Positions 1 to 25,821 of a DNA stretch of 25,821 nucleotides are shown here, in pieces; within the stretch, counting starts at the first letter, position 1; the number at the start of each line of letters is the position of its first letter. Position numbers and translations under genes: made by a program. The notes under the pieces were generated by a model. The model saw nothing but the letters and a program-made list of their open reading frames with translations. It did not search any database and was not told the DNA's origin. The stretch spans positions 1 through 25,821 of IMG/VR virus record IMGVR_UViG_3300023109_001303. The stretch is one strand, 5' to 3'. This stretch comes from a virus.

Positions 1-74
1 CTGAGAAGGACTTAGACTTTTGGAATAAGGCAACACCTAAAAAGCAATTCTTGAGTGACTTAAAACTTATATAA
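1..74 (+). CDS. 3' end of an unidentified CDS (partial)
   Basis: The frame starting at base 3 is open from the window edge to a TAA at 72-74 and gives about 23 residues ending in LSDLKLI, lysine-rich and without a recognisable motif. The other two forward frames contain stops at once, and the next gene follows with a normal spacing and its own GGAG ribosome binding site, so this looks like the C-terminus of a gene starting outside the window. Function cannot be judged. Confidence 0.55.
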   Translation, partial: EKDLDFWNKATPKKQFLSDLKLI

Positions 75-84
75 TGGAGATACT

Positions 85-798
85 ATGAAATACACCGCTG
101 AATTTATGAAAACACTTGGGTACTACCAATACGGCTACTATCCTAACGGAAAATTTGATAACACTATAAACCCACAATACGATGGTAAAGGTGTTAAAAT
201 GAGATGCCTAGACCATCTTAAAGATAAACCTGTAGATGTCGACAATCTAATTATTATCGGCAGAAACTTAGAAAAGTTTACTGAAGGTCGAGATGCTGTT
301 GAAGCTGTTCAAGCTGCAACTGAATCTATGCGAATCAATGTACTCGAACCAAAGCTTAATAAAATCAAAGGAATGTATGATGAACTATGGGTCAAAACTC
401 CTATCAGTGTTCTTCGTGATGAGTGGTTAAAAACTCAAATTAATCCAGTTGCAGAATCACATAAATTTTGGAATGCTCATCCAGAGCTCGAAAGCGTTAC
501 TCAAGCAACTACAACAAACTCCTCTGGTTCTGTTTACCAAACACAAAGAATTAAAGGTACAGAATACAAGCTCTATGTTAACTATACTATTGACGGACCT
601 GAAGTTACTATTAAGGTTAACTTTAGTAGGAAAGGAGTTGATGGCATGACAATGGACGAACTATTTGAAAAGTGGTCTACTCAATATGCAGAACTTGAAA
701 CAACTCCAGCAGGAGCTGATGGTGAATGGATTATTGCTGAAATAGGAAGCATTGAAGATACCATTGAATTTTTTGTTGAGGCAGCTACCTATGAATGA
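85..798 (+). CDS. hypothetical phage protein, 237 aa
   Basis: I do not recognise this gene. It starts at an ATG eight bases after a GGAG ribosome binding site and encodes a soluble, mildly acidic protein with no signal peptide or membrane segment. The first 45 residues are rich in Tyr, Gly and Asn. The middle (about 75-130) looks helical and charged, and the C-terminal third (about 140-237) looks like alternating strands and acidic helices. It reads into a small CxxC protein and then a small membrane protein through overlapping starts, so the three are probably co-transcribed. Being next to the tail-tube-like gene is weak evidence for a structural or accessory role. The gene call is secure; no function is claimed. 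Confidence 0.8.
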   Translation: MKYTAEFMKTLGYYQYGYYPNGKFDNTINPQYDGKGVKMRCLDHLKDKPVDVDNLIIIGRNLEKFTEGRDAVEAVQAATESMRINVLEPKLNKIKGMYDELWVKTPISVLRDEWLKTQINPVAESHKFWNAHPELESVTQATTTNSSGSVYQTQRIKGTEYKLYVNYTIDGPEVTIKVNFSRKGVDGMTMDELFEKWSTQYAELETTPAGADGEWIIAEIGSIEDTIEFFVEAATYE

Positions 799-997
799 TT
801 TAAAATTTACAACAGCAGGTGATTATATGAACCAAGAAAAAGACAAGTGCGGCATGTGTGGCATTGAAACAGAATACACTAAAGATACTCATGTTGATAT
901 GCGATATGGGTATGTAGAAGGTGCCGGTCAATTCTGCAGAGTATGCTATACAGCAGGTATTGATTCTGACAAAACTTTCGTGCACGAATATGAATAA
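791..997 (+). CDS. small double-CxxC (zinc-binding) protein, 68 aa
   Basis: The protein carries two CxxC pairs, CGMC (residues 20-23) and CRVC (49-52), separated by 25 residues. This arrangement fits a four-cysteine zinc ribbon or knuckle. Similar tiny CxxC proteins are common in T4-like marine phages, usually without assigned function. The start at 791 overlaps the previous stop by eight bases (ATGAATGA). An internal ATG at 827 has a better-spaced AGGTG site and would give a 56-residue protein that keeps all four cysteines, so the true start is uncertain. Nucleic-acid binding or protein scaffolding is inference only. Confidence 0.7.
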   Translation: MNDLKFTTAGDYMNQEKDKCGMCGIETEYTKDTHVDMRYGYVEGAGQFCRVCYTAGIDSDKTFVHEYE

Positions 998-1151
998 AGT
1001 TTGGAAAATTTGGCAATACAGCCTTGGCGGATATTCAGACGATAAGACTGAGCCCTATGATAAGTATATCACAATTGTAAGAAGTATTGTAGTGGGTGTT
1101 AACTTTATTACTTGCTTCTTTATTATGGCAAACGCTATTCACCACTGGTAA
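990..1151 (+). CDS. small single-span membrane protein, 53 aa
   Basis: The ATG at 990 overlaps the stop of the upstream CxxC gene, the usual coupled arrangement here. A longer reading from 921 would bury most of that gene, so I prefer 990. The product has a basic-aromatic N-terminus (MNKVWKIWQYSLGG), a polar stretch and one hydrophobic segment (about residues 28-50, IVVGVNFITCFFIMANAI) ending in HHW. This shape, a short Trp/Lys-rich head plus one membrane span close to the C-terminus, recurs in cyanophage and related genomes as an uncharacterised family. It is probably an inner-membrane protein. Its role is unknown. Confidence 0.65.
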   Translation: MNKVWKIWQYSLGGYSDDKTEPYDKYITIVRSIVVGVNFITCFFIMANAIHHW

Positions 1152-1153
1152 TT

Positions 1154-1870
1154 CTACCAATTCTTAATATACAACATAAAGCTTGATGGTAAAACATGTT
1201 TCCAATTCTCTTGGAACATTACATCAAGTGTTGCATCGCCTTGTGCATAAACACGACCCATATCTATAAATGGTTTAACAACAGTATCTCTCCAATTTTC
1301 AAAGCGTTGATCGCTTCCATAAAAAGATTGATAATTGACTCTTACTGCAATGAAGCGAACATTCTGCCCAAGAAAATCTAAATTATCTTCATGCAATATA
1401 TTAAACTCTGCACCATTTGCTGATACTTTTAAATAGTCAATATGTTGTATATCGTAATAGTCAGTTAATTCTCTTAGTGACATTAGTTTAGTATCTTCAG
1501 TTGCACCATATTCCATTGCAATTGTTTTATCTAAATCTGTTCTACCCATAGCTGCATCAATAGGCATTAGTTTTGGTAGTTCATCTTGTTCCATACCAAT
1601 ATAAGCTTCGGCACAATTTTTAATAGCTGTTTTGAGATGCTTACGGTTGGATTCAATCATGTAAACTTTCTTTGCACCAGCATCAAGTGCTTTAGCTGAG
1701 AACATTCCAATTTGAGCACCGATATCAACTACAATATCACCAGGTAATACCTCGTGCCACCAGTCGTAATCTTTTCGTTGGAAAAAGGAATAATAAAGGG
1801 AATTGATATGATTAATGGATAAATCAGCAGTATCCATCTCGAAATTTAGGTTCTTGGGTTTTGAAAACAT
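1154..1870 (-). CDS. FkbM-family SAM-dependent methyltransferase
   Basis: This 238-residue minus-strand protein has a Rossmann methyltransferase core. Motif I is VVDIGAQIGMFS (about residues 48-59), followed by an acidic second strand (VYMIESNRKH), the pattern of FkbM-type O-methyltransferases. These act on sugars or small molecules, and phages and surface-polysaccharide loci often carry them. It is the only complete gene above about 100 codons on the minus strand in this window, and it sits between plus-strand accessory genes and a tail gene. That isolation suggests a separately acquired and separately regulated gene. A GAGG lies about 11 bases before the ATG. The substrate (phage glycan, host surface sugar or nucleotide sugar) cannot be told from sequence. 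Confidence 0.8.
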   Translation of the reverse strand: MFSKPKNLNFEMDTADLSINHINSLYYSFFQRKDYDWWHEVLPGDIVVDIGAQIGMFSAKALDAGAKKVYMIESNRKHLKTAIKNCAEAYIGMEQDELPKLMPIDAAMGRTDLDKTIAMEYGATEDTKLMSLRELTDYYDIQHIDYLKVSANGAEFNILHEDNLDFLGQNVRFIAVRVNYQSFYGSDQRFENWRDTVVKPFIDMGRVYAQGDATLDVMFQENWKHVLPSSFMLYIKNW

Positions 1871-1886
1871 TATATAGTTCGCCTCG

Positions 1887-1894
1887 TATAAATA
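1887..1894 (+). promoter_or_regulatory. T4-type late promoter (TATAAATA)
   Basis: An exact TATAAATA lies 30 bases before the ATG of the tail-tube-fold gene at 1925. In T4 this octamer is the -10 element recognised by gp55-programmed RNA polymerase, and gp55 is encoded in this window. The following gene is structural, which fits late expression. A GGA at about 1915 can act as its ribosome binding site. Confidence 0.7.
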
Positions 1895-1924
1895 GTATAA
1901 TAAACAATCATTGGAATTTATTGT

Positions 1925-2413
1925 ATGATTAATAACTATTTATCATCAGCTGGATTTAAAATAATCTTCAAAAGATTACCTCATGTAGAATTTTTCTCAA
2001 ATAAAATTCTGCTGCCATCTATTACTACAAACGCAGTTAAGAGCGATACTCCACTTCGTGCTTACTACTCTGTCGGTGACCATTTGGCTTATGCTGATTT
2101 AGATTTGACATTTATTATTGATGAGAACATGAGCAACTACCGTGAAATTTTTGAATGGCTCAAAGGTATTGGTACTCCAGATAATTTAAATCAATACGAC
2201 AAACTTAAAAATAGCCCAGACGGTGATACATCTGATGTTACTGTTTTAATTTTAGATAGTCATAAACAACCAAATTTAGAAGTAACATACATTAATGCAA
2301 TGCCGATTGGTTTGACTCCAGTGAGTTTAGACTTATCTAACCAAGATGTTCTTTATCCTGAAGCTACGGTTACTATGAGATACGATGCATTTGATATTAA
2401 GAAATTAAGTTAA
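1925..2413 (+). CDS. tail-tube-fold (T4 gp19-like) tail or baseplate protein
   Basis: At 162 residues this is almost the length of the T4 gp19 tail tube protein (163). The pattern fits the tail-tube family: an N-terminal strand with FKRLPHVEFFSNKILLPSI, a central GD-containing strand pair (SVGDHLAYADLDLTFIIDENMSNY) followed by a helix with EIFEWL, and a C-terminal half with VTVLILD, NAMPIGLTPVSLD and ending TVTMRYDAF. It is preceded by a late promoter and followed by the uvsY promoter, so it is probably a separate late unit. It could be the tube subunit itself, a paralogue capping the tube at the baseplate, or a small baseplate hub protein. I am confident of the fold class only, so no symbol is given. 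Confidence 0.65.
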   Translation: MINNYLSSAGFKIIFKRLPHVEFFSNKILLPSITTNAVKSDTPLRAYYSVGDHLAYADLDLTFIIDENMSNYREIFEWLKGIGTPDNLNQYDKLKNSPDGDTSDVTVLILDSHKQPNLEVTYINAMPIGLTPVSLDLSNQDVLYPEATVTMRYDAFDIKKLS

Positions 2414-2416
2414 GGG

Positions 2417-2445
2417 TTGACAAATCACAGCAAACCTGATATAAT
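2417..2445 (+). promoter_or_regulatory. consensus sigma-70 promoter of uvsY
   Basis: TTGACA at 2417-2422 and TATAAT at 2440-2445 are separated by 17 bases, exact consensus for both boxes. The predicted start lies about 25 bases before the uvsY ATG. This is one of the repeated promoter set in the window, but it lacks the GTGT before the -10 that most of the others have. Confidence 0.85.
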
Positions 2446-2477
2446 ATACTTTTATAGTTAACAACCGAGTTTACATT

Positions 2478-2915
2478 ATGGATACAAATGATATATCAGC
2501 CTTATGGGCAAAAGATTCAGTAATCGACGAAACAAATCTTGTCGGAGAATCAAAACGAATCCCAGTGCTTCACAGCAAATATTACAATCTCTTTTATAGA
2601 GAAGTACTTCGGGTCAAAAAATTAAAAGCAGAATATAAAGAACTCGAAGCTCGTAAGCGTGAATATTACGATGGCTCAATGGCTGAAGAAGATTTAAAAG
2701 ACAATGGCTGGAAGCCTTATCAGAAGAAAGTATTGCGTAACGAAGTAGATAAATATATTCAAGCAGATAAGGATATTATCAAACTCAGTTTAACTATTGA
2801 TTACCATTCTGCTAATGCAAACTTTTTAGAAGACATTGTGCGAACTATTCATAGTCGCAATTTTATAGTAAAAAATATGATTGACATGTTAAAATTTCAA
2901 GCTGGTGATTATTAA
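2478..2915 (+). CDS. uvsY: UvsY recombination mediator
   Basis: This 145-residue protein matches UvsY (T4: 137 aa) in length, composition and layout. It has a short N-terminal segment ending in VGESKRIPVLHSKYYNLFYRE, then a long Lys/Glu-rich helical stretch (about 45-100), then a C-terminal helix with the family-typical HSRNFIVKNMIDMLKFQAG. UvsY loads the UvsX recombinase on gp32-coated single-stranded DNA in recombination-dependent replication. Its stop overlaps the start of the small membrane protein downstream (TAATG), and UvsW follows, the order also seen in cyanophages. It is driven by the consensus promoter just upstream. Confidence 0.93.
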   Translation: MDTNDISALWAKDSVIDETNLVGESKRIPVLHSKYYNLFYREVLRVKKLKAEYKELEARKREYYDGSMAEEDLKDNGWKPYQKKVLRNEVDKYIQADKDIIKLSLTIDYHSANANFLEDIVRTIHSRNFIVKNMIDMLKFQAGDY

Positions 2916-3202
2916 TGAATTGGTGGGATAAATTTCTCGAGTGGGGCTTTCAACAAGAAGCCAATAAACAATTCGCTGAAACACAAAGAATTATAGATGA
3001 TGTAAATAGCATCGGGGGTGAACAAAAGCCTCAAAAGAAAGTCGTCGACATGATGGCTGACGATACTGACCCAGAAGAAATTACTATTGAAAACGCATAT
3101 AAGACGAGATGGATTTGGTATCATACGATATTAGCTATCGGAATCTTTTTTACTAACATTATTTTATTCGGCATTTTTATATTATTAGCAATTAAGCTAT
3201 GA
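2915..3202 (+). CDS. small membrane protein between uvsY and uvsW, 95 aa
   Basis: The soluble N-terminal part (about residues 1-65) is charged and probably helical: MNWWDKFLEWGFQQEANKQF, then a Lys/Asp/Glu-rich linker. One or two closely spaced hydrophobic segments follow (about 68-94, WIWYHTILAIGIFFTNIILF and on to the C-terminus). It overlaps uvsY by one base and uvsW by four (ATGA), so the three are translationally coupled. Its place within a recombination operon might suggest membrane attachment of replication complexes, but nothing in the sequence proves it. The family is not recognised. Confidence 0.75.
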   Translation: MNWWDKFLEWGFQQEANKQFAETQRIIDDVNSIGGEQKPQKKVVDMMADDTDPEEITIENAYKTRWIWYHTILAIGIFFTNIILFGIFILLAIKL

Positions 3203-4689
3203 GTGAACAGATAACCTTAGAACCTATTAATTCAGTCCACATGAAAGTTGTTGCAGATAGCGGCACACTCATGGAATTGGCTGAGCAATTTAGTTTCAGA
3301 CCAGAAGGTTATCAATTTGTTCCTGCTTATAAGAATAGAGTATGGGACGGAATTATAAGATTATTCCAACCAATGCGACCAATTATCTATGTTGGTTTAT
3401 ATCCACATATTAAAAAGTTTTGTGATGACCGTGGATATTTCTTATCCGCACCAGACCACATTGGAACAGACGAGGAATTTGATGACGATTATCCTACTCA
3501 GCTCTCTGAAGAAATCAATTGTAAGTTTATACCAAGAGATTATCAATCAGAATATGTACTTAACGCATTGCGTAAACGCCGATCTTTATCTCTATCACCG
3601 ACATCATCTGGTAAGTCTTTAATAATCTATTTAATACAACAACATTATTTTCAAGCATTCGGCCACAGAACATTAATTATTGTACCAACTATTTCTCTAG
3701 TCCACCAAATGAAAGGTGACTTTGTAGATTATGGTTGTGATGTGAATGATATCTATACTATTCAAGGCGGTGTTGATAAAAATACTAGCTCACCGATTGT
3801 TATATCTACATGGCAATCACTTATTAAATTAAAGAAAGATTGGTTTGACCAATTCAAAGTTGTACTTGGAGATGAAGCACACACATTCCAAGCAAAAAGC
3901 TTAACAAAGATTATGGAATCATTAACTGACTGTGAATACCGACATGGATTTACAGGTACATTAAAATCATCAGAAAGTAAAACTCATAGGTTAGTACTTG
4001 AAGGATGTTTTGGTGAGGTTAAACGATTTGTGAATACAAAAGAACTAATGGATAAAGGAACTGTAGCTGATTTTAAAGTTAAAGCGATCGTGTTATCTCA
4101 TAGTAATGAAACAAGAAAGAAATTTAAAGATGCTCTCAAGAGTTTAGATGGAACAAAGAAATGGCCAGCTGAACGAGAGTTTATTGTGAACAATGAGAAA
4201 CGAAATAACTTTATTAAGAATCTTGTTCATAGTTTAGAAGGCCAAAACAATTTAATTCTATTTGACCTTGTAGAGAAACATGGTAAAGTCTTAGAACCTT
4301 TGCTTCGCAAAGAAGGAAGAGAGCTTCACTTTATATATGGTGGAACCAAAGGTGAAGAACGTGAGAACATTCGACATCATGTTGAGAATGATTCTGAAAA
4401 GAGGCATGACATACTTGCTTCCTATGGAGTATTCTCTACTGGAGTGAACTTGAAACGTTTAGACAATGTGATATTTGCTACTGGTTCTAAGAGTGAAATT
4501 AAAGTACTACAATCTATCGGTAGAACATTGAGGAAGGCTGACGACTCTACCGAAGCTACCTTATATGATATTACTGATGATTTATCTGTTGGAAGTTTTG
4601 AGAACTATACCTTGAAACACTTTAAGAAAAGGATAGAAATATACGGAGCTGAAGAGTTCCCTTATAAGATTTATACTATCGAAATATAG
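3199..4689 (+). CDS. uvsW: UvsW DNA/RNA helicase
   Basis: This is a 496-residue superfamily 2 helicase, close to T4 UvsW (503 aa). Visible elements are an N-terminal DNA-binding region (1-100), the Q-like IPRDYQ before motif I, Walker A SPTSSGKS (133-140), motif Ia IIVPTISLVHQ, the DEAH box (225-228) in LGDEAHTF, motif III FTGTL, motif V GVNLKRLDNV and motif VI QSIGRTLRK. UvsW unwinds branched recombination intermediates and R-loops, and in T4 it switches replication from origins to recombination. The gene overlaps the preceding membrane protein by ATGA and ends the uvsY operon before a terminator at 4734-4759. A minus-strand promoter just beyond it would make RNA antisense to its 3' end. Confidence 0.95.
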   Translation: MSEQITLEPINSVHMKVVADSGTLMELAEQFSFRPEGYQFVPAYKNRVWDGIIRLFQPMRPIIYVGLYPHIKKFCDDRGYFLSAPDHIGTDEEFDDDYPTQLSEEINCKFIPRDYQSEYVLNALRKRRSLSLSPTSSGKSLIIYLIQQHYFQAFGHRTLIIVPTISLVHQMKGDFVDYGCDVNDIYTIQGGVDKNTSSPIVISTWQSLIKLKKDWFDQFKVVLGDEAHTFQAKSLTKIMESLTDCEYRHGFTGTLKSSESKTHRLVLEGCFGEVKRFVNTKELMDKGTVADFKVKAIVLSHSNETRKKFKDALKSLDGTKKWPAEREFIVNNEKRNNFIKNLVHSLEGQNNLILFDLVEKHGKVLEPLLRKEGRELHFIYGGTKGEERENIRHHVENDSEKRHDILASYGVFSTGVNLKRLDNVIFATGSKSEIKVLQSIGRTLRKADDSTEATLYDITDDLSVGSFENYTLKHFKKRIEIYGAEEFPYKIYTIEI

Positions 4690-4721
4690 TACTATAGTGG
4701 GCCTTAAAGGTTGATAACCTT

Positions 4722-4750
4722 ATTATAACAGAAGTTGCAACACTTGTCAA
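4722..4750 (-). promoter_or_regulatory. consensus promoter facing back into uvsW (antisense)
   Basis: On the minus strand TTGACA (4750-4745) and TATAAT (4727-4722) are separated by 17 bases, and the spacer ends in TGT, giving an extended -10. All three properties match the plus-strand promoters of the window. Transcription would start near 4715 and run leftward, antisense to the 3' end of uvsW. No sizeable minus-strand gene lies downstream. Confidence 0.5.
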
Positions 4751-4759
4751 CCCTTTTTT
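4734..4759 (+). terminator. candidate Rho-independent terminator after uvsW
   Basis: GTTGCAA (4734-4740) pairs with TTG-T-CAAC (4744-4751), leaving one bulged T and a CAC loop. It is followed two bases later by six T residues (4754-4759). It lies 45 bases after the uvsW stop and before the gp55 promoters. A second perfect hairpin (AAGGTT, GAT, AACCTT at 4707-4721) precedes it but has no T-run. The same bases also hold the minus-strand promoter, so one function could exclude the other. Confidence 0.5.
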
Positions 4760-4794
4760 GAAAAACAATGCAAATAATTTCAAATCTCATCTTT

Positions 4795-4859
4795 AAAATC
4801 AACATAGTCAATATAATGATTGACAAAAAATCAACATAGTCAATATAATGGTTGACAAA
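4795..4859 (+). repeat. tandem 32-bp repeat carrying promoter boxes
   Basis: Two head-to-tail copies with a 32-base period (first from 4795, second from 4827) differ at a single position, ATTGACA versus GTTGACA. Each copy contains both a TATAAT and a TTGACA. As a result the TTGACA of copy 1 (4820-4825) stands 18 bases before the TATAAT of copy 2 (4844-4849), which builds an additional promoter upstream of the main gp55 promoter. Confidence 0.85.
4820..4849 (+). promoter_or_regulatory. upstream tandem promoter of gp55 cluster
   Basis: TTGACA 4820-4825 and TATAAT 4844-4849 are 18 bases apart and are created by the 32-bp duplication. The spacing is one base longer than in the rest of the set, so it may be weaker. 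Confidence 0.55.
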
Positions 4860-4880
4860 CCCCTCAGAATGTGTTATAAT
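4852..4880 (+). promoter_or_regulatory. main consensus promoter of gp55 cluster
   Basis: TTGACA 4852-4857, a 17-base spacer and GTGTTATAAT ending at 4880 give a full consensus with an extended -10. It starts the run gp55 to gp46, in which all genes are closely spaced or overlap. Confidence 0.88.
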
Positions 4881-4915
4881 TATATTTTAAAAAATTCCAA
4901 CATAAGGAAACAATA

Positions 4916-5413
4916 ATGGCAAGAAAAAGAAATTATGTCAATAATCCTGACTTACTTGCTGCCTTGATAGATTACAAAGCTCTATGCAAGGAAGCTGAAG
5001 ACGCAGGAGATAGAAACCCAAAGGTACCAGAATACATCGGAAAGTGCATATTGTTAATTGCAACAAGACTTGCTACTAAACCAAATTTCTCTGGTTACTC
5101 TTATAAAGAAGAAATGATATCAGATGGAATTGAGAATTGCTTAATGTATATTCACAACTTCGACCCAGAAAAATCGCAGAACCCTTTTGCATATTTCACA
5201 CAAATTATCTGGTTTGCATTTCTAAGAAGAATTCAAAAAGAGAAGAAGCAGACTTATATCAAGTTTAAAGCTTCCCAAAACATGTTAACTCAGAGCATAC
5301 TTCAAGATAGTGATGCACAAACTATTCAAATGAATGAGCCACCTGAGTACATTTCCAGATTCATTGATGACTTTGAATCTAAATTTAAGAAAGGAGCCAA
5401 AGATAAGAAATGA
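4916..5413 (+). CDS. 55: late sigma factor gp55
   Basis: This 165-residue protein (T4 gp55: 185 aa) has the minimal sigma region 2 of late phage sigma factors: YIGKCILLIATRLATKPNFSGYSYKEEMISDGIENC, then FDPEKSQNPFAYFTQIIWFAFLRRIQKEKKQ. The C-terminus is short and charged, where T4 gp55 has its clamp-binding tail. gp55 replaces the host sigma factor on RNA polymerase and directs it to TATAAATA promoters, with gp45 as sliding activator. Exact TATAAATA sites at 1887 and 24327, and on the minus strand at 24142, are likely targets. Its stop overlaps the next gene by ATGA, and it has strong tandem promoters. Confidence 0.95.
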   Translation: MARKRNYVNNPDLLAALIDYKALCKEAEDAGDRNPKVPEYIGKCILLIATRLATKPNFSGYSYKEEMISDGIENCLMYIHNFDPEKSQNPFAYFTQIIWFAFLRRIQKEKKQTYIKFKASQNMLTQSILQDSDAQTIQMNEPPEYISRFIDDFESKFKKGAKDKK

Positions 5414-5826
5414 AAAAAATCTTAATTTGCGGGCTTCCTGGTTCGGGTAAGAGCTATCTTGCAGAACCGTTGGCCGAGGAATTGGGCGGTGTTTGGATTA
5501 ATGCTGACCAAGTACGTGAACATTATGACGACTGGGATTTTAGTGACGAAGGTCGTATGAGACAAGCAATGAGAATGAAGTTTCTCGCAGATGGCGTAGT
5601 TCGAGCTGGAAAATATGCTATCACAGATTTTGTTTGTCCTTTTGAAAGAGCTCGAAAAGATTTCAATGCAGATTATACAGTGTGGATGGATACAATTACA
5701 GAAGGCAGATTTGAAGATACTAATAAAATCTTTGAGAAGCCAGAAGCTGTAGACCATATCATACACACGTGGCGACAAGACGTACATGTTACTCTTGCAG
5801 CTATCATTAGAGCGAGATATGAGTGA
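5410..5826 (+). CDS. CysC-like (adenylylsulfate-kinase-like) P-loop kinase
   Basis: This 138-residue protein opens with MKKILICGLPGSGKSYLAEPLA, a Walker A at residues 8-15. INADQVREHYDDWDF follows, resembling the DGDxxR element of APS kinases that positions the acceptor substrate. It also has AITDFVCPFERARKDF (compare the FISP-type motif of CysC) and the strand YTVWMDT. Canonical APS kinases are around 200 residues, so this is a compact version lacking the usual C-terminal part. APS kinase phosphorylates adenylylsulfate to PAPS, but relatives phosphorylate other nucleotide-linked substrates. It overlaps gp55 upstream and DUF2061 downstream and forms one unit with the nucleotidyltransferase at 6030. 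Kinase family membership is fairly firm; substrate is unknown. Confidence 0.75.
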   Translation: MKKILICGLPGSGKSYLAEPLAEELGGVWINADQVREHYDDWDFSDEGRMRQAMRMKFLADGVVRAGKYAITDFVCPFERARKDFNADYTVWMDTITEGRFEDTNKIFEKPEAVDHIIHTWRQDVHVTLAAIIRARYE

Positions 5827-6037
5827 AGTAACAAAAGCTAGACATTTAGCAAAAGCAGTTACATGGAGAATTATAGCAAGTATAACTACAGCATCAATTG
5901 CATTATATTTTGGTTTACCTCAAAAAGCAGTAGGCGCAGTATTTCTTGCTGATATAGTAATAAAATTTGTATTGTATTATGGGCATGAACGCTTATGGTA
6001 CAATCATATAAAATTTGGAGTAAAGGAAAATGATTGA
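5819..6037 (+). CDS. DUF2061 membrane protein
   Basis: I start this gene at the ATG at 5819, which overlaps the kinase stop, giving 72 residues. A start at 5786 would lie deep inside the kinase gene. The sequence fits DUF2061: KAVTWRIIASITTASIALYF forms the first membrane segment, then FLADIVIKFVLYYGHERLWY the second, with the family-typical YYxHERxWY and a C-terminal KFGVKE. DUF2061 proteins are small inner-membrane proteins of unknown function, and as I recall bacterial homologues can occur beside sulfate-activation genes. Here it sits between a CysC-like kinase and an HxGH nucleotidyltransferase, with overlapping ends on both sides. A role in the same pathway, such as transport or membrane docking, is inference. 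Confidence 0.85.
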   Translation: MSEVTKARHLAKAVTWRIIASITTASIALYFGLPQKAVGAVFLADIVIKFVLYYGHERLWYNHIKFGVKEND

Positions 6038-6455
6038 TATTGAGAAGATGTTCGATTATAAAAAGCCAACTGTGCAAATGTTAGGCAGATGGCAACCGTG
6101 GCATGATGGCCATACAGAATTATTTAAAAAGTGTTTGACAATTACAGGACAAGTTGTTATAATGGTACGTGACGTGTTTAAATTCGAAGGTGATGCTGGA
6201 GCAGGTCGTACTGGAGTACAAGACGACAATCCATTTGGTATGATACAAACCATTGAAGGTATTGAAAAAGGATTATCAGAGCATGGTTATTATAATGGCC
6301 AACAGTATCTGATTTTAGAAGTACCAAACATTGTTGACATTAGCTATGGGCGTGGTGTAGGTTACACATTTACAGAGCATGATTTAGGAAAAGATATTCA
6401 CGAGATATCTGCAACAAAAATTCGTAAAGAAATGAGAGAAGAAGGTAAATTATGA
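6030..6455 (+). CDS. HxGH nucleotidyltransferase (cytidylyl/adenylyl/ATP-sulfurylase-like)
   Basis: This 141-residue protein has the two signatures of the HIGH-type nucleotidyltransferase superfamily. GRWQPWHDGHTELF (residues 19-32) holds the HxGH nucleotide-binding motif (His25, His28), and ISATKIRKEM (126-135) corresponds to the ISSTxxR motif. Between them are a strand with VVIMVRD and a DDNPFGMIQTIEGIE segment recalling ATP sulfurylase or NMN adenylyltransferase. Members transfer AMP or CMP to sulfate, phosphosugars, NMN or flavin mononucleotide. Clustering with a CysC-like kinase favours activation of an oxyanion or phospho-compound, but glycerol-phosphate or NMN activity cannot be excluded. 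It overlaps DUF2061 by eight bases and the deformylase by four. Confidence 0.8.
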   Translation: MIDIEKMFDYKKPTVQMLGRWQPWHDGHTELFKKCLTITGQVVIMVRDVFKFEGDAGAGRTGVQDDNPFGMIQTIEGIEKGLSEHGYYNGQQYLILEVPNIVDISYGRGVGYTFTEHDLGKDIHEISATKIRKEMREEGKL

Positions 6456-7063
6456 GATTAGTACCAAGTACTGACCCAATCCTTACTAAGGGACTGGAAG
6501 AGTTTGATTTTGAAAAAGTCAAAGAAATATTTGCAGATGCTGCAGACTTGAAAGAACAGATGGTTGACCTTATGGTAAAACATAAAGGTATTGGATTATC
6601 AGCTTGTCAAGTTGGATTAAACATGCGTTGTTTTGTAATTGGAGAAACAAGAGAATCTGCCATTATGGTAATCAATCCAAAAATACTTGGGTTTAGTGAA
6701 GAAACAGAATTAGCTCCAGAAGGTTGTCTAAGCTTTCCAGATATGTTTTTACAAATTGCTAGACCATCACAAGTATCAGCTGAATGGCTAGACGAACATG
6801 GTGAAAAACAAAGTGGAACTCTTGATGGATATGGTGCTCGATGCTTCTTGCATGAGTTTGACCATCTTAACGGAGTAGTATTTAGAAATAAAGTATCTCG
6901 TCTTAAATGGGAAAGAGCCCAAAAGAAAAAATCTAAAATTACAAAACAGCGTAACCAAGTAATGCAATACATGAAAATCTTAGAGCAAGCAGAAAAGAAT
7001 AAAGCTGCAGTTGCTCAACAAGAAGAATCTGTAACGCTAGACTTGAGTACAGACAAGGACTAA
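6452..7063 (+). CDS. def: peptide deformylase
   Basis: All three deformylase motifs are intact: GIGLSACQVG (residues 46-55), EGCLS (90-94, metal-ligand Cys92) and HEFDH (134-138, two metal-ligand His plus catalytic Glu135). The enzyme removes the N-formyl group from nascent proteins. The conserved core ends near residue 150, and a tail of about 50 residues rich in Lys, Gln and Glu follows (KKKSKITKQRNQVMQYM and on). Many marine phage deformylases end near the core, so this tail is notable. The gene overlaps the nucleotidyltransferase by ATGA and is one base from gp47. Marine T4-like phages often carry a deformylase, thought to sustain turnover of host or phage proteins during infection. Confidence 0.95.
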   Translation: MRLVPSTDPILTKGLEEFDFEKVKEIFADAADLKEQMVDLMVKHKGIGLSACQVGLNMRCFVIGETRESAIMVINPKILGFSEETELAPEGCLSFPDMFLQIARPSQVSAEWLDEHGEKQSGTLDGYGARCFLHEFDHLNGVVFRNKVSRLKWERAQKKKSKITKQRNQVMQYMKILEQAEKNKAAVAQQEESVTLDLSTDKD

Positions 7064-7064
7064 A

Positions 7065-8126
7065 ATGAAGATTGCGATCGTAACAGACTTACACTTTGGC
7101 GCTCGAGGAGATAGCCGAGTATTCCATGAAGTACAAAGAAAGTTTTTCCAAGAGGTATTCTTTCCTTATGTAGACGAACAAGGTATCACAACTGTGTTTG
7201 ACCTTGGTGACACCTTTGATAGAAGAAAGTATGTTAACTTCGTAAGTTTAGACAGGTGTCGTGAGTTCTTCTTTGATGAGCTTAACAAACGTAAAATTGA
7301 TTTTCATTGCTTAATTGGTAATCACGATATCTATTATACCAATACAAATAGCATTAACAGCATGAATCTATTATTGCAAGACTATAAACACTTTAATCTA
7401 TATGAAGATAAAGCTGAGCATATTGAGATTGGTTCAACAACATTCTTGATGCTACCTTGGATTAATAAAGAAAATGCAGAATATAATTACAAGATGCTTG
7501 CCGAAAGTAAAGCTGATGTAGTTATGGGTCACCTTGAAGTCAAAGGATTTGAGATGTTAAAAGGTGTTCCATGTACTCACGGTACAGAAATGGAAGTATT
7601 TAAGAATTTTGAAGATGTTTACTCTGGTCATTTCCATCACCCATCTCGCTATGGAAATGTAGAATATCTCGGAGCACCCTATGAAATGACTTGGTCAGAT
7701 TATAATGGTAGCCGTGGATTCCATGTCTTCGATACTGAAACAAGAGAGATGACCAAACACGAAAACCCTAACAAAGTCTTTTATAAAATAGATTATGATG
7801 ATTCAGATTGGACAGTGGATACTGTAGCCAATTTTGATGTTGACAAATATAAAGATACATTTGTAAAGGTAATTGTGAAAAACCGTACCAATGCTTATTT
7901 GTATGACCTCTTTATGAGTCGTATGAGTGAGTCTGGTGCAGTTGATGTCAAGGCAATTGATGATAATCTTAACCTTGAACATGTCGGAGTCGATGAAGTA
8001 CTTGACGAAACAAAAGACACTGGAGAAATCCTTCACCAGTATATAGATAGTATAGAGACCCAAGTCGATAAAGGAAGAGTAAAACAAGTTATCGACGACT
8101 TATATCATGAGGCCCTTAGTTTATAA
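7065..8126 (+). CDS. 47: gp47 recombination nuclease subunit (Mre11-like)
   Basis: This 353-residue calcineurin-like phosphoesterase (T4 gp47: 339 aa) has its metal-binding motifs in order: TDLHFG (residues 7-12), DLGDTFDRR, IGNHD, MGHLEVKG and YSGHFHHPS. With gp46 it forms the Mre11-Rad50-type complex that resects double-strand ends to start recombination-dependent replication and degrade host DNA. The C-terminal part (about 250-353) is acidic and helical and probably binds gp46. Its stop overlaps the gp46 start by one base (TAATG). It belongs to the cluster begun at the gp55 promoters. Confidence 0.96.
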   Translation: MKIAIVTDLHFGARGDSRVFHEVQRKFFQEVFFPYVDEQGITTVFDLGDTFDRRKYVNFVSLDRCREFFFDELNKRKIDFHCLIGNHDIYYTNTNSINSMNLLLQDYKHFNLYEDKAEHIEIGSTTFLMLPWINKENAEYNYKMLAESKADVVMGHLEVKGFEMLKGVPCTHGTEMEVFKNFEDVYSGHFHHPSRYGNVEYLGAPYEMTWSDYNGSRGFHVFDTETREMTKHENPNKVFYKIDYDDSDWTVDTVANFDVDKYKDTFVKVIVKNRTNAYLYDLFMSRMSESGAVDVKAIDDNLNLEHVGVDEVLDETKDTGEILHQYIDSIETQVDKGRVKQVIDDLYHEALSL

Positions 8127-9838
8127 TGCGAATTCAATTTAAGAAAATTAAATACAAAAACATATTATCCACAGGAAACAACTTTACCACAATTGATTTT
8201 GATACCAAACCAACCACTCTAATCAGTGGTACTAACGGTTCGGGTAAGAGCACATTGCTTGATGCGATCGTGTTCGGTCTATACGGAAAGCCATTTCGTA
8301 AAGTCAACAAAGGTCAGTTAATCAATACAATTAATAACAAAGAGTTATTGGTTGAGATTTACTTTCAAGTTGGTGGTAAGAACTATATGGTGAAACGAGG
8401 AATGAGACCCGTTGTATTTGAAATCTATCAAGATGGTCAACTCATTAACCAAGACGCAGCAAAGAAAGATTACCAAGAGTATCTAGAAACATCTATTATT
8501 GGTATTAATTATAAATCTTTTAATCAGATTGTTGTACTTGGTTCAGCTACCTATGTTCCCTTTATGGAATTACATGCTGGAGCAAGAAGAGATATCATTG
8601 AGGATTTACTAGACATTCAAGTATTCAGTACAATGGGATGGTTAGCTAAAGACCAAATGAAAGAAACAACTGATGACATCAATGATAATGCTTATCAGAT
8701 TGAGTTAACAGAATCTAAAATCGAAAGCGCTAAAGAGAATAACAACGAGATTCGTAAGATTAAAGAAGTTGAAGTATCTAAAATTAAAGAACGTATGGGT
8801 GTAGAAATAGATGCTGTAGAATCTAAAAACGAAATCATCGATACACAAGATGAGATTATTAAAACTCTTTATGATGATATATCCGATAAAGCTGACGAGA
8901 AAGAAAAATTCCAAGAGGCTACAGAAAAGAGAGCAGAACTTGAACGAATGCGTATTGCGTTTGATAAAGAGCTTAGTTTCTATGAGCACAATGATGATTG
9001 CCCAACCTGTAAACAAGGTATTGAGCACGACTTTAAACAAGAACAAATTAATAATAAGAACGAACAAAAAGAAGATATCGAAAGAGGATTAGCTGCAACA
9101 GCAAAAACAATTAAGACACACCAAGACAGACTCAACTCAATATCTAAAGTCGAAACACAAATACAAAATGTTAACTTCAAAATCTCAGAGTATCGTGCTG
9201 AAATCAAAATGTCTAAGAATGCTTTAGTAGCTATGAAGAAAGAATTAGATAATGCACAAAGAGAAGTAGATGAAGTTGATGTTAGTAAACTTTTAAAATT
9301 AGAAAAAGACTTAGCAAAGAAACAAGAACAGAGAACAGAACTTCTTGATGAACGAGAAGTACTCAGTGTTGTTAGAACTATACTACAAGATGGTGGCATC
9401 AAAGCTCGTATTATCAGTCAGTATATTCCAGTTATGAATAAGCTTATAAACAAATATTTAGCTGCATTCGACCTCTTCGTTGACTTCCAACTTGATGAGA
9501 ACTTCAATGAGATTATCAAATCTCGTTTCAGAGATAAGTTCTCTTATGCTTCTTTTTCAGAAGGTGAGAAACTACGTATTACACTTGCGATCATGCTAAC
9601 ATGGCGATCAGTTGCTAAATTACGTAACTCAGTATCTACAAATCTTCTTATACTTGATGAAACTCTAGATGGTGCACTTGATAGTGTAGGTATCGAAAGT
9701 TTAATTGAAACTCTGCACAGCTTGAATGCTGATGACAATGTATTCGTTATCTCACATAGAGGTGACCAATTCGCAGAGAAATTTGACACTAGTATCACGT
9801 TCCAAAAGGTGAAAAACTTTAGTGAGATTGCTGCATAA
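8126..9838 (+). CDS. 46: gp46 recombination nuclease subunit (Rad50-like ATPase)
   Basis: This 570-residue SMC-type protein (T4 gp46: 560 aa) has Walker A GTNGSGKST (35-43) and a Q-loop region near 130-145 (FNQIVVLGSATYVPFMEL). Two long coiled-coil stretches (about 190-285 and 300-405) flank the zinc hook CPTC (292-295). The ABC signature SFSEGEKLRI and Walker B LLILDETLDGAL follow, with the H-loop in VISHRG. The hook dimerises two molecules through zinc; the heads clamp DNA and power gp47. Several long opposite-strand open frames over the coiled coil are composition artefacts. The consensus promoter of gp43 begins five bases after its stop. Confidence 0.96.
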   Translation: MRIQFKKIKYKNILSTGNNFTTIDFDTKPTTLISGTNGSGKSTLLDAIVFGLYGKPFRKVNKGQLINTINNKELLVEIYFQVGGKNYMVKRGMRPVVFEIYQDGQLINQDAAKKDYQEYLETSIIGINYKSFNQIVVLGSATYVPFMELHAGARRDIIEDLLDIQVFSTMGWLAKDQMKETTDDINDNAYQIELTESKIESAKENNNEIRKIKEVEVSKIKERMGVEIDAVESKNEIIDTQDEIIKTLYDDISDKADEKEKFQEATEKRAELERMRIAFDKELSFYEHNDDCPTCKQGIEHDFKQEQINNKNEQKEDIERGLAATAKTIKTHQDRLNSISKVETQIQNVNFKISEYRAEIKMSKNALVAMKKELDNAQREVDEVDVSKLLKLEKDLAKKQEQRTELLDEREVLSVVRTILQDGGIKARIISQYIPVMNKLINKYLAAFDLFVDFQLDENFNEIIKSRFRDKFSYASFSEGEKLRITLAIMLTWRSVAKLRNSVSTNLLILDETLDGALDSVGIESLIETLHSLNADDNVFVISHRGDQFAEKFDTSITFQKVKNFSEIAA

Positions 9839-9843
9839 AGTAG

Positions 9844-9872
9844 TTGACAAATCTCTCAGAACGTGTTATAAT
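9844..9872 (+). promoter_or_regulatory. consensus promoter of DNA polymerase gene 43
   Basis: TTGACA 9844-9849, 17 bases, then GTGTTATAAT ending at 9872. The spacer (ATCTCTCAGAACGTGT) closely resembles that of the gp55 promoter (CCCCTCAGAATGTGT), suggesting a copied promoter cassette. It lies immediately after the gp46 stop. Confidence 0.88.
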
Positions 9873-9895
9873 AGTCCCTTACAATATGGAATAAT

Positions 9896-12442
9896 ATGAG
9901 TATGACTTCATTCTACACTTCAGTCGAGCGTTACGGCAATAATATCTTGCATCGTGGTTACGAAAACGGTAAACGTTTTTCATATCGCGTTCCTTATAAG
10001 CCAACTCTCTACTTACATACACCAAAATCCGGTGACGAGGGATATACTTCTCTTAAAGGTAATTTACCATTGAGTCCACAGCAGTTTGGCTCGATGCGTG
10101 AATCCAAAGAATTTACTGAAGAATACAAAGGTGTTCACGGTATGAAAATCTTTGGTAACACAAACTATACTGCTCAATTTATCCAAGAAAATTATCCCGA
10201 CGATGTACGTTATGACATTAACCAAGTCAACATCGTCAGCTTCGACATCGAGGTCGATATCAGTGACGGGTATGCAAACACAGAATATGCTGACAAAGAA
10301 ATCACATCTATTGCATACAAATCTTCAAAATCAAATATCTATTATTTGCTTGGTCGTAAAGACTTTGACAAGACTCAAACTATCACTGGTATTGACCCCG
10401 ATAATATTATGTTCATCAAGTTTGACTCAGAGGTACAATTACTGAGACGCTTTGTTGAGATATGGGTATCTGATTATCCTGATGTTGTAACAGGTTGGAA
10501 CGTCCAATACTTTGACATTCAGTATATTGTGACTCGTATTACAAATCTATGTGGTGAAGAGTTATCAAAACGACTCAGCCCTTGGAATAATATTCGTAAA
10601 TATTCGCGAGAAGTATTTGGTAAGGTACAATCATCTTACACAATTTCAGGTGTTGCTGTTATTGACTATATGGATGCATTCAAAAAGTTTGGTTACAAAT
10701 ACGGACCACAAGAATCTTACAGACTTGACCATATTGCAAATGTTGTACTCGGTGAAAAGAAACTTGACTATTCTGAATATGGTAACTTGACTGCTCTTTA
10801 CGAACAGAATCCACAACTCTATCTCGACTATAACTTAAAAGATACACAGCTTATTGAAAGGCTCGAAGAGGAAACATCTCTACTTGCTCTTGTGATGACT
10901 GTTGCTTATGGTGGTGGAGTTAACTATAACGATGCATTTGGTACTGTTGGTATCTGGGAATCTATTATCTATCGTAAACTTATGAAAGATAAAATTGTTC
11001 CACCAATTAAAGAATCACCAGGTCAACGAGGTTCTGGTCTTGTAGGTGGTTATGTTAAAGACCCTAAACCTGCAATGTACCCTTGGGTAGTATCATTTGA
11101 CTTGAACTCACTATATCCTCACTTGATGTTACAATACAATATGTCACCTGAAACTTATTCGCATGACGACCGTGAGTATGTAACTCAAGACATGGTACTC
11201 AAAGGTGAGTTTAAAAATACAAACAAAGATTATTCAGTTGCAGCCAATGGTGCATGTTTCAGTAATAAAAAGATGGGTATCATTCCAGAGATTATTGATG
11301 AGTACTATAATAACCGTGCCAAAATCAAACAACAGATGCTTGCAGTTGAACAACAACTTGAAGTTGAAACTGACCCAGCTGAAAAGAAAAAGTTAAAGAC
11401 AGAAGCTAACCAATTACATAATTCTCAGATGTCCATAAAGATTTCTATGAACTCACTTTATGGTGCTACAGCAAACATATATTTCTTATACTATATTAAT
11501 GATATGGCTGAAGCTATTACAACATCTGGCCAGCTCAGTATTCGATATGCAGAAAAATCTGTAAACGATTATCTTAACAAAGTACTTAAAACAACTAACA
11601 AAGACTATGTTATCTATATTGATACTGACTCAGTCTATGTTGACTTTGCTTCACTCATTGAACAAGTATATGGTACGACAGACATTGATCGCAAGACTGG
11701 AGAAGAGTTCTTAGATAAAGTCTGTAAATCAAAAATTGAAGAAATCATTGAAGCAGGTTACGAAACTCTTGCATCTGATATGGGTGCCTATCGTAATGCG
11801 ATGGTAATGAAAAGAGAGAAAATCAATGACCGTGCAATCTTCATTGCAAAGAAACGATACATACTGAATACTCTCAACTCAGAAGGTGTTCACTATGAAA
11901 AACCAAAAATCTCTGTTACAGGACTTGAAAGTGTTCGTTCATCTACTCCAGAGATATGTCGTGACAAGATGCGAGAAATCTTCAACGTAATTCTAAACGA
12001 AGGTGAAGAGCAAACTCAAAAATTCATTAGTGACTTTAAACAAGAATTCTTTAAACTACCTGCACAGGTTGTTGCTCGTAACTCAGGTACTGATAACATT
12101 GAGAAGTATATGACCAAGGGTGGTTACAAGAAAGGCTGTCCTATACATGTTCGTGGTTGTATCTTGTTTAACCATTATCTTAAAGAGAAAGGTCTCAGTA
12201 AACGATACGAGTCCGTTCAGTCAGGCGATAAGATTAAGTTCGTCTATCTCAGAGTACCAAACCCACTTCGTGAAAATGTAATATCATTTCCAAATGTTCT
12301 ACCAAAAGAACTTGGACTCGAGCAATATATAGATTACGAAACACAATTTAACAAAGTTTTTCTCAGTCCCATAGAGCATATCATTGAAGCTCTCGGCTGG
12401 ACTTCAGAAAAACAAGATAACCTTGACGACTTTTTTAGTTGA
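9896..12442 (+). CDS. 43: DNA polymerase gp43 (family B)
   Basis: This is an intact 848-residue replicative polymerase (T4: 898 aa). The proofreading exonuclease has ExoI FDIEVD (116-121) and ExoII in VVTGWNVQYFDIQYI. Polymerase motif A is FDLNSLYPHLM with Asp402, motif B KISMNSLYGA (from 515), and motif C YIDTDSV with catalytic Asp576 and Asp578. KKRY follows downstream. The C-terminus DNLDDFFS is acidic-hydrophobic, the expected clamp-binding tail. No intein, split or frameshift interrupts it, although split gp43 genes occur in other T4-like phages. A second ATG two codons after the first is an equally possible start. Its TGA stop lies within the -35 box of the next promoter. Confidence 0.98.
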   Translation: MSMTSFYTSVERYGNNILHRGYENGKRFSYRVPYKPTLYLHTPKSGDEGYTSLKGNLPLSPQQFGSMRESKEFTEEYKGVHGMKIFGNTNYTAQFIQENYPDDVRYDINQVNIVSFDIEVDISDGYANTEYADKEITSIAYKSSKSNIYYLLGRKDFDKTQTITGIDPDNIMFIKFDSEVQLLRRFVEIWVSDYPDVVTGWNVQYFDIQYIVTRITNLCGEELSKRLSPWNNIRKYSREVFGKVQSSYTISGVAVIDYMDAFKKFGYKYGPQESYRLDHIANVVLGEKKLDYSEYGNLTALYEQNPQLYLDYNLKDTQLIERLEEETSLLALVMTVAYGGGVNYNDAFGTVGIWESIIYRKLMKDKIVPPIKESPGQRGSGLVGGYVKDPKPAMYPWVVSFDLNSLYPHLMLQYNMSPETYSHDDREYVTQDMVLKGEFKNTNKDYSVAANGACFSNKKMGIIPEIIDEYYNNRAKIKQQMLAVEQQLEVETDPAEKKKLKTEANQLHNSQMSIKISMNSLYGATANIYFLYYINDMAEAITTSGQLSIRYAEKSVNDYLNKVLKTTNKDYVIYIDTDSVYVDFASLIEQVYGTTDIDRKTGEEFLDKVCKSKIEEIIEAGYETLASDMGAYRNAMVMKREKINDRAIFIAKKRYILNTLNSEGVHYEKPKISVTGLESVRSSTPEICRDKMREIFNVILNEGEEQTQKFISDFKQEFFKLPAQVVARNSGTDNIEKYMTKGGYKKGCPIHVRGCILFNHYLKEKGLSKRYESVQSGDKIKFVYLRVPNPLRENVISFPNVLPKELGLEQYIDYETQFNKVFLSPIEHIIEALGWTSEKQDNLDDFFS

Positions 12443-12467
12443 CAAATACAAACAAACGTGTTATAAT
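12439..12467 (+). promoter_or_regulatory. consensus promoter overlapping the gp43 stop
   Basis: TTGACA 12439-12444 contains the gp43 TGA stop (12440-12442). The -10 is CGTGTTATAAT ending at 12467, with a 17-base spacer. It drives the cluster 12491-13983. Confidence 0.87.
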
Positions 12468-12490
12468 ATAACACAATTATGGAGAACATT

Positions 12491-12778
12491 ATGAAAGATG
12501 TACAATTAGTAAGACTAGTAACAGGTGAAGAAGTTGTTGCAGAAGTTAGTTACGATAAGGGATTTTATACCCTAACAGACGCAATTCTGCTAGTCCCAGC
12601 AGGAGAAGGTAAAATTGGAATGGTTCCATTTGTACCTTATGCAAAACGTGAACCAGTCGTTATCGGCGAAGCTCATGTTATGTTCCAATTAACTCCTGCA
12701 GATGAGTTAAAAAGACAAGTGATTGAAGCTACCACAGGTATTTTGATGCCAGGTAACGACGGACTTAAATTAGTATAA
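12491..12778 (+). CDS. small beta-rich protein next to gp43, 95 aa
   Basis: The ATG at 12491 has an ideal GGAG six bases upstream (12481-12484). The ATG at 12479 would place that site inside the gene, so I use 12491. The product begins KDVQLVRLVTGEEVVAEVSYDKGFYTLTDAILLVP, a run of short strands with a turn at TGEEV. This resembles the opening of Sm-like small beta-barrels found in marine T4-like phages, but I cannot confirm the fold. A loop with GMVPFVPYAKREPVVIGEAHV and a short helix (ADELKRQVIEATTGI) follow. It heads the transcript also encoding glutaredoxin and cytochrome c. An RNA- or nucleoprotein-binding role is speculation. Confidence 0.75.
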   Translation: MKDVQLVRLVTGEEVVAEVSYDKGFYTLTDAILLVPAGEGKIGMVPFVPYAKREPVVIGEAHVMFQLTPADELKRQVIEATTGILMPGNDGLKLV

Positions 12779-12787
12779 GGAGATAAA

Positions 12788-13015
12788 ATGGTAAAAATAT
12801 ATGGCAAACCATCATGTGGTTATTGTGTAATGGCTGAATCGTTGTGTAAACAAAAGAGCGTTCCATATCAATATCTCAGTTTAGATAAAGATTATACAAC
12901 TGAAGAATTTTTTGAAACTTTCCCTGGTGCAAGAACCTTCCCACAAATTCAAATCGAAGGTGAAAACATCGGTGGATATACTGAATTAGAAAAGAGGTTA
13001 AAGTTAAATACATGA
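12788..13015 (+). CDS. glutaredoxin
   Basis: This 75-residue protein has the thioredoxin fold of short phage and bacterial glutaredoxins: KIYGKPSCGYC with active-site CGYC at residues 10-13, TFPQI (50-54) with the cis-proline, and GGYTEL (62-67), the glutathione-binding turn. Glutaredoxins pass electrons from glutathione to enzymes such as ribonucleotide reductase and peroxiredoxins. A strong AAGGAG lies at the right distance. It overlaps the cytochrome c gene by ATGA, an unusual pairing. T4 glutaredoxin (NrdC, 87 aa) serves phage ribonucleotide reductase; reductase genes are not in this window. A Prx5-type peroxiredoxin at 24931 is another possible partner. Confidence 0.93.
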   Translation: MVKIYGKPSCGYCVMAESLCKQKSVPYQYLSLDKDYTTEEFFETFPGARTFPQIQIEGENIGGYTELEKRLKLNT

Positions 13016-13335
13016 AATATAAAATCTTAACAGTAGCAACTTTATTTGCTATCGGTCTTACAGCACAAGCAGAAGAAAGGCTTGATAGTTATAAAGAAAT
13101 CAGACCAGTGTGGAAAACCTGTGCAGCATGTCATGGCCCACAAGGTCAAGGTGGCATCGGTCCAAAACTCGCAGGACAAAGTACTGATGACATTATCAGT
13201 AAGCTTTTAAAATATAAAGCTGGTGAAACAGTTGGACCACAATCTATGTTGATGTGGGGAACAGCTAAAGGTTTAACTGATGGACAAATTGGTACCATCA
13301 GCGTATACATTACACAAGGATTTCCAAATGAGTAA
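13012..13335 (+). CDS. secreted class I c-type cytochrome
   Basis: This 107-residue protein has a clear signal peptide (basic MKYK, hydrophobic ILTVATLFAIGLT, then AQA, probable cleavage after residue 20). A single heme-binding motif CAACH (37-41) follows in WKTCAACHGPQGQGGIGPKLAGQ. The likely axial methionine is Met79 or Met81 in GPQSMLMWG, followed by the C-terminal helix LTDGQIGTISVYI. This is the standard layout of soluble periplasmic monoheme cytochromes (c553/c5-like). If made, it would be exported and matured by the host heme-ligation system and could donate electrons to a terminal oxidase or another periplasmic acceptor. It is embedded between glutaredoxin and the MazG-like gene with overlaps on both sides, so it is a regular member of the transcript. 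Confidence 0.9.
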   Translation: MKYKILTVATLFAIGLTAQAEERLDSYKEIRPVWKTCAACHGPQGQGGIGPKLAGQSTDDIISKLLKYKAGETVGPQSMLMWGTAKGLTDGQIGTISVYITQGFPNE

Positions 13336-13738
13336 AAATTGGGTAGAAGATATCCATGTCATGCAAGGTAAATATCTTACAAGACAATGGGTAGAAAAGA
13401 ATCCAGAGAAACTACAAAAGTTTCTTGAGTTTCGTGTTGACTTTCTTAATGAAGAGTTAGAAGAAACTCGTAAAGCTGTATCTGAATATGATGCAGAAGA
13501 GATTGTAGATGGATTAATTGACCTATGTGTTGTAGCTATTGGTACACTTGATGCATTTGGAGTTGACCCTTATAAAGCTTGGGACGAAGTACTTAAAGCG
13601 AACATGAACAAAGAGGTAGGTGAAAAGCCATCTAGGCCAAATCCACTCGGAGTACCAGACTTAATTAAACCAGATACATGGTACCCACCTTCGCATGAAG
13701 GTAACCATGGTAAATTTGCAAACTTAAAAGGAGAATAA
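13328..13738 (+). CDS. MazG-like nucleoside triphosphate pyrophosphohydrolase
   Basis: I start at the ATG at 13328, which overlaps the cytochrome stop, giving 136 residues; a start at 13280 would extend far into the cytochrome gene. FRVDFLNEELEETRKAV and EIVDGLIDLCVVAIGTLDAFG carry the EExxE and ExxD metal-binding helices of all-alpha NTP pyrophosphatases, followed by AWDEVLKANMNK, typical of MazG/HisE-like phage enzymes. They hydrolyse (d)NTPs to monophosphates and pyrophosphate. In a phage making modified cytosine, such an enzyme could remove unwanted dCTP or dUTP, as the unrelated or distantly related T4 gp56 does, but substrate preference is not readable. The C-terminus (about 100-136) is Pro/Gly/His-rich. 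Confidence 0.82.
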   Translation: MSKNWVEDIHVMQGKYLTRQWVEKNPEKLQKFLEFRVDFLNEELEETRKAVSEYDAEEIVDGLIDLCVVAIGTLDAFGVDPYKAWDEVLKANMNKEVGEKPSRPNPLGVPDLIKPDTWYPPSHEGNHGKFANLKGE

Positions 13739-13740
13739 AA

Positions 13741-13983
13741 ATGGCAATGAAAGAACTATCAATGAAAGAACTATTAGTGAATGCACTCATTTCTAAATAT
13801 GAAGCAGCGATCGCAGAACACACAGCAAACATAGCAGTAATGCTTGAGCAAGGTGTTGGAGTAGCTGAACATCCAGGTATTGTTGAAACATTGGATTTAG
13901 AAATGGCTAAACTTGCTGAAGCTGAAGATAAACTCAGTACAGCAAAACAATTTTGTGCACCAATTCCACCTAAAGTTGTATAA
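13741..13983 (+). CDS. small helical hypothetical protein, 80 aa
   Basis: A strong AAGGAG precedes the ATG. The protein looks mostly helical: KELSMKELLVNALISKYEAAIAEH, a short Gly/Val break with GVGVAEHPG, then a second helix (IVETLDLEMAKLAEAEDKLS). This is a two-helix hairpin of Ala/Glu-rich composition. I recall the LINALIxKYEA / EHP / AEDKLS arrangement from marine T4-like phages as an unassigned family. It ends the transcript begun at 12439; the next promoter starts 14 bases after its stop. Function unknown. Confidence 0.75.
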   Translation: MAMKELSMKELLVNALISKYEAAIAEHTANIAVMLEQGVGVAEHPGIVETLDLEMAKLAEAEDKLSTAKQFCAPIPPKVV

Positions 13984-13997
13984 AATACAAATAATGG

Positions 13998-14026
13998 TTG
14001 ACAAACACACATTAGTGTGTTATAAT
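13998..14026 (+). promoter_or_regulatory. consensus promoter with palindromic spacer
   Basis: TTGACA 13998-14003 and TATAAT 14021-14026 are 17 bases apart. The spacer is almost filled by a perfect inverted repeat, AACACAC-ATTA-GTGTGTT (14004-14021). It drives the nucleotide-modification genes starting at 14052. Confidence 0.87.
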
Positions 14027-14051
14027 AACATTTTATATTATGGAGTAAGCG

Positions 14052-14387
14052 ATGACTAAACAAGTCAACCCAGTTTCGGTTGATGTACTACAAGAGTGCG
14101 TTGACCTTCAGTTGAAAAAGTCAAGGGATTATCAAAATCCTAATTCGACAGTTCAACAAGCCGACTACTATCCTAACGGAATCACAACCATACATGACAT
14201 CATGCATGCAAAAATGCTACGTATGAAATCAGTTATGGAAGCGATGGCGTCGGACGATTATGACCCTAACTTTGAGTCCCTTGAAGATTCAGCAAAAGAC
14301 CTTATAAACTATTCAAGTTTCTTTGTCTCTTATTGTCGTCAAGGTATTTCAGGTCAGGATAAAACTAAAGATGTATTTAACAAATAA
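14052..14387 (+). CDS. Nmad1-like protein (nucleotide modification associated)
   Basis: This 111-residue protein shows the pattern I associate with nucleotide modification associated domain 1 (DUF1599): KKSRDYQNPNSTVQQADYYP, then GITTIHDIMHAKMLRMKSVME, then NFESLEDSAKDLINYSSFF. The DYQ/DIM/KMLR/DSAKDLINY set is diagnostic. The domain occurs in phages beside thymidylate-synthase-type enzymes and is proposed, from context, to act on modified nucleotides. Here the dCMP hydroxymethylase and dCMP deaminase are one and two genes away. It is the first gene after the palindromic-spacer promoter and has a GGAG site. The biochemical activity is not established. Confidence 0.75.
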   Translation: MTKQVNPVSVDVLQECVDLQLKKSRDYQNPNSTVQQADYYPNGITTIHDIMHAKMLRMKSVMEAMASDDYDPNFESLEDSAKDLINYSSFFVSYCRQGISGQDKTKDVFNK

Positions 14388-14399
14388 CAGGACTATATT

Positions 14400-14654
14400 A
14401 TGAGTAACATTATTATACCTTCAAGCGAAGAAGATAAAAAACGCATACGTGGAGCATTTGAAGAAATCAGTAATTCATTTGTACGAATTGAAGCAGAAAG
14501 AGCATTTCAAAAAGATGCTATTGATGCACTAGCTGATGACGTTGATATCCCTAAAGGAACACTTCGTAAAGCTGCAAGACTATTTCACAAACAAAATATC
14601 AGCTCAGTCGTAACTGAAGTTGAAGACATGGAAGCATTGCTGGAGAGTATTTAA
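14400..14654 (+). CDS. dsbA: DsbA-like dsDNA-binding protein
   Basis: This 84-residue protein resembles T4 DsbA (89 aa), a double-stranded DNA-binding protein that can stimulate late transcription. Matching features are the small size, an all-helical Lys/Glu-rich first half (IRGAFEEISNSFVRIEAERAF), a DIPKGTLRKAARLFHKQN segment where T4 has a similar KxxxRLLALYHKDN stretch, and an acidic tail (EVEDMEALLES). Cyanophage homologues carry the same annotation. Its stop overlaps the hydroxymethylase start by one base. Because gp55 and gp45 are also here, a role in late transcription is reasonable, though the match is short and moderate. Confidence 0.65.
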   Translation: MSNIIIPSSEEDKKRIRGAFEEISNSFVRIEAERAFQKDAIDALADDVDIPKGTLRKAARLFHKQNISSVVTEVEDMEALLESI

Positions 14655-15316
14655 TGTTAACAGTTGGTAACATAAGACAACTAATCATTGATAAGTACCT
14701 TGACGAAGATTTTGTAATCGACAGAACAGGTGCTAAAACAATTGAAATCATTGGTGCAACATTTGTTGCTGACCAAGATTATGTTATTCGTAAACCTGCT
14801 TATGCTTATATCGAGCGTGAATTAGAGTGGTACAAATCTCAATCACTTAATGTAAACGATATCCCAGGAGAAACTCCTCAGATATGGAAAGACATTGCAT
14901 CGACAGAGGGCCAGATTAATTCTAATTACGGCTGGTGCATTTATTCTGAAGATAATGGTAACCAATATAAACATGTATTGCGTGAACTGAAGAACAATCC
15001 AAATTCCCGTAGAGCCACTATGTTATACAATAGGCCTTCAATGCATTTGGATTACAATCGTGATGGTATGTCAGATTTTATGTGTACATATGCAAATACT
15101 TTTTATATTCGCGATGGCCAACTTGAATCTCATTACTTGATGCGTTCTAACGATGCAGTCTTTGGTTACAATAACGATGTTGCATGGGCAAAACATGTTC
15201 AACAAGAATTGGCGAATGACTTAAATGTTCAAGTCGGCAATATCGTTTGGACAGCATCCAACTTTCATGTTTACGAAAGACATTTTAATTTCATTGAGGA
15301 ATTAATGAATGGCTGA
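14654..15316 (+). CDS. 42: deoxycytidylate hydroxymethylase (thymidylate synthase family)
   Basis: This 220-residue protein is of the thymidylate synthase fold: INSNYGWCIYS, SRRATMLYNRP, then the catalytic cysteine Cys144 in SDFMCTYANTFYIRDGQL and the nucleotide-binding stretch RSNDAVFGYNNDVAW, closing with ASNFHVYERHF. From family knowledge, E. coli thymidylate synthase uses Cys146 and Asn177, and T4 dCMP hydroxymethylase uses Cys148 and Asp179; the Asn-to-Asp change selects cytosine. Here Asp175 lies exactly 31 residues after Cys144. That predicts a dCMP enzyme, adding a hydroxymethyl group from methylene-tetrahydrofolate, rather than dTMP synthesis. T4 gp42 is 246 residues, so this is slightly shorter. 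It overlaps the dCMP deaminase gene by eight bases. Confidence 0.85.
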   Translation: MLTVGNIRQLIIDKYLDEDFVIDRTGAKTIEIIGATFVADQDYVIRKPAYAYIERELEWYKSQSLNVNDIPGETPQIWKDIASTEGQINSNYGWCIYSEDNGNQYKHVLRELKNNPNSRRATMLYNRPSMHLDYNRDGMSDFMCTYANTFYIRDGQLESHYLMRSNDAVFGYNNDVAWAKHVQQELANDLNVQVGNIVWTASNFHVYERHFNFIEELMNG

Positions 15317-15761
15317 TAAATGGGATATTAGATTTTTAAGATTAGCAAAAGAAGTTTCAACTTGGAGCAAAGACCCATCTAAACAAATAGGTGCTGTCTA
15401 TGTTGTTAATCGAAGAATTGTATCTACAGGTTATAATGGCTTTCCACGAGGTATCGACGATACAGAAGAGCGATACAATAACAGAGAGCTTAAGTATGAG
15501 TTAGTATCTCATGCAGAAATGAATGGCATATACAATGCTACAGCTCACGGTCAATCTCTTAATGGTGCAACTGCATATGTTTGGGGATTACCTATCTGCC
15601 ACGAATGTGCAAAAGGTATCATTCAAGTTGGTTGTTTAAGAGCTGTTATGGCAACAGAAGATGTACCAGATAATTGGAAAAGCTCCTTTGCTAAAACATC
15701 TGACATGTTTAAAGAAGCTGGAATTGATTGGAAAATCATTGAAGCCAGCAAACTACTTTGA
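15309..15761 (+). CDS. cd: dCMP deaminase
   Basis: This 150-residue zinc deaminase has WSKDPSKQIGAV and YNGFPRG near the N-terminus, catalytic HAE at 68-70 and zinc ligands in LPICHECAKG (Cys97, Cys100). It converts dCMP to dUMP, feeding dTTP synthesis. Being coupled to the dCMP hydroxymethylase means the two enzymes compete for the same substrate, as in T4, and so set the cytosine/thymine precursor balance. T4 Cd is 193 residues; the allosteric dCTP-binding insertions may be shortened. It ends the transcript started at 13998; a new promoter follows. Confidence 0.93.
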   Translation: MADKWDIRFLRLAKEVSTWSKDPSKQIGAVYVVNRRIVSTGYNGFPRGIDDTEERYNNRELKYELVSHAEMNGIYNATAHGQSLNGATAYVWGLPICHECAKGIIQVGCLRAVMATEDVPDNWKSSFAKTSDMFKEAGIDWKIIEASKLL

Positions 15762-15780
15762 AAATTTTCATAAATAATTG

Positions 15781-15809
15781 TGTACATTCTAATAAAAACA
15801 TGTTATAAT
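15781..15809 (+). promoter_or_regulatory. sigma-70-type promoter of the glycosyltransferase cluster
   Basis: TGTACA (15781-15786) is a four-of-six -35 box, followed by 17 bases and a consensus TATAAT (15804-15809) preceded by TGT. It is weaker in the -35 than its siblings. A CATAAATA at 15769-15776, one mismatch from the late promoter, lies immediately upstream and could add late expression. Confidence 0.6.
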
Positions 15810-15832
15810 ATACAATTAAAAGGTAATATATT

Positions 15833-16516
15833 ATGAGTAAAACTGAAAAGAACCTTGTGTTCCAAGTCCAAATAAAGCCCAATGGCGGTCGCTCAGAAGG
15901 CAAGAAAAAATTCCATTACGCCCAAGACTTGTATGATTACTCTACTTCAAGAGCAAAAGCTTATGCTGAAAAGAATGGAGCAGAGTATTTTCGTTTAACA
16001 ACTGACGAATGGTTAGGTGGACAATATTCACCTGCTTATCATAAGCTTTATATTTACAAACTATTCGAGCAAGGGTACGATAAAATTATGTATTTGGATA
16101 GTGATGCTATTATTACTAAAATTTGTCCTAACTTATTTGAGAACGATGAATTTTCAGCAATGATGGATTACGGCTATAATACAGAAGCTGCTGCAGCAAA
16201 ACAAAAAAGATTTAACGATCGCTTAGGAATACCAGATGAGCATATATACTTTTGCTCAGGTACAGTTTTATTTGATAGAAAATATTACGAAGCGACTAAA
16301 GACCACTGGCAAGAGCAATTAAATGTTCCACAACCACAGCATGACCAATCACTATTTAATGTTTTAGTTGGTAACCATTATGGTAAATACACAAACATAA
16401 GTAATGAGTGGGGTCACTGGGGTAAAAAAGGTAAGTACATTCAGCATGTAACTACTGCAGGTGGAACTAAAACTTTTGACGAACAAAAATTTTTGGACTG
16501 GGAATCCAAATTATAG
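15833..16516 (+). CDS. GT-A glycosyltransferase (GT8-like)
   Basis: This 227-residue protein has the nucleotide-sugar-binding DxD of GT-A enzymes in KIMYLDSDAII (Asp89, Asp91), preceded by an acceptor-side helix with YHKLYIYKLFEQGYD. YFCSGTVLFDRKYY and an HDQSLFNVLV segment follow, the order seen in GT8 and related families. No signal peptide or membrane span is present, so it is cytoplasmic. It is the first gene after the promoter at 15781 and lies directly behind the hydroxymethylase and deaminase, ahead of a GT-B-like protein and a C5-methyltransferase-like protein. Sugar transfer to modified DNA is the attractive inference; a glycan or protein acceptor is the alternative. Confidence 0.78.
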   Translation: MSKTEKNLVFQVQIKPNGGRSEGKKKFHYAQDLYDYSTSRAKAYAEKNGAEYFRLTTDEWLGGQYSPAYHKLYIYKLFEQGYDKIMYLDSDAIITKICPNLFENDEFSAMMDYGYNTEAAAAKQKRFNDRLGIPDEHIYFCSGTVLFDRKYYEATKDHWQEQLNVPQPQHDQSLFNVLVGNHYGKYTNISNEWGHWGKKGKYIQHVTTAGGTKTFDEQKFLDWESKL

Positions 16517-16531
16517 AATGGAGAATTATTG

Positions 16532-17656
16532 ATGAAAATTTTAATTACAGGGTTTAACAAAGAGCAATGTACCAAAGATTACTATCTTGGTAAAGAGCTT
16601 AAGATTCTAAACTCACATTACAGTTTAATTCGTTGCCTCGAAGATATGGGCCACGAGATTGAACAACGAACAATTACTATAGGCGAAGACCTTAGCGGAT
16701 ATGATAAAGTTATCATTTATCTTTCATCTGTTAAATCTTTTGCTCACCATGCTTTCGATGCACTATATGCACTGACTGCAAGACCTGATGCAATTTTAGC
16801 TAACGATGATTGGCAAGTGCGTGAAGTATTTACCTCATTTAAATTGTATGAAGAAAATCTTATTGCTCATAAAGAATCGGGCAAACCATTTTACGATTAT
16901 GGAACAAATACATACCTAGCAAATCTATATAAAGGTGATACACCACTTGAAGATATGCATAAACATATTGATACATTCATAGATGCATGTCATATAGTTA
17001 ACGAAAAACTGAATACATTAATACTATGTACATTTGCAGGTGGTGAAAACGAGTTATTTAAGATTGACTACAAAGGTGAGATTATTAATTATAATCCAAA
17101 CCCTTACAATCTTAATCGTAGACCCGAAAACAATTATGGTGAGGATGTTGGATTACTTGGATTCTTTGATGATGAACCAGTTATTCTCTCACCAGAAGAA
17201 AAGAAATTAAGATGGATATTCTCATCTATTGTACAAAGTAAAACAATGGGTTGGTTCAACAAACAGAAACCAACTTGGGATGTATTAAACTTTGGCCCAA
17301 GACGAGAAACAAAACAAACTAAAGGCATTGAAACATATAGAGTGAAAGAGCCTGAGATGTGCAAAATCTATAATGAGAACTGGGGTTGTATGATGCCAGA
17401 ATACTATCATGCAGGTTCTGGTTGGTGGCGTTCTCGAGTTCAACAAGTTGCTGATGTAGAGTCGGTACTTGTATGTTCAGATGCAGAAGGTAAAATTTAC
17501 GGGGAGGCATACGTTGGAAATACTATTGAAAGTGTTGAGAATATGTCTATTGAAGAATTAACAAAACTGGGTAAGGCTCAAAAAGAATGTCTTTATGATA
17601 ACCACCCATTAAATAAGGCGACACAAAGAAGTGAGCTTTTAGGAGTAGTAGAATGA
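16532..17656 (+). CDS. GT-B-like glycosyltransferase candidate, 374 aa
   Basis: The ATG at 16532 has a GGAG site nine bases upstream; the reading frame can be extended by one TTG codon, but that is not needed. The start MKILITGFNKEQ and following HYSLIRCLEDMGHEIEQRTI, then YDKVIIYLSSVKSF, look like the N-terminal Rossmann half of a GT-B enzyme. T4 beta-glucosyltransferase (351 aa) opens in the same style. The C-terminal part (about 290-374) has CMMPEYYHAGSGWWRSRVQQVAD and a LGKAQKECLYDNHPLNKATQ helix like the closing helix of GT-B proteins. I do not see a decisive catalytic motif. Context, between a GT-A enzyme and a C5-methyltransferase-like gene, supports nucleic-acid glycosylation; confidence in family is moderate. 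Confidence 0.6.
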   Translation: MKILITGFNKEQCTKDYYLGKELKILNSHYSLIRCLEDMGHEIEQRTITIGEDLSGYDKVIIYLSSVKSFAHHAFDALYALTARPDAILANDDWQVREVFTSFKLYEENLIAHKESGKPFYDYGTNTYLANLYKGDTPLEDMHKHIDTFIDACHIVNEKLNTLILCTFAGGENELFKIDYKGEIINYNPNPYNLNRRPENNYGEDVGLLGFFDDEPVILSPEEKKLRWIFSSIVQSKTMGWFNKQKPTWDVLNFGPRRETKQTKGIETYRVKEPEMCKIYNENWGCMMPEYYHAGSGWWRSRVQQVADVESVLVCSDAEGKIYGEAYVGNTIESVENMSIEELTKLGKAQKECLYDNHPLNKATQRSELLGVVE

Positions 17657-18885
17657 AACATGCAGGAATTATCCCGCTGATTGGAGGGGAGATATTAGCA
17701 TCTGACGAAGCTTACGGAACAAAGCCTGAGTATTTAATGACTTACGGCGGATTCGAAGGTAACGAAAAACATTTGCTTAATTATTATAAAGAACAAGGAC
17801 ATGATTTACCTTATCATGTTATCGATGGTGATAATGCACCTAAGCGATATAATAAAGTTGATGTGGTATCATCGGTATGTCCCTGTGCAGGATTAAGTAG
17901 TTATCATAATTCTTATGGTGAAGAAAATCCAAATAACCAATGGCTTGTAAAATCTACAAAGTTTGTATTAAATGAAATTGCTCCTAAAGTTCTATGGGGC
18001 GAGAATGCTCCTGCTCTTGCAACTAATGTTGGCGCATTTATGAAAAAGAAACTTATGGAAATTGGTAAAGAAGCTGGTTATAATATGACCATCTATACTA
18101 CTAAAACATTGTTACATGGTAATCCTCAAGTTCGTAGACGTTCATTCTATTTCTTTTGGAAAAAAGATGTATTTAATAATAAGGTACCAACGTTCGAGTA
18201 TTTTGATAAACCAATGCCGACCATTACTGACTTGTTAATAGAAACAAAATCTAATTTCCAAACAGAAACAATTAATAAGCGTATTCCATCTCAAGATGAC
18301 CCATACTACAAATACTTATTAGAAGAAATTAAAGGTGGAATGAGTCATACTGATTTTGCAGCAGAGTTAAGAGAAGACAAAACATTTACTAGACCATCAT
18401 ATAATATTGAAAGTGAACTTATACATCACCACGGTAAAAACTATGCTGAAATATCTGAATACATGAGAGGGCAAGGACTTGACAGAGAAGCCGATAAATG
18501 TATGAGAAGATATGAGAAATTAAAAGCTGGGGGTGGAGTAATGTGGAGAGGAACATTGATTCCTGTTCGACACATTGGAGCCTTCGTAGTGCATATGCCA
18601 CATGTTCTCACGCATCCTGTTGAAGATAGATATATAAACATAAGGGAAGCAATGAACATTATGGGCCTTCCAGAAGATTATGAACTACTTGACCCAGAAA
18701 AAAGCATCAACCACATCTGCCAAAATGTACCTTACAAGACTGCAAGGGATATGGCTAATCAGGTTAAGAAAGCAATAGAGAAAAAACTACCTATGGAAGA
18801 TGCTACCTATATGTTACAAGACAATCTATCACAGCGTATTCGTGATAGCCACTCATCTATTGATATAACAGAGTTTATGGCATGA
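17653..18885 (+). CDS. C5-cytosine DNA methyltransferase-like protein
   Basis: This 410-residue protein shows the catalytic half of C5-cytosine methyltransferases: motif IV SSVCPCAGLSSYH (Pro-Cys with Cys78), motif VI ENAPAL (Glu117), motif VIII NPQVRRRSF (157-165), and closing IX/X-like segments NIREAMNIMGLPEDY and INHICQNVPYKTARDMANQV. The N-terminal region, where the SAM-binding FxGxGG motif I should be, reads PLIGGEILASDEAYGTKP and YGGFEGNEKHLL. That is atypical, and the cofactor site cannot be confirmed. It overlaps the GT-B-like gene and DexA by ATGA. It could methylate host-like sites for self-protection, or be a diverged cytosine-modifying enzyme. Family assignment is good; exact reaction is open. 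Confidence 0.8.
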   Translation: MKHAGIIPLIGGEILASDEAYGTKPEYLMTYGGFEGNEKHLLNYYKEQGHDLPYHVIDGDNAPKRYNKVDVVSSVCPCAGLSSYHNSYGEENPNNQWLVKSTKFVLNEIAPKVLWGENAPALATNVGAFMKKKLMEIGKEAGYNMTIYTTKTLLHGNPQVRRRSFYFFWKKDVFNNKVPTFEYFDKPMPTITDLLIETKSNFQTETINKRIPSQDDPYYKYLLEEIKGGMSHTDFAAELREDKTFTRPSYNIESELIHHHGKNYAEISEYMRGQGLDREADKCMRRYEKLKAGGGVMWRGTLIPVRHIGAFVVHMPHVLTHPVEDRYINIREAMNIMGLPEDYELLDPEKSINHICQNVPYKTARDMANQVKKAIEKKLPMEDATYMLQDNLSQRIRDSHSSIDITEFMA

Positions 18886-19508
18886 AGAAACATTTAGTAC
18901 TTGACTTCGAAACAATGGGGACTGAGCCTACAACATGCGCAGTCGTTGATTGTTCAGTAATGATTTTTGATTGGGATAATTTTACAACCAATCCTTATAC
19001 TCCTGCGGACATTAACAAGACTCGTAGATTTAAACTCAATGTTTCAGAACAGGTCAAGGACTATGGTTACAACATCGAAGAGTCCGTTATTAAGTTTTGG
19101 CAAGAACAATCTAAAGAAGTTCGTGATAAAATTAAACCATCACAGCAAGACCTTACAGTAAAAGAGTTCGTATCCAACTTTCACAATTTAGTTGTTGATG
19201 AAAATATTGGTCATTGGTGGACTCGTGGAAATGCTTTCGACCCAATAATTATTACAAGACTATTTGATAGTCAAGGCCGTAAAGCACATCTCTATAACTA
19301 TTTGAAGTACTATATGGTACGTGATATGAGAACTTATATTGATGCTAAGTTTAACTTTGAAAATAAACAAAACGGATTCTGTCCCATTGCCGATTCAGAA
19401 AAATGGGATAAAATATTTAAGGCGCATGATAGCTCCTGGGATGTCTTGGCTGATGTACTCAGACTACAAGCGATCGTAAGAGCAGAAAATGATTTGGAGC
19501 AAGTATGA
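18882..19508 (+). CDS. dexA: exonuclease A (DexA), DEDDh 3'-5' exonuclease
   Basis: This 208-residue protein (T4 DexA: 227 aa) has LVLDFETMG near the N-terminus (Asp and Glu of ExoI), ESVIKFWQEQSKEVRDKI like the T4 helix following it, a WWTRGNAFDPIIITRLF ExoII region (T4: WCRGMSFDFPIL), and the closing HDSSWDVLADVLRLQ with the ExoIII His and Asp. In T4 it degrades DNA from 3' ends and is non-essential. It overlaps the methyltransferase-like gene and the following glycosyltransferase by ATGA, so a nuclease is co-translated with DNA-modification candidates. Confidence 0.88.
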   Translation: MKKHLVLDFETMGTEPTTCAVVDCSVMIFDWDNFTTNPYTPADINKTRRFKLNVSEQVKDYGYNIEESVIKFWQEQSKEVRDKIKPSQQDLTVKEFVSNFHNLVVDENIGHWWTRGNAFDPIIITRLFDSQGRKAHLYNYLKYYMVRDMRTYIDAKFNFENKQNGFCPIADSEKWDKIFKAHDSSWDVLADVLRLQAIVRAENDLEQV

Positions 19509-20356
19509 AAATTGAAATTAAAACAGAAGAACTAAGAAAGTATAATATCTTCGTTGGCACACCGATGTATGGTGGTCAAGCGACAGGCCTTTACACGAAG
19601 GCTACCAACGATCTAAGCATGTTATGTGCTACTCATGGTATCCCATTAAAATACTATTTCCTTTTCAATGAGAGCCTTGTACAACGTGCTAGGAACTATA
19701 TAGTAGACGAATTCATGCGTTCAGATTGTAGTCACTTATTATTCATTGATGCAGACATTGCATTTAACCCTCGTGATGCTTTAGCATTACTTGGTGTACA
19801 TTTACAAGACCCAGAAGAATATCCTATCGTAACTGGACCTTATCCTAAGAAAACAATTGCATGGGAAAAAGTAGCTAAGGCAGCTCAAATGGGCAAGAGT
19901 GATGAGAATCCATTTGAACTAGAAAGATTTACATCTGACTTCGTATTCAACCCAGTTAAAGGTATGCAACAATTTAAATTGAGTGAACCTGTTGAAGTAC
20001 AAGAAGCAGGAACTGGATTTATGTTAATTAGTAGAGAAGCATTAGAGAAATATCGTGATGCATATCCTGAGTTATCATATCTACCAGACCATGTCAGAAC
20101 AGAACAATTTGATGGCACAAGAGAGATTACAGCTTTCTTCGATTGTGTTATCGACCCAGATTCTAAGCGTTACTTATCAGAAGATTATTTCTTCTGTAAG
20201 CAAGCCCGTAAAGCGGGTCTGAAAGTTTGGATGTGTCCTTGGATGCAACTAAACCATACAGGAACATATATCTTTAAAGGTGGTATGGGTTCCATTGCAG
20301 AGCTTGGAGTAACAGCAACCGCTGATTCTACCTCTTCCAAAAAGAGTTACAAATAA
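19505..20356 (+). CDS. GT-A glycosyltransferase
   Basis: This 283-residue protein has IFVGTPMYGGQ at its start, an SLVQRARNYIVDEF helix and a DxD in HLLFIDADIAFNPRD (Asp82, Asp84). It then has EVQEAGTGFMLISREAL and, late, YLSEDYFFCKQARKAGLKVWM, where the SEDYxFC resembles the catalytic ED motif of inverting GT-A enzymes. No membrane segment. It terminates the cluster begun at 15781 and precedes the gp45 promoter. Similar proteins occur in T4-like phages, with some relatives linked to sugar addition on hydroxymethylcytosine, but the donor (glucose, arabinose or other) and acceptor cannot be read here. The short serine/lysine C-terminus (TADSTSSKKSYK) is probably disordered. Confidence 0.8.
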   Translation: MKIEIKTEELRKYNIFVGTPMYGGQATGLYTKATNDLSMLCATHGIPLKYYFLFNESLVQRARNYIVDEFMRSDCSHLLFIDADIAFNPRDALALLGVHLQDPEEYPIVTGPYPKKTIAWEKVAKAAQMGKSDENPFELERFTSDFVFNPVKGMQQFKLSEPVEVQEAGTGFMLISREALEKYRDAYPELSYLPDHVRTEQFDGTREITAFFDCVIDPDSKRYLSEDYFFCKQARKAGLKVWMCPWMQLNHTGTYIFKGGMGSIAELGVTATADSTSSKKSYK

Positions 20357-20359
20357 TGG

Positions 20360-20388
20360 TTGACAATCGCACACTAATGTGTTATAAT
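20360..20388 (+). promoter_or_regulatory. consensus promoter of gp45 with palindromic spacer
   Basis: TTGACA 20360-20365, 17 bases, TATAAT 20383-20388. The spacer carries ACAC-TAAT-GTGT (20371-20382), ending directly at the -10 as in the promoter at 13998. The flanking AAATAATGG is also shared by both. Confidence 0.88.
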
Positions 20389-20419
20389 AACCTTTCATAA
20401 ACTAGGAGAAATTTATATT

Positions 20420-21082
20420 ATGAAATTTTCTAACGAAACCTTGAGTGTCCTTAAGAGCTTTACCGCAATCAACAAATCTATTCAGATGAAACCCGGTAAT
20501 GTTCTCAAGACAATTACTCCAGAAAAAACGCTTATTGCAATTGCAGAAATCCCAGATGAAATACCAAGCGAAGCTTGCGTATATGATTTATCTAGATTCC
20601 TGTCAATTCTAGGCTTATATAATGACCCAGACGTTGAGTTTGGCGATAAGTATTTTACTATCTCAGAAGGTAAGAGGCGAACCAAGTATGTCTACGCAGA
20701 CATCTCTATGATTCATACTCCGCCTGAAAAAGATATAAATATACCATCTGAAGACGTCGTAGTAAGTGTAACGGAAAGTGACCTTTCCGCAGTGCTTAAA
20801 GCGGCAGGAGTTCTTCAGTTCACAGAGATTGCATTTGTAGGTGAAAACGGCAAATGTACTCTGAAAGCGATCGACAGTGCTAACGACAACACAGATGACT
20901 TTGGTGTTGAAATTGGTGAAACTGACGATGAGTTTAAAGTCATCATTAAAACTGATAACTTGAAGCTAATGCCGATGGATTACGAAGTTACCATTTGTTC
21001 AAAAGGTATCTCAGAATTCAAAGGGGATAACGTCACTTACTTTGTGGCAATAGATTCAAAGTCAACATATAATAAAGGATAG
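20420..21082 (+). CDS. 45: sliding clamp gp45
   Basis: This 220-residue protein (T4 gp45: 228 aa) has the phage clamp architecture of two similar domains. The N-terminal MKFSNETLSVLKSFTAINKSI, LIAIAEIPDEIP and VYDLSRFLSILGLYNDPDVEF, and the C-terminal DLSAVLKAAGVLQFTEIAF and NLKLMPMDYEVTICSKGISEF, match the family closely. The trimeric ring tethers gp43 to DNA and is also the mobile activator of gp55-dependent late transcription. It has its own consensus promoter and a long leader with AGGAG about 11 bases from the ATG. In T4, RegA represses gp45 translation; RegA is encoded 2 kb downstream here. Confidence 0.95.
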   Translation: MKFSNETLSVLKSFTAINKSIQMKPGNVLKTITPEKTLIAIAEIPDEIPSEACVYDLSRFLSILGLYNDPDVEFGDKYFTISEGKRRTKYVYADISMIHTPPEKDINIPSEDVVVSVTESDLSAVLKAAGVLQFTEIAFVGENGKCTLKAIDSANDNTDDFGVEIGETDDEFKVIIKTDNLKLMPMDYEVTICSKGISEFKGDNVTYFVAIDSKSTYNKG

Positions 21083-21090
21083 GTGAAACT

Positions 21091-21375
21091 ATGAATGACG
21101 CAGTACAAGGCAACTTCGGTGGCCAGCAACAGCAACAAGAAGAAGTCGTAATCAATATGAACGACCTCTCAACAGTCCTGCAACTAATTGACGTAGTGTC
21201 AACAAGAGGCGGGTTTCAAGGTAATGAACTAGCCGGTGTAGGAATGTTAAGGAATAAGCTTGAAGCTTATCTAAGACAACACATGCCACAACAAGAAGCG
21301 CCAAAAGGTGCGGACGGTGAAGTGGATGTAGCTATACCAGCAACTGGTGAATTAGCTGAAAAGTTGGTTGACTAA
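21091..21375 (+). CDS. hypothetical protein between gp45 and gp44, 94 aa
   Basis: This gene starts eight bases after gp45 with a good AGGTGA site. It has a Gln-rich N-terminus (GGQQQQQEE, probably disordered), a helical core VVINMNDLSTVLQLIDVVST then NELAGVGMLRNKLEAYLRQH, and an acidic Ala/Gly-rich tail. A protein with the same NMNDL / IDVV / RGxF core sits between gp45 and gp44 in cyanophages. T4 has rpbA, an RNA-polymerase-binding protein, in this position, but I see no sequence similarity to it. It shares the gp45 transcript, ended by the stem-loop at 21400. Function unknown. Confidence 0.8.
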   Translation: MNDAVQGNFGGQQQQQEEVVINMNDLSTVLQLIDVVSTRGGFQGNELAGVGMLRNKLEAYLRQHMPQQEAPKGADGEVDVAIPATGELAEKLVD

Positions 21376-21399
21376 AACCAACACTCTTTCTCGAGAACA

Positions 21400-21438
21400 G
21401 GGGATACAGCGAATGCTTATCCCCGCCCTCAATTTTTT
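21400..21438 (+). terminator. Rho-independent terminator after the gp45 pair
   Basis: GGGGATA (21400-21406) pairs with TATCCCC (21418-21424), and AGC-GAAT-GCT forms the tip with one bulged C. Six T residues follow at 21433-21438 after an eight-base linker. The linker is long for a textbook terminator, so partial read-through into gp44 is likely. Confidence 0.6.
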
Positions 21439-21459
21439 ATATTATGATATCGGTGACCT

Positions 21460-22407
21460 ATGCAACACAAAACAAATGAAGTACTCTGGGTAGAAAAGTA
21501 TCGTCCACAATCTATAGACGACACAATCTTACCAGACAAAATGAAAAACACGTTTCGTAAATTTGTAAACGACGAAAACGTACCAAACTTATTACTAACC
21601 GGTGGACCAGGAGTAGGTAAAACTACGATCGCTAAAGCCATGCTCGATGAAATGGGCTGTGACTATATCGTTAAAAACGGTTCTCTAAACGTGAATATCG
21701 ACACTCTTCGATATGACATCTCAACTTATGCAAGTGCTGTTTCCCTTAGTGGTGGCAGAAAATATGTAATCTTTGACGAAGCAGATTATCTCAGTGCAGC
21801 TAATGTACAACCTGCTCTTCGTAATTTCATTGAAGAATATTCATCGAACTGTGGATTTATATTTACTTGTAATTTTAAGAACAGAATTATTGCTCCACTC
21901 CGTTCAAGGTTATCTGAAGTAGATTTCTCTATTGAACAGACAGAGCGTCCAGCTCTTGCTATGCAATTCTTTAAACGAGTTATTAATATTCTTGAGAATG
22001 AGAATGTTAACTATGATAAAGCAGTTGTAGCAAAAGTAATTGAAAAACACTTCCCAGACTTTCGTAGAGTATTAACTGAACTACAATCTTATGCAGCTTC
22101 AGGTAAAATTGACGAAGGTATATTTGTAAATCTAAAACAAGAAAGTATTGATGAACTATTTAGTTTACTCAAAGCGAAAGACTTTACAAATATGCGTAAA
22201 TGGGTAGCAAGAAACTCAGACCAAGACATGAATGAAATGTTTCGTAGAATCTATGATGCATCATCTGAACGTGTAGAATTTAAAACACTACCAGGGTTTG
22301 TAGTTACTATTGCCGACTATATGTATAAGAGTAACTTTGTAGCTGACCAAGAGATTAACATGGTTGCTTTTCTAACAGAAGTTATGATTGAATCTGAGTA
22401 TCTCTAA
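21460..22407 (+). CDS. 44: clamp loader large subunit gp44
   Basis: This 315-residue AAA+ ATPase (T4 gp44: 319 aa) has VEKYRPQSIDD at the N-terminus, Walker A GGPGVGKT (48-55), Walker B FDEAD (105-109), a PALRNFIEEYSSNCGFIFTCN sensor 1 region and SRL in place of the SRC arginine-finger motif. With gp62 it forms the 4:1 complex that opens gp45 and loads it on primer-template junctions. It starts behind a GGTGA site, with no clear promoter of its own after the terminator at 21400, so expression probably comes from read-through. Its stop overlaps the zinc protein start (TAATG). Confidence 0.97.
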   Translation: MQHKTNEVLWVEKYRPQSIDDTILPDKMKNTFRKFVNDENVPNLLLTGGPGVGKTTIAKAMLDEMGCDYIVKNGSLNVNIDTLRYDISTYASAVSLSGGRKYVIFDEADYLSAANVQPALRNFIEEYSSNCGFIFTCNFKNRIIAPLRSRLSEVDFSIEQTERPALAMQFFKRVINILENENVNYDKAVVAKVIEKHFPDFRRVLTELQSYAASGKIDEGIFVNLKQESIDELFSLLKAKDFTNMRKWVARNSDQDMNEMFRRIYDASSERVEFKTLPGFVVTIADYMYKSNFVADQEINMVAFLTEVMIESEYL

Positions 22408-22595
22408 TGAAAATTGATTTCCGCAAATCATATGATTGCTTTAACTGTAGTGAGCGTATTGAAGGAGGTGAAGAATACACTCTAAAGTACCAAGCATCAG
22501 ATGGCGAAGCGGAAGTCAAAATGTGCGCAACTTGCGCCAAAGACTTTAATGAGATACTCATCGGAATAGAGGAAGTACAAAATGGCAAAGGGTGA
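22407..22595 (+). CDS. small double-CxxC (zinc-binding) protein between gp44 and gp62
   Basis: This 62-residue protein has CFNC (11-14) and CATC (40-43), separated by a strand-rich GGEEYTLKYQASDGEAEVKM, a probable zinc ribbon. It overlaps gp44 by one base and gp62 by 14 bases, so it is tightly built into the clamp-loader operon. I know of no tested function; a small accessory factor of the loader or of transcription is possible. The gene call rests on overlaps, zinc motif and position. Confidence 0.75.
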   Translation: MKIDFRKSYDCFNCSERIEGGEEYTLKYQASDGEAEVKMCATCAKDFNEILIGIEEVQNGKG

Positions 22596-22980
22596 CTATA
22601 ATCCATTTGATTTTATGAATGCTGTATCTTTTACTAAAGCAGATATAATCAAAGACAACGACAATCCAGAATTAATTGAAAAACAATACAATGCGTATAT
22701 TGTTAACCGTGGGTTTACTAACTTCGAAGATACTATACTTCATGCAAATGAAATGAATCAACGACACGAGTTATTCCCAGCAGCACAGTTTGACTACTAT
22801 CGTGCTGTATTGCGAAAGCGTAAGAGATTCTCTAAATGGCCGAAGGCTGATAAAGATATTAATCTCGATGCAATCCAAGAAGTATACCAATGTAATCGTA
22901 CTGTAGCAAAACAATATCTTAAAGTTCTCAATGAAGAACAACTTAAAGATGTCCATGCACGCCTCGTGACAGGTGGTTAA
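22582..22980 (+). CDS. 62: clamp loader small subunit gp62
   Basis: This 132-residue protein starts MAKGDYNPFDFMNAVSFTK, resembling the gp62 opening. It includes YNAYIVNRGFTNFEDTILHANEMNQ and FDYYRAVLRKRKRFSKWPK, then DAIQEVYQCNRTVAKQYLKVLNEEQL. T4 gp62 is 187 residues; marine relatives are shorter, so this looks like the compact form. It supplies the single non-ATPase subunit of the clamp loader. The ATG has AGGAAG upstream inside the zinc-protein gene. Position between gp44 and RegA repeats the T4 order and supports the call. Confidence 0.88.
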   Translation: MAKGDYNPFDFMNAVSFTKADIIKDNDNPELIEKQYNAYIVNRGFTNFEDTILHANEMNQRHELFPAAQFDYYRAVLRKRKRFSKWPKADKDINLDAIQEVYQCNRTVAKQYLKVLNEEQLKDVHARLVTGG

Positions 22981-23056
22981 GTTTTGAAAAAGATAAATAA
23001 TCCTATAGTGGTTATATACCATCAGTCACAACATAATTTAAAGGTGAATATGTATC
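22981..23056 (+). promoter_or_regulatory. gp62-regA leader with weak late-promoter-like site
   Basis: GATAAATA at 22992-22999 is one mismatch from TATAAATA and lies about 58 bases before regA. An AAGGTGA at 23041-23047 precedes two ATGs. The one at 23050 opens a nine-codon ORF; the one at 23057 starts RegA. T4 RegA binds its own initiation region, so the site may be autoregulated. No other gene fits in the gap. Confidence 0.35.
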
Positions 23057-23470
23057 ATGGAACAAGAAGATATTTTTAGAGGTGTGGGCGTTGAAGTAAC
23101 GCTTCCTACGCCTGATAGTTTCTTAAAAATAAAAGAAACACTCACAAGGATTGGTATTTCAAGTCGTAAAGATAAGAAACTATTTCAGTCCTGTCACATA
23201 CTGCACAAGAAGGGTAGGTATGCAATTCTTCATTTTAAAGAATTGTTTATCCTCGACGGCAAACACAATACATTTACAGAAGAAGACCACGCTCGTAGAA
23301 ACACGATTGTTAATCTCTTAGAAGAGTGGGAACTTGTAAAAATTGTAGATGCTGAAAAAACAAAAGACCCTCTCGCATCGTTGAACCAAATCAAAATTAT
23401 TTCTTACAAAGAAAAAGATGATTGGGAATTGACAGTCAAGTACAATATAGGAAACGCAAAAAGTAGTTGA
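23057..23470 (+). CDS. regA: RegA translational repressor
   Basis: This 137-residue protein (T4 RegA: 122 aa) has the diagnostic central stretch KLFQSCHILHKKGRYAILHFKELF (shown here across residues near 52-76) followed by DGKHNTFTEEDHARRNTIVNLL. RegA binds initiation regions of early mRNAs and blocks translation, including its own, gp44 and gp45 in T4. The C-terminal part (about 105-137) is longer than in T4. It follows gp62 as in T4. Its TGA stop falls inside the TTGACA of the dUTPase promoter. Confidence 0.93.
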   Translation: MEQEDIFRGVGVEVTLPTPDSFLKIKETLTRIGISSRKDKKLFQSCHILHKKGRYAILHFKELFILDGKHNTFTEEDHARRNTIVNLLEEWELVKIVDAEKTKDPLASLNQIKIISYKEKDDWELTVKYNIGNAKSS

Positions 23471-23495
23471 CAAAAATTTAAATTTATGATATAAT
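23467..23495 (+). promoter_or_regulatory. consensus promoter overlapping the regA stop
   Basis: TTGACA 23467-23472 includes the regA stop (TGA 23468-23470). After 17 AT-rich bases comes TATAAT at 23490-23495, without the GTGT extension. Only about 10 bases separate it from the dUTPase ATG, so the transcript would be almost leaderless. Confidence 0.82.
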
Positions 23496-23505
23496 ATGGA
23501 ATATA

Positions 23506-24015
23506 ATGATGAATGTGTTTAAAACAAAAGAATGTGCTATCTTTCCAAACTACGCGACTACAGGCAGTGCTTGTTTCGACCTATCTGCAGCCTTTGTGAC
23601 TGGTGAAAAGATAAAAGCGTATAATACAGTTAATAGAAAAGTAGAAGTATTAACTAAAGTAATTGATGGCGAACCTTCATTTCTTTTACATCCAGGGCAA
23701 AGAGCTCTGATTCCAACTGGTCTTATTTTTGACATACCTGAACATCACGTTATGAAAATGTATATTCGTAGTAGTGTAGCCTCTAAAAGAGGTATAGCAT
23801 TAAGTAATGGTGTAGGTATTATAGATTCTGATTATGTAGATGAAACGCACATTTTAGCGCTCAATATATCAGATAGTTTAATTCGTATTGTACACGGTGA
23901 AAGATTAGCACAATGTGTTATAGAGCCTGTACAGACTTATGATTTGGTAGAAACTTTTAATCCACCACTACAGAAAACTGATAGGAAAGGTGGTATTGGA
24001 AGTACTGGAACTTAA
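23506..24015 (+). CDS. dut: dUTPase (trimeric type)
   Basis: This 169-residue protein has the five dUTPase motifs in order: ATTGSACFDLSA (I), YIRSSVASKRGIAL (II), NGVGIIDSDYVDE (III, with the uracil-binding turn and catalytic Asp), GERLAQCVIEPV (IV) and RKGGIGSTGT (V, P-loop-like). The HPGQRALIPTGLIFDIPE strand lies before motif II. It hydrolyses dUTP to dUMP, preventing uracil in DNA and supplying the thymidylate pathway. An insertion near residues 30-55 (GEKIKAYNTVNRKVEVLTK) lengthens the N-terminal half beyond the usual 140-150 residues. Two adjacent ATGs (23506, 23509) are both possible starts. Confidence 0.93.
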   Translation: MMNVFKTKECAIFPNYATTGSACFDLSAAFVTGEKIKAYNTVNRKVEVLTKVIDGEPSFLLHPGQRALIPTGLIFDIPEHHVMKMYIRSSVASKRGIALSNGVGIIDSDYVDETHILALNISDSLIRIVHGERLAQCVIEPVQTYDLVETFNPPLQKTDRKGGIGSTGT

Positions 24016-24098
24016 AGAACTTTTCTCCAAACGTTTTGGATTCTGGTCTGCTTCATTAGTAAATGAAGGCTATTAAATTGTTTTTTAATGTATTGCAT
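24012..24098 (-). CDS. candidate 28-aa basic peptide under a minus-strand late promoter
   Basis: On the minus strand an exact TATAAATA (24142-24135) is followed by AGAGGT (24110-24105), a six-base gap and an ATG at 24098. The ORF of 28 codons begins MQYIKKQFNSLHLLMKQ, continues with TRIQNVWRKVL, and its stop overlaps the end of dUTPase by three bases. The peptide would be strongly basic and helical. Late promoter, ribosome binding site and ORF in proper order and spacing make it better than chance, but I recognise no family. The plus-strand stem-loop at 24051 lies inside it. Confidence 0.4.
   Translation of the reverse strand: MQYIKKQFNSLHLLMKQTRIQNVWRKVL
24051..24086 (+). terminator. stem-loop and T-run after dUTPase
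   Basis: CTTCATT-AGTA-AATGAAG (24051-24068) is a perfect seven-pair hairpin, and six T residues lie at 24081-24086. A second hairpin, TCCAAA-CGT-TTTGGA (24026-24040), stands just after the dUTPase stop. The T-run is 12 bases from the stem, so termination is plausible but not textbook. Confidence 0.4.
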
Positions 24099-24134
24099 GG
24101 TATTACCTCTTGTTAATATTTAGTATATACATTA

Positions 24135-24142
24135 TATTTATA
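24135..24142 (-). promoter_or_regulatory. minus-strand T4-type late promoter (TATAAATA)
   Basis: This is an exact TATAAATA read on the minus strand, 37 bases before the ATG of the 28-codon ORF at 24098. On the plus strand the same region holds a weak sigma-70 pair, TTGTTA (24110-24115) and TATATT (24133-24138) with a 17-base spacer, possibly for the gene at 24182. Confidence 0.5.
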
Positions 24143-24181
24143 TTAATTGTTACACTTGTGTGACAAAAAGGTGAACTAATT

Positions 24182-24331
24182 ATGACAAAAGATGATACGT
24201 TAATTATTAAAATTAATAAAGAACAGAAAAAAGAATTCATACAACTTTGTAAAGATGATGATACATCAGCATCACGTGAAATAAGAAACTTTATTAAGGT
24301 TTTTATTAAACAACATACAGAGTCTGTATAA
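24182..24331 (+). CDS. ribbon-helix-helix DNA-binding protein, 49 aa
   Basis: The ATG is seven bases after a good AAGGTGA site. The sequence has a short charged lead, a strand DTLIIKINKEQ, a helix QKKEFIQLCKDDD, a turn with TSASREIRNF and a second helix IKVFIKQH. This is the Arc/MetJ/CopG-type ribbon-helix-helix pattern, in which the strand of a dimer inserts into the DNA major groove. Such proteins are short repressors. Its own promoter is uncertain (a weak TTGTTA-17-TATATT at 24110-24138), and a late promoter overlaps its last codons. The palindromic promoter spacers at 14004 and 20371 are the type of two-fold site such a dimer could bind, but that link is inference. Confidence 0.7.
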   Translation: MTKDDTLIIKINKEQKKEFIQLCKDDDTSASREIRNFIKVFIKQHTESV

Positions 24332-24334
24332 ATA
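24327..24334 (+). promoter_or_regulatory. T4-type late promoter of hsp20
   Basis: An exact TATAAATA overlaps the stop codon of the preceding small gene and gives an hsp20 leader of about 85 bases. The leader holds a hairpin GGTG-t-GC / GCCACC with a TAAAA loop (24369-24386), about 40 bases before the AAGGAG ribosome binding site. Otherwise I see nothing in 24335-24426. Confidence 0.6.
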
Positions 24335-24426
24335 AAATTGTGAATACGAATTATCGGTTCACATTAGCGGTGTGCTAAAAGCCACCAATTTAGTATAACA
24401 ATAATCTTGCTTAAAAGGAGATAAAA

Positions 24427-24879
24427 ATGACTGGATTTAATATACACAACCTCGCCCCATTCACAGTGGGCTTTGACCGAATCTTTGATAGATTGGTCGA
24501 AATTGAAAACCAACCTGCTAGAAATATGCAATCAGGTTTTCCACCTTACAATATTCGCGCTTCTAAAGACGAGCTAAAGTTCTCTATTGAACTTGCCTTA
24601 GCAGGTCTTTCAGATAAAGATGTAGATATTGAAGTTAAAGAAAATCAATTAACTATTAAGTCTGTATATGATACAGATGATGGTGGTGATGATTTTGTTC
24701 ACAAAGGAATTTCTAAACGGAAATTTACTCGAAGCTTTACTCTTGCAGATGACATTGAAGTTGTCGGAGCTAGCTTCAAAGATGGTTTATTGACTATTGG
24801 ATTGGAAAGAATTATTCCAGACCACAAGAAACCACAGAAAATCAAAATTAATAATAAGAAGGAATTCTTAGTAGAATAA
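24427..24879 (+). CDS. hsp20: small heat shock protein (Hsp20/alpha-crystallin)
   Basis: This 150-residue protein has an N-terminal arm with NLAPFTVGFDRIFDRL, as in IbpA-type proteins. The alpha-crystallin domain follows from about residue 38 (YNIRASKDELKFSIELALAGL, DVDIEVKENQLTIKS, FVHKGISKRKFTRSFTLADDI) and closes with the signature GLLTIGLERIIP. The C-terminal KIKIN supplies the I-x-I type tail motif. It is an ATP-independent holdase preventing aggregation, and marine T4-like phages commonly carry it, possibly to assist virion assembly or protect proteins during infection. A late promoter and a structured leader precede it. Confidence 0.95.
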   Translation: MTGFNIHNLAPFTVGFDRIFDRLVEIENQPARNMQSGFPPYNIRASKDELKFSIELALAGLSDKDVDIEVKENQLTIKSVYDTDDGGDDFVHKGISKRKFTRSFTLADDIEVVGASFKDGLLTIGLERIIPDHKKPQKIKINNKKEFLVE

Positions 24880-24886
24880 CTTTGAC

Positions 24887-24907
24887 GAGAGGGTGTAATG
24901 CCCTCTC
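24887..24907 (+). terminator. perfect stem-loop between hsp20 and peroxiredoxin
   Basis: GAGAGGG (24887-24893), a seven-base loop and CCCTCTC (24901-24907) pair perfectly. No T-run follows, so it may be an mRNA stabiliser or processing site rather than a classic terminator. Peroxiredoxin starts 23 bases later behind an AGGAAA site. Confidence 0.5.
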
Positions 24908-24930
24908 ATTAACCTAATAGGAAATATATT

Positions 24931-25449
24931 ATGGAAACTAAAAGAGTACCTCAAGTAACATTTAAAACTCGCTCTCGAAACGTAGATACTGGTGACTTTG
25001 AATGGCAACATCCAACAACCGCTGATTATTTTGGTGGTAAAAAGGTAATTGTATTCAGCTTACCTGGTGCGTTTACTCCAACATGTTCTAACTTCCAAGT
25101 ACCTGGCTATGAAGCTTTGTATGAGGATTTTAAAGCAGAAGGGATTGATAATGTTTATTGTATATCATGTAATGATGCTTTTGTTATGAATGCTTGGTTA
25201 CAAGACCAGCATGTAAAAAATGTTGAATTTATACCAGATGGTTCATGCGAATTTACCGCTGGAATGGATATGATTGTAAAGAAAGATAACTTAGGATTTG
25301 GTGCAAGGTCTTGGAGATATGCTATGATTGTAAATGATGGCGTGGTCGAAAAGATGTTTGTCGAACCTGGGAAATCTGATGATTGTGAAACTGACCCTTA
25401 TGGAGAAACATCACCTGAAACAGTATTAGAGTTTATTAGGGGAGCCTAA
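24931..25449 (+). CDS. peroxiredoxin, Prx5 family
   Basis: This 172-residue thiol peroxidase has the Prx5 signature PGAFTPTCS with peroxidatic Cys52, then VPGYEALY, the family-typical SCNDAFVMNAWL and GFGARSWRYAMIVNDGVVEKMFVEPG, which holds the conserved active-site Arg. Other cysteines (Cys77, Cys80) are candidates for resolving roles, but the arrangement could also be one-Cys, using glutaredoxin or glutathione. In some bacteria the same domain is fused to a glutaredoxin; here a stand-alone glutaredoxin lies at 12788. It would reduce hydrogen or alkyl peroxides in the cytoplasm. It directly follows hsp20, so the pair looks like a stress-response unit, probably late expressed. Confidence 0.93.
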   Translation: METKRVPQVTFKTRSRNVDTGDFEWQHPTTADYFGGKKVIVFSLPGAFTPTCSNFQVPGYEALYEDFKAEGIDNVYCISCNDAFVMNAWLQDQHVKNVEFIPDGSCEFTAGMDMIVKKDNLGFGARSWRYAMIVNDGVVEKMFVEPGKSDDCETDPYGETSPETVLEFIRGA

Positions 25450-25451
25450 TC

Positions 25452-25492
25452 AAAAACAATCCACGTAGGTGACATCCTACCCGGCCGTTTTT
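25452..25492. other. compact nested hairpin, possible terminator for the minus-strand gene
   Basis: GTAGG (25467-25471) and CCTAC (25476-25480) form a hairpin with a six-base loop. Flanking runs AAAAAC and GTTTTT can pair around it. Read on the minus strand, the hairpin is followed by a five-T run, matching a terminator for the gene ending at 25520. Its GC-rich CCGGCC is unusual in this AT-rich sequence. Confidence 0.4.
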
Positions 25493-25495
25493 GGA

Positions 25496-25521
25496 GGGAA
25501 GCTATATGCTTCCCTTTTTTT
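25496..25521 (+). terminator. strong Rho-independent terminator after peroxiredoxin
   Basis: GGGAAGC (25496-25502), loop TATAT, GCTTCCC (25508-25514), then seven T residues (25515-25521). This is the best terminator in the window. It separates the plus-strand block from the converging minus-strand structural gene. Confidence 0.9.
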
Positions 25522-25821
25522 ATGTAACTAATCCAGGCATGTCGATGTAGCTTCCGCCTCCACCGCCGCCTCCGCCACCGGAGATACGAGTATTTGCTAC
25601 TCTTGCTCCACCGGTTGATGATTGAACTGATATAGGATTAGTACTATTATTTACGTTGTTAACAATAATTGGGCTACTATTGTTTCCTGTCATTGCAGCT
25701 GCAATTTTATCAGTCATATTAGCAACATTTGGATTTGTTTTTAATCCTTCAAGTATTTGTCCTTCAAAACTTGCTCTTGGAATAACTGCTTCATGGCCGT
25801 GAAGCATTGCGAGTGTTCCTT
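25520..25821 (-). CDS. C-terminus of a tail/structural protein (partial, runs off the window)
   Basis: The minus-strand frame is open to the window edge. The ATG near 25807 is internal, because in-frame sequence upstream reads GTLA, giving GTLAMLHGHEAVIPRASF. The LHGxEAVIP motif is typical of the C-terminal regions of phage tape-measure and other long tail proteins. After it comes a disordered Asn/Ser/Thr-rich stretch, a run of nine glycines and the final SYIDMPGLVT. Only the last 100 residues or so are visible. The orientation opposite to the replication block and the shared terminator region mark a module border. Tape measure versus another large virion protein cannot be decided. Confidence 0.7.
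   Translation of the reverse strand, partial: GTLAMLHGHEAVIPRASFEGQILEGLKTNPNVANMTDKIAAAMTGNNSSPIIVNNVNNSTNPISVQSSTGGARVANTRISGGGGGGGGGSYIDMPGLVT

Follow-up and report, generated by a model that had tools for sequence, protein, structure and literature searches.

The stretch of viral DNA analysed here (25,821 nucleotides, hereafter the window) comes from a T4-like marine phage of lytic type whose genome has been almost emptied of GATC, and the survival of the remaining sites follows the two bases in front of them, with GATC kept after GC and lost after TC. Only 14 sites occur in the window, at exactly the coordinates given by the original prediction, whereas a codon-shuffled null that preserves codons and amino acids gave an expectation of 66 and a minimum of 43 in 200 shuffles. 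The maximum-order Markov expectation was 87, for an observed/expected ratio of 0.16, far from 1 and the lowest among all 256 tetramers; the depletion is as real as predicted. The GC content is 35.5%, in line with the earlier estimate of roughly 35%. The control palindromes GTAC (92 vs 84) and CATG (96 vs 97) are abundant, as had been noted, and lie near the codon-shuffled null, and AGCT is also normal, indicating that the depletion is specific to GATC and not shared by similar tetramers. The window thus shows the pattern of type II site avoidance at GATC, with loss measured against codon and composition nulls and against similar palindromes. Codon usage is rejected as a cause, because it is preserved by the shuffling and because outgroups come out at about 1.

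The purge is a property of one T4-like marine clade, seen in independent contigs, and close sisters are normal. A 64-kb relative (G006) has 22 GATC sites against 164 in the codon-shuffled null, whereas an undepleted sister has 220 against 173. The loss arose by substitutions within orthologous genes: sister G015 has 62 non-CpG GATC in the genes compared, and the window keeps one, because AGATCT became CGATCT, while the controls in the same comparison were kept at 40 of 89 (GTAC) and 34 of 65 (CATG). An assembly artefact is rejected because the identical pattern recurs across contigs of different metagenomes. Comparison of phage isolates with the window genome found no near match. Restriction pressure on GATC, as originally proposed, remains the best reading of a loss that is near-total, specific, clade-limited and achieved by substitution in orthologs, and it resembles the type II avoidance described by Rusinov et al. 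2018 (PMC6286503) in that a dsDNA phage of non-temperate type has strongly and specifically lost a 4-bp palindrome.

All 14 survivors in the window have C before or G after GATC (eight CGATCG and six one-sided sites), and none of the 47 non-CpG sites expected was observed. The prediction that every site overlaps a CpG therefore holds for the window but not for the clade, where a few non-CpG sites occur, including three in G006 and a conserved GAGATCTC in homologs of the gene at 16529. The predicted over-use of GCG before ATC was also borne out, with GCG in 7 of 15 Ala-ATC pairs, though it makes up 7% of Ala codons. GCGATC is a tighter rule for the window survivors than CpG overlap, being present on at least one strand at 12 of the 14 (Table 1), and the same rule holds for the core clade and for L013 (five of six sites). 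CpG overlap of GATC amounts to a C directly 5' of GATC, and among such sites the base at -2 decides survival. Counts of one-sided sites in 126 kb of clade sequence, observed against expected, indicate that GCGATC is intact (12 vs 11.7), ACGATC partly lost (9 vs 34.6), CCGATC almost gone (1 vs 8.3) and TCGATC gone (0 vs 32.5); GATC with non-C flanks stands at 4 of 234 expected. Measured against the sister, G and T at -2 differ strongly (Fisher 4e-6). A dose effect of one-sided versus two-sided sites, visible in the raw counts, is mostly explained by the -2 base.

These counts bear directly on the original model, in which CpG methylation by the phage C5-methyltransferase (C5-MTase) shields all CpG-overlapping GATC. 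The CpG overlap of every window survivor and the presence of a C5-MTase homolog with intact motifs suit that model, but TCGATC and CCGATC both overlap CpG and were lost while GCGATC was retained, and therefore CpG methylation as such is no shield; we consider the model very improbable. Nor does the gene at 17653, proposed as the source, predict sparing by itself: it occurs in undepleted sisters, in L104 and L210, which are purged with no CpG site spared, and in G027 and G063, where likewise nothing is spared. Because it is found both without purge and without sparing, carrying the gene is not in itself the cause.

Table 1. Surviving GATC sites and annotated genes in the window.
Feature	Coordinates	Strand	Remarks
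GATC survivor	1309..1312	.	GCGATC on - strand, one-sided
GATC survivor	3581..3584	.	CCGATCT, one-sided; sister G015 has AGATCT at site
GATC survivor	4086..4089	.	GCGATCG
GATC survivor	7076..7079	.	GCGATCG
GATC survivor	8266..8269	.	GCGATCG
GATC survivor	9589..9592	.	GCGATCA, one-sided
GATC survivor	9606..9609	.	GCGATCA, one-sided
GATC survivor	11687..11690	.	GCGATC on - strand, one-sided
GATC survivor	13809..13812	.	GCGATCGC
GATC survivor	16217..16220	.	ACGATCGC
GATC survivor	19472..19475	.	GCGATCG
GATC survivor	19610..19613	.	ACGATCT, one-sided
GATC survivor	20869..20872	.	GCGATCG
GATC survivor	21627..21630	.	ACGATCGC
dCMP hydroxymethylase, T4 gp42 family	14654..15316	+	Pfam/PHROGs label: thymidylate synthase
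dCMP deaminase-like gene	15309..15761	+	ORF named from own sequence; orthologs in relatives
GT8-family glycosyltransferase	15833..16516	+	Pfam PF01501, 7.5e-8
Unknown-function protein, phrog_14998	16529..17656	+	directly upstream of C5-MTase throughout clade and sisters
C5-cytosine DNA methyltransferase homolog	17653..18885	+	PF00145, 4e-18
phrog_1574 protein, glycosyltransferase-like	19505..20356	+	phrog_1574, 1e-59; weak Pfam GT21

Adjoining gp43 is a cytosine-modification cassette with three cytosine-acting gene types. The product of 14654 is closer to gp42 dCMP hydroxymethylase (dHMase) than to thymidylate synthase, matching the T4 gp42 structure at E 2e-74 and thymidylate synthases at about 1e-14, and it keeps the dCMP-specific Asp of the GxxND motif. 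The product of 16529 is possibly a glycosyltransferase; its structure model (pLDDT 53) was too poor for use. The product of 17653 belongs to the C5-cytosine DNA methyltransferase family, judging from the motifs PC, EN, QxRxR and NVP, which are kept across the family alignment, and from a model (pLDDT 72) whose closest folds are M.HaeIII and M.HhaI. A search of plasmids for homologs of this enzyme found none. The arrangement recalls the hmC-glycosylation islands near gp43 of T4 and RB69 (Tevenvirinae, PMC8056088), where a gp42-like hydroxymethylase and variable glycosyltransferases likewise follow the DNA polymerase gene, but unlike T4, where glucosylation is global, the window cassette includes a C5-MTase homolog. 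Such a homolog in a hypermodification cassette is also known from Synechococcus phage S-B43, whose cytosine carboxymethyltransferase CmoX modifies cytosine solely in GC motifs (PMC12783734), a context that matches the spared GCGATC. The window enzyme, however, has VCPC in place of the SPPC motif and Asn (QNVP) in place of CmoX Arg350, a position that is probably equivalent to HhaI Asn304; with these hallmark residues absent, identity with CmoX is rejected, and the enzyme should therefore use ordinary SAM.

We tentatively favour, at something short of an even chance, a reading of these sequence patterns in which the clade avoids restriction at GATC and sites escape where the cytosine at -1 is modified in a GpC context. 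The observed purge would have been driven by a host nuclease that acts at GATC, and a site would escape when the base directly 5' of its G is a cytosine in a GpC, or weakly an ApC, context, a base that adjoins the cut position of N^GATC enzymes. This cytosine most likely bears a C5 modification that would block the nuclease, and the writer would be the cassette that the phage itself carries (dCMP hydroxymethylase, GT8 and C5-MTase), with a GpC or RCG preference that may belong to this MTase allele or to another cassette enzyme. Modification on one side would suffice, because one-sided GCGATC shows no depletion.

The distribution of the glycosyltransferases supports a role for modification, as the GT8 gene was found at 14 viral loci, all within the clade with the GCGATC rule, and the L104-type phages, which carry GT4 in its place, are purged without sparing. 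CmoX, with its restriction to GC motifs, provides a precedent. Against it stand the presence of the C5-MTase family where nothing is spared or nothing is purged, and the consideration that total cytosine hydroxymethylation would leave the C5-MTase without substrate.

Other purged relatives differ in the flanks they spare: L049 and L050 show a flank-limited purge with AGATCT spared, L052 and L053 have mostly lost GATC with C at -1, and L048, L057 and L059 have mostly lost GATC with T at -1 (TGATCA 0 vs 11.9 expected). Such variety would suit clades that meet different hosts, and it is compatible with a flank rule of the host nuclease itself, an extended recognition under which GATC is cut poorly or not at all after GC (or AC), so that modification is unneeded. 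L049 points the same way and argues against modification, as it spares AGATCT yet carries neither a dHMase nor an MTase in the gp43-gp45 interval. We nevertheless judge such a nuclease somewhat unlikely, given that a contrast as steep as that between GCGATC and TCGATC would be unusual in a 4-bp cutter and that the literature consulted names no enzyme of this kind. Pressure might instead fall on adenine-methylated GATC, through a host Dam-like methylase and a DpnI-type nuclease indifferent to cytosine modification, the spared flanks being those that the methylase skips. This would account for a purge in a hydroxymethylase-bearing phage, and every phage tested from DpnI-type hosts avoids GATC (PMC6286503), but it requires a methylase nearly blind to GCGATC and fully active on TCGATC, and we regard it as quite improbable.

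CGATCG is favoured in the purged clade and in undepleted sisters alike, in addition to the GATC escape. In the undepleted sister it is enriched about six-fold (47 vs 7.4), as the most over-represented hexamer of its clade, and part of the apparent survival is therefore a separate word preference, for which the modification reading does not account. The word is about fivefold enriched here, and GCGATCGC occurs 5 times in 121 kb where an order-2 Markov model predicts about 0.25, though the numbers are small and the flanks in the sister are mixed. Cyanobacterial HIP1 (GCGATCGC) with its orphan GATC/CGATCG methyltransferases likewise combines rare GATC overall with over-represented GCGATCG words (PMC4390886), which raises the possibility that a CGATCG-specific host or phage enzyme (a HIP1/PvuI-type MTase) protects these sites, and one-sided sites through relaxed activity, the excess of CGATCG then having the cause that it has for HIP1 in cyanobacteria. 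This seems improbable to us: a CGATCG-only enzyme would not explain the full retention of one-sided GCGATC, and the sister enrichment spans all -2 bases, not G alone. Unlike HIP1, this is a phage genome in which the enrichment is only about fivefold, the 8-mer does not appear dominant and a cyanobacterial host is unsupported. Cytochrome c is closest to Halieaceae, at only 50-61% identity, a weak hint of a Halieaceae-like host and away from cyanobacteria, and Halieaceae genomes checked for CGATCG excess had none.

Avoidance and DNA modification are usually seen as alternatives, and phages with a hydroxymethylase have been reported without avoidance, as in the hmC coliphages (PMC6286503). Here a hydroxymethylase, a C5-MTase homolog and swapped glycosyltransferases occur together, yet GATC is nearly all purged; unlike in those coliphages, avoidance hinges on two flanking bases in a dCMP hydroxymethylase-bearing lineage, and relatives with other cassettes display other flank exceptions. 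It is possible, though we doubt it more than we believe it, that the survivor flanks are the footprint of the phage's own sequence-specific modification, with a C5 mark at GpC (or RCG) in the present clade (clade A) and other marks from the other cassettes of sister clades, each genome purging exactly the GATC that its chemistry cannot protect. If so, restriction-site avoidance and base modification would complement each other at the level of single sites, and the sequence by itself would reveal modification specificity. Were modification the cause, the specificity of modification enzymes of uncultured phages would become readable from their genomes, and were nuclease flank rules the cause, unknown host nucleases would be readable likewise.

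Relative to expectation, GATC is the most strongly depleted of the 256 tetramers in the window, and all 14 positions listed in the original prediction are exact, each overlapping a CpG as it had observed. Under the codon-shuffled null that it proposed (synonymous codons permuted, 200 shuffles), 66 sites were expected and the lowest shuffle held 43; for sites without CpG overlap, none was found against 47.4 expected. GTAC and CATG, rightly described as undepleted, lie near or above expectation, as does AGCT, and ACGT (42 vs 86) and CTAG (25 vs 50) fall about two-fold below it. The over-use of GCG-ATC also held, the rare GCG codon serving in 7 of 15 Ala-ATC pairs.

The 25.8-kb record covers part of the genome of a T4-like marine phage and encodes gp43, gp44, gp45, gp46, gp47, gp55 and UvsW. 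No close DNA match was found among phage isolates, whose polymerases reach at most 45% identity, and relatives were collected through the polymerase (80), the C5-methyltransferase (45) and other cassette genes. The window's cytochrome c-like gene, closest among cellular sequences to Halieaceae, is possibly an auxiliary metabolic gene and a hint of the host.

Features of the window and of a related contig
Feature	Location	Strand	Remarks
Cytochrome c-like gene	13012-13335		signal peptide; 50-61% to Halieaceae
dCMP hydroxymethylase	14654-15316		clearly T4 gp42-type; annotated as thymidylate synthase in Pfam and PHROGs
Gene 16529	16529-17656	+	
C5-methyltransferase	17653-18885	+	
TET-associated glycosyltransferase	L049:8635-9864		PF20691, 4e-44; replaces the hydroxymethylase-methyltransferase cassette

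GATC depletion is a clade trait. Contigs with at least 93% polymerase identity (L001-L010) and L013 (87%) show the window's pattern, GATC is normal in L015-L022 (83%), and L028-L031 and a group with 57% methyltransferase identity have none. The polymerase tree places L013 together with L011/L012 and the undepleted sisters, on the other side from the core clade, with weak support for its exact place. Comparison with orthologs of the sister G015 shows genuine loss: out of its 62 non-CpG GATC sites a single one is GATC in the window, in the form CGATCT, while 40/89 GTAC and 34/65 CATG controls were kept; CGATCG was kept at 3/12, near the TCGA control (19/73). Among other relatives, G027 (107.9 kb) has one GATC, a GCGATC, against about 330 expected from codons, and G063 (88.8 kb) has none against 243-273.

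Because GATC begins with G, overlapping a CpG amounts to having C at -1 on one strand, and no CpG-specific process is implied. The proposed CpG shielding fails on TCGATC, which is purged though it overlaps a CpG: one-sided CGATC sites in 126 kb of the clade, by the base at -2, number 12/11.7 for G, 9/34.6 for A, 1/8.3 for C and 0/32.5 for T (observed/expected). In the window alone, over all its GATC sites, the counts in the same order are 12 vs 2.6, 1 vs 7.7, 1 vs 1.9 and 0 vs 6.9. Non-C-flanked sites number 4/234 in the clade; survivors include AGA-TCT (Arg-Ser) in homologs of gene 16529, where few synonymous changes can remove GATC. Clade and sister differ for G vs T at -2 (Fisher p 4e-6) and for G vs non-C flank (6e-18), related contigs not being fully independent.

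We favor a model in which a GATC nuclease would act on phage DNA, the phage avoiding GATC except where a modification with GpC or RCG specificity may sit on the -1 cytosine; all-or-none dependence on two bases is what modification enzymes typically show. N^GATC enzymes cut adjacent to the -1 base. A phage C5-methyltransferase homolog with GC-motif specificity, CmoX of phage S-B43, is on record (PMC12783734), although the window enzyme lacks its hallmarks. Against modification, presence of the methyltransferase gene, named in the original prediction as a candidate source, does not by itself predict sparing, and a C5-methyltransferase is puzzling where the genome itself possibly contains hmC. 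The main rival is a host nuclease whose intrinsic flank rule would itself explain the spared sites. Hydroxymethylase phages have been reported without site avoidance (PMC6286503), making this lineage an exception under either mechanism.

CGATCG preference is a second signal, separate from the purge. The word is enriched 2.6-fold in the purged clade and about six-fold in undepleted sisters (47 vs 7.4, codon null), with ratios of 0.7-0.8 in outgroups G020 and G062; it is also the most over-represented hexamer in sisters G015 and G017, where GATC is undepleted. Together with GCG-ATC use in the window, the sister enrichment indicates that the spared word is also favored, which the purge does not explain. 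The closest parallel is the cyanobacterial HIP1 (PMC4390886); there was no indication of a cyanobacterial host for the window phage.

Flank-limited purging is general in the lineage, with rules that differ between relatives. L049/50 spare AGATCT (9/7.8) and have lost all C-flanked sites but one AGATCG; in L052/53 the losses fall mainly on C-flanked sites, and in L048/57/59 mainly on T-flanked ones (TGATCA 0/11.9), GGATCC and AGATCC remaining normal. Such differences fit varying modifications or varying nucleases.

Downstream of gp43 the cassette comprises the hydroxymethylase, a dCMP deaminase, a GT8 glycosyltransferase, gene 16529, the methyltransferase and two further genes. Hydroxymethylase, deaminase and methyltransferase are constant across the lineage and the genes between them vary: GT8 in the window clade, GT4 (Pfam) in the sisters and L104, an epimerase and a likely UDP-galactopyranose mutase in G020, and others elsewhere, the last two sets named from sequence. 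GT8 was detected solely in the clade that follows the GCGATC rule. L104/L210/L011/L012, with GT4 and a methyltransferase carrying a sister-like recognition region, are purged of GATC including every GCGATC (four GATC in 37 kb, all AGATCT, two loci seen twice). Cassette type is suggestively associated with GCGATC sparing, across few lineages and with the L013 cassette absent from the data. Many uncultured T4-like phages, among them L122, L101, G062, G063, L048 and L076, have a hypervariable sugar/glycosyltransferase segment between deaminase and methyltransferase; the genes named there from sequence include UDP-glucose dehydrogenase, epimerases and a cytidylyltransferase-like gene, suggesting that there may be many cytosine hypermodifications not yet known.

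Follow-up and report, generated by a model that had tools for sequence, protein, structure and literature searches.

The locus and its transcription unit

The window analysed here is the whole 25,821-nt viral stretch of IMG/VR record IMGVR_UViG_3300023109_001303. Behind the end of its DNA polymerase gene lies a transcription unit with the gene order ORF99-grx-cyt-mazG-ORF80, in which cyt encodes a small cytochrome c (Table 1). The stop codon of the glutaredoxin gene (grx) and the ATG of cyt overlap by 4 nt (ATGA, 13012-13015), and the mazG ATG (13328) falls within the 3' end of cyt, which bears out the coupling to glutaredoxin and a MazG-like gene proposed in a preliminary description of this DNA. 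The same description placed the cytochrome in the transcript after DNA polymerase. Its position after the polymerase is right, but the unit need not depend on the polymerase transcript because it has a promoter of its own, whose -35 box contains the stop codon of gp43 (DNA polymerase).

Table 1. Features of the cytochrome locus (window positions).
Feature	Position	Strand	Evidence
Unit promoter, TTGACA-N17-TATAAT, extended -10 (TGT)	12439..12467	+	12/12 consensus
ORF99, first gene of the unit, phrog_527	12479..12778	+	same position in relatives
Glutaredoxin, CGYC active site	12788..13015	+	PF00462 2.3e-12
Exported monoheme class I cytochrome c (predicted), 107 aa	13012..13335	+	motif, Pfam, fold model, conservation
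Predicted signal peptide, residues 1-20 (MKYKILTVATLFAIGLTAQA), AxA cleavage before EE	13012..13071	+	read by eye
Heme attachment motif CAACH, residues 37-41 (C37-A-A-C-H41)	13120..13134	+	C, C, H invariant 53/53
Axial ligand M81 (likely)	13252..13254	+	invariant 53/53; aligned to ligand-loop Met of cytochrome c4
MazG-like nucleotide pyrophosphohydrolase	13328..13738	+	PF01503 1.2e-11, phrog_671 2.6e-21
ORF80, phrog_1811, last gene ahead of the next promoter	13741..13983	+	
Next perfect sigma-70 promoter, opens the following unit	13998..14026	+	12/12 consensus

The pattern TTGACA-N17-TATAAT, searched with at most one mismatch allowed, occurs nine times in the window versus 0.66 expected, and all nine matches are perfect. 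The unit promoter is kept at 12/12 positions in 19/19 relatives that share the grx-cyt order and whose sequence reaches far enough upstream, and it lies ~520-544 nt upstream of the cytochrome gene in them. In the L135 type, whose cytochrome gene directly follows the polymerase gene, we did not find it. Such a conserved perfect sigma-70 promoter is in favour of the unit being read by the RNA polymerase of the host as soon as infection begins, and the unit, cytochrome included, is probably switched on early; the early expression suggested before has thus gained indirect support. The nine window promoters (2417, 4722 on the minus strand, 4852, 6135, 9844, 12439, 13998, 20360 and 23467) are strikingly uniform and early-type, most of them with an extended -10, and the one at 6135 sits within an ORF.

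By its genes the carrier is a T4-like phage. Its gp43 matches phrog_262 (4.5e-294) and is ~44% identical to the gp43 of T4-like cyanophages, and T4-type gp43, gp46/47-like and clamp genes flank the cytochrome. The phage is probably marine, judging by the likeness of its polymerase to those of cyanophages, while the kinship of the cytochrome suggests a gammaproteobacterium as the host. Pelagimyophages lacked mazG in a published survey (PMC7029224), which gives a weak argument against SAR11 as host. No tRNA genes were found in the window. The window also encodes a peroxiredoxin (Redoxin, PF08534; 24931-25449) that has no signal peptide and is up to 61% identical to Synechococcus phage peroxiredoxins, and at 5410-6455 three overlapping genes for an adenylylsulfate kinase-like P-loop protein, a small membrane protein and an NMN adenylyltransferase-like HxGH protein.

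The cytochrome protein

The ORF starts with MKYKILTVATLFAIGLTAQA followed by EE, and this start has the layout of a predicted signal peptide, i.e. a lysine, a hydrophobic stretch and AQA before EE; the relatives' N-termini, also read by eye, show an AxA-type or similar signal peptide. From this predicted signal peptide we infer that the protein is exported to the periplasm. It scores above the cut-offs of two Pfam models, PF00034 (31.1 bits, cut-off 21.3) and PF13442 (29.0 bits, cut-off 27). Among the 39 proteins of the window it is the only one with a CxxCH motif, and the chance rate of this motif in residue-shuffled copies of the 39 proteins is 0.023 per proteome. Two Met residues, 79 and 81, follow the CAACH motif. 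In profile alignments M81 pairs with a residue of cytochrome c4 (entry 1etp) that we number M167 by counting along the alignment, and M81 is also aligned with a Met of c554. Since M79 and residue 80 vary and M81 is invariant, M81 is the likely distal ligand, and the candidate axial Met mentioned earlier can be narrowed down to this residue.

The AlphaFold2 model of the protein has a mean pLDDT of 84, and >90 across most of the core. Its best solved matches in Foldseek, i.e. 8yts, 1c53, 2zzs and 1cno, are all c-type cytochromes, as are the five top matches, each with E < 0.001; the model has no match in a library of viral structure models. Membership in three NCBIfam families was rejected, namely SoxX (score 18.9, cut-off 61), cytochrome c550 (22, cut-off 125) and cytochrome c551 (16.9, cut-off 118).

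Viral relatives and selection

Searching IMG/VR with the single window protein gave 27 loci, and searching with an alignment gave 218 stretches that encode cytochrome relatives. We fetched the best 80 of the 218 and read 53 distinct proteins in full. Loss of a heme or Met ligand in relatives had been named as a possible refutation; we looked for it and found C37, C40, H41 and M81 kept in 53/53 distinct viral proteins. The median dN/dS in the group sharing the window's slot is 0.22 for the core and 0.50 for the signal peptide, both being simple Nei-Gojobori estimates with dS partly near saturation, and by these estimates the core is under purifying selection. The gene has a cellular homolog, lies in a phage genome and is under purifying selection, as is asked of an auxiliary metabolic gene. 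The motif, the fold model, the conservation and the selection all back the earlier view of a full exported c-type cytochrome, and at the sequence level the gene is an intact small cytochrome c, neither a remnant nor a one-off.

No cytochrome relative was detected in 50,697 GenBank phage records with three cytochrome forms as queries, no DNA match to the cytochrome region was found among GenBank phage isolates, and the window cytochrome has no PHROG match. Given the lack of PHROG and GenBank phage relatives, the family may have been overlooked so far. Phage-encoded respiratory electron carriers had been called uncommon, which for this cytochrome holds for the GenBank phages but not for IMG/VR with its 218 stretches.

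Gene contexts and mobility

The viral cytochrome was seen in about 16 gene contexts. The slot behind the polymerase gene occurs in three states: polymerase-ORF99-MazG, the same with glutaredoxin, and the same with glutaredoxin and cytochrome. The cytochrome gene is present in 18 and absent from 61 of the 79 slot relatives with enough sequence, and is hence optional cargo; one relative lacking it, L220, has a MazG 90% identical to that of the window. In locus L135 the neighbours are again the polymerase, 74% identical to the window's, and MazG. The L135 cytochrome is 75-77% identical to those of L126-L128, which belong to a different phage context, versus 51-61% to those of its slot mates, suggesting that the gene either passed from one phage to another or was gained a second time in the slot. 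Glutaredoxin lies beside the cytochrome in other contexts (L148, L167 and L168), as does ribonucleotide reductase (L166 and L168), so that this dNTP-supply module recurs near the cytochrome in unrelated contexts.

Several other neighbours were observed. Different glutaredoxins lie on both sides of the cytochrome in L148:2004-2979 and L167:7627-8604, a context unrelated to that of the window. A 414-aa isocitrate lyase-family protein (PF00463) is encoded close to the cytochrome in L017, L020 and L021 (also in L123 and L150), and the cytochromes of the L017, L020 and L021 group have an extra segment between the signal peptide and the heme domain. A membrane protein of small size (110-170 aa; cluster c41), for which Pfam has no match, recurs near the cytochrome (L153:5877-6215, L163:7414-7815, L165:3073-3591, L125:2566-2904, L166:9978-10310 and L167:5032-5382) and touches it in L153 and L163; it has relatives in phage C48C1 and the Methylophilales phages Melnitz. 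One cytochrome-bearing phage contig encodes a ferredoxin with 4Fe-4S domains (PF00037; L007:1953-2288, minus strand).

Distant relatives beside putative copper monooxygenases

The most distant cytochrome relatives (L022-L027) adjoin one or two proteins of ~410-430 aa, e.g. in L025:4310-7489, L026:4441-7477 and L024:561-2157. At their N-terminal end these neighbours have a CxxCH, and HH, H, HxH and M positions are conserved among them; we take the latter four to recall the copper ligands of PHM. Pfam gave weak matches for the neighbour protein (Cu2_monoox_C, 0.12), and the 30 best PDB matches of its model, which is of low confidence (pLDDT 52), are PHM or dopamine beta-hydroxylase without exception. 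The L024 contig includes T4-like genes. Searching the GenBank phages with one such protein found none. By this model, L022-L027 look like a phage-borne, cytochrome-linked cassette of a putative copper monooxygenase.

Cellular relatives and origin

A scan of GTDB with exact peptides of the window protein gave partial matches of 30-45% identity, the best being ~45% over part of the length. With the anchored viral form L152 as the lead, full-length homologs were found in a Haliea MAG, and such homologs are encoded in 14 of the 195 genomes of its order. This bacterial anchored family (L169 and L177-L197, monoheme, from Haliea-related gammaproteobacteria) shares 41-46% identity with the viral anchored form along the full length. 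An N-terminal anchor and a CxGxCY segment are found in the viral loci L148, L151, L152, L156 and L161-L168 and are absent from the window protein. In the regions read, the bacterial homologs occur as solitary genes, outside any respiratory operon and without an oxidase neighbour.

In a tree of 76 cores, for which 83 columns and a restricted set of cellular sequences were used, the 52 viral rows fall on one side of a branch (99/98), beside the anchored bacterial family; given these columns and this set, a single origin of the viral cytochromes is likely, not proven. The viral rows with a signal peptide form a group of 35 (100/97), and the anchored viral forms branch closer to the bacterial rows than they do, so on this tree the anchor was most simply replaced once. 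The phylogeny that had been proposed for finding the host donor thus leads to gammaproteobacterial, membrane-anchored kin as the nearest family, at ~40-46% identity, but to no close cellular donor.

Possible functions of the cytochrome

With slightly better than even confidence, we favour the reading that the exported monoheme cytochrome c is an early-made soluble electron shuttle to the host terminal oxidase. The unit would be transcribed early by the host RNA polymerase, the apoprotein exported by Sec and the heme attached by the host Ccm system. The soluble holoprotein would be reduced by the cytochrome bc1 complex, or by a periplasmic dehydrogenase, and pass the electrons on to the host's c-type terminal oxidase. 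Proton-motive force and ATP would be sustained in this way during the shutdown of host protein synthesis, paying for DNA replication, and exchanging the anchor for a signal peptide would have turned a tethered carrier into a diffusible one. Bacterial c4/c552-type carriers move electrons from bc1 towards the terminal oxidase, and the bc1-cbb3 supercomplex entry 8smr includes cytochrome c4.

We favour the shuttle because the window protein most resembles carriers of this type. Further reasons are the Pfam matches, the fold model, the 53/53 ligands, the dN/dS of 0.22 and the conserved promoter, the full-length anchored bacterial homologs together with one viral clade (99/98), and the glutaredoxin and ribonucleotide reductase company recurring in unrelated contexts. 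Three observations count against it. The mature pI is 6.9, i.e. near neutral, for the window cytochrome and acidic for others, and therefore a basic docking patch is not obvious; the bacterial homologs stand alone, with no oxidase neighbour; and the gene is dispensable, to judge from the 61 of 79 slot relatives without it.

The cytochrome could instead be the donor or acceptor for one periplasmic redox enzyme (a peroxidase, dehydrogenase or monooxygenase), for example feeding the host cytochrome c peroxidase as part of an antioxidant set with glutaredoxin and peroxiredoxin. Both of these are encoded in the window, and the distant relatives in L022-L027 adjoin cytochrome-fused, PHM-like putative copper monooxygenases. 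However, glutaredoxin and the window peroxiredoxin have no signal peptide and so belong to a different compartment, the window's cytochrome has no such enzyme nearby, and the roughly 16 contexts have no constant periplasmic partner, which makes a dedicated partner rather unlikely. We consider it more improbable still that the cytochrome diverts electrons or blocks the host chain, lowering respiration, poisoning competing phages or excluding superinfection. An exported, optional and mobile product behind an early promoter is like many host-takeover genes, but every redox ligand is kept under purifying selection, and a protein that merely blocked the chain would have no need of both heme ligands.

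That most slot relatives lack the gene would also agree with neutral cargo, a captured host gene whose carriage is accidental and of no use to the phage. We think this very improbable in view of >200 viral stretches, one clade, the dN/dS of 0.22, the coupled starts and stops and the repeated appearance in new contexts. Finally, the window is a single IMG/VR record of 25.8 kb that is not backed by a complete genome, and a cellular or chimeric contig, with the cytochrome outside any phage genome, might be imagined; the T4-type gp43, gp46/47-like and clamp genes flanking the cytochrome and a gene order shared by many independent contigs, some >60 kb, leave this idea almost no probability.

Beyond the shuttle itself, we tentatively consider a wider proposal, to which we give somewhat less than an even chance: aquatic T4-like and other phages may share a dedicated family of respiratory cytochromes, captured from gammaproteobacteria, freed of its anchor in one lineage, passed between phages and expressed early for the host terminal oxidase, as a counterpart in heterotrophs of the photosynthesis genes of cyanophages.

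Comparison with known systems

The Haliea-related anchored monoheme cytochrome has the same core as the window protein and is its nearest cellular neighbour in the tree. It shares the C-x-G-x-CY segment with the viral anchored form and has an N-terminal anchor, whereas in the window form a predicted cleavable signal peptide takes the place of the anchor and CxGxCY is absent. The soluble class I cytochromes c552/c554/c546-556 (1cno of Pseudomonas nautica, 2zzs of Vibrio parahaemolyticus and 8yts of Thioalkalivibrio), which we compared together with 1etp, and the c4 domains have the fold (Foldseek probability 1.00), CxxCH, Met and, by prediction for the window protein, the signal peptide in common with the window cytochrome, but they are cellular and 25-38% identical to it. 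The diheme cytochrome c4 (1etp) has two hemes, while the window cytochrome, with a single CxxCH in its 107 aa, has a site for one.

Cyanophages are well known to carry the electron carriers plastocyanin and ferredoxin, and petF has been described as such a cyanophage carrier (PMC13079714). These are likewise phage-borne electron carriers maintaining the host energy supply; they serve the cyanobacterial photosynthetic chain, whereas the window cytochrome is of a gammaproteobacterial type and presumably respiratory. A phage SoxD with cytochrome c motifs has been published, some viral copies of which lack the motif (PMC8190135). It also represents a cytochrome c motif carried by phages as an auxiliary metabolic gene, but SoxD is a sulfur-enzyme subunit found with SoxC, while the window cytochrome would be a free carrier and has no sox genes with it. 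A study on phages from oxygen-poor waters stated that no electron carriers such as cytochromes had been seen in the phages it described (PMC8115048). Among open-access papers we found no free phage monoheme cytochrome c, though priority is unproven.

Phage genes that sustain photosynthesis are well known, and to our knowledge there is little direct evidence of phages supporting aerobic respiration in heterotrophs. Our analysis suggests that the genomes of some phages may supply a respiratory electron carrier. Naturally occurring genomes that share the slot but differ in whether they carry the gene, together with the early-type promoter, turn into a testable question what a phage may gain from an electron carrier of its own once host protein synthesis stops.
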